Source of the DNA: Arenicola marina
Lineage: Eukaryota > Annelida > Polychaeta > Arenicolidae
Assembly: GCA_964019135.1 (NCBI GenBank)
Contig: OZ025258.1
Location: forward strand, 4,545,961-4,609,960
Reading direction: 5' to 3'
Length of the DNA stretch: 64,000 nucleotides
Shown: piece by piece, positions 1-64,000 of the stretch
Layout: the number at the start of each line of letters is the position of its first letter
Position numbering within the stretch: position 1 is the first letter of the stretch
Position numbers and translations under genes: made by a program
The notes under the pieces: generated by a model
Databases searched by the model: none
What the model was told of the DNA's origin: nothing
Seen by the model: the letters and a program-made list of their open reading frames with translations, nothing else

Positions 1-360
1 TGTAGAAAAGTACTTTTACATTGTTGAAACTAATTATGATAGCTGTACTTAAACAATTCAATTTGTCATGTGAAGTTGTCTTCTCACTATAGAATGCTAC
101 ATGGCTATGATTCTTCAACCATAGCCATAGATTCATGGCTAGCATCGCCATCACGGCATCAGACTCAGTTAGTCCCATTACGTGCCAGTTTTAACAGGCG
201 TCCAGTCGTACCTCGGCAACAACGCCACAAGGTTGGGGCTAGCCTTGACACATGGCTCTCTTGACCTCGCACCTAAAGGAGACGAGAGAGAGCCATGAAG
301 CCAGTTTCGGTTGTGAGCGTTGATTTAAAAATCAGCACCCTTCACTGGCTTCAGGCGTCG

Positions 361-829
361 ATTGCAGAAAGTACAGAAATAAACGGTCCTTATCAATTTG
401 TCAAGTTGTTCTTCAGACCTTTATAGTTTCAAGGGCAATGAGATTGAGAACAAACAAAATCCACCACTTTTTGTACTGGTGAAAGTTTTCAACAACAAAT
501 TTCAACAACTTTCCCCGCCGTCATGTCGCTGTTACGTCACAGTTTTCGTTGATCTCCCGGCAGACTGAGCTTGTTCCTCACATCACAATTTTTCCTAGGA
601 CTATGGCGTACGCGTAACGCCATCTGCCGGGAGATGGACGAGAACTGTGACGTAACAGAAACATAGCCGCAAGAAGAAGTTGTAAAAATTGTTGTTGGAA
701 AGTTTTGCCAGCACAAAAAGTGATCACATTTGTGTGTATTCAATCACTTTGCCGACAGAACTATAAAGGTATGAAGAATACCTTGACACATCGTTAAGGA
801 CCGTTTATGTGTGTACTTTTCTATAATCG
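361..829. mobile_element. Foldback MITE with long inverted repeats
   Basis: The left arm (AATAAACGGTCCTTATCAA near 381) and right arm (TTAAGGACCGTTTATG near 796) are reverse complements. Pairing continues inward, with GTTACGTCACAG near 533 against CTGTGACGTAAC near 645. No coding capacity. The region 1-360 before it shows nothing I can name. Confidence 0.6.
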
Positions 830-1254
830 CCGCCCGAAGAGTGCATATTTTTTAATCAATGCTAAATTTGAATGTTTACTTCATGGCCCTCCGGCCCACT
901 CCCCAGAGCGGATAAGCCAGGGAGGGGCATGCAACAGGGCTAGGTTGGGGCTAGGCATCAGTCACTGAGTCAGTGGCCGTGGCAGTGCCTAGGTGCTATT
1001 GGCTGCCAATCAATTTGGCCTCGGGGGGAGTGTGGCGAAGCAGGGTGGTGGATAGCGGGGGCTTGGTTGGTCAGTTTGTTGTGGGATGGAGTGGCAAACT
1101 TGCGGAAACAGAGAAAGGGATTAAGATACAGACTGACACAGTGCCAGTGGAATGATCAAGCTGGCAACCAGCTGAGACCGGATGTTAATTAAGCAGTTTA
1201 AATTAACCAGCTTAATATACTGGGCCTGTAGGATATATGGGATGTCAGCAGTGG

Positions 1255-1512
1255 AACCTCAGCAGCCTGGGGGATATTGGCATATAGGACGTCGGCAAAC
1301 TAGGAGATGTTGGCAGCCTAGGGGATGTTGGCATATTAGACTTTGGCAGCCTGGGGGATGCTGGCATATACGACACCAGTAGCCTGGGGGATTATGGCAT
1401 ATGGGATGTAGGCAGCCTGGGGGCGCTGGCATATGAGACTTAGGCAGCTTGGGGGATTATGGCATATGGGATGTAGGCAGCCTCGGGGATGGTGGTATAT
1501 GGGATATAGACC
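1255..1512. repeat. Minisatellite, about 33-38 bp unit, about 7 diverged copies
   Basis: Units share GGCAGCCTGGGGGAT and GGCATATGGGATGTA. They are strongly diverged and of uneven length. No link to an exon edge is visible here. The surrounding 830-2480 stretch has no other feature I can support. Confidence 0.7.
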
Positions 1513-2482
1513 AGTGGATAGCAGCATGAGAGATGGCGGTGTGGATGAGACAATGTCGTTACCATCAATACATAAACATGTGCTGTTCCCCTTGATGTCA
1601 ATGCAATATGCACTAGATGTATCAAATAAGAGAATCCTTAATTACAAGATGATCAAAGTTATTCTTGTAAATATGTTCAGTGGATTGCTTGCAACTATCT
1701 CTATGATATGCCTCCAGGGACAGATATTATTTTTGGATGTCACCTGTCCTGTTGGGCATGCAGTATTGAGATTGACCTACCCCCCTGAAAATTTACCTGT
1801 CCTATCAAATTGAGAAACAATAACTTTGATACCAATAAGGATCAATTTATTTACTGTGCTATTTACAAGGATTTCGATGATTCTGCAATGTCATGTTCTG
1901 AAACATAAGCACCTGTTACTGAGCGCATAGTTTTCCGATGCAATACTGTGGGGGACCAAAAAATAAAGGCTACAATTCGGTTATTGTGTGCATTGATCAG
2001 TGCCCGCAGGTTGTTTGTTCAGTGTGCTCAGTGTAATTACTGAATATTGCTAAATAGCAATAGTTCTAAATCTTTACCTGCCCCATCAGGCATACAACCA
2101 GTATTATTATGAGTTGGTGGTCATGTTAACTAGTACAATAGCATTAAATCTGAAGGCTGCTAAAATGCTGTATTCGGACCCAAACCGGCCGGCTGCCCAT
2201 GCAGTCAACAATCATTGCCATAGCGACATTGCATAGAACAATGAAACATGAATTGTAGTTGTAGCTTTAAATGGCCCCCTTACCTGCCTAGTTGCAAGTG
2301 CCATGTTTCTGGGCAATGATATATGATATCAAAAAGGCGACTGGCCAACTATATGTAGAAAGGCTTGCGATTTGCGGACAGTCAGTCCCAAAATGCTTTA
2401 CTTTGATCATTGCATGCAGAAATTAAACCAAAGTAGCGAGACAAGTCAATGCCTTAAATCTAGATTCAACTCGTAATAATAG

Positions 2483-2633
2483 TTATAGCACAAATTTTGC
2501 ATGGCGTTAAGCATTTTATTGGCCCTTCATCAAGCTGTAGCAGCCCTTCATTATCCACCCGAGGCTGCTAGGCTGCTACAGCTTGGATGTCGGGCCCATA
2601 AAATTGCCTAATGCCCTGCTAATTTGTGCTATT
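2483..2633. mobile_element. Short palindromic MITE
   Basis: Termini ATAGCACAAATTTTGCATGG and CTAATTTGTGCTAT are inverted. The centre CAAGCTGTAGCAGCC pairs with GGCTGCTACAGCTTG. About 150 bp, non-coding. The 2634-3041 stretch after it is AT-rich with no visible feature apart from the splice acceptor. Confidence 0.55.
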
Positions 2634-3041
2634 GTTGTATTCTGACTTGCCTGACCATGTAATTCAACTGTCCTGGGCAGTCAGTTATGTCTTTCCCTGG
2701 CCTCATATTATGTGAGGGGACACCCTTTGTAACTGGTATTCATGTAAAGTAAACAAATAGGTGTGACATCTGTCAGTTAGATGTGATGTGAATCTGTAAC
2801 GCATCAGTGTTTCCCCTATTTGATTAATAGATTGGGCTGACTTTATTTACTGGTCCTTAAAGTTACCACAGCATTAAATTTCGTTTTTCAAATACCTAAA
2901 TAAAACTAAAGTGGGTTAATAACCCTCCCATAACGTTTAAATGGAGCTGGATGAAACATGCCTCAGATGCAGTTATCAGGACTATTATATATTATGAAGA
3001 GAACCTAACTGTAATCAATGGCAATACATTTCATATTTCAG

Positions 3042-3224
3042 ATAAAAGAGGAAAGACTGAAGAAGTTATTTTCAGAGAAGGGTTTGATCACAGACTGCGC
3101 ACTGAAATTTACAAAGGAAGGCAAGTTCCGCAAGTTTGCCTTCATCGGGTACAGGACAGATGCAGATGCCCAGGCTGCAGTGAAACACTATGACAACACC
3201 TTCATCGACACCACACGAATTAAG
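3042..3224 (+). CDS. RBM19: RBM19 exon with RRM1
   Basis: 61 codons, phase 0 at both ends. Starts IKEERLKKLFSEKGL and contains the RNP1-like strand RKFAFIGY and the end of the RRM (TTRIK). The acceptor follows a T-rich tract (ag at 3040-3041) and the donor is AAG/gtatat. The RNP2 strand of this RRM must be in the missing first exon. Confidence 0.92.
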
Positions 3225-6200
3225 GTATATCATTGAACTTGCTGTTATAATAATGTTTTTTCACTAGAATATAAAAATGGGTATAAAATACTGCGGTCGA
3301 GTACTGGTAGCTAATACATACAAATATTTCTGTCATTACATGATTGGAGTTACATTATTGAAGCTACAAGAGTGGTGTGAATGTAATATGACCTACCAGT
3401 ATCTTCCTACCTTTCGTATATTTCTCAATCTGAAGACAATGTTGTAGGTTGAGCTAGCAACAGACCTTGGTGATCAGTACAAGGCAAGAGCATGGAGTAA
3501 ATATTCCAAGGGCAGTTCTGCTTATGAAAAGCAAGCTGAAAAAGAGCTGCCAGACCTTGCAGCAGAAAAAGCAGGCAAAGGAGTTGCCACGAAGGATAAA
3601 AGTGGTGAAAAAGTAGACAAACTGCTGGGAGAGGTATGTGTAATAAAGGAGCATGTTAATTAACATGGAACATTGCAACATGGAACATTGCAACATTGAA
3701 TTGCTTGCACAGCAATAGTCTTTGTTTAACACTTAATGTCACTGTAAGAAATAGGTTATAAGCATGTAAGTCTCAGTTAAAGCTCCCCTGGTTAAAGACC
3801 TGTTATGGTTAATGAATTTGTATTTTGCTGATGATATGCAATTAAAAAATAAAAAGATAATTTTTTTTTAATATTAACATTTTGTTGCAGTTAACTGAGG
3901 ATCCAGAGTTTCAAGAGTTTCTAGAGGTCCACAAAAGCAGAAGCAACAAAGCTGTGTGGAGCAACGACACCTTGCCCACATCAGACGGCACTTTAAAAGG
4001 TCAAGGTCGAAGTACGAGGAAGTCAGATGAGAGTTCTGATGATGAAGACATGCTGCAAGATGAGGAGGGCGAGGGGGAAGATGATAGGGACAGCACGCCT
4101 CAAGGTCAGCGCTTGAATTTAGTCTAAGATGAAGAATTTGTTTTCCTAGCAACAGGATGATTTAAGCCACCTACCCATGTGTAGATGAATGGTGTATGCC
4201 ACAGATGTAATGCACGAGAGGAAGAATGATGACATAGATGTAATATACGAGAGAAAGAATGATGCCACAGATGTAATGCACGAGAGGAAGAATGATGACA
4301 CAGATGTAATATACAAGAGAAAGAATGATGCCACAGATGTAATGTACAAGAGGAAGAATGATGACATAGATGTAATGTACGTGAGGAAGAATTATGCTAC
4401 ATATGTAATGTACGAGAGGAAGAATGATGCCACAGATGTATTTTACTAGAGGAAGAGTGATGCCATAGATGTAACCAGGATTAATACTAATAGAAGTCTG
4501 TAACCACTGCAATATCTTGCGATTGACTGTTACCATACTTGCTGTACTTATATCGTGTTTTCCGGTCTTGATGCCAATTGTGGCCATATTCAATCTTGCC
4601 CTTAGCGGTGTATTGGGTTTAAATGTTGTGTAACAGAGACGAAGGTGACACTCCAGAAGAAGGACACTTCTGGGAAGAAACTCTCAGACTTGGAGGTAAG
4701 ACTGACGGATTACGATCATGACATACGTCCGTAAACTGCCGCTTTTGATGTCTGCTGGTCACCAACTAATTAACGTCTCATTCTATATTTACATTTATTT
4801 ATACAAGGCAGAAAGGTTGCGCCAAGCAAACGGCGAAACTTAAATTATATGTATCCTGTTACACCGACATATTTTTGAAACCTTGTACATGTATGTACTA
4901 TGGGCCTGATGGCCTCCTATTCGAAATAAAGTTACTTACTTAATATAAAGCTATTTATATCTCTTTCGGTATGTGAATCAACAAAAAGTTGCTTTCGATT
5001 TATATATGCCTCTATGAGAAGCATTTAACCAGACGATATGTGTTGCATAGCAACTGTTAATTACTGTTTGTCGTTGGTTTGTAATGCACTACAACACACT
5101 TGTACTTACTCCAGGAGACTATGAATCCAAAGTTAAGAAAGCGATATTGCATGAATTTGCCTTGATATAAAGTTTGCTTGTTGACAGTATCTGAAGTCGA
5201 AGGTAACAAAGACTCTCCTGGATGACTCGGACTCAGAGTCCTCCGAAGGCGATCTTTCTGGATCTGAGTCCTCGGCGGCCGGTGACGGAAGTGATAGCGA
5301 TGACGGAAGTGATAGCGATGACGGAAGTGATAACGATGACGGAAGTGGTGACGATGACGGAAGTGATGAAGATGACGACGACAAAATGGCGAAAATCTCC
5401 AAGGTCAGTTGTGGATGTAATTAAACGAATTTTTTTGTTTTTCTTGGTAACTTTTGTATAAATGGTTATTAGTACTTTAACTACTTGTTAGATGATAACT
5501 TCTCTATAAAGTTATAAAAAAACTGTTTAAGTGATAATTAGAAAACTAATGTACGGAGATTTTTCGCTGTAAATGATATTATTGATGACCCGTAGTAGCA
5601 GTCCTAAAGTCTTCATGTCCAGACTGCAATCGCTCGTGGACTTCATTAACTGCCCATATGTGTTCAATGTGGACGTTTGGTCCTTTGAATTAATGAGAGG
5701 AATAGTTGGTTTGGGACTTGGTTTTGCAGACAAGTGCTCCATGTAGATTTATGATCAAGATGAGAGGGCTGCCACCGAACTCTAAGGAGGTAAGGCGATT
5801 CCTGACATGCGTCTGTCCTGTGTGGACTGCTTCAGATCCTGTATCTTATACTGTGTCATATACTGTATCATGTGCTGTATCCATACTAAGCTTTATGGGA
5901 GTTCGTCCAAGCCAAGATAACTATGTGCAACGCGTAAAGTGTATCATATGCTGTATCTTCACATATATATTTCATACCGGTATATTGCAACGATACCAAT
6001 GTGTTTTGGCCCCGAAACCCAAGATAAATTGTAAAAATGCTCAAAATATTTGCATTTCTTTACTAAGAAACTTTAAATTATGCTCATGTGCAAGCCAATA
6101 TGCCAATAATTTGAAAATTCATGACATGTTTTTTGGACGTTTCAGAGCCAAGTTCACGAATTCTTTAAACCTGTGAAAGTCAAATCAGTGAAGATACCTA

Positions 6201-9200
6201 GGAACGCCAAGGGAAACAACACGTTCAGTAAGAATTAGGCTTACCTGCCACATAACGTAGTAATATTCGTCAGGACTTAACAACACATTCAGTAAGAATT
6301 AGGCTTACCTGCCACCTAACGTAGTAATATTTGTCAGGACTTAACAACTCGTGTCTTTATATGGCGCTCGACCTACTCACTTAGTTGCCTGGTTATTTGT
6401 TACGGTATTATGACTAAATGGTGCATTATATTTACTATGTCTATTCGCCGCTTGCCGATAAGCTAGTGATACAGGTTGAGGAAGAATGGTTTCTGAAGAA
6501 CTTTTTATAGCAAACGATCACACAAAGTAAGGTTGAACCAATGTCGCCTCATTTTACGTCAGTTAGAATGCTTTGAATGGAAAGATATTAGTGTGAGAAC
6601 GCGAAAGGCCTTGTTTAACTGAACTTGTCGTGCTAGATGTTCATGGTTTCTGTCTGCCTCTCTAAGGTAAAGCGGCGGTGGAATTCAGCACTGAACAGCA
6701 ATGGGAATTAGCCATGCGAAAAAACAAGAACTTTATCGGTGAGTAGACATGTTAGCCATCTACAGTGTCACAAATAGTTTATGTTGGTACATGTTTTCTC
6801 CAATAAAAATGCGGCGCAGATACCAGTGTTTATCATAATATTAATGTGTTAATACAGCACGGAGTATGTGGCAGAGAGGCAGTCAGTGACGGTGCGTCAA
6901 AAAGGAAATGGGGAGTGCACTCTCCCATTGTCAGGTTCTGGCGTTATCCCACGGTTTACCATTGAAACAGTTACTAAACATTTGCCGTGAAGACTAGTCG
7001 GGTATGCAATCGAAAGAGGAACACAGATACATCCTTATTCGTATAAGAAAAACAAACAATGGAGCTTATTATGCTCAGTACTTACTGGTAAGCCGAGATA
7101 ATAAAGCATAAAGGGACGGTCTTCGAAACTGCTGCAATAAATATATGGAATGGTGTGACAAGGCATCGATGTATTTGGGCTAAGGAGGAGACCCCCCCCC
7201 CTCCCCCCTCTTTCCGAGAAGAGTGTCCTCAGACTAGAACTACTCGGTCTCAGAAGCGTCGTCTACCTGTGTCGGGCTCCCTTGTAACGTCGGGGGCCGG
7301 TGTGGTCCCCAACGAGAGTCCAACTCCCACTTCGAGTCAATCACTCTAAAGGGGTGATCCCACTAGCCAGATGCTGGTAGGAATGATTTGACTCATTGCT
7401 ACATATGTGTATGTACCATGGCTGTAGGCCGGGCTATACCGCGAATAAAGATTTGTTCTGTGACAACTAAATGTATGTCGGTACCATTGTCTTGTTGATC
7501 CCACCAGGTTCCAAGAAGATCTTCTTGCACAAGTTTAAGGAGGACGTGGAAGGCGAGAAGGTGGAGACGGCAGGACCAGGGGTCAGGTCAAGGCCATGGG
7601 AAGCCAAGGTCAGACACCTATCTCTGATTGACTGAACTATCATATTCATTGTAAAGTGTGAGGATCTAAGATCTAGCGGAACTTTGATTTCGTATGGCGT
7701 TTGACATACAATGTTGTCGCTGAGCTTAACTCTTAGACATAAAAGATTCGTGCAGACAGCAGACAATATACCGATACGTACGTATGCGCCCCTATTCAAT
7801 ACAGATAATTGTTGTATTATTCACATGTGTTGTCTCCGCGTATTTGACTAAAACCTCCTGAGTTAACAGCTGGTATCTGTTCTTACATGATTGTTGCCAG
7901 CTCTAGCTCACTGTAAACACGTTTGGTTGTCAGGGCGACCAGATGGAAGGCGAAGAGGAGACGATAGCCGAGGTAGGTCACGTGACTGGGTCGTGGTGTC
8001 CGTGCTGCCTCACCACTAGGGATGGATGCAATGGTGTTTTAGACCGCCTTTGTGAACACATGGGCTAAACTGTCGCCACACAGAAATGTAATCTAGTGTA
8101 ACTGTATACTCATGTGTCGGTCTTAATGGTACCTTACCAGTCGGAGAAAATCCTATCTGCTTGATATACGGGAACTGGCTAACTGTTGGTTTGTTGCCAT
8201 GTGTATGTACTATGAAGGTACAGCCCAACAGTGGGTGTCAGTGTGGGGGGTCACCCCTTGGTTCTAGAAGGTAGTGCGTTCAGCCATTGTCCAGTGTGCT
8301 CTGCTAGGCCAGCCCAAGCGGCCGGGGCGTGGTCGAGTGTGCTCTGCTAGGCCAGCCCAAGCGGCCGGGGCGTGGTCGAGTGTGCTCTGCTAGGCCAGCC
8401 CAAGCGGCCGGGGCGTGGTCGAGTGTGCTCTGCTAGGCCAGCCCAAGCGGCCGGGGCGTGGTCGAGTGTGCTCTGCTAGGCCAGCCCAAGCGGCCGGGGC
8501 GTGGTCGAGTGTGCTCTGCTAGGCCAGCCCAAGCGGCCGGGGCGTGGTCGAGTGTGCTCTGCTAGGCCAGCCCAAGCGGCCGGGGCGTGGTCGAGTGTGC
8601 TCTGCTAGGCCAGCCCAAGCGGCCGGGACGTGGTCGAGTGTGCTCTGCTAGGCCAGCCCAAGCGGCCGGGACGTGGTCGAGTGTGCTCTGCTAGGCCAGC
8701 CCAAGCGGCCGGGGCGTGGTCGAGTGTGCTCTGCTAGGCCAGCCCAAGCGGCCGGGGCGTGGTCGAGTGTGCTCTGCTAGGCCAGCCCAAGCGGCCGGGG
8801 CGTGGTCGAGTGTGCTCTGCTAGGCCAGCCCAAGCGGCCGGGGCGTGGTCGAGTGTGCTCTGCTAGGCCAGCCCAAGCGGCCGGGACGTGGTCGAGTGTG
8901 CTCTGCTAGGCCAGCCCAAGCGGCCGGGGCGTGGTCGAGTGTGCTCTGCTAGGCCAGCCCAAGCGGCCGGGGCGTGGTCGAGTGTGCTCTGCTAGGCCAG
9001 CCCAAGCGGCCGGGGCGTGGTCGAGTGTGCTCTGCTAGGCCAGCCCAAGCGGCCGGGGCGTGGTCGAGTGTGCTCTGCTAGGCCAGCCCAAGCGGCCGGT
9101 GTGAGGTGTGCTCTGCTAGGCCAGCCCAAGCGGCCGGGGCCTGGTGCGAATCCCACCTGTGTAGGTTAAATATCCCATGTCTTTCTTCGCAAAGAGTTAC

Positions 9201-12200
9201 TCCTCGAGACATGGCTCCTTTCTACCGTGACCCTTCTCATTCTCGCGATATGATCTTCACATGTTAAAGCGTCCTACCTATATGGTGAATGTTGGGGTCG
9301 TTGTGTCTTCAGTCTGGGCGGCTGTACGTCCGTAACCTGGCCTACTGCTGCAAGGAGGAGGACCTGGAGAGTCTGTTCAGCGAGTACGGTAAGCTCTCCA
9401 TGGTTTAGCCGGCTATGGAGCTTAGTCGGCTAAAATCGCCCATCGTGTACATGGCCACTTTAGTCGACTAAGCCCCGTAGTCGGCTAAACTGCGTTCATG
9501 AAATCCGCCACTGGTACCAGCCTATTCAGCGAGTACGCTAAGCACCGCACTGTGGGTGTGTCCCTCGATGGGTGTCTCCCTCAGTGGGCGTGTCCCTCAG
9601 TGAGTGTGTTTCTCAGTGGGTGTCATTTTGTGGGCGTGTCCCTCACTGGGCGTGTCACTCACTGGGCGTGTCACTCAGTTGGCGTGTCCCTCAGTGGGTG
9701 TGTCCCTCAGTGGGCGTGTCCCTCCGTGGATGTGTCCCTCAGTGGGCGTGTCCCTCAGTGGGTGGGTCCCTCAGTGGATGTGTCCCTCAGTGGGTGTGCC
9801 CCTCAGTGGGTGTGCCCCTCAGTGGGCGTGTCCCCCAGTGGGTGTGCCCCTCAGTGGGCGTGTCCCTCAGTGGGCGTGTCTCAGTTTGCGTGTCTCTAAA
9901 TGGGCGTGTCCCTCAGTGGGCGTGTCTCAGTTGGCGTGTCTCTAAATGGGCGTGTCCCTCAGTGAGCGTGTATCTCAGTGGGCGTGTCCCTCAGTGGGTG
10001 TGTCATTTTGTGGGCGTGTCCCTCATTGGGTGTCTCCCTCAATGGGCGTGTCCCTCAGTGGGCGTGTCTCTCTGTGGGCATGTCCCTCAGTGGGTTTGTC
10101 CATCAGTGGGTGGGTCCCTCAGTGGGTGTGCCCCTCAGTTGGCGTGTCCCTCAGTGGGCGTGTCACTCAGTGGGTGTCTCCCTAGTGGGCGTGTCCCTCA
10201 GTGGGTGTCTCCCTCAGTGGGTGTGTCCATCAGTAGGTGTGTCCATCAGTGGGTATGTCCATCAGTGGGTGTCTCCCTAGTGGGCGTGTTCCTCAGTGGG
10301 TGTCTCCCTCAGTGGGTGTCTCCCTCAGTGGGTGTGTCCATCAGTAGGTGTGTCCATCAGTAGGTGTGTCCATCAGTAGGTGTGTCCATCAGTGGGTGTG
10401 TCCATCAGTGGGTGTCTCTCTAGTAGGCGTGTCCCTCAGTGGGTGTCTCCCTCAGTGGGTGTGTCCAGCAGTGGGTGTGTCCATCAGTGGGTGTCTCCCT
10501 AGTGGGCGTGTCCCTCAGTGGGTGTCTCCCTCAGTGGGTGTCTCCCTCAGTGGGTGTCTCCCTCAGTGGGTGTGTCCATCAGTGGGTGTGTCCATCAGTA
10601 GGTGTGTCCCTCAGTGGGTGTGTCCATCAGTAGGTGTGTCCATCAGTAGGTGTGTCCATCAGTGGGTGTGTCCATCAGTGGGTGTCTCCCTCAGTGGGTG
10701 TGTCCATCAGTGCGTGTGTCCCTCAGTGGGTGTGTCTATCAGTGGGTGTGTCCATCAGTAGGTGTGTCCCTCAGTGGGTGTCTCCCTCAGTGGGTGTCTC
10801 CCTCAGTGGGTGTGTCCATCAGTGGGTGTGTCCATCAGTGGGTGTCTCCCTAGTGGGCGTGTCCCTCAGTGGGTGTCTCCCTCAGTCGGCGTGTCCCTCA
10901 GTGGGTGTGTCCATCAGTGGGTGTGTCCATCAGTAGGTGTGTCCATCAGTGGGTGTCTCCCTCAGTTGGTGTCTCCCTCAGTGGGTGTCTCCCTAGTGGG
11001 CGTGTCCCTCAGTGGGTGTCTCCCTCAGTCGGCGTGTCCCTCAGTGGGTGTGTCCATCAGTAGGTGTGTCCATCAGTGGGTGTGTCCATCAGTGGGTGTC
11101 TCCCTAGTGGGCGTGTCCCTCAGTGGGTGTCTCCCTCAGTGGGTGTCTCCCTCAGTGGGTGTGTCCATCAGTGGGTGTGTCCATCAGTGGGTGTCTCCCT
11201 AGTGGGCGTGTCCCTCAGTGGGTGTCTCCCTCAGTGGGTGTCTCCCTCAGTGGGTGTGTCCATCAGTGGGTGTGTCCATCAGTGGGTGTCTCCCTAGTGG
11301 TCGTGTCCCTCAGTGGGTATCTCCCTAGTGGGCGTGGTCTGTCAGTGGGTGTGTCCCTCTGTAGGTGTGGCCTGTCAGTGGGAGTGTCCCTCTGTAGGTG
11401 TGAAGTACTGTATGGTGTGTTTTATAGCGTACCTCGCCCCCCACAGGCCCACTGACAGAGGTCCACCTGCCCATCGACAGCCTCACCAAGAAGGTGTGTC
11501 TCAGTGGGCGTGTCTGTAGGTGTGAAGTACTGTATGGTGTGTTTTATAGCGTACCTCGCCCCCCACAGGCCCACTGACAGAGGTCCACCTGCCCATCGAC
11601 AGCCTCACCAAGAAGGTGAAGGGATTCGCGTTCATCACCTTCATGATCCCGGAGAACGCGGTGAAGGCCTTCACAAAACTGGACGGCAAGAGTTTTCAGG
11701 TGACACTCGCGTCAGTATAACTTAAACAGCTCGGCGTTCCTACCGCGAAGTGTTGTACAATGTACAAAAGAATGATTTTTATTTATTTTATTTTATTGCG
11801 CAAGAAGGTTGCAAATACTGTATATTCAAATATAAAACACGGACGAAATAAAACCACTCTGTATTCGTGACATTAACATCTGGTACATTATTTTAAATAG
11901 GTAAAAGACCTTGATATATCGCTTGTCATGATATACAACAGAGGTTTAGTTGTGTCAACTTAGACATTCTACTCCCAATGTTTCCGATCAGGTGTGAAGA
12001 AAGTGTAAATATACTTCCTCTCATTTGACGTTACATTTTTGTGCGGTAACCACATTTTGTAAATCAAAAAACCGAAAGTTGTTGATTGAAATATTTGATA
12101 TTTATTCTACTTACATGGCAGATGAAAGGCACTCTGAACTGCTGTAGCGATGGTATCAGATGGTATCAATTTTATTCCTTGTTGTTGCAGGGACGTATGT

Positions 12201-15200
12201 TGCACATTCTCCCCGGCAAAGCCAAGAAAGACGAGTCTCTGGAGATTAAGGGTCAGTTTCCATAGCTTGGCTTGAATAATCCTAAACCACCGAGCGAAGA
12301 AATTGTCCAATACCAGAGCGTGTCCACATCGTTCCCATGCTTGGCGCGGAAAGGACAAACATGTTTCTGTATCGTTTAGTTTTGCATAAAGAAGTGATCG
12401 AATAATGGGTTTCATTCCCTATTTAATTAAATTGTTTATTATCATTGTGAAGGAAATAGTTTCCCACGAGAATTAGTGCATAATACAGTGCTTGAAAAGC
12501 TGGCACAGGTAGGACCACTTACAGATATATTTATGTGTGTTAACAATAAAAATGACGTGGTATTAACCATTCGGCTATGAGCGGACCAACCTTTCCCAAA
12601 GATAAATCATCAAACTGAAAGTATTTATCACTGTTAGATTATTTTTGTATCCATCTAGTGATTGCTACAGTTGACTCTGTAGCCTTGGTAACTGGTTGTG
12701 GAATGTCCAGAGTTTGGCTCTGTAGCCTTGGTAACTGGTTGTGGAATGGCCAGGGTTTGGTTCTGTAGCCTTGGTAACTGGTTGTGGAATGGCCAGTGTT
12801 TGGCTCTGTAGCCTTGGTAACTCGCCGAGGAATGGCCAGTGTTTGGCTCTGTAGCCTTGGTAACTGGTTGTGGAATCGCCAGGGTTTGGCTCTGTAGCCT
12901 TGGTAACTCGCCGAGGAATGGCCAGTGTTTGGCTCTGTAGCCTTGGTAACTGGTTGTGGAATGTCCAGAGTTTGGCTCTGTAGCCTTGGTAACTGGTTGT
13001 GGAATGGCCAGTGTTTGGCTCTGTAACCTTGGTAACTGGTTGTGGAATGGCCAGGGTTTGGCTCTGTAGCCTTGGTAACTGGTTGTGGAATGGCCAGGGT
13101 TTGGTTCTGTAGCCTTGGTAACTGGTTGTGGAATGGCCAGGGTTTGGCTCTGTAGCCTTGGTAACTGGTTGTGGAATGGCCAGGGTTTGGTTCTGTAGCC
13201 TTGGTAACTGGTTGTGGAATGGCCAGGGTTTGGTTCTGTAGCCTTGGTAACTGGTTGTGGAATGGCCAGGGTTTGGCTCTGTAGCCTTGGTAACTGGTTG
13301 TGGAATGGCCAGGGTTTGGTTCTGTAGCCTTGGTAACTGGTTGTGGAATGGCCAGGGTTTGGCTCTGTAGCCTTGGTAACTGGTTGTGGAATGGCCAGGG
13401 TTTGGCTCTGTAGCCTTGGTAACTGGTTGTGGAATGGCCAGGGTTTGGCTCTGTAGCCTTGGTAACTGGTTGTGGAATGGCCAGGGTTTGGCTCTGTAGC
13501 CTTGGTAACTGGTTGTGAAATGGCCAGGGTTTGGCTCTGTAGCCTTGGTAACTGGTTGTGGAATGGCCAGGGTTTGGCTCTGTAGCCTTGGTAACTGGTT
13601 GTTGAATGGCCAGGGTTTGGCTCTGTAGCCTTGGTAACTGGTTGTGGAATGGCCAGGGTTTGGCTCTGTAGCCTTGGTAACTGGTTGAGGAATGGCCAGG
13701 GTTTGGCTCTGTAGCCTTGGTGACTGGTTGTGGAATGGCCAGGGTTTGGCTCTGTAGCCTTGGTAAATGGTTGTTGAATGGCCAGGGTTTGGCTCTGTAG
13801 CCTTGGTAACTGGTTGTGGAATGTCCAGGGTTTGGCTCTGTAGCCTTGGTAACTGGTTGAGGAATGGCCAGGGTTTGGCTCTGTAGCCTTGGTGACTGGT
13901 TGTGGAATGGCCAGGGTTTGGCTCTGTAGCCTTGGTAACTGGTTGAGGAATGGCCAGGGTTTGGCTCTGTAGCCTTGGTAACTGGTTGTGGAATGGCCAG
14001 GGTTTGGCTCTGTAGCCTTGGTAACTGGTTGTGGAATGGCCAGGGTTTGGCTCTGTAGCCTTGGTAACTGGTTGAGGAATGGCCAGTGTTTGGCTCTGTA
14101 GCCTTGGTAACTGGTTGTGGAATGGCCAGGGTTTGGCTCTGTAGCCTTGGTAACTGGTTGTGGAATGGCCAGCGTTTGGCTCTGTAGCCTTGGTAACTGG
14201 TTGTGGAATGGCCAGTGTTTGGCTCTGTAGCCTTGGTAACTGGTTGTGGAATGGCCAGTGTTTGGCTCTGTAGCCTTGGTAACTAGTTGTTGAATGGCCA
14301 GGGTATCGGGGATTGTTCACGACCTGATGTGTTTCTTTCCAGATGGCATGACGTACAAACAGAAGCGAGACATCAAGCAGAAGCTGACGGCCGGCAGGTA
14401 AGAGGTCCTGCAGAGTGAGACCTGAGGCCATACGTTCTGAACGGCCGGGCCGAATATCTCGCCCGCGAGTAGGACATTAGCATGGAGCTGGGCACAATAT
14501 TCGGCTCCGGCCGTTTGGCACGTACGGCCCCAGATCTGTGCTAGGAGCCTGGTCACCCCCTCTGGCCACTGACTGCTGCCGCCGTCCAAGCTATGAGGTA
14601 TGTGGTCACACCAGGGGAGTCACGCTAGGAGACAAGACTGGTGGTCGAGGCGGGAGACCATGTTAAAGTTGCTACTTCAACAATAAGTAGACATTAGGCC
14701 GGCACGGCCGCAATTAGGTTGCCGCCATTATGTTTCGGAAAGGGGTGTTCAGAGGATGTCGCATTCAAACGCCGCCAGTCACCCTGGAGCCCGGCTAGCT
14801 CAGTCGGTAAAACATCGGACGTTTGCTCGTAGCGTTTATGCGTTCAATTCTCGATGGAGGGGATTTTGTTTCGGTGTTTACTGATGGCAACAGGCACTAT
14901 TCCTCCTGAAACATGTGGTCCTCCCTACGGTCGTCACTTTGTAACGAAAAATACTCGATCGTAATCTTTGATTCTAAGACTACTCAGAAGCTTAGTTGAG
15001 GCGGCCCCGCCGGGTCGCTGGTTTATATTTGGTACACATAATCACTTTAATATTTGATCCCTGCGGAGCTGCGATGTGCATACCACCAGTAATATCAGAT
15101 CCAACTCTACCATCTCTGTTCTTACGATCATTTATTTAAATAGTGCCACAATCTATAATTCAGGAAGATTTCTCGTCGATAAAGAGTTCTATTGGGTTTT

Positions 15201-18200
15201 GTTAACCAGATACATCCGTGTGACATGTTTTTGGTGTGTCTACAGCTCTCACAACTGGAACACGCTGTTTCTGGGCGCCAACGCGGTGGCTGACGTCATG
15301 GCTCAGAGATACGGGACCTCCAAGGACGCCATCTTGAATGCCGTAAGTACAGCGTCCCTGTACAGCGCCCCTGTACAGCGCTCCTGTACAGCGCTCCTGT
15401 ACAGCGTTCCTGTACAGCGCCTCTGTACAGCGCTCCTGTACAGCGCCCCTGTACAGCGCCCCTGTACAGCGCCCCTGTACAGCGCCCCTGTACGGCGCTC
15501 CTGTACAGCGCCCCTGTACGGCGCTCCTGTACAGCGCCCCTGTACGGCGCCCCTGTACGGCGCTCTTATACAGCGCCCCTGTACGGCGCTCCTATACAGC
15601 GCCCCTGTGCAACGCTCCTGTACAGCGCCCCTGTACGGCGCTCCTGTACAGCGCCCCTGTACGGCGCCCCTGTACGGCGCTCCTATACAGCGCCCCTGTG
15701 CGGCGCTCCTATACAGCGCCCCGGTACAACGCTCCTGTACAGCGCTCCTGTACAGCGCCCCTGTACAGCGCTCCTGTACAGCGTCTTTGTACAGCGTCCC
15801 TGTACAGCGCTCCTGTACAGCGCCCCTGTACAGCGCTCCTGTACAGAGTCTCTGTGCAGCGTCCCTGTACAGCGCTCCTGTACAGCGCTCCTGTACAGCG
15901 CTCCTGTACAGCGTCCCTGTACAGCGCTCCTGTACAGCGCTCCTGTACAGCGCTCCTGTACAACGTCCCTGTACAGCGCTCCTATACAGCGCTCCTGTAC
16001 AGCGTTCCTGTACAGCGCCTCTGTACAGCGCTCCTGTACAGCGCTCCTGTACAGCGCCCCTGTACAGCGCCCCTGTACGGCGCTCCTGTACAGCGCCCCT
16101 GTACGGCGCTCCTGTACAGCGCCCCTGTACGGCGCCCCTGTACGGCGCTCCTATACAGCGCCCCTGTACGGCGCTCCTATACAGCGCCCCTGTACAACGC
16201 TCCTGTACAGCGCCCCTGTACGGCGCTCCTGTACAGCGCCCCTGTACGGCGCCCCTGTACGGCGCTCCTATACAGCGCCGCTGTACGGCGCTCCTATACA
16301 GCGCCCCTGTACAACGCTCCTGTACAGCGCTCCTGTACAGCGCCCCTGTACAGCGCCCCTGTACAGCGCTCCTGTACAGAGTCTCTGTACAGCGTCCCTG
16401 TACAACGCTCCTGTACAGCGCCCCTGTACGGCGCTCCTGTACAGCGCCCCTGTACGGCGCCCCTGTACGGCGCTCCTATACAGCGCCGCTGTACGGCGCT
16501 CCTATACAGCGCCCCTGTACAACGCTCCTGTACAGCGCTCCTGTACAGCGCTCCTGTACAGCGCCCCTGTACAGCGCTCCTGTACAGAGTCTCTGTACAG
16601 CGTCCCTGTACAGCGCTCCTGTACAGCGCTCCTGTATAGCGCTCCTGTACAGCGTCCCTGTACAGCGCTCCTGTACAGCGCTCCTGTACAGCGCTCCTGT
16701 ACAGCGCTCCTGTACAACGTCCCTGTACAGCGCTCCTATATAGCGCTCCTGTACAGCGCTCCTGTACAGCGCCCCTGTACATCGCCCCTGTACATCGCCC
16801 CTGTACATCGCCCCTGTACATCGCTCCTGTACAGCGCTCCTGTACAGCGCTCCTGTACAGCGCCCCTGTACATCGCCCCTGTACATCGCCCCTGTGCATC
16901 GCTCCTGTACAGCGCTCCTGTACAGCGCTCCTGTACAGCGCCCCTGTACAGCGCTCCTGTCTATGGGTCTGTTAGCCTCTTATATCCATGGGGGGATCCC
17001 GCGTTGTTCAGTCGGTAACCAGGCTAAGCTGCAGATCAAGAGGTCACGGGTTCGAATCCTGGCGCCCGGATCCGGGGCAAGTTGCAACCAGAGCCATTCC
17101 ATTGTCCTTGAAGGGTTATTGGCCCTAGCCTTCATGTACACAAAAGCGGCAAGAAACACCAACAGTATATATCATGTTGAGGTATGGGTAATATCTTAGG
17201 TTAATAGTGTAAGTGTGTATCCCATGTGCTTTGTCGATTATGACACTCAGATGTTTAAATGTCTGAAGTTATCTGAACTGTAATGATTTCAGTTGCTAGT
17301 AGAAGCTAGCACTGCAGGTAGTGACGTCATGTTAACATCCTGCCGTAACTATTGGTTTTGTTCCGTGGCACTTGACCCTGACACTGACCCTGTCTGACCT
17401 TTGGTGACCCAGGAAGGCAAGCAGAGTCTGGGGGTACGCATGGCGCTGGGGGAGACCCAGGTTGTCAAGGAGACACGGGACTTCCTCATAGAGAACGGAG
17501 TGGCTCTCGACTCCTTCAGCCAGGTACGTTACACAATCACGACACGTGACCGTCACATCCACGTCACGTGACCGTCACACTCACGTCACGTGATCCATGC
17601 AGGTCCAAACATATCAGTTGACCAATGTTAAAAACTATAATGTGCCTTGATGGTTTAAAGCAATATGTTCTGTAATTTTTATATTACCAATTACTCTTTT
17701 CCATGCGAGGTAAGTATGTTATGTCTTGAATTTAAATCCTGAAAGCCTGTGGGCTATCCGGAGAGAAGCAAATTTGTTCACTGGAGCAGAAGTTTTATGT
17801 TGAAATTGTTGTTTTACAGACTCAACGAGATATAAAACATATATATGTACATCATAATTTTGAGATACTTTTAGTCTTGATTCTAACATGTAAAAAATCA
17901 AAAATGGCGCACGTAAGTAGGTTGCTTCAAGTAGCAGGTCTTATAGCGGTGTCTGGACCGTGCTGAAAACGTTGCATTCTTCCCGAAGTTAAACTTTAGT
18001 TTGTTGGGTTAAATTTGCTTAAACTTGTTTGCAGTTGCAGCATTAGAGTAACTAATTCTCCCACAAAGTTTAAAGTGGCGCGAGCAACAAGTGGTTTGAG
18101 CTCAGATTTGAATAGCCCTACTAACTTTGTTATTTAGGTTTGTAACTGGTGAACACCGGATCCATACTGTGGTCTGTCTGCGCTAGTCCCGTAAAGAACG

Positions 18201-21200
18201 TTTATATTCAACAGCTTGCCCCAAGTCTGTGGCGGATTTCACGAACGCAGTTTAGCCGACTACGGGGCTGTCAAATTACCATGTAAATGATGGGCGATTT
18301 TTGCCGACTAAACCCTGTAGCCGGCTAAACTATGTGCGTGAAATAGGCCATGGTTCCAAGGACCATCTTCTATCATCTATTGTTTCTGTACCCCCCCGCC
18401 CCCCCCCCCAGCCCTCGGCGGCCCGCAGTAAGACTGTGATCCTGGTGAAGAACCTGCCGGCCGGCACCACCGACCAGGAGGTCAAGGACGTCTTCGCGCG
18501 CTTCGGGACGCTGGGTCGCGTGCTGCTACCCCCCTCTGGCGTCACCGCCGTGGTGGAGATGGCTGAACCGACGGAGGCGCGCGCAGCCTTCCGCAACCTG
18601 GCCTATTCCAAGGTAAGCTGGCCTACTCCAAGGTAAGCTACCCTACTGCAAGGTAAGCTGGCCTACTCCAAGGTAAGCTGGCCTACTCCAAGATAAACTG
18701 GTCTACTCCAAGGTAAGCTGGTCTACTCCAAGGTAAGGTGGTCTACTCCAAGGTAAGCTGGCCTATTCCAAGGTAAGCTGGTCTACTGCAAGGTAAGCTG
18801 GTCTACTCCAAGGTAAGGTGGTCTACTCCAAGGTAAGCTGGCCTATTCCAAGGTAAGGTGGCCTACTACAAGATAAGCTGGTCTACTCCAATGTAAGCTG
18901 GCATACTCCAAGGTAAGCTGGCCTACCCCAAGGTAAGCTGGCCTACTCCAAGGTAAGCTGGTCTACTCCAAGGTAAGCTGGCCTACTCCAAGGTAAGCTG
19001 GCCTACTCCAAGGTAAGCTGGTCTACTCCAAGGTAAGCTCGCCTACTCCAAGGTAAGCTGGTCTACTCCAAGGTAAGCTGGTCTACTCCAAGATAAACTG
19101 GCCTACTCCAAGGTAAGCTGGTCTACTCCAAGGTATGCTGGCCTACTCCAAGGTAAGCTGGCCTACTCCAAGGTAAGCTGGTCTACTCCAAGGTAAGCTG
19201 GCCTACTCCAAGGTAAGCTGGCCTACTGCAAGGTAAGCTGGTCTACTCCAAGGTAAGGTGGTCTACTCCAAGGTAAGCTGGCCTATTCCAAGGTAAGGTG
19301 GCCTACTACAAGATAAGCTGGTCTACTCCAATGTAAGCTGGCATACTCCAAGGTAAGCTGGCCTACCCCAAGGTAAGCTGGCCTACTCCAAGGTAAGCTG
19401 GCCTACTCCAAGGTAAGCTGGCCTACTCTAATGTAAGCTGGCCTACTCCAAGGTAAGCTGGCCTACTCCAAGGTAAGCTGGTCTACTCCAAGGTAAGCTG
19501 GCCTAATCCAAGGTAAGCTGGTCTACTCCAAGGTAAGCTGGTCTACTCCAAGGTAAGCTGGCCTAATCCAAGGTAAGCTGGCCTACTCCAAGGTAATCTG
19601 GTCTACTCCAAGGTAAGCTGGCCTACTCCCAGGTAAGGTGGTCTACTCCAAGGTAAGCTGGCCTAATCCAAGGTAAACTGGCCTAATCCAAGGTAAGCTG
19701 GCCTACTCCAAGGTAAGCTGGTCTACTCCAAGGTAAGCTGGCCTACTACAAGGTAAACTGGCCTACTCCAAGGTAAGCTCGTCTACTCCAAGGTAAGCTG
19801 GCCTACTCTAAGGTAAACTGGCCTAATCCAAGGTAAGCTGGTCTACTCCAAGGTAAGCTGGCCTACTCCAAGGTAAGCTGGTCTACTCCAAGGTAAGCTG
19901 GCCTACTCCAAGGTATGCTGGTCTACTCCAAGGTAAGCTGGTCTACTCCAAGGTATGCTGGCCTACTCCAAGGTATGCTGGTCTACTCCAAGGTAAGCTG
20001 GCCTACTCCAAGGTAAGCTGGCCTACTCCAAGGTAAGCTGGTCTACTCCAAGGTAAGCTGGCCTAATCCAAGGTAAGCTGGCCTAATCCAAGGTAAGCTG
20101 GCCTACTCTGGCCTACTCTAAGGTAAGCTGGCCTAATCCAAGGTAAGCTGGCCTACTCCAAGGTAAGCTGGTCTACTCCGAGGTAAGCTGGCCTACTCCA
20201 AGGTAAGCTGGTCTACTCCAAGGTAAGCTGGCCTACTCTAAGGTAAGCTGGTCTACTCCAAGGTAAGCTGGTCTACTCCAAGGTAAGCTGGTCTACTCCA
20301 AGGTAAGCTGGCCTAATCCAAGGTAAGCTGGCCTACTCCAAGGTAATCTGGTCTACTCCAAGGTAAGCTGGCCTACTCCCAGGTAAGGTGGTCTACTCCA
20401 AGGTAAGCTGGCCTAATCCAAGGTAAACTGGCCTAATCCAAGGTAAGCTGGCCTACTCCAAGGTAAGCTGGTCTACTCCAAGGTAAGCTGGCCTACTCCA
20501 AGGTAAGCTGGCCTACTCCAAGGTAAGCTGGTCTACTCCGAGGTAAGCTGGCCTACTCCAAGGTAAGCTGGTCTACTCCAAGGTAAGCTGGTCTACTCCA
20601 AGGTAAGCTGGTCTACTCCAAGGTAAGCTCGTCTACTCCAAGGTAAGCTCGTCTACTCCAAGGTAAGCTGACCTACTCCAAGGTAAGCTGGTCTACTCCA
20701 AGGTAAGCTGGTCTACTCCAAGGTAAGCTGGTCTACTCCAAGGTAAGCTGGCCTAATCCAAGGTAAGCTGGCCTACTCCAAGGTAATCTGGTCTACTCCA
20801 AGGTAAGCTGGCCTACTCCCAGGTAAGGTGGTCTACTCCAAGGTAAGCTGGCCTAATCCAAGGTAAACTGGCCTAATCCAAGGTAAGCTGGCCTACTCCA
20901 AGGTAAGCTGGTCTACTCCAAGGTAAGCTGGCCTACTACAAGGTAAACTGGCCTACTCCAAGGTAAGCTCGTCTACTCCAAGGTAAACTGGCCTACTCCA
21001 AGGTAAGCTCGTCTACTCCAAGGTAAGCTGGTCTACTCCAAGGTAAGCTGGCCTACTCTAAGGTAAGCTGGCCTAATCCAAGGTAAGCTGGCCTACTCCA
21101 AGGTAAGCTGGCCTACTCCAAGGTAAGCTGGCCTACTCCAAGGTAAGGTGGTCTACTCCAAGGTAAGCTGGCCTACTCCAAGGTAAGCTGGCCTACTCCA

Positions 21201-24200
21201 AGGTAAGCTGGCCTACTCTAAGGTAAACTGGCCTAATCCAAGGTAAGCTGGTCTACTCCAAGGTAAGCTGGCCTACTCTAAGGTAAACTGGCCTAATCCA
21301 AGGTAAGCTGGCCTACTCCAAGGTAAGCTGGCCTACTTCAAGGTAAGCTGGTCTACTCCAAGGTAAGCTGGCCTACTCTAAGGTAAGCTGGCCTAATCCA
21401 AGGTATGCTGGTCTACTCCAAGGTAAGCTGGCCTAATCCAAGGTAAGCTGGCCTACTCCAAGGTAAGCTGGCCTACTCCAAGGTAAGCTGGCCTACTCCA
21501 AGGTATGCTGGTCTACTCCAAGGTAAGCTGGCCTACTCCAAGGTAAGCTGACCTACTCCAAGGTAAGCTGGCCTACTCCAAGGTAAGCTGGTCTACTCCA
21601 AGGTATGCTGGTCTACTCCAAGGTAAGCTGGCCTACTCCAAGGTAAGCTGGTCTACTCCAAGGTATGCTGGCCTACTCCAAGGTATGCTGGTCTACTCCA
21701 AGGTAAGCTGGCCTACTCCAAGGTAAGCTGGCCTACTCCAAGGTAAGCTGGTCTACTCCAAGGTAGGCTGGCCTACTCCAAGGTATGCTGGTCTACTCCA
21801 AGGTAAGCTGGTCTATTCCAAGGTATGCTGGCCTACTCCAAGGTATGCTGGTCTACTCCAAGGTAAGCTGGCCTACTCCAAAGGTAAGCTGGCCTACTCC
21901 AAGGTAAGCTGGTCTACTCCAAGGTAAGCTGGCCTAATCCAAGGTAAGCTGGCCTAATCCAAGGTAAGCTGGCCTACTCTGGCCTACTCTAAGGTAAGCT
22001 GGCCTAATCCAAGGTAAGCTGGCCTACTCCAAGGTAAGCTGGTCTACTCCGAGGTAAGCTGGCCTACTCCAAGGTAAGCTGGCCTACTCCAAGGTAAGCT
22101 GGCCTACTCCAAGGTAAGCTGGCCTACTCTGGCCTACTCTAAGGTAAGCTGGCCTAATCCAAGGTAAGCTGGCCTACTCCAAGGTAAGCTGGCCTACTCC
22201 AAGGTAAGCTGGCCTACTCCCAAGGTAAGCTGGCCTACTCCAAGGTAAGCTGGCCTACTCCAAGGTAAGCTGGTCTACTCCGAGGTAAGCTGGCCTACTC
22301 CAAGGTAAGCTGGCCTACTCCAAGGTAAGCTGGCCTACTCCAAGGTAAGCTGGCCTACTCTGGCCTACTCTAAGGTAAGCTGGCCTACTCCAAGGTAAGC
22401 TGGCCTACTCCAAGGTAAGCTGGCCTACTCCAAGGTAAGCTGGCCTACTCCCAAGGTAAGCTGGCCTACTCCAAGGTAAGCTGGCCTACTCCAAGGTAAG
22501 CTGGTCTACTCCGAGGTAAGCTGGCCTACTCCAAGGTAAGCTGGCCTACTCCAAGGTAAGCTGGTCTACTCCAAGGTAAGCTGGCCTACTCCAAGGTAAG
22601 CTGGCCTACTCCAAGGTAAGCTGGTCTACTCCAAGGTAAGCTGGCCTACTCCAAGGTAAGCTGGCCTACCCCAAGGTAAGCTGGCCTACTCCAAGGTAAG
22701 CTGGCCTACTCCCAAGGTAAGCTGGCCTACTCCAAGGTAAGCTGGCCTACTCCCAAGGTAAGCTGGCCTACTCCAAGGTAAGCTGGTCTACTCCAAGGTA
22801 AGCTGGCCTACTCCAAGGTAAGCTGGCCTACTCCAAGGTAAGCTGGCCTACTCCAAGGTAAGCTGGCCTACTCCCAAGTTAAGCTGGCCTACTCCAAGGT
22901 AAGCTGGCCTACTCCCAAGGTAAGCTGGCCTACTCCGAGGTAAGCTGGCCTACTCCAAGGTAAGCTGGCCTACTCCAAGGTAAGCTGGCATACTCCAAGG
23001 TAAGCTGGCCTACTCCAAGGTAAGCTGGCCTACTCCAAGGTAAGCTGGTCTACTCCAAGGTAAGCTGGCCTACTCCAAGGTAAGCTGGCCTACCCCAAGG
23101 TAAGCTGGCCTACTCCAAGGTAAGCTGGCCTACTCCCAAGGTAAGCTGGCCTACTCCAAGGTAAGCTGGTCTACTCCGAGGTAATCTGACATACTCATGA
23201 TATTCTGACATACCCGTGATAATCTGGTCTATTCGAGGGTAATCTGGAGTTATGAATGCATGTGCTGCCCGCCTATGTATGTGTATGTGACATGACGTTG
23301 GTGTGTTTACAGTTCCAGCACGTGCCTCTGTACCTCGAGTGGGCTCCAATGGACGTCTTCACGCAACCCGCCGCAACCAACGAGAAGGCCACACCGTCAC
23401 GCGCGGGCGCAGAGACGACTGAGGGATCACGTGATGTGAAGGCTGTGTCTGCTGAGAGACAGGACCTGCCGGCCGTGGACGTCCCGGCAACATCGACAGA
23501 GACGTCAAAAACAGAACAGAAGGACCAGGTCTCGTCTAAAGTATTTCTCACTTATTTCTCATCTAATTTCTCTTCTTATATCTCTTCGTATTTCTATTTT
23601 TATTTGTCTTATTCTTCTTTTATCTCTTTTTACTTTCTCTTCTTATTTCTCTTCTTATTTCTCTTTTATTTTTTCTGTTTATTTCTATTTGTATGTCTTA
23701 TTTCTCGTATCCTGTCTTCATATTTCTCTTTTTATTTGTCTTTTATCTCTTTTTATTTCTCTTCTTATTTCTTTTTTTTTCTTATTTCTCGTACATGTCT
23801 TATTTATCTTTTATTTCTTTTCCTATTCGTCTTCTTATTCCTATTCTTCTTTCTTATTTATATTCTTATTTGTCTTCTTATTGGTCTGTTATGTGTGGTT
23901 TACATGATGCAATACGTTGTAAAGTTCGACAAATCAACTGTTAACTTGCTATCTAAAGCCCAGTACCCACCTAAAAAAGTTTCCGAACCTTTATTCCCGA
24001 AACGTTGTGCCCGAAGTTCTAGCATGTTTGAATTTGGGAAACAAAGTTTCCACATCATTAGTATTACAACCAATGAGCACTCGACTCACTGTCACGTGGC
24101 AGAGTGGGATCATGTGACAACACCAGATTGATACGCAGACTCATGCAACCTGGCAATGGACTCAATGTTATGTGGTTGCCGATCCGACGTCTGCCAGATT

Positions 24201-27200
24201 TAAGTGGATTGATGGTCTTCCAGAAGATTGGCATATGTCCCTTGCGGAGGACGATTACGAATCCACTCACGGACCCATGTTTGACGATGTAGTCGTCGCC
24301 GCCTTCGTCGCGAAATAGTCAATAAAACAACAGCAGCTCCCCAGGCAGCGAGTGGTCCGCAATTGTCAGCCATTTGATGCTAATGTCCATTGGCCAAAGA
24401 AGTGACATAAATAAACATGCTGATAGTTTGTGTCGCAGAAATCCAGTAAGTGGACTTCCCTCCAGAGAGAGGGCGAAAGGTAGAGATAAATACAACTCAA
24501 AGGAAAGTTTCGGAAACTTTGTGTCGCAGAAACTTTTAGATGTGTACGGGTCGGTTTCGGACACCAAGTTTCCGAAACTTTTTAGGTGTGTAGTGGGCTT
24601 AACTTTACGATGTCGGAATTGCCAACCAATCAGCGTCGAGCATTTCAGCCCCTTCCCAGCTAGCACACCACGTGGCCGCCACGTGGCGAAATGTTGCGTT
24701 GTGGTGGCGGTGAACTGCCACATGGTTACCACGTGCCACCACGTGCTTTGGCTAGCTGGGTGCAGGTGGCGGGCTTGCTAATGATAATATTTACGATTGT
24801 TGAAAGACTGATCACAGTTTACAGTGTAAACCCGGCATTACGTTTATTGTTATAAAACAGTGGCGGAAGACATTACGTTTGACCAGTTTGTGTGGTCCAC
24901 GTGTCGCAGGCTTTATCTGACGACATGAGTATTTCGGAAAGACTCCGATGCTTGACTAGTAAAGGGAACTCAGCCACAATGGTTGGTATATCATTGTGAC
25001 GGAGATCCACAGCAAAGCATAACCATAAACCATGTGGAATTTGTTATTGGCGACCAATCGGTTGTCGTCGCGAAACCTAACTTTTGCATGCCTCAGCCGT
25101 CGCGAGGAGCTCACTCGACATGAGATCTGAACGAGAGTTGTGATTGTGAACAAGATGTGTTGCTTTGTGTTGACAGGACTCTGACAGCGATGAGGGTCCG
25201 GCCCCGGGCTGTACGCTCTTCGTCAAGAACATCAACTTCGCTACGACGGACAGCGCTCTGGCAGAGGTAGGACATTGACCTGGTACATGACGCCAAGCAT
25301 AAATTTAAACAACTGGAAACTATAATCGTGCAGGTTAGGATACCCAGGCAAAGACCAGAGGTCGCTGTCGTCTGGACCACCTGAGGGTCAGATGGGTTAG
25401 GATACCCAGGCTAAGACCAGAGGTCGCTGTCGTCTGGACCACCTGAGGGTCAGATGGGTTAGGATACCCAGGCTAAGACCAGAGGTCGCTGTCGTCTGGA
25501 CCACCTGAGGGTCAGATGGGTTAGGATACCCAGGCTAAGACCAGAGGTCGCTGTCGTCTGGACCACCTGAGGGTCAGATGGGTTAGGATACCCAGGCTAA
25601 GACCAGAGGTCGCTGTCGTCTGGACCACCTGAGGGTCAGATGGGTTAGGATACCCAGGCTAAGACCAGAGGTCGCTGTCGTCTGGACCACCTGAGGGTCA
25701 GATGGGTTAGGATACCCAGGCTAAGACCAGAGGTCGCTGTCGTCTGGACCACCTGAGGGTCAGATGGGTTAGGATACCCAGGCTAAGACCAGAGGTCGCT
25801 GTCGTCTGGACCACCTGAGGGTCAGATGGGTTAGGATACCCAGGCTAATCCCAGAGGTCGCTGTCCTCTGGACCGCCTGAGGGTCAGATGGATATCGCGC
25901 AATTACAGGAGGTGGAGCATACGTTTAGAATAAAGTAAATGATATCAAGCTCTAACAGAGTTATAGACTCTCCGCAGTTCCATTTAACCCGAACTCCGTG
26001 CACAGTATGTATAAATGATCCAAGAGTCTTAGAATGCCGCTCCGTTAGAGATGTGTGCGGTTTGTCATGTCATTTTATGTCGGGAGCTTATACAGTACCG
26101 CCAAATAGAGACACTCTTGTACATAGAGTCAACTCTGTCGAAAAAGTTACAATCTTTTGTAAACATATACATGCTTAAATTATTGTGTAGAATTGTAATA
26201 GTTACAATTCTGTACACGTTTATGTTCACTATCCTCAGAGTGACTAGGTATCATGTTGGACATAAATACACCCTGGTATCCCTGTACTGGTTTGTCCATT
26301 GTAGCACTTTAAGGTGTGTGGTAAGCTCCGGAATGCGACTGTTGCGAAGAAGAAAGACATGAAAAACCCTGGTGAGTAGTGATATTAACACTTGGTGGAC
26401 TCATTGCAAAGCTGTGTTGGTTTGAGATACTTGAGCCCAAGGGAAAGAAGGACTCCTTGCTCCCTCCCCCTCCACCCCGGGGACATGGCTCCACTCTCCC
26501 TTCCTTCTCCAATTGATCCGATATGACCAACAGTGATTAAAGCCTCCGGAATGTACAACAAACAAACCCTCCTCCACCAACCCGACTTCCTAAGGCACAC
26601 ATTCGCATACAGGACACTGCTCCAAAGCCACCCCGTCGCCTTTGTATACCAAGCCAAAACCTGGCCCTACTTTTACTGTATGAAACGATCGCATAGTCTT
26701 ATACCTTATTCTTGACCCTAATCCTCAGCTTGCAATGTGCGGTCGCATGGACTATACCCGCTGTCTTGTAGTGATGAATGTTGGCGTTCGCCTTGTCCTT
26801 CACCTCTGTGCCCTTGACCTCTGATACCTGATACTTGAGTCGTGACCTCTGAGCCCTCACCTCTGAGCCATTATCTCCGACCTCGGACTCTGATCTGTTA
26901 TCTCTGACCTCGGACCCTGATCTATTGTCTCTGACCTCGGACCCTGATCTATTATCTCTGACCTCTGACCCTGATCTATTATCTCTGACCTCGGACCCTG
27001 ATCTATTATCTCTGACCTCGGACCCTGGTCTATTATCTCTGACCTCGGACCCTGATCTATTATCTCTGACCTCTGACCCTGATCTATTATCTCCAGCCTC
27101 TGACCATGATCTATTATCTCTGACCTCTGACCATGATCTATTATCTCTGACCTCTGACCCTGATCTATTATCTCTGACCTCTGGCACTGATCTATTATCT

Positions 27201-30200
27201 CTGACCTCTGACGCCGATCTGTTATCTCTGACCTATGACCTGACCTCTGATCTTTGACCCCTGACCCCGCCTGTTGCAGGCGCTATGCTGTCGATGGGGT
27301 ATGGGTTCGTCGAGTTCCGGGACAAGGCGCTGGCGAATCAGGCGATGAAGACTCTGCAACACTCTGAGCTGGACGGCCATCGCCTTGAGCTCAAGGTCTC
27401 CAGCCGCACCACCGTGTGAGTACCCGGCATGCACCGCGCCGCGCCCGACCACGTGGTCATGTGTGACGACATCGCTTTCCTGCAGCTCAGGAAGTAAAGA
27501 CGGCCCGTCTTCCATGTTAGAGCCCACGAAATAGATTATTCTAGTAAATGGAAGGCGTGAGTGATACGTCAGCCATGCTGAAATATATCCCGCACTAACA
27601 TGGAAGACCGACGGAAAGACCGGGATACATTTTGCTTTCTCAATTTTTACACTTGGATTTTTTTTTTAGAAACTTTAATTATTTTGCGAGGTTTTCAACC
27701 AGGAATACGCATGTGAATGATCGCCTCAGTCTGCTTGATGATTAAGACTGAAGACGATCTGATGGACAGCATGCAAATATGATACATGAATGACTAAGTG
27801 TGTCACGCTCGCCTGGGCTAAGTATGGTCCTAGGTTTCTGAGACGAATAACAGTAACAGTAAACCCCGCTGACCGTCTCGTGGTCGGACTCGGGTCTGTG
27901 GGTCACCAGCTCAGTGCCCCACCCGCTGAGCGGGGAGGTGCCGCGTTATTGGTCCAACTGTATGTCTTTGCGATGGATTTGCTTGACTGACCACCACTCC
28001 CCTCCTCTGCTCCCCCTAGGACCCCCGCGGCGGCCCGCAAGAAGCAGGACACCAAGAGAAAACAGACATCTACCAAGATTCTCATCCGAAACGTCCCGTT
28101 TGAGGCGAAGACGCAAGAAGTCCGGGAACTATTTAGGTGAGTCCGGCAACTATTTATGTCTTTCCGGGAACTATTTAGGTCTGTCCGGGAACTGTTCAGG
28201 TCTGTCCGGGAACTATTTAGGTTATTACGGAAACTACCAGTCTGGTAACATATTAGGTTAGTTCTAAAAATCATTCGGTTGTTCCGGGATGTATTTAGGT
28301 AAGTATGGGTGGTTCTCTTGCAATTCACCTGATGAGTTTAACTGCGACCGGCACACACTGCAGACTAACATGGGAAGACAGCAACAGGGGTGCAATGTTG
28401 AGATATTAGGCCATATAGCGAGATATCGGGGTGCGCTGGCGAGATATTGGGGTGAGCTGGCGAGATATCGGGGTGCACTGGCGAGATATCGGTGTGTGCT
28501 GACGAGATATCGGAGTGCGCTGCCGAGATATCGGGGTACGGTGGCGAGATATCGGGGTGCGCTGGCGAGATATCGGGGTGCGCTGGCGAGATATCGGGGT
28601 GCGCTGACGAGATATCGGGGTGCGAGATATCAGGGTGCGCTGGCGAGATATCGGGGTGGGCTGGTGAGATATCGGCGTGCGCTGGTGAGATATCGGGGTG
28701 TACTGGCGAGATATCAGGGTGCGCTGGCGAGATATCGGGGTGCACTGGCGAGATATCGGGGTGTGCTGACGAGATATCGGAGTGCGCTGCCGAGATATCG
28801 GGGTACGGTGGCGAGATATCGGGGTGCGCTGACGAGATACCGGGGTGCGCTGGCGAAATATCAGGGTGCACGAGTTACTTCCCAAATAGCCCATCGTCTT
28901 AGGCAGACGGACGGATACCAGCTCCTCTCATTTATACCCTATACATGTATATTCCGCTGATCCATGGTTGTTTTCTGTCTGCAGCACCTTCGGGGAGTTG
29001 AAGTTTGTGCGTATGCCCCAGAAGCTGAGCGGCACGGGGACACATCGCGGCTTCGCCTTCGTCGACTTCCTCACCAAGGACGATGCTAAGGTCAGACCAC
29101 AGGCTCAGCGTCCACAGCCACAGTGACATTGACAGTGACGCTAATAATGTTCTTGCTAGCGACATTGATAGCGACATTGATTGTGACATTGACATTGATA
29201 GCGATAAGCTGTAGTTCTGCAGGATGACTATTTGAGGCGTCTTAAAACCAAACCGCTAATGCTATAGTTGTCATGATCTGACAAGGTCGTTACTCGAGGA
29301 CTGTAGAGAGCTGGAAATAATTCCAGTTCCATCTCATAGCCCTATTTTACATGCTAACTTAGTGACTGATCATCAGTTATAGAGCAATGACATTAAGCCT
29401 GGAAGAGCCGTCACCAAGGCGCCACAAGCTGCCTGCCACGTGTTTGTCTGGCAATACTATTTATTCATATAAAGAAATGAAACACATTTATTGTAAACTA
29501 AACAATATGCGTTCTCCTTAGGACCAGCAATAAAGCTTGTAATTTGCTTGAGGACAAGTTACGGTCTCAGTGAAATGACCCACTGGATGTTTACACCGGA
29601 GTGGTTGATAATTTACAGAGAGCCTTCAACGCGCTGTGTCACAGCACTCATTTGTACGGGCGCCGCCTGGTGTTGGAGTGGGCAAACAACGAGGAGAGTG
29701 TCGATGACTTGCGGAAGAAGACAGCAGAGCACTACTTTGACGGTGAGTGTCCAGGGATGGAAGAGTTGGTGCGATGTCCCCTTGTTTTAAAGCAGCCTAC
29801 TAGTTGACTAGTTTATCGCACGCGGACGTCCTAGCGAGCCATGGTCGACATCACACAGAAAACCGAACAGCGAACAGGCGCGCAGGGATATAAAGCCGGC
29901 CACCAACTTCTGCTCCGGTTAAAAAAAACGCTTCTCTCCGGATAGCCCACAGGCTTTCAGGATTTAAATTCAAGGCAGATTATACCTATTGGACATGGAG
30001 AAGAGATCGGTAATTTAAAAATTACAGAACATATTGCTTTAATTGTCTAATTACATTCACAGATAGTCTTATGGTGAAGAGACATCTTATTGCAATGGGG
30101 TTTATTTGCGCAGTGGCACAAACGATGGTGCAGTCGATGTGTGATGCTGGTGCAGCATCACACATTTTGAAAGTTGTTTGTTACCGTTTTGAAAGTATTA

Positions 30201-30577
30201 TTTACACAGTCTTGTGTAACCCACGGCATAATTCAACCATGCATGTGCGTCATAAGTTTTAGCTAAACTAGATATTTATACCCTTGACCTCAAATTAGAT
30301 GTATCATAAACTGACTCTGGTTTTTCATATATACTGGCTCCTAATTGTTGTTTATTGCTTGTCCGGCCCGAGCCGTTATGTGGCCATTTGATGACATATG
30401 CTATTTTGGGGATTTTGCCATATATCCCATTGTTACCAACTCCAGCTCAGTTCGCTCGTCAATGTATGAGAAAACAGATTAAGAGTGGTCACATTGTCTG
30501 CCTTACCAGAACCCACAACGAAGAGACTGAAGAAATCCGCCATCTTGGAAGAACTGGGTGGCGGGGGAGACACGTAA
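3042..30577 (+). CDS. RBM19: RBM19 (MRD1-type RNA-binding protein 19), 25 coding exons, 5' end missing
   Basis: Nucleolar multi-RRM protein; the RBM19/Mrd1 family acts in pre-rRNA processing for the small ribosomal subunit. Exons: 3042-3224, 3448-3633, 3891-4104, 4637-4695, 5188-5403, 5730-5789, 6146-6227, 6667-6738, 7508-7608, 7934-7972, 9313-9388, 11569-11699, 12191-12251, 14343-14397, 15246-15342, 17413-17523, 18412-18612, 23313-23528, 25177-25266, 26305-26371, 27280-27415, 28020-28136, 28985-29090, 29619-29742, 30510-30577. All have AG/GT borders and compatible phases; the sum is 2868 nt, that is 955 codons plus stop. Human RBM19 is about 960 aa. Order and linkers match the family, ending with EPTTKRLKKSAILEE before the stop. 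The first exon (about 12 codons, start Met and first strand of RRM1) was not found and probably lies upstream. The end of exon 18 is uncertain (23528 or 23540, both in frame). Exon numbers used elsewhere count from 3042. Confidence 0.93.
3448..5403 (+). CDS. RBM19: RBM19 exons 2-5: linker and acidic region
   Basis: Four exons (3448-3633, 3891-4104, 4637-4695, 5188-5403) encode the RRM1-RRM2 linker. Recognisable family segments are RAWSKY, LTEDPEFQEFLEVH and YLKSKVTK. Exon 5 then becomes a low-complexity acidic stretch of repeated Asp/Ser/Gly (DGSDSDDGSDSDD), written by an 18-bp tandem repeat at about 5280-5385. Acidic Ser/Asp/Glu runs at this place are normal for the family, but the period-18 DNA repeat suggests the length may vary. 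Confidence 0.88.
4195..4474. repeat. 33-bp minisatellite in RBM19 intron 3
   Basis: About 8 copies of a unit with GAGGAAGAATGATG and ACAGATGTAATG. Open on both strands because 33 is a multiple of 3; no protein resemblance. Confidence 0.85.
4855..4945 (+). mobile_element. Possible retroelement 3' tail
   Basis: The stretch with TGTACTATGGGCCTGATGGC and AATAAAGTTACTTACTT resembles LINE/SINE 3' ends. A similar end (GTACCATGGCTGTAGG then AATAAAG) is near 7415-7465. Confidence 0.3.
5280..5385 (+). repeat. 18-bp coding tandem repeat inside RBM19 exon 5
   Basis: About 5-6 copies of GATGACGGAAGTGATAGC, encoding repeated DDGSDS. A multiple of three keeps the frame. Confidence 0.8.
5730..7608 (+). CDS. 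RBM19: RBM19 exons 6-9: RRM2
   Basis: Exons 5730-5789, 6146-6227, 6667-6738 and 7508-7608 (phases 0-0, 0-1, 1-1, 1-0). The RNP2-type strand is FMIKMRGL. The later strand AAVEFSTEQQWELAM stands where human RBM19 has its degenerate RNP1, so RRM2 is atypical here as in the family. Exon 7 ends in a donor that has been duplicated once (see the repeat at 6217). Confidence 0.88.
6217..6347 (+). repeat. Two-copy duplication of RBM19 exon 7 end plus donor
   Basis: The exon edge AACAACACGTTCA/gtaag recurs 64 bp later as AACAACACATTCA/gtaag. The 50 or so intronic bases after each are nearly identical (ATTAGGCTTACCTGCCAC). Only the first copy is in phase with the next exon, so the second is a spare donor in the intron. 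Confidence 0.9.
7160..7470 (+). mobile_element. SINE-like element with tail
   Basis: Contains GTAACGTCGGGGGCCGGT, which recurs near 43268 (GTAACGTCGGGGGCCGGTTT). Ends with GTACCATGGCTGTAGG and GAATAAAGATTTG. A dispersed non-coding element. An internal C-rich run lies at 7191-7208. Confidence 0.4.
7934..7972 (+). CDS. RBM19: RBM19 exon 10: 13-codon acidic micro-exon
   Basis: Encodes GDQMEGEEETIAE, in phase 0 at both ends, between TTGTCAG and GTAGGT. It lies where human RBM19 has an acidic segment just before RRM3. It is short enough to be missed by gene finders; phase and position support it. Confidence 0.8.
8245..9240 (+). mobile_element. tRNA-derived SINE with an internal 43-bp array
   Basis: Left end GGGGTCACCCCTTGGTTCTA. 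The right part GGTGCGAATCCCACC (B-box-like), TATCCCATGTCTTTCTTCGC and GAGACATGGCTCC matches the SINE body at 52411. In between, 8293-9140, a 43-bp unit (GTGTGCTCTGCTAGGCCAGC, then CCAAGCGGCCGGGGCGTGG) is repeated about 19 times. The expansion therefore arose inside the tRNA-like head. Confidence 0.7.
9313..12251 (+). CDS. RBM19: RBM19 exons 11-13: RRM3
   Basis: Exons 9313-9388, 11569-11699 and 12191-12251. RNP2 is LYVRNL and RNP1 is KGFAFITF; the domain closes with GRMLHILPGKAKKDE. This is a canonical RRM. The intron between its first two exons is filled by a MITE and a 16-bp minisatellite, and holds a second, truncated copy of the exon-12 acceptor at 11447. Confidence 0.92.
9398..9512 (-). 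mobile_element. Palindromic MITE, copy 1
   Basis: Ends TTTAGCCGGCTA and TAGTCGGCTAAACTGCG are inverted, with ATCGCCCATC in the middle. The same element in the opposite orientation is at 18236-18343. Confidence 0.7.
9520..9545 (+). repeat. Decayed second copy of RBM19 exon 11 donor
   Basis: CTATTCAGCGAGTACGctaagc repeats the true exon edge CTGTTCAGCGAGTACGgtaagc (9373-9394). The donor GT has become CT. A MITE sits between the two copies. Confidence 0.7.
9548..11425 (+). repeat. 16-bp minisatellite in RBM19 intron 11, about 117 copies
   Basis: Unit TGTGTCCCTCAGTGGG, with a CCATCAG variant and shorter CCCTAG units. Mostly single-base variants, with block-level repetition between about 10.2 and 11.3 kb. 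It runs up to the duplicated acceptor region of exon 12. Several frames stay open through it and are not genes. Confidence 0.95.
11390..11615 (+). repeat. 122-bp two-copy duplication of RBM19 exon 12 acceptor and exon start
   Basis: The segment GTGAAGTACTGTATGGTGTG, the acceptor CCCCCCACAG, and the first 47 nt of exon 12 occur twice, with acceptors at 11446 and 11568. The first copy breaks off at AAGAAG/gtgtgt (11493) into minisatellite sequence. The second continues as the real exon. Confidence 0.93.
12670..14305. repeat. 43-bp minisatellite in RBM19 intron 13, about 38 copies
   Basis: Unit with GTTTGGCTCTGTAGCCTTGG and TAACTGGTTGTGGAATGGCC. Ends about 40 bp before exon 14. I find no convincing match between the unit and either flanking exon. 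A long minus-strand frame through it is an artefact of the repeat. Confidence 0.95.
14343..17523 (+). CDS. RBM19: RBM19 exons 14-16: linker with conserved SHNWNTLF motif
   Basis: Exons 14343-14397, 15246-15342 and 17413-17523. They encode the conserved family linker SSHNWNTLFLGANAVAD and the helix VRMALGETQVVKETR followed by LIENGVALDSFSQ, which lines up with the human segment before RRM4. Exon 15 ends directly against the 13-bp array (GCC/gtaagtac). Confidence 0.92.
14435..14535. mobile_element. Short inverted-repeat element
   Basis: CGGCCGGGCCGAATATCTCG near the left and AATATTCGGCTCCGGCCG at the right are inverted. Related in sequence to the arms of the foldback element at 31925-32370 (CGGAATATTTCGCCC, GAGTAGGA). 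Confidence 0.45.
14786..14910 (+). mobile_element. tRNA-like SINE head
   Basis: CCGGCTAGCTCAGTCGGTAA (A-box-like) and GCGTTCAATTCTCGATGG (B-box-like). Followed by non-tRNA sequence, so more likely a SINE than a tRNA gene. Confidence 0.45.
15345..16960 (+). repeat. 13-bp minisatellite starting at RBM19 exon 15 donor, about 124 copies
   Basis: Unit TGTACAGCGCTCC / TGTACAGCGCCCC. It begins within the donor itself (GCC/gtaagTACAGCG). Each unit carries GTACAG, so a weak GT donor and an AG recur every 13 bp. Three units make 39 bp, so up to five frames stay open for long distances; none is a gene. Confidence 0.95.
17000..17110 (+). mobile_element. tRNA-like SINE
   Basis: TTGTTCAGTCGGTAACCAGG (A-box-like) and GGTCACGGGTTCGAATCCTG (a near-perfect B box). 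No good acceptor stem, and the sequence continues, so a SINE head is more likely than a functional tRNA. Confidence 0.5.
17620..17935 (+). mobile_element. Dispersed non-autonomous element, copy A
   Basis: Shares CTGTGGGCTATCCGGAGAG, CAGAAGTTTTATGTTGAAAT and TGAGATACTTTTAGTCTTGA with the copy at 59750-60165. It lacks an internal segment of about 115 bp present there. Confidence 0.65.
18236..18343 (+). mobile_element. Palindromic MITE, copy 2
   Basis: TTTCACGAACGCAGTTTAGC and GGCTAAACTATGTGCGTGAAA are inverted ends. Same family as 9398-9512. Confidence 0.7.
18412..23528 (+). CDS. RBM19: RBM19 exons 17-18: RRM4 and acidic linker
   Basis: Exon 18412-18612 carries RNP2 (VILVKNLPAG) and ends FRNLAYSK. 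Exon 23313-23528 finishes the domain (FQHVPLYLEWAP) and gives a poorly conserved linker. As in human, this RRM lacks a classic RNP1 (GVTAVVEM). The two exons are separated by a 4.7-kb intron made almost entirely of the 20-bp array. The exon 17 acceptor follows a nearly pure C tract. Confidence 0.93.
18598..23190 (+). repeat. 20-bp array of RBM19 exon 17 end plus donor, about 230 copies
   Basis: The exon ends CTGGCCTATTCCAAG/gtaag, and the unit is GTAAGCTGGCCTACTCCAAG. Each unit is 14-15 nt of exon end followed by a consensus-like 5' splice site (AAG/GTAAGC). Variants (GTCTAC, CCTAAT, GGTATG, AGATAAAC) are scattered, and blocks of variants recur (18781-18945 again at 19216-19385; GCCTACTCTGGCCTACTCTA at 20101, 21973, 22130 and 22360). 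A few degenerate units continue to 23250. Only the first donor is in phase with exon 18. Confidence 0.97.
23545..23885 (+). repeat. Pyrimidine-rich low-complexity tract
   Basis: Irregular TCTTATTTCTC runs over about 340 bp, directly after RBM19 exon 18. The open frames through it are Phe/Leu/Ser low complexity. Confidence 0.8.
23953..24605. mobile_element. Non-autonomous DNA transposon, PIF/Harbinger-like
   Basis: Terminal inverted repeats: left AGCCCAGTACCCACCTAAAA, right reverse complement AGCCCACTACACACCTAAAA, followed by AAGTTTC. Both ends are flanked by TAA, which fits the 3-bp TWA target duplication of PIF/Harbinger. No transposase frame. Secondary inverted copies of TTTCGGAAACTTTGTG lie inside. 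Confidence 0.65.
25177..27415 (+). CDS. RBM19: RBM19 exons 19-21: RRM5
   Basis: Exons 25177-25266, 26305-26371 and 27280-27415. RNP2 is CTLFVKNINF and RNP1 is MGYGFVEF; the last strand is LDGHRLELKVS. Phases are 0-0, 0-1 and 1-2. Confidence 0.92.
25334..25890. repeat. 62-bp minisatellite in RBM19 intron 19, 9 copies
   Basis: Unit with GTTAGGATACCCAGGCTAAG and CTGGACCACCTGAGGGTCAG. Copies are almost identical, so recent. No clear exon match. Confidence 0.93.
26409..26545 (+). mobile_element. SINE 3' part
   Basis: GGGGACATGGCTCCACTCTC, CCTTCTCCAATTGATCCGAT and ATGACCAACAGTGATTAAAG match the body of the SINE at 52411-52638. The tRNA-like head is missing. Confidence 0.65.
26840..27250. repeat. 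27-bp minisatellite before RBM19 exon 21, about 15 copies
   Basis: Unit TCTGACCTCGGACCCTGATC then TATTATC. It ends 30 bp before the exon 21 acceptor. A multiple of 3, so open frames on both strands. Confidence 0.92.
28020..30577 (+). CDS. RBM19: RBM19 exons 22-25: RRM6 and C-terminus
   Basis: Exons 28020-28136, 28985-29090, 29619-29742 and 30510-30577. RNP2 is KILIRNVPF and RNP1 is HRGFAFVDF, followed by RAFNALCHSTHLYGRRLVLE, very close to human. The last exon encodes EPTTKRLKKSAILEELGG and stops at TAA 30575-30577; human has EPPKKKRS...LDEILEQLEG here. The phase (1) and the acceptor CTTACCAG support this exon. Confidence 0.9.
28115..28300 (+). repeat. 24-bp array of RBM19 exon 22 end plus donor, about 7 copies
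   Basis: The exon ends GTCCGGGAACTATTTAG/gtgag. The units downstream are TCCGGGAACTATTTAG/gtctg with growing divergence. Each retains an AG/GT step. The first copy is the one in phase with exon 23. Confidence 0.92.
28415..28870. repeat. 21-bp minisatellite, about 22 copies
   Basis: Unit GAGATATCGGGGTGCGCTGGC. The block GCTGACGAGATATCGGAGTG to GTACGGTGGC occurs twice (from about 28498 and about 28767). It is open on both strands because 21 is a multiple of 3. Confidence 0.93.
29125..29205. repeat. Short GACATTGATAGC repeat
   Basis: Imperfect 12- to 18-bp units of GACATTGAtagc just after RBM19 exon 23. Not coding. Confidence 0.5.
29805..30055 (-). mobile_element. Dispersed non-autonomous element, copy B
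   Basis: Reverse complement of the family at 59750: CTCCGGATAGCCCACAGGCT, and CAGGGATATAAAGCCGGCCA from the central segment missing in copy A. Confidence 0.65.
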
Positions 30578-30589
30578 CCGGAAGTGACA

Positions 30590-31015
30590 ACACCCCAGCA
30601 CGTGGCTCGGCAGTGCTCCAACAAGTGGCTCGGGAGTGCCCCAACACGTGGCTCGGCAGTGCCCCAGCACGTGGCTCGGCAGTGCCCCAGCACGTGGCTC
30701 GGCGGTGCCCCAGCACGTGGCTCGGCAGTGCCCCAGCACGTGGCTCGCCAGTTACCTCTCCACGTGGCTCGGCAGTGCCCCAGCACGTGGCTCGGCAGTG
30801 CCCCAGCACGTGGCTCGGCGGTGCCCCAGCACGTGGCTCGGCAGTGCCCCAGCACCTCGGCAGTGCCCCAACACGTGGCTCGGCAGTGCCCCAGCACGTG
30901 GCTCGGCAGTGCCCCAACACGTGGCTCGGCAGTGCCCCAGCCCGTGGCTCGGCAGTGCCCCAACACGTGGCTCCATGGGGGGGGGGGGGGGAGTTCCCCC
31001 GCACGTGGCTCGCTG
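30590..31015 (+). repeat. 23-bp array in the RBM19 3' UTR, about 18 copies
   Basis: Unit CACGTGGCTCGGCAGTGCCC plus CAG. The first, diverged unit overlaps the stop codon (GACACGTAACCGGAAGTGAC then CCCCAG). Each unit contains the palindrome CACGTG. A G homopolymer lies at 30979-30990. Confidence 0.92.
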
Positions 31016-31108
31016 GCCCTGCGGAGACACACGACGTGGACCAGTCCTTTAATCCCTGTCTAGTTATACTATGTATGTCATGGCCAGTTACGCCTTGTGC
31101 CTAGACTG

Positions 31109-31114
31109 AATAAA
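31109..31114 (+). terminator. Probable RBM19 poly(A) signal
   Basis: AATAAA about 530 bp after the RBM19 stop, followed at 31138-31150 by a GT-rich stretch (TGTTTGTGTGC). This makes a 3' UTR of about 560 nt that contains the 23-bp array. Position and downstream element fit; no transcript data. Confidence 0.55.
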
Positions 31115-31833
31115 ATACGTGTAAGCCATAGAAGATATGTTTGTGTGCTTGAAAAATAAACGCGCTCTCGTGGACGGTTTCTTCTTTTGCTTACTTGTCC
31201 CAGGGGTCCTTTGGGTGGAGCCAATGCACGCACAAATAATGCCTAAAACACGAACTCATCAAAAGTAGCTGGATAATTTAAGCTCTTTATAACGCAGAAA
31301 GCCATGTTTAGTGGTGGTAATATTGTGATTTGACTGGTTGGGTCGACTGAAAGCGGGTGTTCAACCCAAGCTAATCACGATCTGCACCGAACGTTTAAAT
31401 CTTAAAATTAAATTGACGAGGGTTAACGCTTCGTTTCGGCCGACTGGTAAGGAGAAAACTATTAAGGCAACCCGCCCCCAGCAATGTCAAGCAGAGCGCC
31501 ATTTTTCCGGAGCAAGTGACGTATATTGTGACCCTTCATATGGCGCCGCCTTACGTTAGAACTGGAAGTTACCTCGCGGAGGGAACTCTTCACAGAGGAG
31601 GTACCCTTCATGGACAACTAGCATCCAAGCAAATTGATATATCTCTTCCAATGATGGTCTCCGAAAACAAAACCATGATTGGAGTTAGAATCGCAGCTAT
31701 TTCTTGTTTTGCTTACACAGTAGGCGTCATTTCCGGTTTAAATATAATTATATTCGAGTATCGCCTCCGGATTGGTCAATCCCAAAAGGGGCTACTGCCT
31801 GGTTAAGCAGACCAACAGTATGACATCATTGTA

Positions 31834-31839
31834 TTTATT
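31834..31839 (-). terminator. Candidate TADA2A poly(A) signal
   Basis: TTTATT on the plus strand reads AATAAA on the minus strand. It is the first canonical hexamer I see downstream of the TADA2A stop and its array. It would give a 3' UTR of over 2.3 kb including the 40-bp array and a foldback element. Confidence 0.25.
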
Positions 31840-31924
31840 ATGAATGAACACAGAGTACAGTAGAGGTAGAGTCTATGCCTTGACGCAGGGTGGATACTGA
31901 AGCAGAGCCACTGACACAAGGAGT

Positions 31925-32370
31925 TCAGACACAAGAGTCCGTAAGTTCGACACAGCCGGGGCGGAATATTTCGCCCTTGAGTAGGAGATTAAATTGGAGC
32001 GGGGTAGCTCTGACATCAAAACCACCACAAAGGTGAAGGTTTTGAATAACACAACACTTTTCGATGTCGAAAACAAGCATGGCGGCGTACGCAAACTGAA
32101 CTCCTGTCAATGGCTTATTTTTCACATCTTACTCTTAGTGCATATTTTGTCGGCGTTCGATTGCAAAAAAGCGCCGCAAGTAAGAATAAAGATCATAGAT
32201 TGTAAAAAGGTAAATATTTTAGACAACAGTTAAGACATTTTACGCCGGGAGTTTTCGAAAGGGACTCTACATCGAAACGTTGTGCTATTAAAAACTTTCA
32301 CTTTTGTGGTGGTTTTGATGTCCGAGCTAGGAGCGGGCGGGATATTCAGCCTCCGCCTTTCGAACTCACG
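31925..32370. mobile_element. Foldback element between RBM19 and TADA2A
   Basis: The left arm GACATCAAAACCACCACAAA and right arm TTTGTGGTGGTTTTGATGTC are exact inverses. Pairing extends outward to CGGAATATTTCGCCC against GGGCGGGATATTC. Single-copy DNA between the arms encodes nothing I recognise. The 31140-31920 stretch to the left has no feature I can support. Confidence 0.7.
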
Positions 32371-32377
32371 GCCCTGG

Positions 32378-32470
32378 TCAGCAGTGTTCGTACGTCAGCA
32401 GTGTTCGTACGTCAGCATTGTTCGTACGTCAGCATCGTTCGTACGCCAGCATCGTTCGTACGCCAGCAGT
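32378..32470. repeat. 17-bp tandem repeat, about 5-6 copies
   Basis: Unit GTTCGTACGTCAGCAGT, next to the foldback element. Confidence 0.85.
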
Positions 32471-32520
32471 ACTACCAGCGTAACCACTTGACGTGCCAAA
32501 CTAAATACACAACAGCCAAT

Positions 32521-34193
32521 CACAGGCCAGAGGGGGTTTTATGGTGATGTGGCCTTTGTCACTGACCCAGAGGAGGTTCTCTGGTGACGTGACCTTTGTC
32601 ACTGACCCAGAGGAGGTTCTCTGGTGACGTGACCTTTGTCACTGACCCAGAGGAGGTTCTCTGGTGATGTGGCCATTGTCACTGACCCAGAGGAGGTTCT
32701 CTGGTGACGTGGCCTTTGTCACTGACCCAGAGGAGGTTCTCTGGTGACGTGACCTTTGTCACTGACCCAGAGGAGGTTCTCTGGTGATGTGGCCTTTGTC
32801 ACTGACCCAGAGGAGGTTCTCTGGTGACGTGACCTTTGTCACTGACCCAGAGGAGGTTCTCTGGTGACGTGACCTTTGTCACTGACCCAGAGGAGGTTCT
32901 CTGTTGACGTGGCCTTTGTCACTGACCCAGAGGAGGTTCTCTGTTGACGTGGCCTTTGTCACTGACCCAGAGGAGGTTCTCTGGTGATGTGGCCATTGTC
33001 ACTGACCCAGAGGAGGTTCTCTGGTGACGTGGCCTTTGTCACTGACCCAGAGGAGGTTCTCTGGTGACGTGACCTTTGTCACTGACCCAGAGGAGGTTCT
33101 CTGGTGATGTGGCCTTTGTCACTGACCCAGAGGAGGTTCTCTGGTGACGTGACCTTTGTCACTGACCCAGAGGAGGTTCTCTGTTGACGTGGCCTTTGTC
33201 ACTGACCCAGAGGAGGTTCTCTGTTGACGTGGCCTTTGTCATTGACCCAGAGGAGGTTCTCTGGTGATGTGGCCATTGTCACTGACCCAGAGGAGGTTCT
33301 CTGGTGACGTGGCCTTTGTCACTGACCCAGAGGAGGTTCTCTGGTGACGTGGCCTTTGTCACTGACCCAGATGAGGTTCTCTGGTGACGTGGCCTTTGTC
33401 ACTGGCCCAGAGGAGGTTCTCTGTTGACGTGGCCTTTGTCACTGACCCAGAGGAGGTTCTCTGGTGACGTGGCCTTTGTCACTGACCCAGAGGAGGTTCT
33501 CTGGTGACGTGGCTTTTGTCACTGACCCAGAGGAGGTTCTCTGGTGATGTGGCCTTTGTCACTGGCCCAGAGGAGGTTCTCTGGTGATGTGGCCTTTGTC
33601 ACTGACCCAGAGGAGGTTCTCTGGTGACGTGGCCTTTGTCACTGACCCAGACGAGGTTCTCTGGTGACGTGGCCTTTGTCACTGGCCCAGAGGAGGTTCT
33701 CTGGTGATGTGGCCTTTGTCACTGACCCAGACGAGGTTCTCTGGTGACGTGGCCTTTGTCACTGACCCAGACGAGGTTCTCTGGTGACGTGGCCTTTGTC
33801 ACTGGCCCAGAGGAGGTTCTCTGGTGATGTGGCCTTTGTCACTGACCCAGACGAGGTTCTCTGGTGACGTGGCCTTTGTCACTGGCCCAGAGGAGGTTCT
33901 CTGGTGATGTGGCCTTTGTCACTGACCCAGAGGAGGTTCTCTGGTGACGTGGCCTTTGTCACTGACCCAGAGGAGGTTCTCTGGTGACGTGGCTTTTGTC
34001 ACTGACCCAGAGGAGGTTCTCTGGTGACGTGGCCTTTGTCACTGGCCCAGGGGAGGTTCTCTGGTGACGTGGCCTTCGTCACTGGCCCAGGGGAGGTTCT
34101 CTGGTGACGTGGCCTTTGTCACTGGCCCAGAGGAGGTTCTCTGGTGACGTGGCCTTTGTCACTGGCCCAGGGGAGGTTCTCTGGTGACGTGGC
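32521..34193 (-). repeat. 40-bp array spanning the TADA2A stop codon, about 42 copies
   Basis: On the minus strand the last codons GGCCACGTCACCAGAGAACC then CTCCCCTGGGCCAG/TGA pass straight into repeats of the same sequence. Each unit carries the coding tail (GHVTREPPLGQ) and stop. Variants: GACC/GGCC, AGAGGAGG/ACGAGG, GATGTGG/GACGTGA. Block repetition is clear (for example about 32581-32880 against 32941-33180). Confidence 0.96.
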
Positions 34194-37100
34194 CTTGCTG
34201 GATGAGGAAGTCGTACAGTTTCCTGGTCTTGTTGACGTCTATCTTGATGAGGTTCCTGGCCTGAGCCAGCCTCAGGAAGCCGTACCTCCGACACTCCGAC
34301 ATCAGGATCGACTTGAACTCCAGGTACGAGTTGGGCACGAGACGAGCGCTGGAACAGAGCTGGAACAGAAACAAGAGTCTTACAGTGATACAAGCCTTAC
34401 AGTGATACAAGTCTTACAGTGATACAAGTCTTACAGTGATACAAGTTTTACAGTGATACAAGCCTTACAGTGATACAAGCCTTACAGTGATACAAGCCTT
34501 ACAGTGATACAAGTCTTACAGTGATACAAGTCTTACAGTGATACAAGCCTTACAGTGATACAAGCCTTACAGTGATACAAGTCTTACAGTGATACAAGCC
34601 TTACAGTGATACAAGTCTTACAGTGATACAAGCCTTACAGTGATACAAGCCTTACAGTGATACAAAGTCTTATATTCAGTATCATCGCCTTATATTCAGT
34701 ATCATCGCCTTAAATTGTTGTATTTTCTTATTTACCCTAAAGTTAACCTAGGCAGGCTACCCGACAAGTTATAGTTTACCCAATCAGACAGATTCTTCAT
34801 TTTAGAATTTATTAATAATCGGTTACCCTACAGACCTACTTACCTTCAAGTTTATTCAGTGACCTTGCATTTTACCCACTTAACATACGCGTTGGTTTTC
34901 TATCGTACTGATTGCTACTGGGACAGCCCCCCCACCCTTAATTACCTCCTTCTCCGGGTCGGTGAGCCGCTCGCTGCCCGGCAGTCCCAGGATGTCCAAG
35001 GGGACGGCCGCCTTACGCGCTGCGGGGGAGAAACAATATATGTACACAAACTCCCATACACACTGTGGGCATATACTGTGATGTACACTATCCATAACCA
35101 CGCTGAGCATGGACTGTGATGTACACTATACGTCCACACACTCGGCATGGACTTTGATGTACACTCTCCGTACACACACTGGGCATGGACTGTGATGTAC
35201 ACTATCCGTACACACGCTGGGCATGGACTGTGATGTACACTATCCGTACACACGCTGGGCATGGACTGTGATGTACACTATACGTACACACACTGGGCAT
35301 GGACTGCGATGTACACTATACGTACACACGCTCGGCATGGACTGTGATGTACACTATCCGCACACACACTGGGCATGGACTGTGATGTACACTATATGTA
35401 CACACACTGGGCCTGGACTGTGATGTACACTATACGTACACACACTGGGCATGGACTGTGATGTACACTATACGTACACACACTGGGCATGGACTGTGAT
35501 GTACACTATACGTACACACACTCGGCATGGACTGTGATGTACACTATACGTACACACACTGGGCATGGACTGTGATGTACACTATACGTACACACACTCG
35601 GCATGGATTGTGATGTACACTATACGTACACACACTGGGCATGGACTGTGATGTACACTATACGTACACACACTGGGCATGGACTGTGATGTACACTATA
35701 CGTACACTATACGTACACACGCTGGGCATGGACTGTGATGTACACTATACGTACACACGCTGGGCATGGACTGTGATGTACACTATACGTACACACACTG
35801 GGCATGGACTGTGATGTACACTATACGTACACACACTCGGCATGGACTGTGATGTACACTATACGTACACACACTGGGCATGGACTGTGATGTACACTAT
35901 ACGTACACACACTCGGCATGGATTGTGATGTACACTATACGTACACACACTGGGCATGGACTGTGATGTACACTATACGTACACACACTGGGCATGGACT
36001 GCGATGTACACTATACGTACACACACTGGGCATGGACTGTGATGTACACTATACGTACACACACTGGGCATGGACTGTGATGTACACTATACGTACACAC
36101 ACTCGGCATGGACTGTGATGTACACTATACGTACACACACTGGGCATGGACTGTGATGTACACTATACGTACACACGCTGGGCATGGACTGTGATGTACA
36201 CTATACGTACACACACTCGGCATGGACTGTGATGTACACTATCCGTACACACACTGGGCATGGACTGTGATGTACACTATACGTACACACACTGGGCATG
36301 GACTGTAATGTACACTATCCGTACACAGGCTGGGCATGGACTGATGTACACTATACGTACACACACTGGGCCTGGACTGTGATGTACACTATACGTACAC
36401 ACGCTGGGCATGGACTGTGATGTACACTATCCGTACACACACTGGGCATGGACTGTGATGTACACTATACGTACACACGCTGGGCATGGACTGTGATGTA
36501 CACTATACGTACACACCCTGGGCATGGACTGTGATGTACACTAAACGTACACTATACGTACACACGCTGGGCATGGACTGGGATGTACACTATACGTACA
36601 CATACTGGTCATGGACTGTGATGTACACTATACGTACACACGCTGGGCATAGACTGTGATGTACACTATACGTACACAGGCTGGGCATGGACTGTGATGT
36701 ACACTATACGTACACACGCTGGGCATGGACTGTGATGTACACTATACGTACACACGCTGGGCATGGACTGTGATGTACACTATACGTACACACACTGGGC
36801 ATGGACTGTGATGTACACTATACGTACACACACTGGGCATGGACTGTGATGTACACTATACGTACACAGGCTGGGCATGGACTGTGATGTACACTATACG
36901 TACACACACTGGGCATGGACTGTGATGTACACTATACGTACACACACTGGGCATGGACTGTGATGTACACTAAACTTACACACGCTGGGCATAGACTGTG
37001 TTGTACACTATACGTACACACCCTGGGCATGGACTGTGATGTACACTATACGTACACACGCTGGGCATGGACTGTGATGTAAGCTATACGTACACACACT

Positions 37101-38429
37101 GGGCATGGACTGTGAGTAGTGTCCCTTGGAGAGCTGAGTCATCATGGAGTGACGCTTGTTCCACGTGGCCGTCGACTGGTTCTGCAAACATGTGTACACG
37201 TCATGATCTGGATCAAAACATGTGTACACGTCACACTCAGACTCAAAACATGTGTACACGTCATACTCGGCCTCAAAACATGTGTACACGTCACACTCAG
37301 GCTCAAAACATGTGTACACGTCATACTCGGGCTCAAAACATGTGTACACGTCATACTCACCAGGACATCACTGAAGACATGGTGTCACCTGTATTAAGGC
37401 CAGGACATCGCTGAGGACATGACGTAACCTGTATTAAGGCCAGGACATCACTGAGGACATGACGTCACCTGTATTAAGGCCAGGACATCACTGAGGACAT
37501 GACGTAACCTGTATTAAGGCCAGGACATCACTGAGGACATGACGTAACCTGTATTAAGGCCAGGGCATCACTGAGGACATGACGTCACCTGTATTAAGGC
37601 CAGAGCATCACTGAGGAGATGACGTCACCTGTATTAAGGCCAGGACATCACTGAGGACATGACGTAACCTGTATTAAGGCCAGGACATCACTGAGGACAT
37701 GACGTCACCTGTATTAAGGCCAGAGCATCACTGAGGAGATGACGTCACCTGTATTAAGGCCAGGACATCACTGAGGACATGACGTCACCTGTATTAAGGC
37801 CAGGACATCACTGAGGACATGACGTAACCTGTATTAAGGCCAGGACATCACTGAGGACATGACGTCACCTGTATTAAGGCCAGGACATCACTGAGGACAT
37901 GACGTCACCTGTATTAAGGCCAGAGCATCACTGAGGAGATGACGTCACCTGTATTAAGGCCAGGACATCACTGAGGACATGACGTCAACTGTATTAAGGC
38001 CAGGACATCACTGAGGACATGACGTCACCTGTATTAAGGCCAGGACATCACTGAGGACATGACGTCACCTGTATTAAGGCCAGGACATCACTGAGGACAT
38101 GACGCCACCTGTATTAAGGCCAGGACATCACTGAGGACATGACGTCACCTGTATTAAGGCCAGGACATCACTGAGGACATGACGTCACCTGTATTAAGGC
38201 CAGGACATCACTGAGGACCTGACGTCACCTGTATTAAGGCCAGGACATCACTGAGAACATGACGTCACCTGTATTAAGGCCAGGACATCACTGAGGACCG
38301 TCTTCTGACTCTGCTCCTCCTCTCGTCGCGCCTTGAGTCTCTCGTAGACGGAGGCTGAGTGGAAGTGGGTCAGGCCAGCCTCCCGGTACTCCGCCAGTCT
38401 CCGGATGTCATGCCGCAGCTCACTGGCAT
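34159..38429 (-). CDS. TADA2A: TADA2A exons 9-12: C-terminal region and SWIRM domain
   Basis: Exons 38429-38269 (ASELRHDIRRLAEYREAG, EEEQSQKTVLSDVLALIQ), 37181-37094 (NQSTATWNKRHSMM), 35019-34946 (VPLDILGLPGSERLTDPEKE) and 34359-34159. The last exon is the SWIRM core: RLVPNSYLEFKS, LRLAQARNLIKIDVNKTRKL, YDFLIQQGHVT, then an extra tail REPPLGQ before TGA at 34161-34159. SWIRM domains of ADA2 bind nucleosomal DNA. The tail past GHVT is absent in human and is shared with the neighbouring array. Confidence 0.9.
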
Positions 38430-41400
38430 CTGGAGCGGGATTCATAGCAATGGCCTCAGGTCCACCCGAAACCTGCATGTTCGTCGTCGCCTCACCAGCT
38501 CGTGGTCGCAGTATTCATAATCAAAGCATGATATTTATTTCAGGGCTGGCGTCTTGCTCATTCAGAAAATGCTTTTAGTGAGTAGCCTCTTTGTGTTAAA
38601 TAAAGATTTGCGTATGGTTTGTCAATACGGGTCCTGATAATTGTGTTACGCGTAACACGCATTTAAATTGGCAGTAAAGTTAGCACACTGACGCAGATAG
38701 CGTGACTCGCTACGGACATCTTCTTCAAGCCAAGTAGAACCTTTGACAACTTAACGGTGGCATTCATAATCGCCCCCAAAAGAGAAGAAAAACCACCATG
38801 ACAGGAGGACTTGAACTTGTACAAGTAAAACTTGCGTCAATGCGAGAAGGAAGGGAAGAGCGGAGCCATGACCCGGGGGTAACCCCATACTCTTTGCGAA
38901 GGACATGGGATCTTTATCCTGCGACCACACAGACACGGCCACAGCTGGGCGCGAACCACCGATCCACGCGCCACCCACTAAGCTATCGGTCGGCCCTGTG
39001 CAAGTAAAGGTCACCCAGTAGAGAGCTACACATAAAGAGCAGCGTTCAAACACACACACAAGGAACTCACCTTGCAGACTTTCCGTCAGTTTCTTCCAGC
39101 CTTCCACAAGGTACTCACAGTGCAGACTCTCCGTCAATTTCTTCCAGCCGTCCACAAGGTACTCACAGTGCAGACTTTCCATCAGTGTCTCCCAGCCTTC
39201 CACAAGGTACTCACAGTGCAGACTTTCCATCAGTGTCTCCCAGCCTTCCAGAAGGTACTCACAGTGCAGACTTTCCATCAGTGTCTCCCAGCCTTCCACA
39301 AGGTACTCACAGTGCAGACTTTCCATCAGTTTCTCCCAGCCTTCCACAAGGTACTCACAGTGCAGACTTTCCATCAGTGTCTCCCAGCCTTCCACAATGT
39401 ACTCACAGTGCAGACTTTCCATCAGTTTCTCCCAGCCTTCCACAAGGTACTCACAGTGCAGACTTTCCATCAGTGTCTCCCAGCCTTCCACAAGGTACTC
39501 ACAGTGCAGACTTTCCGTCAGTTTCTCCCAGCCTTCCACAAGGTACTCACAGTGCAGACTTTCCATCAGTGTCTCCCAGCCTTCCACAAGGTACTCACAG
39601 TGCAGACTTTCCGTCAGTTTCTCCCAGCCTTCCACAAGGTACTCACAGTGCAGACTTTCCATCAGTGTCTCCCAGCCTTCCACAAGGTACTCACAGTGCA
39701 GACTTTCCATCAGTGTCTCCCAGCCTTCCACAATGTACTCACAGTGCAGACTTTCCGTCAGTTTCTCCCAGCCTTCCACAAGGTACTCACAGTGCAGACT
39801 TTCCATCAGTGTCTCCCAGCCTTCCACAAGGTACTCACAGTGCAGACTTTCCATCAGTGTCTCCCAGCCTTCCACAAGGTACTCACAGTGCAGACTTTCC
39901 ATCAGTGTCTCCCAGCCTTCCACAAGGTACTCACAGTGCAGACTCTCCATCAGTTTCTCCCAGCCTTCCACAAGGTACTCACAGTGCAGACTTTCCGTCA
40001 GTGTCTCCCAGCCTTCCACAATGTACTCACAGTGCACTTTCCATCAGTGTCTCCCAGCCTTCCACAAGGTACTCACAGTGCAGACTTTCCATCAGTTTCT
40101 CCCAGCCTTCCACAATGTACTCACAGTGCACTTTCCATCAGGGTCTCCCAGCCTTCCACAAGGTACTCACAGTGCAGACTTTCCGTCAGTTTCTCCCAGC
40201 CTTCCACAATGTACTCACAGTGCACTTTCCATCAGTGTCTCCCAGCCTTCCACAAGGTACTCACAGTGCAGACTTTCCGTCAGTTTCTCCCAGCCTTCCA
40301 CAATGTACTCACAGTGCACTTTCCATCAGTTTCTCCCAGCCTTCCACAAGGTACTCACAGTGCAGACTTTCCATCAGTGTCTCCCAGCCTTCCACAATGT
40401 ACTCACAGTGCAGACTTTCCATCAGTTTCTCCCAGCCTTCCACAAGGTACTCACAGTGCAGACTTTCCATCAGTGTCTCCCAGCCTTCCACAAGGTACTC
40501 ACAGTGCAGACTTTCCATCAGTTTCTCCCAGCCTTCCACAAGGTACTCACAGTGCAGACTTTCCGTCAGTTTCTCCCAGCCTTCCACAAGGTACTCACAG
40601 TGCAGACTTTCCATCAGTGTCTCCCAGCCTTCCACAAGGTACTCACAGTGCAGACTTTCCATCAGTGTCTCCCAGCCTTCCACAAGGTACTCACAGTGCA
40701 GACTTTCCATCAGTGTCTCCCAGCCTTCCACAAGGTACTCACAGTGCAGACTTTCCATCAGTGTCTCCCAGCCTTCCACAATGTACTCACAGTGCAGACT
40801 TTCCATCAGTGTCTCCCAGCCTTCCACAAGGTACTCACAGTGCAGACTTTCCGTCAGTGTCTCCCAGCCTTCCACAATGTACTCACAGTGCACTTTCCAT
40901 CAGTGTCTCCCAGCCTTCCACAAGGTACTCACAGTGCAGACTTTCCATCAGTTTCTCCCAGCCTTCCACAATGTACTCACAGTGCACTTTCCATCAGGGT
41001 CTCCCAGCCTTCCACAAGGTACTCACAGTGCAGACTTTCCGTCAGTTTCTCCCAGCCTTCCACAATGTACTCACAGTGCACTTTCCATCAGTGTCTCCCA
41101 GCCTTCCACAATGTACTCACAGTGCAGACTTTCCATCAGTTTCTCCCAGCCTTCCACAATGTACTCACAGTGCACTTTCCTTCAGTGTCTCCCAGCCTTC
41201 CACAAGGTACTCACAGTGCAGACTTTCCGTCAGTTTCTCCCAGCCTTCCACAATGTACTCACAGTGCACTTTCCTTCAGTGTCTCCCAGCCTTCCACAAG
41301 GTACTCACAGTGCAGACTTTCCATCAGTGTCTCCCAGCCTTCCACAAGGTACTCACAGTGCAGACTTTCCATCAGTGTCTCCCAGCCTTCCACAAGGTAC

Positions 41401-44400
41401 TCACAGTGCAGACTTTCCATCAGTGTCTCCCAGCCTTCCACAAGGTACTCACAGTGCAGACTTTCCATCAGTTTCTCCCAGCCTTCCACAATGTACTCAC
41501 AGTGCAGACTTTCCATCAGTTTCTCCCAGCCTTCCACAAGGTACTCACAGTGCAGACTTTCCATCAGTTTCTCCCAGCCTTCCACAAGGTACTCACAGTG
41601 CAGACTTTCCATCAGTGTCTCCCAGCCTTCCACAAGGTACTCACAGTGCAGACTTTCCATCAGTGTCTCCCAGCCTTCCAGAAGGTACTCACAGTGCAGA
41701 CTTTCCATCAGTGTCTCCCAGCCTTCCACAAGGTACTCACAGTGCAGACTTTCCATCAGTGTCTCCCAGCCTTCCACAAGGTACTTACAGTGCAGACTTT
41801 CCATCAGTGTCTCCCAGCCTTCCACAAGGTACTCACAGTGCAGACTTTCCATCAGTGTCTCCCAGCCTTCCACAAGGTACTCACAGTGCAGACTTTCCAT
41901 CAGTTTCTCCCAGCCTTCCACAAGGTACTCACAGTGCAGACTTTCCATCAGTGTCTCCCAGCCTTCCACAATGTACTCACAGTGCAGACTTTCCATCAGT
42001 GTCTCCCAGCCTTCCACAAGGTACTCACAGTGCAGACTTTCCATCAGTGTCTCCCAGCCTTCCACAAGGTACTCACAGTGCAGACTTTCCATCAGTTTCT
42101 CCCAGCCTTCCACAAGGTACTCACAGTGCAGACTTTCCATCAGTTTCTCCCAGCCTTCCACAATGTACTCACAGTGCAGACTTTCCATCAGTTTCTCCCA
42201 GCCTTCCACAATGTACTCACAGTGCAGACTTTCCATCAGTTTCTCCCAGCCTTCCACAAGGTACTCACAGTGCAGACTTTCCATCAGTGTCTCCCAGCCT
42301 TCCACAATGTACTCACAGTGCAGACTTTCCATCAGTGTCTCCCAGCCTTCCACAAGGTACTCACAGTGCAGACTTTCCATCAGTGTCTCCCAGCCTTCCA
42401 CAAGGTACTCACAGTGCAGACTTTCCATCAGTTTCTCCCAGCCTTCCACAAGGTACTCACAGTGCAGACTTTCCATCAGTTTCTCCCAGCCTTCCACAAG
42501 GTACTCACAGTGCAGACTTTCCATCAGTGTCTCCCAGCCTTCCACAAGGTACTCACAGTGCAGACTTTCCATCAGTTTCTCCCAGCCTTCCACAATGTAC
42601 TCACAGTGCAGACTTTCCATCAGTTTCTCCCAGCCTTCCACAAGGTACTCACAGTGCAGACTTTCCATCAGTTTCTCCCAGCCTTCCACAATGTACTCAC
42701 AGTGCAGACTTTCCATCAGTTTCTCCCAGCCTTCGAACGTCAGGAGCCGCCGAAAGACCTTCAGCGTTTCCATGGTGATGGCACTCATTGTCTTGTCGTA
42801 CTTCCGGTGAGATACTGCCAAGGTCAAGGTCAAGCACAACTTGTACACAACTTTGACTCGCTATACTCACAACCAGTGCCAATGTGTGATAGCATTAATG
42901 CGGCCCTCGATCGAGCACATTCTTCCCTACGTAACTAAAAACTTTAGCACTCGCGTTAGACCAATAATGGGCGGCTGTGGATATCAAAGTATTACTTAAT
43001 ATCGATTTTTTAAACTTTTATAATGTTAGTAAATTGCGTTAATTGTCATTTTGATGACATCTACAACAGAAAGTGTGTAACTAGTAATTATCACAGTGAG
43101 ACTTACCAATGTGTTTGCTCATGATCACAGTGCGACTTACCAATGTGTTTGCTCATGTTGATCAAACCGTGATCCCGTAAAATTCTGAAGACAAAGGGAT
43201 TAAAGTAACAATAAATAGAGGACCGCCCAGGCAGCCCAGCTGCCTCCGATACACGAGTGTTATTGACGTAACGTCGGGGGCCGGTTTGGTTACATTAATG
43301 TAGGAATAAAGGTTACAACCCTTCGCGACTGCAAGAGTCGTTGTTGTCAGTGAAATGGCATTGTCACATTGGCACTAACAGAACATCAACTGTTGGCGGG
43401 TAGTGGACTTCTCGTACAGCTCACAGACTGAGGACTAGGATTACCTCTTGCGTCGCTGTCGCTCCCGCAGCACGTTCTCGTACACATCCACCACCACCCC
43501 CTTCATCCCTACAACACAGGCACAGGCTGTCAGACCACCTCCCAACATGCCACCATCGTCATTGCCGGGCCTGTTGCAAAGCTTTATTTTTATTATAACT
43601 AAAATATAAATTCAATAATATAAACTAACATATAAATTCCATAATATAAAATAAAATATAAATTCAATAATATAAACTAAAATATAAACTCAAGAACAGA
43701 AACTAAAATAGAAATTCAATAATATAAACAAAATATAAATTCAATAATATACACTAAAATAGAAATAAATGAAGTAAAAATTGTACTGTTTGCCCATAGT
43801 CAATAACTTAATTATCGTACTATTATCATTATTAATATTATTACAGTTCTTAGATGCAGACACTTTGTCAGACCTGTTAACAGCGGACCGTCCTCGCCAG
43901 TAAACTCGATGTCTCTCAGATTCATCTCTGCGTAGTTGTCATGTTCCACCATGAAGTCTCCTCGGGCAGCCATGTAACCAGACATGTCGAACTGCAGGGT
44001 CGAGCCCTCACTGGGCCGAGGGGGGTCCTCACATACTGACGACAGACACAATCATTAGGACAGACAGCCATGTAACCAGACATGTCCAACTGCAGGGACG
44101 AGCCCACACTGGGCCGAGGGGGGTCCTCACATACTGACAGACACAATCATTAGGACAGACAGCCATGTAACCAGACATGTCCAACTGCAGGGTCGAGCCC
44201 TCACTGGGCCGAGGGGGGTCCTCACATACTGACGACAGACACAATCATTAGGACAGACAGCAATGTAACCAGGCATGTCCAACTGCAGGGTCGAGCCCTC
44301 ACTGGGCCGAGGGGGGTCCTCACATACTGACGACAGACACAATCATTAGAACAGACAGCCATGTAACCAGACATGTCCAACTGCAGGGTCGAGCCCTCAC

Positions 44401-47400
44401 TGGGCCGAGGGGGGTCCTCACATACTGACGACAGACACAGTCATTAGGACAGACAGCCATGTAACCAGACATGTCCAACTGCAGGGTCGAGCCCTCACTG
44501 GGCCGAGGGGGGTCCTCACATACTGACGACAGACACAGTCATTAGGACAGACAGCCATGTAACCAGACATGTCCAACTGCAGGGTCGAGCCCTCACTGGG
44601 CCGAGGGGGGTCCTCACATACTGACGACAGACACAGTCATTAAGACAGACAGCCATGTAACCAGACATGTCCAACTGCAGAGTCGAGCCCTCACTGGGCC
44701 GAGGGGGGTCCTCACATACTGACGACAGACACAATCATTAGAACAGACAGCCATGTAACCAGACATGTCCAACTGCAGGGTCGAGCCCTCACTGGGCCGA
44801 GGGGGGTCCTCACATACTGACGACAGACACAGTCATTAGGACAGACAGCCATGTAACCAGACATGTCGAACTGCAGGGTCGAGCCCTCACTGGGCCGAGG
44901 GGGGTCCTCACATACTGACGACAGACACAGTCATTAGGACAGACAGCCATGTAACCAGACATGTCGAACTGCAGGGTCGAGCCCTCACTGGGCCGAGGGG
45001 GGTCCTCACATACTGACGACAGACACAGTCATTAGGACAGACAGCCATGTAACCAGACATGTCCAACTGCAGGGACGAGCCCACACTGGGCCGAGGGGGG
45101 TCCTCACATACTGACAGACACAATCATTAGGACAGACAGCCATGTAACCAGACATGTCCAACTGCAGGGTCGAGCCCTCACTGGGCCGAGGGGGGTCCTC
45201 ACATACTGACGACAGACACAATCATTAGGACAGACAGCAATGTAACCAGACATGTCCAACTGCAGGGTCGAGCCCTCACTGGGCCGAGGGGGGTCCTCAC
45301 ATACTGACGACAGACACAATCATTAGAACAGACAGCCATGTAACCAGACATGTCCAACTGCAGGGTCGAGCCCTCACTGGGCCGAGGGGGGTCCTCACAT
45401 ACTGACGACAGACACAGTCATTAGGACAGACAGCCATGTAACCAGACATGTCGAACTGCAGGGTCGAGCCCTCACTGGGCCGAGGGGGGTCCTCACATAC
45501 TGACGACAGACACAGTCATTAGGACAGACAGCCATGTAACCAGACATGTCGAACTGCAGGGTCGAGCCCTCACTGGGCCGAGGGGGGTCCTCACATACTG
45601 ACGACAGACACAATCATTAGGACAGACAGCCATGTAACCAGACATGTCCAACTGCAGGGTCGAGCCCTCACTGGGCCGAGGGGGGTCCTCACATACTGAC
45701 GACAGACACAATCATTAGGACAGACAGCCATGTAACCAGACATGTCCAACTGCAGGGTCGAGCCCTCACTGGGCCGAGGGAGGTCCTCACATACTGACGA
45801 CAGACACAGTCATTAGGACAGACAGCCATGTAACCAGACATGTCCAACTGCAGGGTCGAGCCCTCACTGGGCCGAGGGGGGTCCTCACATACTGACGACA
45901 GACACAATCATTAGGACAGACAGCCATGTAACCAGACATGTCCAACTGCAGGGACGAGCCCACACTGGGCCGTGGGGGGTCCTCACATACTGACAGACAC
46001 AATCATTAGGACAGACAGCCATGTAACCAGACATGTCCAACTGCAGGGTCGAGCCCTCACTGGGCCGAGGGGGGTCCTCACATACTGACAGACACAATCA
46101 TTAGGACAGACAGCCATGTAACCAGACATGTCCAACTGCAGGGTCGAGCCCTCACTGGGCCGAGGGGGGTCCTCACATACTGACAGACACAATCATTAGG
46201 ACAGACAGCCATGTAACCAGACATGTCCAACTGCAGGGACGAGCCCACACTGGGCCGTGGGGGGTCCTCACATACTGACAGACACAATCATTAGGACAGA
46301 CAGCCATGTAACCAGACATGTCCAACTGCAGGGTCGAGCCCTCACTGGGCCGAGGGGGGTCCTCACATACTGACGACAGACACAATCATTAGGACAGACA
46401 GCCATGTAACCAGACATGTCCAACTGCAGGGACGAGCCCACACTGGGCCGAGGGGGGTCCTCACATACTGACGACAGACACAATCATTAGGACAGACAGC
46501 CATGTAACCAGACATGTCCAACTGCAGGGTCGAGCCCTCACTGGGCCGAGGGGGGTCCTCACATACTGACAGACACAATCATTAGGACAGACAGCCATGT
46601 AACCAGACATGTCGAACTGCAGGGTCGAGCCCTCACTGGGCCGAGGGGGGTCCTCACATACTGACGACAGACACAATCATTAGGACAGACAGCCATGTAA
46701 CCAGACATGTCCAACTGCAGGGTCGAGCCCTCACTGGGCCGAGGGGGGTCCTCACATACTGACGACAGACACAATCATTAGGACAGACAGCCATGTAACC
46801 AGACATGTCCAACTGCAGGGACGAGCCCACACTGGGCCGAGGGGGGTCCTCACATACTGACAGACACAATCATTAGGACAGACAGCCATGTAACCAGACA
46901 TGTCCAACTGCAGGGACGAGCCCACACTGGGCCGAGGGGGGTCCTCACATACTGACGACAGACACAATCATTAGGACAGACAGCCATGTAACCAGACATG
47001 TCCAACTGCAGGGTCGAGCCCTCACTGGGCCGAGGGGGGTCCTCACATACTGACAGACACAATCATTAGGACAGACAGCCATGTAACCAGACATGTCGAA
47101 CTGCAGGGTCGAGCCCTCACTGGGCCGAGGGGGGTCCTCACATACTGACGACAGACACAATCATTAGGACAGACAGCCATGTAACCAGACATGTCCAACT
47201 GCAGGGACGAGCCCACACTGGGCCGAGGGGGGTCCTCACATACTGACAGACACAATCATTAGGACAGACAGCCATGTAACCAGACATGTCCAACTGCAGG
47301 GTCGAGCCCTCACTGGGCCGAGGGAGGTCCTCACATACTGACGACAGACACAATCATTAGGACAGACAGCCATGTAACCAGACATGTCCAACTGCAGGGT

Positions 47401-50400
47401 CGAGCCCTCACTGGGCCGAGGGGGGTCCTCACATACTGACGACAGACACAATCATTAGGACAGACAGCCATGTAACCAGACATGTCCAACTGCAGGGACG
47501 AGCCCACACTGGGCCGAGGGGGGTCCTCACATACTGACAGACACAATCATTAGGACAGACAGCCATGTAACCAGACATGTCCAACTGCAGGGACGAGCCC
47601 ACACTGGGCCGAGGGGGGTCCTCACATACTGACGACAGACACAATCATTAGGACAGACAGCCATGTAACCAGACATGTCCAACTGCAGGGTCGAGCCCTC
47701 ACTGGGCCGAGGGGGGTCCTCACATACTGACAGACACAATCATTAGGACAGACAGCCATGTAACCAGACATGTCCAACTGCAGGGTCGAGCCCTCACTGG
47801 GCCGAGGGGGGTCCTCACATACTGACGACAGACACAATCATTAGGACAGACAGCCATGTAACCAGACATGTCCAACTGCAGGGACGAGCCCACACTGGGC
47901 CGAGGGGGGTCCTCACATACTGACAGACACAATCATTAGGACAGACAGCCATGTAACCAGACATGTCCAACTGCAGGGTCGAGCCCTCACTGGGCCGAGG
48001 GGGGTCCTCACATACTGACGACAGACACAATCATTAGGACAGACAGCCATGTAACCAGACATGTCCAACTGCAGGGACGAGCCCACACTGGGCCGAGGGG
48101 GGTCCTCACATACTGACGACAGACACAATCATTAGGACAGACAGCCATGTAACCAGACATGTCCAACTGCAGGGACGAGCCCACACTGGGCCGAGGGGGG
48201 TCCTCACATACTGACAGACACAATCATTAGGACAGACAGCCATGTAACCAGACATGTCCAACTGCAGGGTCGAGCCCTCACTGGGCCGAGGGAGGTCCTC
48301 ACATACTGACGACAGACACAATCATTAGGACAGACAGCCATGTAACCAGACATGTCCAACTGCAGGGACGAGCCTACACTGGGCCGAGGGGGGTCCTCAC
48401 ATACTGACGACAGACACAATCATTAGGACAGCCAGCCATGTAACCAGACATGTCCAACTGCAGGGACGAGCCCACACTGGGCCGAGGGGGGTCCTCACAT
48501 ACTGACGACAGACACAATCATTAGGACAGCCAGCCATGTAACCAGACATGTCCAACTGCAGGGACGAGCCCACACTGGGCCGAGGGGGGTCCTCACATAC
48601 TGACGACAGACACAATCATTAGGACAGCCAGCCATGTAAACAGACATGTCCAACTGCAGGGTGGGGGGGGGACCCACACCATTCATCTCGTTTCGTAAAC
48701 CCTCTGACCCTATGGACTGAATGCCAATAGCTTGGCTGACTACTCTACTGGGGTAACCACCCCAATGGTCTGGTGGTTAGCGCGCTCGGCGTTGTCGACT
48801 GAGCTCGGCCAGGCCAGTCGTCGTGCCAGGAGCTCCAGGGGTTCGCGCCCCTACTACACATTTATTATTCGTGCAGAATAAAGATCTCATTTCTTAAAAA
48901 TACAATTCATTTATTTTGCAGAGCAAAGATTGCAGGCAATAAAGTTACACTTGTTGTCGGTTGTATGTACCAAGGCCTTTGAACCTTCAGAGATCCAATA
49001 CACATCATATATATACTTAACCACTACAGATATAAACTCCAAATATACAGAAACGTATATTTGCTATCATGGTCTTAAAGTCTTAATGTTCTTGCCACGT
49101 AACGTGTATAATATTATTGTAATTGTGAACCAATTGCCAGATGTTAATAGTCAGTTATATGTTGTTGTTCTCAAGAGTATGTAAATCATATAGTTATAAG
49201 GATACATCATATGGTTATAAGGCCGACAGCCTGATTGTCCCACTGACCTTTGTGTGGCACTGGGCAGGGGTAGGTTGTGACTTCAGCCTCAGTCATGGCT
49301 AGAACGACAAGGCAGACGCCCCAGCATGAGATAGTCGGCACGCCACACACCAGGCAAGGGGTGGTTACATTGTAAAATTACTGGTATCATGCAAAATGTA
49401 AGATTGATCACAATCACGAGTACATGTAATGTCTCAGATTTAACATGGCTGCCATCCTGTCAAGCTGAATACCTTCACATACTTCTTGCAAGCGCATTTG
49501 TGTTGTGACAGGTTTGGGGTTGGGTGTGTGTGCGGGGGAAAGGGGGTGGGGGCGGGGGAGGGGGTAAGGTAACGTTAACTTGCGACTGGCAACTTTTAAA
49601 CACTTTCTATCTGTAATGTGTCAAGATAAAATGTAAACCAGTCAAACATCCACTTTTTGCTCTGTGGCCCTGGATGGCGTTGGATGGAGAAACCTGGAAA
49701 TTAATACTCTGAAGAGGCGTAATGTATCAGGAGGGGAAATAAGTGTCTATTGGCTACATTATATATGTGACATATGTTGGACTAGAGCCAAGGACTCACC
49801 TGGCAGTGGCGAGCAGGGCTGGGTAAGGAAGAACCAGTTGTAATGTCTCTCACACTGGTTCCTGGAGCGGGTCTGTAGCTGACTTGCAACATCAGACCTT
49901 TGATACGAAAAGAATGATAAGCTAAAAAATAATAGGCTGAGACAGTGACACCGGAAACGAAAGATTACTGTTATGACCAGCAGGAGCAGGACGCCATTTA
50001 CCAGAAGTCGTGAACACCAAATGATTTTGCTTGTTCATTGTCTACATTGGCCTGTCAGTCTCCTAATATTCATACTGTCTTGTCATAAAAATGATATCAA
50101 GCATTATGAATTTTACAGGACAGGAGAGCCAGTCAACTCACCAGTTTCCAATGCCACAGTCAGCTATAGCTTCCAACAGCTGTAACTCCTCAGCAGCTGT
50201 CCAACCTCCTTTAAACAGCTGGAAATCATTCTTCTGCAAGTTTATATGTAGTACCACATCATTTAGTGTCCAGTCAGATGTTCAACACATAAGGATATAC
50301 TTCTATATACAATGTAGCTGCATGCTGGCCAATGTAGAGCTCCAAGCCAAAAACGTTATTGTTAGTGACATCAATTGATAAACTGTTATTTTCAATTGTA

Positions 50401-50844
50401 ATATAAATCTTATGCCATTGTTCAATTGTAATTGTTAACTACTTTGAAATTAAGTCCTTCCATAAAATGATTTGAGGCAGCTAGGGATCAATGTATACTG
50501 ACAAAGGAATAACCTTCAGTGACTATACAAGACAGGTATATTCTGCTTAATATATAGCAAACAGATCCAAATTTAGTAGTAGCATGTCAATTGCACAAAT
50601 TATAACAACACTATTAAATATTAATAATATTAATCTACAATAACAAATTGTTATATTTTCCATTATTGGTACTTACAACCACTTCATACTTGTGATCACT
50701 GTGGTGTTGGCGAAGTTGCAATCCACGTGCAAAGCACCTTAAACAAATGTTGACTTTTTGGGGCCGACACTCAGCACACTGGATGAAGGGTTCTGTGAGG
50801 GGTGACCCACACCCTGGGCAGAGCCTCGTCACACGCCCAGACAT
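34159..50844 (-). CDS. TADA2A: TADA2A (transcriptional adapter ADA2), 12 coding exons
   Basis: ADA2 subunit of GCN5/PCAF histone acetyltransferase complexes, nuclear. Coding exons on the minus strand, high to low: 50844-50677, 50233-50142, 49897-49800, 49298-49248, 44035-43864, 43508-43446, 43184-43141, 42814-42701, 38429-38269, 37181-37094, 35019-34946, 34359-34159. The sum is 1326 nt (441 aa plus stop); human TADA2A is 443 aa. The start Met (50844) lies two bases inside an exon with a good acceptor, so a 5' UTR exon is expected upstream. Phases agree at every junction. Two ends are less sure: exon 5 (43864 chosen because 43874 breaks the frame) and exon 10 (37094 or 37100). Five of the twelve exons have their splice-site edge copied into a minisatellite, and the stop codon lies in another. 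Confidence 0.93.
34373..34670. repeat. 17-bp minisatellite in TADA2A intron 11, about 17 copies
   Basis: Unit TACAGTGATACAAGCCT/GTCT, within 15 bp of the exon 12 acceptor. No exon sequence in the unit. Confidence 0.93.
34671..34945 (-). other. Rest of TADA2A intron 11, no feature seen
   Basis: AT-rich single-copy sequence. I see no gene or repeat beyond a short duplication TTATATTCAGTATCATCGCC at 34670-34710. Confidence 0.4.
35040..37110 (-). repeat. 38-bp array of TADA2A exon 10 end plus donor, about 54 copies
   Basis: On the minus strand the exon ends CACAGTCCATGCCCAGTG followed by TGTGTACGTATAGTG. The unit reads ACAGTCCATGCCCAGTGTGT, GTACGTATAG, TGTACATC. Each therefore has the exon end and the candidate donors GTGTGT and GTACGT. 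The array fills almost all of intron 10 up to the exon 11 acceptor. Confidence 0.95.
37185..37362. repeat. 30-bp tandem repeat before TADA2A exon 10, 6 copies
   Basis: Plus-strand unit AAAACATGTGTACACGTCAT then ACTCGGCCTC. It lies between the 40-bp array and the exon 10 acceptor. Open frames arise because 30 is a multiple of 3. Confidence 0.92.
37363..38300 (-). repeat. 40-bp array of TADA2A exon 9 end plus donor, about 23 copies
   Basis: On the minus strand the exon ends CAGTGATGTCCTGGCCTTAA then TACAG/gtgacg. The unit is the same 29 nt of exon end followed by GTGACGTCATG. Only the copy at 38269 is joined to unique exon sequence and gives the right phase. Confidence 0.96.
38830..38999 (-). 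mobile_element. tRNA-derived SINE
   Basis: Minus strand: GACCGATAGCTTAGTGGGTG (A-box-like), GGTGGTTCGCGCCCAG (B-box-like), then GATCCCATGTCCTTCGCAAA and GGTCATGGCTCCGC. It matches the element at 52411. Direct repeats CAAGTAAA at about 38822 and 39000 look like target site duplications. Confidence 0.75.
39072..42740 (-). repeat. 48-bp array of TADA2A exon 8 end plus donor, about 76 copies
   Basis: Minus-strand unit: GCTGGGAGAAACTGATGGAA, AGTCTGCACT, GTGAGTACATTGTGGAAG. The first 30 nt are the exact end of exon 8 and the rest starts with a strong donor (GTGAGTA). Two unit classes (ATTGTG/CTTGTG, GAGAAA/GAGACA) are interleaved. About nine units of 46 bp lacking two bases (GTGCACTTTCC) occur in two clusters, about 40.0-40.3 and 40.9-41.3 kb. 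Very long open frames on both strands are created by this array. Confidence 0.97.
42701..43508 (-). CDS. TADA2A: TADA2A exons 6-8: central helical region
   Basis: Exons 43508-43446 (DEGVVVDVYENVLRERQRRK), 43184-43141 (ILRDHGLINMSKHI) and 42814-42701 (YDKTMSAITMETLKVFRRLL then GWEKLMESLH). They align with human VVDIYHSRLKERQRRK, IIRDHGLINL and the MRRFARIVGPVEHDKFIESH segment. Exons 7 and 8 both end in a donor that is tandemly duplicated downstream. Confidence 0.9.
43081..43160 (-). repeat. Two-copy duplication of TADA2A exon 7 end plus donor
   Basis: Minus strand: ATGAGCAAACACATTG/gtaag occurs at the exon edge (43141) and again 34 bp downstream (43107), separated by CGCACTGTGATC. Only the first copy is preceded by the rest of the exon. 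Confidence 0.93.
43205..43345 (+). mobile_element. Copy of the element seen at 7160-7470
   Basis: Shares GTAACGTCGGGGGCCGG, followed by AGGAATAAAGGTTAC. Lies in TADA2A intron 6. Confidence 0.4.
43580..43775. repeat. AT-rich tandem repeat in TADA2A intron 5
   Basis: Imperfect units of about 26 bp, AATATAAATTCAATAATATA then AACTAA. Confidence 0.75.
43864..44035 (-). CDS. TADA2A: TADA2A exon 5: ADA2-specific region
   Basis: Encodes EDPPRPSEGSTLQFDMSGYM and then ARGDFMVEHDNYAEMNLRDI, matching the DDPPRP...DMAGYMPARADF segment of human TADA2A. Its acceptor (GTCAG/TATGTG) and first about 70 nt are the master copy of the 98-bp array that extends upstream. The donor at 43864 (AAA/gtgtct) is weak but is the only one that keeps phase with the next exon. 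Confidence 0.85.
43965..48662 (-). repeat. 98/95-bp array of TADA2A exon 5 acceptor plus exon start, about 48 copies
   Basis: Minus-strand unit: TGTCTGTCGTCAG/TATGTG acceptor, then exon start GAGGACCCCCCTCGGCCCAG to GTTACATGGCTG, then CTGTCCTAATGATTG. The last copy (44035) runs into unique exon 5. Two classes exist: 98 bp (TCGTCAG) and 95 bp (TGTCAG), and GGCTCGACCC against GGCTCGTCCC. A variant making AATGTAACC recurs about 980 bp apart (44250, 45230), and a seven-unit order recurs with a period of about 677 bp (46654 and 47331). Confidence 0.97.
48745..48890 (+). mobile_element. tRNA-like SINE
   Basis: AATGGTCTGGTGGTTAGCGC (A-box-like), CAGGGGTTCGCGCCCCTAC (B-box-like), tail TTCGTGCAGAATAAAGATCT. 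In TADA2A intron 4. Confidence 0.6.
48900..49247 (-). other. TADA2A intron 4 remainder, no feature seen
   Basis: AT-rich single-copy sequence. No gene or repeat that I can support. Confidence 0.4.
49248..50233 (-). CDS. TADA2A: TADA2A exons 2-4: SANT/Myb domain and linker
   Basis: Exons 50233-50142, 49897-49800 and 49298-49248. The SANT signature is visible as GGWTAAEELQLLEAIADCG, then IGNW, DVASQLQ and RNQCERHYNWFFL. The exon junction splits the GNW Trp codon (TG/G), as phase requires. The third exon encodes MTEAEVTTYPCPVPHK. Confidence 0.88.
49505..49572 (+). other. G-rich tract with quadruplex potential
   Basis: GGTTTGGGGTTGGG, then GCGGGGGAAAGGGGGTGGGG and GCGGGGGAGGGGG. Several runs of four or more G with short loops, on the non-template strand of TADA2A intron 3. 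Confidence 0.55.
50677..50844 (-). CDS. TADA2A: TADA2A exon 1 (coding): ZZ zinc finger
   Basis: 56 residues starting MSGRVTRLC. Zinc ligands appear as CxxC pairs at residues 9/12, 23/26 and 34/37, with His at 47/48 and 51, the ZZ-type pattern of ADA2. The start was chosen as the first Met in the exon; it aligns with the short N-terminus of the family. Donor GTT/gtaagt. Confidence 0.92.
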
Positions 50845-50846
50845 CT

Positions 50847-51847
50847 CTGTCAAATCAACAGTCAATAAGTATTGCATATCCATAACAGAACTTTCATGTG
50901 CATGAAGGATACATGGTTTACTGCTTGATGGTCACCTGTCTAGATTGCAGGAAATGATTTCGCTATTATATACACATGTATATAGGCTAAATATTTTCCA
51001 GTGACAGTTTTCCATTTTTTCAGTGAAGGATTAGATTACATTACACCTCTAATATTAAGCATTTGGTATTGACATACAGTATTAAAATTATTACAATCCT
51101 CCTACTGGCGACCAACCATATAATTTTAAGCTTTAGAGCATATTCAAGATATAGGAAACAGAGGCAGAGACTGAGGATTAAGCCTGGGAGGGCTGGGGTA
51201 TATGGCAAAGAATGAAACGCATATGCATACCTCTGTTTTATACATTTCTATTTGTAACTGTCACTTGTCATGAGCAAAAATTTACATATCTTGTAAATAG
51301 TGAGTCAAAATGATAATTTGGAGCTTGGAATTGATTTTTGACCTCCATATCCCATATCCAATTGTTAATTTCCAGAATGAGCTAAGCACAGGTATCCCCT
51401 GCACAGATCTACCCTTGATACCACTGGAAACACTGTGTAAGAAACTTACTTAAGGCTTACTTACCTAAGGAGTAACAACCGAAAGTGTCAAACTTGCTAT
51501 TTACCTGTTTACCAGTAGAAGTTGGCTTTATATAAATGAGAACTCCAGCTTGTCCAGGGGGATCCAAATATTTACGTGTGTGCGACCTTAAATAACCCCT
51601 TTCGTACAATTTTGACGTCGCAATGTAAACCTCGGCATACATTACACAAAGAAAGTTTAAGCATAGTAAATTTTTATACTTCTTCTGCTATATCTTATGC
51701 ATGAGTACATATTTTGGTCGCATACCAGACGCCTGTGTTACTTAGAGAGGTTCTGCACCGGGGTTCTGCCTCTTCCATTTCCTGTGGCCGCGGTGAGAGG
51801 GGCAGAGTGCAGTTGTCCGGGAAACAAAGACGCTTTACAACAGAAAG
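50847..51847. promoter_or_regulatory. Shared TADA2A/TXNDC17 upstream region (head-to-head)
   Basis: About 1 kb separates the two divergent start codons. It must hold at least one non-coding TADA2A 5' exon and both promoters. I see no TATA box at a convincing spacing. The part next to TXNDC17 (51755-51847) is more GC-rich, with CpG and GCCGCGG, which may mark a TATA-less promoter. Confidence 0.4.
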
Positions 51848-54420
51848 ATGGTGAAAACAATCCACGTGGAGGGCTTTGACGCCTGCATGAAGTCCATAGA
51901 TGAAGAAAAGGGCAAAACCATATACGTACTTTTCAGCGGTAGCGTGACAGAGGACGGCAAAAGTTGGTGTCCAGATTGTGTCTCAGGTACCCGACCAAGC
52001 ACGTCTCACACCACTAAATCTCAAATTTGGGGATCCCAGCGGTTTCGCCAGACGTCATAACGGACACATATAAGTTTATAGTGTAACAGTTACAAGACCA
52101 TCCATGATGCATTACGCCTTTTACTTCATATTATATATCATTTTCATTAACAGGGTATAAATTGTGGTTTATTTGATGCATAAATGGTATAAACGTCACG
52201 AGCTTGATAACATTATGCTTCCTTAGCCTACGTGTTAGATGTTTGCCACGGTTTTCAGCTGATCCAGTGATAAAGGATTGTCTCAAAGCCGCGGCTGAAG
52301 ACGCTGTGTACATTTATTGCGGAGTTGGAGGCAGAGATTTGTAAGTAACTTACTAAGCTTACTGATAAGGAACCAGTTAAATTATTATAGCGGTTTCAGC
52401 AATATAGTCGGGGGCTGGCTCGATAGCTCAGTGGGCTAGAGCGCTCGCATTGGCGGCACATGGGTCGGTGGTTCGAGCCCCGCTGTGCCCATGTCTGTGT
52501 GGTCGCAGGTTAAAGATCCCATGTCCTTCTTCGCACAGAGTACGGGGTTACCCCAGGGACATGGCTTCCCTCTCTCTCCCTTCTCCCATTGACGCGATAT
52601 GACCAAAAGTGGTTAAAGCCCCCTGAATATACAACCAATCAGCAATATGGTCCAATTCCAGTGTCGATTTTTCAAAATTTCCAGGGTCGATCGAATGTGG
52701 AATTTTCACGACGTTCCGTGTCGCTTTTTGGCTAAATTCAGTGTCGTTTTTTTAATGCCACCATCTGTGTCGATGTCCCTTTTTCAGATCCTCAGTGTCT
52801 GAATTTGGTGGTCAATGTCGAATGTCAATTTTTCTAATATTCTTGTGTCGCGTGTCGTTATTTACCCCTCCCAGACACCCACTAGATGGAAACACAATTC
52901 ATCAGTTAACTACGGAATGGCTCACTTAAAGTGACGAGGGTCGTGAAGGGACAGGAATTCCTGCTTCACGCACGCGGTTATCTGCAGTGGGGAGGGGGGA
53001 ATGATGTACACGTCATAAGGAGTGAGGGGTAAACCAGGTCGTTCTCCCACGTTAAGGCGAAACATTGTTTCAAAATAGCTCACGTATGAGTTACGCCTCA
53101 GTCATCATTTACTGTAATGATCCGTGGTTCTATGGAAGATGACCGGGATGACCGGTCGACCAATGAGACTGGAAATGTAGTAAGAAATGTACCTGTATGA
53201 TACGCATTTCATTGATACATGTCTATTTCCGATTCCTCCTCTGGAAGGCCAGACATTGATACATGTCTATTTCCTATTCCTCGGCTGGAAGGCCAGACAT
53301 TGATACATGTCTATTTCTGATTCCTCCTCTGGAACGACCAGACATTGATACATGTCTATTTCCGATTCCTCCTCTGGAAGGCCAGACATTGATACATGTC
53401 TATTTCCGATTCCTCCTCTGGAAGGCCAGACATTGATACATGTCTATTTCTGATTCCTCCTCTGGAACGACCAGACATTGATACATGTTCATTTCCTATT
53501 CCTCGGCTGGAAGGCCAGACATTGATACATGTCTATTTCCGATTCCTCCTCTGGAACGACCAGACATTGATACATGTTTATTTCCTATTCCTCGGCTGGA
53601 ACGACCAGACATTGATACATGTTTATTTCCTATTCCTCGGCTGGAAGGCCAGACATTGATACATGTTTATTTCTTATTCACCAGCTGGAAGGACCAGACG
53701 AATGTGTTTCGCACCAACAGTCAAACCAAGCTCAAGTGTGTTCCCACTCTGCTCAAGTGGGGTAGCGTAAGTTACCGCTGATACCCTGACCAGACACATG
53801 ACCCCAATGGTTCACACGGGGAGGGGGGGGGGGGGGGGCAAGGGGTTATTTTCGTTCGTCGGGAATGGGATTTATAATTAACCGTGAACTGGAAATGAGG
53901 AAAATAAGAACTGGGAATGTGTCGTTAGCCCGCCGCCGTGATCAAGGATTTTCATTAATCGTGAACGGGGAATTTTCATATTAAACAACCGTGAATCGGG
54001 AAATCGTCAATTTAGTATCATGTATCCGCACTTCCATTGTATGCCGGGAATTCTTGTTTTAATTCATCGTGATCGGGTAATAAAGAAATTGATTCGTCGT
54101 GATATGGAAACATGACCCCGCCCCCACTTGTCCCTCCCCCCTTTCACATGGAGGCGATTTTGTACGAATTGTAGCTCTGAATAAATAGTTTTGTTTAATA
54201 CAATATATATTTATTTTATGGGGTTAACGTTAGATATTGACCAGATCGGAGATCTTCGCTAATCGATTGATAAAGAAGCATACATGTACAGAGCGTCTTT
54301 GCCTGGTGGTCCATAGGTAATAATGTAAACATGCGCTCCAATCTCTTTCAGCCGCAGAGATTGGAAGAGGAGCAGTGTTCACACTCCGGCCTCGTGCAGA
54401 TGATGTTTGAAGAAGATTGA
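51848..54420 (+). CDS. TXNDC17: TXNDC17 (thioredoxin-like TRP14), 4 exons
   Basis: Cytosolic 14-kDa thioredoxin-related oxidoreductase, in vertebrates reduced by thioredoxin reductase. Exons 51848-51986, 52259-52340, 53685-53766 and 54352-54420, phases 0-1, 1-2, 2-0 and 0-stop. Total 372 nt, 123 aa, the same length as human. The redox motif WCPDC (Cys41 and Cys44) follows the strand GKTIYVLFSGS. Later family blocks are ADPVIKDCLKAA, FWKDQTNVFR, LKCVPTLLKWG with the cis-Pro, and PQRLEEEQCSHSGLVQMMFE to the stop. The first in-frame ATG was chosen. The exon 3 acceptor lies in a tandem array; intron 2 also holds a SINE. Confidence 0.95.
52406..52638 (+). mobile_element. Full-length tRNA-derived SINE
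   Basis: Head with CTCGATAGCTCAGTGGGCTA (A box) and GGTGGTTCGAGCCCCGC (B box), then the body GTCGCAGGTTAAAGATCCCA and CCAGGGACATGGCTTCCCTC. Flanked by the direct repeat TCAGCAATAT (52396 and 52639), a target site duplication. Best copy of the SINE family seen in this window. In TXNDC17 intron 2. Confidence 0.85.
52660..53214 (+). other. TXNDC17 intron 2 remainder
   Basis: 52660-52870 is full of dispersed GTGTCG and GTCGAT words (for example AGTGTCGATTTTTC, CGTGTCGCTTTTTGG), perhaps a decayed tandem repeat. Nothing recognisable in the rest. Confidence 0.4.
53215..53695 (+). repeat. 43-bp array of TXNDC17 exon 3 acceptor plus exon start, about 11 copies
   Basis: Unit: TTGATACATGTCTATTTCCG, ATTCCTCCTCTGGAAGGCCA, GAC. 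The true junction is TTCTTATTCACCAG/CTGGAAGGACCAGAC. The unit holds the polypyrimidine stretch and the first 14 nt of the exon. In the spare copies the AG is changed (CCTCTGG, CGGCTGG), so only the last copy is a working acceptor. Confidence 0.93.
53819..53840 (+). repeat. G homopolymer-rich tract
   Basis: GGGGA followed by 17 G. Prone to length error. Otherwise 53767-54351 (TXNDC17 intron 3) shows only short CGTGAA/CGGGAA words. Confidence 0.6.
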
Positions 54421-54494
54421 GACCAAATCGCAGAATTTCCGCTGTATACTGACACAGTATTGTGTGTGGCTCTATTCTATTCACATTCGCATTG

Positions 54495-54500
54495 AATAAA
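54495..54500 (+). terminator. Probable TXNDC17 poly(A) signal
   Basis: AATAAA 75 nt after the stop codon at 54418-54420, giving a short 3' UTR. Confidence 0.65.
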
Positions 54501-55560
54501 GAGATAAAAATCATCTCTTCTGCATTGTTCATTTAATATAAATTTAATTGCGCTTTTGGAGAAAACATGGAGTATTTGACTTCCAAGTATTCCTTCTGAG
54601 GCAAATACCTCTGACGTATTCCACTGAATCAGTTGCCAGAGGTGGGTGGGTTCGCGACTCCACTGTCGTCATAACAACTGCGGCGGAGTGGGTTAATGTT
54701 TGCTTCAGGCTTACAGCTAGCCAGCTAGTGTTCTACAGGCATTTGGTCAACATCATTAAGCGAGTGTGTGAATGTGTTCTCCAGGATCACTGCTAGAAGG
54801 AGAAAAGGGTTAATTTATTTTGCAGGCTTATATATAATCAAACAGGAAAAGGGTTAATGCATTCTTTAAGCCATAAATAACACGGGCACAAATGGTTAAC
54901 TATTGTCAGCATTGGAAACTCTTCCTATACAATATCAATATGTAACAGTTAAACATTGTATAATTTGTTCTTCTCTGATCAGAGGATTATGCCGTTAAAT
55001 GTGAGTTTGCCTGGCGTCGAGCGTCACCCTTGGAAATATGATTTAGGGGGAAGGGAATGGGGACACCAGTAAGCGGAGACTGATCACCGGGGGCGGGTTA
55101 ACAACTTATTGAATTACGCCTATGTGTGTGTATCGCCCCCCCCCCCCCTCTTCCAAATATTTGCATTGGAGGGGTACTTGCGCCTCATCCCGGTTCCTAC
55201 ATATGGGAATTATTAAATTAATATGTGTCAAGCCTGATTACCATGGCTGGGTGATGATGGCTGTCATGTGTCCGTTAATACAGCCGGAATCACCGAGAGC
55301 CATGTTACCAGCCTAAAGCTGCGGGGCGGCCCTCTCTCCACACGAGCGTCAGTGCAGCTGTTAGCAGGTTAGACGGCGACATGGCATGGTAAGCGTTGGG
55401 CGAAGTTCTGATAACACTCCTGACACCACTGTAGTAATGAGTCTCGAGTAGAGACAGTGACAGCACTATAATACAGTTTCAAACTCTGAGAGATATGGCG
55501 GCTTATAAAGTAGAGTTGATACGCGCTTTGATAAGTTTGATCCTCCGATACGCATAATGG
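54501..55560. other. Intergenic, no gene recognised
   Basis: No conserved coding segment. One oddity is GACATGGCATG/gtaagc at 55378-55393, which could be a tiny first exon but has no partner. A C run lies at 55136-55149. Confidence 0.4.
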
Positions 55561-55855
55561 ATGTGGCCCGGCAGGTGGTGCGTAAGGCTATTGTCACCAC
55601 GTGACCCGGTAGGTGGTGCGTAAGGCTATTGTCACCACGTGACCCGGTAGGTGGCGCGTAAGGCTATTGTCACCACGTGACCCGGTAGGTGGCGCGTAAG
55701 GCTATTGTCACCACGTGACCCGGTAGGTGGCGCGTAAGGCTATTGTCACCACGTGACCCGGTAGGTGGCGCGTAAGGCTATTGTCACCACGTGACCCGGT
55801 AGGTGGCGCGTAAGGCTATTGTCACCACGTGACCCGGCAGGTGGCGCGTAGGCTG
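55560..55855. repeat. 38-bp minisatellite, about 7-8 copies
   Basis: Unit CCCGGTAGGTGGCGCGTAAG then GCTATTGTCACCACGTGA. Each has CACGTG. It passes into tRNA-like SINE sequence at 55855, so it may again be an expansion inside a SINE head. Confidence 0.93.
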
Positions 55856-55990
55856 TTGTCGAATGTGTTAGGTCGACCCAAGCGGTCTGTGCGTGGTTTG
55901 AATCCCCCGTGCCAGTGTATGATAAAGAGCCCATGTCATTACTCACAAAAAGTAGGTGGGTGACTGCCGGAGATAATTCCGTGCAGAGAT
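55856..55990 (+). mobile_element. SINE fragment
   Basis: GGTCGACCCAAGCGGTCTGT, GTGGTTTGAATCCCCCGTGC (B-box-like) and AGAGCCCATGTCATTACTCA. Related to the SINE at 8245-9240. Confidence 0.55.
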
Positions 55991-56099
55991 CAGTAGTTGC
56001 TGGTCGATATGATGTGTGCTGTTTATATAGATCTGTTTAATGTGTATATACAATTAATTTGTATATTCGTACTATATTTTTAATTTTACGAGTTCGATG

Positions 56100-56850
56100 T
56101 AGTAAAGTAACACAAAGCGTCGCACTACGACTTACGTCGATGTTCGACGTCCAAAAGATACGTCGAAGTTCGACGTCCAAAAGATACGTCGAAGTTCGAC
56201 GTCCAAAACATCCAATTTATGCAAATTTATGCATGCAGCGAATTCAATCTCAGAACGGATGTGTTAATGAGCCTCCGTTATTTGAAAAGAATAGACGAAT
56301 TTATTGCCTAGAGTTTACTAATACTACAAACCCTTAGTATGGCTAACCGTACACGTTGCTTGGCAAGGCCGACCGGTATCCTAATTGGATATTTGTATGG
56401 CACAGTGAACGCGATAAAAAAAACCCAGATGGCCCTTCCAGATCCCTCCTTGACCAGGGCCAATGATAGTCACACATAATTTAATGGCGTGACCTAAATC
56501 TCAATTGCCTTTAATCTCAAGTCTTAATCTCAATTCACGGTCTATGCATACATTCATCTAGTCACCTTTTGGGGCAATCTCTTTCTTTAGGGGTTACTCG
56601 ATGGAAAGCTGTGGTGGGGCAGGATATGTTATAATACATACAATACATATAATTCTGCATGCAGTCCTTTGGCCGCTCGTACTGCATGGAATATTGCATG
56701 GAATATGGGCCAATGGCGTCGCCTATATTTGACGTCGAACATTAACCAATCAATACCTGCAAAAGGTGTGTCAAATTTCGACGTTACAAAAGTACGTCGA
56801 AGATCGACGTAACCGCATTAATAGCTCCACCTCGGCGTGGTAAAGTAACA
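56100..56850. mobile_element. Possible transposon with palindromic subterminal repeats
   Basis: GATACGTCGAAGTTCGACGT is repeated near 56156 and 56183, with a relative just before. Inverted relatives occur at 56775-56812 (TTTCGACGTTACAAAAGTAC, GTCGAAGATCGACGT). TAAAGTAACAC flanks both sides (56103 and 56841). Confidence 0.4.
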
Positions 56851-57390
56851 CGTAGCCGACCGGCGTGTACATTTGCTTCGTGCATCAAATCCAGGGCTGT
56901 GATAGGATGAACCAGTAACGTGTTACAGAGCTACGTGTAGGTTTTGTACGTGTAGGTTCTTCCATAAGCTAGGGGCATGGACTTGTTGTAGTTGTAGCAC
57001 TTCTTGATCTCAGCGAAACAAAGGCAGTTAGTTTGACCACTATGACGTCACAAGATGTACGGCGCAGCCATGCAGTCTCACGGAATGTCTCTCTGACCAC
57101 GGAACGGACTCATCAGCAGATTTAATGAGTTCAAATTCCTTCAGATTACACTCGTGTGGCTGATAGGGGTCAGGAGGGGTGATGGTGAGGGTGAGGGGGG
57201 GGGGGTCCTCGGACAGGGTGGGTTATCATCCATCAGCGACGCTATCTGGGCCCCTCGGGTCGCTGGGGGAGAGGTTCCTGGTGCCGTCGCCAGCGAGATG
57301 CGCGGCGCTAAAGGCGAACTTTTCGGAAATCGGTATCATTTTCAGTTGAGCCCGCGACGCTTGGGGTGCATCGGCGGGGACTTTAATTAC
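56851..57390. other. Intergenic, no feature seen
   Basis: Mixed-composition sequence with no gene, repeat or mobile element that I can support, apart from a G run at 57197-57205. Confidence 0.35.
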
Positions 57391-58700
57391 CACCGCCATC
57401 TGGCGCGGTTTTCGACGGCCGGGCGGGCGGGCGGTAGAGGAGGGGGCAGGAGACGGGAGGGGGGTGCCTGGGGGTAGGGGTGGATGTACTAGGGGGTGGC
57501 GGGGGGATGCTTTGGGGGTGGAAGGGGGTGGAGGGATGCTTTGGGGGTGGAAGGGGGTGGAGGGATGGGTGTCGTTCGGGGGGAGTAGACAGGCTTGAGG
57601 TGAGTAATACCTCATTGCACTGGATGCAATTTAAAACGAATGACGATTGGGATTTGACCGGAACTTCCGCAAGTGAGATGTGGGGATCATATCTGGCAGA
57701 TAATATAAGGAACGGATGTCGCCTGAGACAGAGAGAGGAACAGAGTGCGGGAGACAGAGAGAGCGCGCGAGGGAAGGGGGTGGAGTGGCTTGAGGGGGAA
57801 ATGCGAGTTAGTTGTCCTGCATAACGACTTGCCAAATTCTGGCTTTGGGAGTTGGAGTGTCGCGAGAGTCAAGCTCAGTGGCTGTGAATGAGCAAGTGAG
57901 CGGAAAAGGCAAGGCTGATCGGTCTTTGTTATGCTAAGCAACGGGGTGTGAGGGGATGGGCGTGGAGAGGCGAAGCAGAGGGGGGGGGGGTAGCGAGGGG
58001 CGGGGCAGAAGGGGGGTAGCGAGGGGCGGGAGGGAGGGGGGTAGCGAGGGGGAGGGGGTAGCGAGGAGCGGGGCAGGAGGGGGATAGCGAGGGGCGGGAG
58101 GGAGGGGGTAGCGAGGGGGGAGGGGGGAGGGGGGTAGCGAGGGCTTGGAGGGGTGGGGTAGCGAGAGGCGGCAGGGGGGTTATGGGGCGGGTGGAGGCGG
58201 GCCCGCGACAGGCTGTAATGGGAGGTTTACAGCCGTGAGATTGGGCTTCAGTAATGTGTCCCTATGATTCACGGAAACTTCGGTCATCAGCAACGTGAAA
58301 AATTACTTGAAACCGGCCAAATATCTAAGGCTTTTAATATGGCCGCCCCTCCCCTCCCCCTCCACCCCATCCCCCTCTTACCGCCACGCTCGCCTTATCA
58401 CGGGACCCATGGGAGGAGCTGACCCACGGGGATTGGGGGCGGGGTTGGGTGGGAGGGAGTGGGGTGGGTGGGAGGGGATGGGGGCATGGACTAAAGTCTT
58501 ACTCACATTCCAGTTCGGGTGTCCCAGGGGTGCGTCCCGTGTGGGACCCCGTGTGAAAGGGGGGGGGGGTGGTAATAAAGTTGTGTGGTGTGCGGGTGGG
58601 GCGGAGCCGGGACGGCGACGAGGGGGGGGAGCAACATGACTGAGGGGGTGGTGGTTGGTCATTGAATGGAGAGGGGTGGGAGGGGGGGGGGCGGTAGCTA
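57391..58700 (+). other. Strongly G-rich intergenic region
   Basis: Dense G runs, including loose tandem units GGGTAGCGAGGGGCGGGAGG at 57985-58170, GGATGCTTTGGGGGTGGAAG at 57506-57560, and further runs at 58437-58480, 58558-58640 and 58676-58693. High quadruplex potential; the frames through it are Gly/Arg- or Pro-rich shadows. No gene recognised. Confidence 0.6.
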
Positions 58701-59750
58701 CCCTTTGTCTTGTTGAGTTCCTGAAGTGAATACCAAGCTTCTCCAGCAAAGGAATCTCTTTGTCTCCTTCGCCTCTTTTTTGTTGCTTTGATTTAACCAT
58801 CTGTTTTAATGAAATGCAAATGAGTTGCATGTATTGAAATGTGACTTGAATACTTGGCATAACTTGACATGCCATTGCTGCTGCCTGTCGCTCTGAAGCT
58901 GCACATATCGTCAGGGATTATGTTTGGTGGGTGGTCTGACCACTGTACATCCATTGTTTCACTTTAAACAAGATTAAACAGAAATATTCCTCTACAGGCC
59001 CCACGAGGGCATTGATGTTGCTTGACAGATCTACAAAGATCTACTTTCAAACATACGCGAAAACCAGGCAGTATATATAGAATTTTGACAATAACGATAC
59101 CACTGTTTTTAAGCATTCTCGCGTTGAGGCCTTGGCCTCACGTAGGACGTGGATGAAACCTCCAACGTGTAAAACTAGATCAAGAAGTAGTGCCAAATAC
59201 AGAATCTGCTCATCTTCACCCAGTCTCGGACCATTTTCCTTTGTGTTTGCAGCAAGAATCGCTGGACAAAATCTCCCGCCCCACGTCGTGTAGTCATTTT
59301 GTTTTGGCGTCACATGACATCTTATTTTAATATTCATGAGATGGCAATCTTCATCGTGTTTACGAGCCTGTCGTGCATCTTTAATTCATATTTAATCGTA
59401 GATCAACAAGAGATCCTATATGTTCTGCTATATTTCTTCTTATTGTCCTTCGCATGAGGTCTTTAATGTTGTTCTTGCAGAAATGTGCCACGTATAACGA
59501 TGTAAGGAATGAGCTGGTCATATTGTAAGGCGTTGTCAGTGTTCACTCTTCAAACAGTGAATCATCACTGCTATCTGCCTAAGGGGCAAACAACGGAAGC
59601 GATATTCGGATTCTGGTGATGTTGTACACAGGAAATCCAAGTCGTCCCACGTGATGATGAACAAAACATGGTCTTTTATTGATCGGACATGGCGTCTTTT
59701 ACCCATAATGCCTAGTTTACATTCAAAATATTTTTAGATAAGGATATCTT
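58701..59750. other. Intergenic, no secure feature
   Basis: Short open frames on the minus strand (58378-58875 and 59047-59337) show no family resemblance. Confidence 0.35.
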
Positions 59751-60165
59751 GAATTGAAAAACTATATAACCATCGTTAAAGCAATATATTTCGTAATTGT
59801 TGGTATTAACAACCTATTCTCCATGTCAAATAAGTACATTCTGTCTTGAGTTTCAACCCTGAAAGCCTGCGGGCTATCCGGAGAGAAGCATTTTGGTCAA
59901 CGGAGCAGAAGTTGGTGGCCGGCTTTATATCCCTACGCGCCTGTTCGCAGTTCGCTATTTTGTGTGTGATGTCGACCGCGGCTCGCTATCACGTCCGCGC
60001 GCGATAAAAATAAACCGCGCAGTTTTATGTTGAAATGTTTGTTTAATAGACTCAAAGTGATATAAAAACATATGCATCATAAATTTTGAGATACTTTAGT
60101 CTTGATTCTAAAATGTGAAAAATTTAAGATGGCGCATGTAAGCGTATTGCTTTAACATTATTGAA
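59750..60165 (+). mobile_element. Dispersed non-autonomous element, copy C (longest)
   Basis: Contains AAAGCAATATATTTCGTAAT, CCTGCGGGCTATCCGGAGAG, GTGGCCGGCTTTATATCCCT, CATAAATTTTGAGATACTTT and ends AAGATGGCGCATGTAAGCG. Shared with 17620-17935 and, inverted, 29805-30055. No coding frame. Confidence 0.7.
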
Positions 60166-60469
60166 ACAATCACTATGAGATACATTACTGACATATCCTC
60201 CACTTTGAACTTTACGCAAGTCATGAACCTTAATTGTTTCGTTTTATTAGAAACATCATTTGATTTCTAGACAGGTCCACGCACGTGCGAGGATGTCCCT
60301 CGCTGACGCATTCACATTCCGCCATCTTTGCTTGCGTGTAAAATTTGCCTTAATGGTTGCGGCCACCAGCCATGTGACCACATGACTTGCCACGTGACTT
60401 GCCACGTGCGGCCTCTGTTTCCATATGTTGCCGGTCGGGGGCGTAACTGTGCAATAAGGCTATTGTCTA

Positions 60470-62080
60470 GCCGAGTACCAGACCTCATCCACCCAGATGT
60501 CAGCTGATGCGAGTCAGGCCACTCCAGACCTCATCCACCAGATGCCAGCTGATGCGGGTCAGGCCACTCCAGACCTCATCCACCCAGATGCCAGCTGATG
60601 CGAGTCGGGCCACTCCAGACCTCATCCACCGAGATGCCAGCTGATGCGAGTCAGGCCACTCCAGACCTCATCCACCCAGATGCCAGCTGATGCGAGTCAG
60701 GCCACTCCAGACCTCAGCCACCCAGATGCCAGCTGATGCGAGTCAGGCCACTCCAGACCTCATCCACCCAGATGCCAGCTGATGCGAGTCAGGCCACTCC
60801 AGACCTCATCCACCCAGATGCCAGCTGATGCGAGTCTGGCCACTCCAGACCTCATCCACCCAGATGCCAGCTGATGCGAGTCAGGCCACTCCAGACCTCA
60901 TCCACCCAGATGCCAGCTGATGCGAGTCAGGCCACTCCAGACCTCATCTACCAGATGCCAGCTGATGCGGGTCAGGCCACTCCAGACCTCATCCACCCAG
61001 ATGCCAGCTGATGCGAGTCAGGCCACTCTAGACCTCATCCACCCAGATGCCAGCTGATGCGAGTCAGGCCACTCCAGACCTCATCCACCCAGATGCCAGC
61101 TGATGCGAGTCTGGCCACTCCAGACCTCATCCACCCAGATGCCAGCTGATGCGAGTCAGGCCACTCCAGACCTCATCCACCCAGATGCCAGCTGATGCGA
61201 GTCAGGCCACTCTAGACCTCATCCACCCAGATGCCAGCTGATGCGAGTCAGGCCACTCCAGACCTCATCCACCCAGATGCCAGCTGATGCGAGTCTGGCC
61301 ACTCCAGACCTCATCCACCCAGATGCCAGCTGATGCGAGTCAGGCCACTCCAGACCTCATCCACCCAGATACCAGCTGATGCGAGTCAGGCCACTCCAGA
61401 CCTCATCCACCCAGATGCCAGCTGATGCGGGTCAGGCCACTCCAGACCTCATCCACCCAGATGCCAGCTGATGCGAGTCAGGCCACTCCAGACCTCATCC
61501 ACCCAGATGCCAGCTGATGCGAGTCTGGCCACTCCAGACCTCATCCACCCAGATGCCAGCTGATGCGAGTCAGGCCACTCCAGACCTCATCCACCCAGAT
61601 GCCAGCTGATGCGAGTCAGGCCACTCCAGACCTCATCCACCCAGATGCCAGCTGATGCGAGTCTGGCCACTCCAGACCTCATCCACCCAGATGCCAGCTG
61701 ATGCGAGTCAGGCCACTCCAGACCTCATCCACCCAGATGCCAGCTGATGCGAGTCAGGCCACTCTAGACCTCATCCACCCAGATGCCAGCTGATGCGAGT
61801 CAGGCCACTCCAGACCTCATCCACCCAGATGCCAGCTGATGCGAGTCTGGCCACTCCAGACCTCATCCACCCAGATGCCAGCTGATGCGAGTCAGGCCAC
61901 TCCAGACCTCATCCACCCAGATACCAGCTGATGCGAGTCAGGCCACTCCAGACCTCATCCACCCAGATGCCAGCTGATGCGGGTCAGGCCACTCCAGACC
62001 TCATCCACCCAGATGCCAGCTGATGCGAGTCTGGCCACTCCAGACCTCATCCACCAGATGCCAGCTGATGCCACAGGTAT
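60470..62080. repeat. 46-bp minisatellite, about 35 copies
   Basis: Unit CCAGCTGATGCGAGTCAGGC, CACTCCAGACCTCATCCACC, CAGATG. Variants (GTCTGG, CTCTAG, GCGGG, CATCCACCAGATG) recur in ordered blocks, for example near 60950-61130 and again 61200-61300, 61750-61850. No adjacent exon recognised, so whether it is a splice-junction array cannot be judged. Confidence 0.95.
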
Positions 62081-62332
62081 TCACAGCCACATGTATCCTG
62101 CTGAGTGTGTATCCGTATCCGTATCGTAGTAAATATGCAGCGTCTTGTATCCAACTAAGTATGGTATCCGTATCTGTGTTAATGTGCATCGTCCCGCTCA
62201 ATGAATGGACGCTTTGAAATGTGCCCCCAGTGTCTCGTCCTTGTCATATCTTGCATACGCCAATCAAAATTGTGATATGTCTCTCTTTGAATGGCCTCAG
62301 CTGTCGGTAAACAAATGTGACCCCCCCCCCCC

Positions 62333-62572
62333 CTACCACCGAACCCACTTGGTCCTGCCTTGCTTTTTTTCTTTTCTTAGCATAGAAGCAGGCTTGTTAT
62401 TCACATTGACTGCTGCTCGCGACCAGCGGCCAACAATAGCGGCCAACTCTGGCTCAGTGTCATCATGGTTATACCTCTCTAACGTACGTCTCTCTTCTTC
62501 AGTCACTCCAAAATGTACAGTTAAAGCCAGGTAGAGTGCCTGATATCCGTCCCGTGGTCTTTCACTCCCCAA
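62333..62572 (-). CDS. Unrecognised possible exon or transposon-derived frame
   Basis: 79-codon frame with a non-repetitive, protein-like composition (DGYQALYLALTVHFGVTEEE and LAAIVGRWSRAAVN). No clear AG/GT borders and no family recognised. It could be a chance frame or a decayed transposon exon. Confidence 0.2.
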   Translation of the reverse strand: MGSERPRDGYQALYLALTVHFGVTEEERRTLERYNHDDTEPELAAIVGRWSRAAVNVNNKPASMLRKEKKQGRTKWVRW

Positions 62573-63054
62573 TTATTACAGGCTAAACCGCCAGTGTGTT
62601 CACCGCGACTGTACGGCTATTGCTCATGTATGTTTCATGTGACTTCAAACTTATCCCCCCTGCGTTAAGCGCTCCACTTTATTATAAACGCTTAAATACC
62701 CCTCAGCGAACCTGCCCAAGCGTAGTGAGACCACACCTGACCGATCAACTCTCACATGTCTATTTCCATGTCTACCCCCAACTCTCATCTCTCCCGACTC
62801 CCCTCACCAACCCACCCCCCTTTTTTCTTGCTCATGTTGCCGCAAATACAAGGCACCAACTGGTTCCCCGTATGTTCAACACGGGTGAACCTAACTGTAT
62901 ATATATTTATGCTTTTGTTTGTTGTTTTTCTGTGTTTCTTTCCACTTTTGGTCCCACGAGTTGTTTTTGCAAGCGCAGGGTACAATTATGTATCTTTAAC
63001 TTATTATCGCTTACATTGTATCTTATTTTATGATAAGTCGACTATACCTTTCAT
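62573..63054 (+). other. Sequence upstream of the LINE, no feature seen
   Basis: Possibly the LINE 5' UTR. C- and T-rich runs at 62810-62830; nothing I can assign. Confidence 0.3.
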
Positions 63055-63252
63055 ATGTTAGAGATGGATCTTGACGGTATCATTTTACAACAATTTGGTG
63101 GTTTAAATACAAACTCATTTATTGAAACCCTGAAGATGACCGGGGATGACGCATATTATATTTTCACTTCATCCCATCACTTTCGCGTTGGTCCCATTGG
63201 GGCAATGAAAGTATTGTTTCTGCTTTTACTTAATGCCTGTGAATGTAAATGA
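63055..63252 (+). other. Short frame upstream of the LINE endonuclease
   Basis: 65-codon frame containing ILQQFGGLNTNSFIETL. It overlaps the start of the LINE frame in another phase. The motif resembles the N-terminus of the LINE frame itself (FLQQLGGAKKNSLVELL), so it may be a duplicated or frameshifted start of the element or the end of its ORF1. Not otherwise recognised. Confidence 0.35.
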
Positions 63253-64000
63253 CTTTTTGCAACAGTTAGGGGGAGCAAAAAAGAACTCATTGGTTGAACT
63301 TTTAAACCCAGTTAATGGTAATATCCGAGATGTAGACCCTGCTAACCAATATGTTCAGCATTCCCCTTATTATGAGTTAGATCAACTGGATCCTGTTCTG
63401 CAAAACAGGACCGGTGATTTTTCCATCCTTAGTATGAATGTGGCCAGTATCAATGCAAAGATCGATGAACTTCAAATAATGATTGATATGTTATGTAAGA
63501 AAAGTATTGAATTTTCCGCTTTATGCATACAAGAGTCATGGTTAAGCGACATGTCAGATACATCCCTATTACATATTGATGGATATACGCTTATATCCAA
63601 AGGTAAAACTTGTAGTGAGCATGGTGGGCTAATGATATATTTAAAAGATACGCTAAGCTTCTCGGTTTTAGATATTCCTATTGACTCTGAAATTTGGGAA
63701 GGTCAATTTATAAAGGTAATGGAAACTGATAGAACTATTATACTGGGAAATATATATAGGCCGCCATGCGACGTTAACGAGAATTACTCGACATTCACTG
63801 AGGAATTTTCTAAAATACTATCTCTCTTTGAGAGAAAGAGCGGTGAATTATTAGTAACTGGAGATTTCAATATTGACTTGCTTCAAATCCATGAAAAAGC
63901 TGCATTTAGTACTTATTTTGACAGTATCACATCCCTTGGGTTCTTTCCAAAGATTACATTTCCAACAAGACTTTCAAAGTATAAAGGAACCCTTTTAGAT
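63233..64000 (+). mobile_element. Non-LTR retrotransposon (LINE), APE-type endonuclease part, runs off the window
   Basis: Open frame of 256 codons from ATG 63233 to the window end, no stop. Endonuclease landmarks in order: LSMNVASINAKIDEL (first catalytic Asn), ALCIQESWL (catalytic Glu), GGLMIYL, ILGNIYRPP, LLVTGDFNIDLL (Asp and Asn of GDFN), and LGFFPKITFPTRL. This order is that of apurinic-like endonucleases of CR1/jockey/L2-type LINEs. The reverse transcriptase would lie beyond 64000. The exact clade cannot be told from this part. Confidence 0.88.

Follow-up and report, generated by a model that had tools for sequence, protein, structure and literature searches.

Junction-spanning minisatellites have been described in Branchiostoma, where they were named mirages (PMC3087553, PMC3902484). 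According to the available portions of these reports, mirages occur in Adh3, in the globins BflGb6 and BflGb9, in TnC and in PGBD5, with units of 10-72 bp in Adh3 and ~150-160 bp in the globins, and they reportedly do not interfere with regular splicing (PMC3087553, PMC3902484). Among the matches listed, which comprised titles and abstract openings in open-licence PMC, none concerned junction minisatellites in annelids.

In the genes of the window, the whole 64,000-nucleotide stretch of Arenicola marina DNA that was analysed, minisatellite-like units likewise run across the exon-intron boundary, at either edge, as the accessible text describes for mirages. The precedent at an amphioxus Adh locus, which a sequence-only reading of this DNA had cited, is real and corresponds to the mirages of these same excerpts (PMC3087553, PMC3902484). 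The host here is an annelid and not a cephalochordate, a difference that is a matter of record rather than of definition, and mirages are thereby not restricted to lancelets, being present in a distant phylum with abundant minisatellites. RBM19 database matches, an RBM19 tree, COX1 and the order of mitochondrial genes all speak for an errant annelid and led to rejection of an amphioxus origin. The arrays reach ~230 copies and 4.7 kb, compared with the 6 and 3 repeat units of the BflGb6 haplotypes, and they display an asymmetry between donor and acceptor decoys that goes unmentioned for Branchiostoma in the available portions of PMC3087553 and PMC3902484. They share unrelated short units, head-to-tail order and homogenised copies with ordinary intronic minisatellites, but differ from them in containing coding exon sequence and a working splice site. 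We favour the reading, with a probability of about 0.58, that these mirages are by-catch: minisatellites would grow throughout the genome in a largely neutral manner, more densely toward the 5' ends of introns but without being aimed at the junction.

Repeat arrays at the exon edges of three neighbouring genes

To place junctions, exons were modelled by spliced protein-to-DNA alignment using guide proteins, and arrays were called with Tandem Repeats Finder. RBM19 (3042..30577, + strand) was modelled with 25 exons, the first coding exon not being found and some edges being set by hand; TADA2A (34165..50820, - strand) with 12 exons and an imprecise 5' end; and TXNDC17 (51860..54420, + strand) with 4 exons, the last edge being reset by hand. 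Pfam domains on the modelled proteins identified TADA2A and TXNDC17 independently of the guide proteins, and RBM19 was identified by orthologs that align to as much as 99-100% of the query. Spurious micro-exons were dropped before counting (3 in RBM19, 2 in CCT5, 1 in CCT3, 1 in CCT8 and 2 in CCT6), and exon starts that are 1-3 bases off in the count table (7505 for 7508, 37182 for 37181) left the spanning calls unaffected.

Ten junctions had been named as lying within tandem arrays (RBM19 exons 7, 12, 17 and 22; TADA2A exons 5 and 7 to 10; TXNDC17 exon 3), and all ten do so, with an exon numbering that matches the refined alignment. Eight of the ten come straight from the spliced alignment, and the proteins align through them. 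The TADA2A exon 9 donor was shifted by hand, as several RBM19 and TADA2A edges were likewise reset, and TADA2A exon 10, the least secure junction, was positioned by eye in place of two misaligned pieces, with frame, splice signals and phase as guides.

Seven of these arrays lie at donors. On the + strand, the donor of RBM19 exon 7 (end 6227) is spanned by 2.1 copies of a 64-bp unit (6215..6348; GT in 2/2 copies), that of exon 17 (end 18612) by 231.6 copies of a 20-bp unit, CTGGCCTACTCCAAG followed across the exon edge by GTAAG (18598..23196; GT in 222/227), and that of exon 22 (end 28136) by 5.6 copies of a 21-bp unit (28119..28236; GT in 5/5). On the - strand, TADA2A carries 2.0 copies of a 34-bp unit at the exon 7 donor (end 43141; array 43090..43157; GT in 2/2), 77 copies of a 48-bp unit at exon 8 (end 42701; 39057..42734; GT in 77/77), 23.5 copies of a 40-bp unit at the hand-placed exon 9 donor (end 38269; 37360..38298; GT in 22/23), and 53.7 copies of a 38-bp unit at exon 10 (exon ~37181-37094, by eye; 35057..37115; GT in 51/52 copies found).

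The other three arrays lie at acceptors. The RBM19 exon 12 acceptor (start 11569; array 11391..11618, + strand) lies in 1.9 copies of a 122-bp unit that are 100% identical, with AG in 2/2, and the TADA2A exon 5 acceptor (start 44035; 43967..48662, - strand) in 48.3 copies of a 98-bp unit, with AG in 48/48. At TXNDC17 exon 3 (start 53685; 53210..53699, + strand), 11 copies of a 44-bp unit extend 15 bp into the exon, and AG is present in 0/9 decoys. The statement that the splice site is itself part of the repeat unit therefore holds for 9 of the 10 window junctions but not for TXNDC17, where the exon edge is repeated without the AG. The sequence-only reading held, from phase, that the used site is always the copy joined to unique exon; that copy is the one the protein needs, and it maintains the reading frame in the window genes (the junctions of the CCT/HSPD1 genes considered below also align).

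Several arrays come close to a junction and do not cross it. A 13-bp-based array (15347..16960, + strand) begins 4 bases into the intron past the RBM19 exon 15 donor (15342), and ~12 bp separate the end of a 27-bp array (26802..27268, + strand) from the RBM19 exon 21 acceptor that follows it (27280), as ~19 bp separate that of a 17-bp array (34379..34665, - strand) from the following acceptor of TADA2A exon 12 (34359). The range of periods first given for the junction arrays, 13 to 122 bp, is corrected accordingly to 20-122 bp, since the 13-bp array abuts its donor without spanning it. The units do not share sequence: no blastn cross-matches were found among the 38 window arrays, which fits independent births, and the units of these 38 arrays are not related between loci in the manner of a dispersed repeat or transposon at exon edges.

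Some introns are almost wholly array. TADA2A intron 9 consists almost entirely of the 40-bp array and of 5.8 copies of a 30-bp unit (37186..37359, - strand), with only a few bases between their end and the acceptor of exon 10. Such introns would be expected if an exon sequence with AG/GT (a proto-splice site) had been tandemly duplicated and the array were itself a new intron. Introns have been proposed to arise when sequence carrying a splice motif is duplicated in tandem (PMC2891723; model in PMC3087553; available portions), and novel introns of Drosophila resemble the present arrays in deriving from a short tandem duplication that includes such a motif (PMC2891723, same portion). At TADA2A exon 10 the downstream acceptor region, which adjoins the array end, does resemble the unit (0/200 shuffles reach its score). 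For the nine remaining donor arrays of the ten genes, however, the acceptor region is within the shuffle range (at least 9/200 shuffles reach the score), and the two intron ends are not copies of one exon sequence. Both edges of the Drosophila introns come from duplicated exon in the text available (PMC2891723), whereas here one edge does in at least 9/10 donor arrays, and a single copied edge is as expected for an intron that already existed. We consider intron birth very improbable as the origin of these arrays.

Junction arrays against the background of minisatellites

Minisatellites are abundant in this genome. Arrays make up 42.6% of intron DNA in the ten genes modelled, and 34.7% of 190 kb in 19 sampled 10-kb regions, which sit at round coordinates rather than being random draws and were chosen regardless of genes; 18/19 of these regions contain arrays. 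The suggestion that duplications are tolerated only at splice sites is contradicted by these proportions. The same survey bears on the possibility that repeats were falsely expanded in the genome assembly. The two identical 122-bp copies at RBM19 exon 12 are what a mis-join could give, and the copy numbers of the long arrays rest on one assembly. The long arrays, however, are rich in copy variants (mean identity to consensus ~0.95-0.99), units differ between loci, and arrays recur in nearly every region sampled, all of which makes an artefact very unlikely.

In the window genes, 10 of the 27 intronic arrays span junctions, compared with 3.4 expected under a null of random seeding (P=0.0006), and 17 span none; the window was chosen for its junction arrays, and this excess carries that selection. 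Seven CCT/HSPD1 genes, picked by coordinate only and representing 7 of 9 multi-exon CCT/HSP60 loci, contain 20 arrays, 4 of which span junctions (one in CCT3, two in CCT6 and one in HSPD1) compared with 3.2 expected (P=0.39), in a set that omits the two longest loci (C17 and C9) for size and may thereby be biased against array-rich genes. The PF00118 loci C5 (36.7 Mb) and C10 (11.07 Mb) are outside this set. Over all ten genes, 14 of 47 arrays span junctions, compared with 6.6 expected with basic periods and 7.6 with composite periods, and both exon edges are affected (10 donor and 4 acceptor arrays). A density beyond chance, as had been proposed for this locus, is thus seen in the window genes but not in the independent gene set.

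Donor-spanning arrays, pooled, number 10 compared with 3.3 expected (P=0.0009), mostly from the window (7 vs 1.7); the CCT/HSPD1 genes alone have 3 vs 1.6 (P=0.20). The junction excess in the window and the pooled donor excess count against by-catch. The near-null count in the CCT/HSPD1 genes, the lack of a coverage peak at the junction described below, and the unrelated units count for it.

Array position within introns and the donor side

Minisatellites are biased to the 5' part of introns. Of 33 non-spanning arrays in the ten genes, 14 lie in the donor-end fifth, compared with 6.9 expected (P=0.0025), and the excess is found in both gene sets (7 vs 3.4 in the window, 7 vs 3.5 in the CCT/HSPD1 genes, P ~0.03 each). 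No excess of these arrays was seen at the acceptor end (8 vs 7.8 expected). Coverage by arrays has no peak at the junction and rises from exon into intron: on the donor side it is 0.10 at the edge, 0.21 at +60 bases and 0.17 at +200 bases, and on the acceptor side 0.04 at the edge, 0.12 at 60 bases upstream and 0.19 at 200 bases upstream. These results show the 5' intron bias but do not show aiming at the splice site proper.

Since arrays that span nothing also cluster at the donor end, a uniform null does not hold and there may be a donor-linked cause, which likewise weighs against by-catch. Tandem duplications might have a preference for starting at 5' splice sites or immediately beyond them, for example through transcription- or splicing-coupled breakage, or through slippage between AGGT-like words. 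The donor-spanning excess, especially in the window, and the crowding of the donor-end fifth in both gene sets with an acceptor end at expectation all point this way. Splice-like words give a further hint, in that a donor 9-mer occurs in tight tandem 4456 times genome-wide, compared with 1750 for the reversed control, and an acceptor-like 9-mer 4468 times, compared with 4591. Single occurrences of the donor 9-mer are also in excess, however (47279 vs 26180 for the control), leaving a relative tandem excess of 1.4-fold; its tandem count is uneven between strands (1640 vs 2816), which is noise from a few long arrays, and such genome-wide counts reflect how long the arrays are rather than how many there are. 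The 9-mer matches just 2/103 modelled donors, making the test weak either way. The CCT/HSPD1 donors taken alone and the coverage maximum ~60 bases into the intron also argue against donor-biased birth, which we regard as possible though doubtful. A process seeding duplications at splice sites, as the earlier reading had inferred, accordingly gains from the donor-side bias, but not at the junction itself, which shows no coverage peak, no clear excess in the CCT/HSPD1 genes and only the 1.4-fold 9-mer effect.

In local non-array DNA the acceptor-like pattern was found 32 times, compared with 35 for its control. Splice-like signals had no clear excess in 72 repeat units from the 19 regions, two of which reach a donor score of at least 10, compared with ~0.6 predicted by shuffles and 1.2 by non-array windows; among the window units, 2/36 reach this score, compared with 0.3-0.5 expected. 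A donor 8-mer tried for the tandem count (14983 vs 4592) was inflated by an AAGGT pentamer satellite, and the 9-mer was used instead.

Decoy donors and decoy acceptors

GT is kept in nearly all copies in 10/10 donor arrays, counting the used copy; the three arrays beyond the window have it in 37/40, 11/11 and 4/4. In 2 of 4 acceptor arrays (CCT6 and TXNDC17), AG is missing from every decoy, and in the CCT6 array the corresponding positions read AT in 110 copies and AC in 21, with AG solely in the used copy. At the level of arrays, the contrast of 10/10 with 2/4 gives P=0.066. This donor/acceptor asymmetry of decoys may be new, and the arrays are best read as mostly tolerated across donors and constrained at acceptors. 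The AG present in 48/48 copies at TADA2A exon 5 counts against acceptor constraint.

Growth as by-catch would proceed from a founding tandem duplication that happens to straddle an exon edge. The copy still joined to unique exon would retain a complete splice site, allowing the gene to survive, and the surplus copies, whose arrangement within introns is observed, would be removed with the intron by splicing. Being downstream of the real donor, decoy donors would be ignored, leaving GT intact and permitting an array to expand into the hundreds of copies. Decoy acceptors, which precede the real acceptor, would be encountered first; this is the probable reason why acceptor arrays, on the few examples seen, are rarer or have units without AG.

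Repeated donors or acceptors might instead regulate splicing or expression and be kept by selection. Almost every decoy GT is intact, and in the nine spanning donor arrays compared, GT identity (0.96-1.00) equals or slightly exceeds that of the rest of the unit (0.88-0.98) in 9/9, which pure neutrality does not demand. The differences are small, however, homogenisation alone can preserve GT, and minisatellites populate the sampled regions irrespective of genes; we think a function of this kind highly improbable.

A more tentative view is that 5' intron ends, donor included, are favoured birthplaces of minisatellites, such that introns might be continually refilled from the upstream exon edge, with 3' sites protected and decoy acceptors needing to be disarmed. 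If true, the genome would serve as a natural experiment in which a spliceosome faced with identical donors by the hundred selects the first. The scale, with intact decoy donors numbering up to the hundreds in an intron, offers a ready test of splice-site choice, in which the first donor would win and upstream acceptor decoys would be dangerous, and the results raise the question of what causes arrays to crowd at the front of introns. Gene predictors may mis-call genes with junction arrays. One CCT3 array begins at base 1 of the intron after exon 8 and, containing no exon bases, was not counted as spanning; GT is present in 42/56 of its copies.

Tandem arrays at the splice junctions of three genes

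Tandem Repeats Finder gave 72 rows for the window (G000:C11:4545961-4609960, in an assembly, G000, of 867 Mb and 762 contigs), which merged into 39 arrays covering 48% of the sequence. Gene models were made with a purpose-written spliced protein-to-DNA aligner, with human proteins as guides, and RBM19 (+ strand), TADA2A (- strand) and TXNDC17 (+ strand) were recovered by spliced alignment. Guide-independent evidence of identity came from ortholog coverage of up to 99-100% for RBM19 (best 120 of 824 matches), from Pfam domains in both TADA2A and TXNDC17, and from matched Ada2 structures for TADA2A. The sequence-only reading had placed ten junctions of these genes inside arrays, and when the repeat calls were combined with the gene models, every one was found within an array. 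Eight of the ten are direct output of the spliced alignment; the TADA2A exon 9 donor was shifted by hand, and exon 10 of the same gene was positioned by eye.

The clearest case is RBM19 exon 17, where the exon ends in CTGGCCTATTCCAAG, the intron starts with GTAAG, and the 20-bp donor unit, CTGGCCTACTCCAAGGTAAG, is repeated over 4.6 kb. In TADA2A, the arrays at exons 8, 9 and 10 contain 77 copies of a 48-bp unit, 23.5 copies of a 40-bp unit and ∼54 copies of a 38-bp unit, respectively, the exon 5 array contains 48 copies of a 98-bp unit that includes the acceptor and exon start, and intron 9 consists of two arrays with hardly any other sequence. The proposal that each unit combines exon edge and splice site held only partly at TXNDC17, whose unit includes the exon start but lacks the AG. 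An open frame runs through the array copy joined to the exon; that this copy is the one used is demanded by any working gene, and hence adds no evidence. A 16-bp array is immediately followed, at window 11391-11618, by two 122-bp copies at the acceptor of RBM19 exon 12; their perfect identity reflects either a very recent event or an assembly effect.

Placement of arrays relative to exon edges

Junction arrays must be judged against an array-rich background. In nineteen 10-kb regions taken at round coordinates, 98 arrays occupied 34.7% of 190 kb, with two regions entirely array and one array-free. In ten genes (the three above and seven CCT/HSPD1 genes, located by PF00118 matches only and fetched blind to repeats), at least one array was present in 40 of 103 modelled introns, and arrays made up 42.6% of intron bases. 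A 68-bp repeat fills one sampled region (L014 1-10000; G000:C3:10000001-10010000), and its reverse strand reads, exon-end-like, ...ATACACAAG followed by GTAAGC, so that it may be a junction array of donor type, with 147 copies or more. Another region (L016 1-10000; G000:C4:10000001-10010000) is filled by ∼323 copies of a 31-bp repeat, and an AAGGT pentamer satellite with donor-like words lies at G000:C1:1896393-1896575.

For the null, every array was collapsed to one unit, which was placed randomly over introns and intron edges. In the window's genes, 10 of 27 arrays spanned a junction (3.4 expected, P=0.0006), and the CCT/HSPD1 genes showed no clear excess of spanning arrays (4 of 20; 3.2 expected, P=0.39). 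Pooled over the ten genes, donor-spanning arrays numbered 10 (3.3 expected, P=0.0009) and acceptor-spanning arrays 4 (3.3 expected), and a 2-3-fold donor excess is possible. Array coverage rose from exon to intron at both sides with no peak at the junction; it was 4% at acceptor and 10% at donor exon edges, and on the donor side reached its maximum (0.20-0.21) ∼60-80 bases into the intron, with 0.17 at 200.

When the 33 non-spanning arrays of the ten genes were shuffled within their own introns, the donor-end fifth was found to hold 14 (6.9 expected, P=0.0025) and the acceptor-end fifth 8 (7.8 expected). The donor-end count was 7 in the window (3.4 expected) and 7 in the CCT/HSPD1 genes (3.5 expected), with P about 0.03 for each; by a cruder sign test, 21 of 33 were closer to the donor (P=0.16). 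This donor-end bias looks real, and the crowding means that a uniform null is not quite correct and that the intron front is favoured somehow. Thus, the suggestion that repeats are seeded at splice sites lacks proof as targeting of the site itself, but survives in broader form as a bias toward the donor end of introns.

Genome-wide, a donor 9-mer was counted 47279 times and its reversed form 26180 times; as close runs of three, the counts were 4456 and 1750 (9.4% vs 6.7%). An acceptor-like 9-mer in tandem gave 4468 vs 4591. These counts are weak evidence because array length weights them and because, of the 103 modelled donors, just 2 fit the donor word.

Decoy sites and a possible route to persistence

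Counting the used copy, GT was retained in nearly all copies of the ten donor arrays (222/227, 77/77, 22/23, 51/52, 37/40, 11/11, 5/5, 4/4, 2/2 and 2/2). AG was retained in two of four acceptor arrays, TADA2A exon 5 (48/48) and RBM19 exon 12 (2/2), and was missing from every decoy, that is, every copy other than the used one, in CCT6 and TXNDC17. The CCT6 array has 132 copies of a 25-bp unit, with AT in 110, AC in 21 and AG in the used copy alone; in TXNDC17, AG was present in 0 of 9 decoys. At the level of arrays, the splice dinucleotide was kept in 10 of 10 donors vs 2 of 4 acceptors (P=0.066), a difference that is a lead, short of a result.

The ingredients observed are abundant, mutually unrelated minisatellites, some of which cross exon edges. 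Such arrays might persist wherever splicing continues to work. If the donor adjoining the exon is committed first, later donor copies would be harmless, and acceptor decoys, lying upstream of the real site, would need to be weak. The acceptor-side signal is longer, comprising branch point and pyrimidine tract, and this length alone could exclude arrays from acceptors, which would fit the lower coverage at acceptor edges. Intron gain through exon duplication is unlikely, since the downstream acceptor region scored within the shuffle range for nine of the ten donor arrays; TADA2A exon 10 was the exception, but the region tested there adjoins the array end.

Host affinities and known junction minisatellites

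Named TXNDC17 matches were to molluscs, crustaceans and one brachiopod, with all matches at or below 65% identity. Among the best 120 of 824 RBM19 matches, a nemertean, mussels and a scallop were on top of those named, with Branchiostoma far lower at 46%, and a maximum-likelihood tree grouped the window copy with Capitella and two further sequences, four rows in all (support 99/94). The mitochondrial contig, C762, carries nad3, nad2, cox1, cox2, atp8 and cox3 on one strand (genes named by reading translations), an order that matches the annelid ground pattern. The COX1 match to Pilargis wolfi was at 91% identity, and Phyllodocida, by family placement, account for 9 of the first 11 named matches. 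Judged by its sequences, the host is an errant annelid, close to Phyllodocida; an amphioxus host was ruled out by the RBM19 matches and tree, COX1 and mitochondrial gene order.

Junction-spanning minisatellites, called mirages, are known from the Branchiostoma Adh3, globin, TnC and PGBD5 genes, where splicing is reported to be normal and the arrays to be polymorphic between haplotypes and somatically unstable (PMC3087553, PMC3902484). The Arenicola junction arrays share the anatomical features set out there. They are real and striking: a known type of structure, in a new annelid case and on a much larger scale.

Other repeats and open frames were also seen. RBM19 exon 5 contains an in-frame 18-bp coding repeat with an acidic SDDGSD-like run (window 5283-5377). 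Open frames of more than 500 aa cross a 13-bp based array at window 15058-17015 and are not necessarily genes; frames of up to 1049 aa were found at CCT exon matches as well. Many RRM matches of equal score, spread over many G000 chromosomes, sit in 424-, 462- and 519-aa open frames, which perhaps encode mobile-element proteins. A common translated motif like YSGGFNHCWSYR...SHVPG, on the - strand at window 26388-26589 and 52439-52751, suggests that the two stretches are copies of one dispersed repeat.
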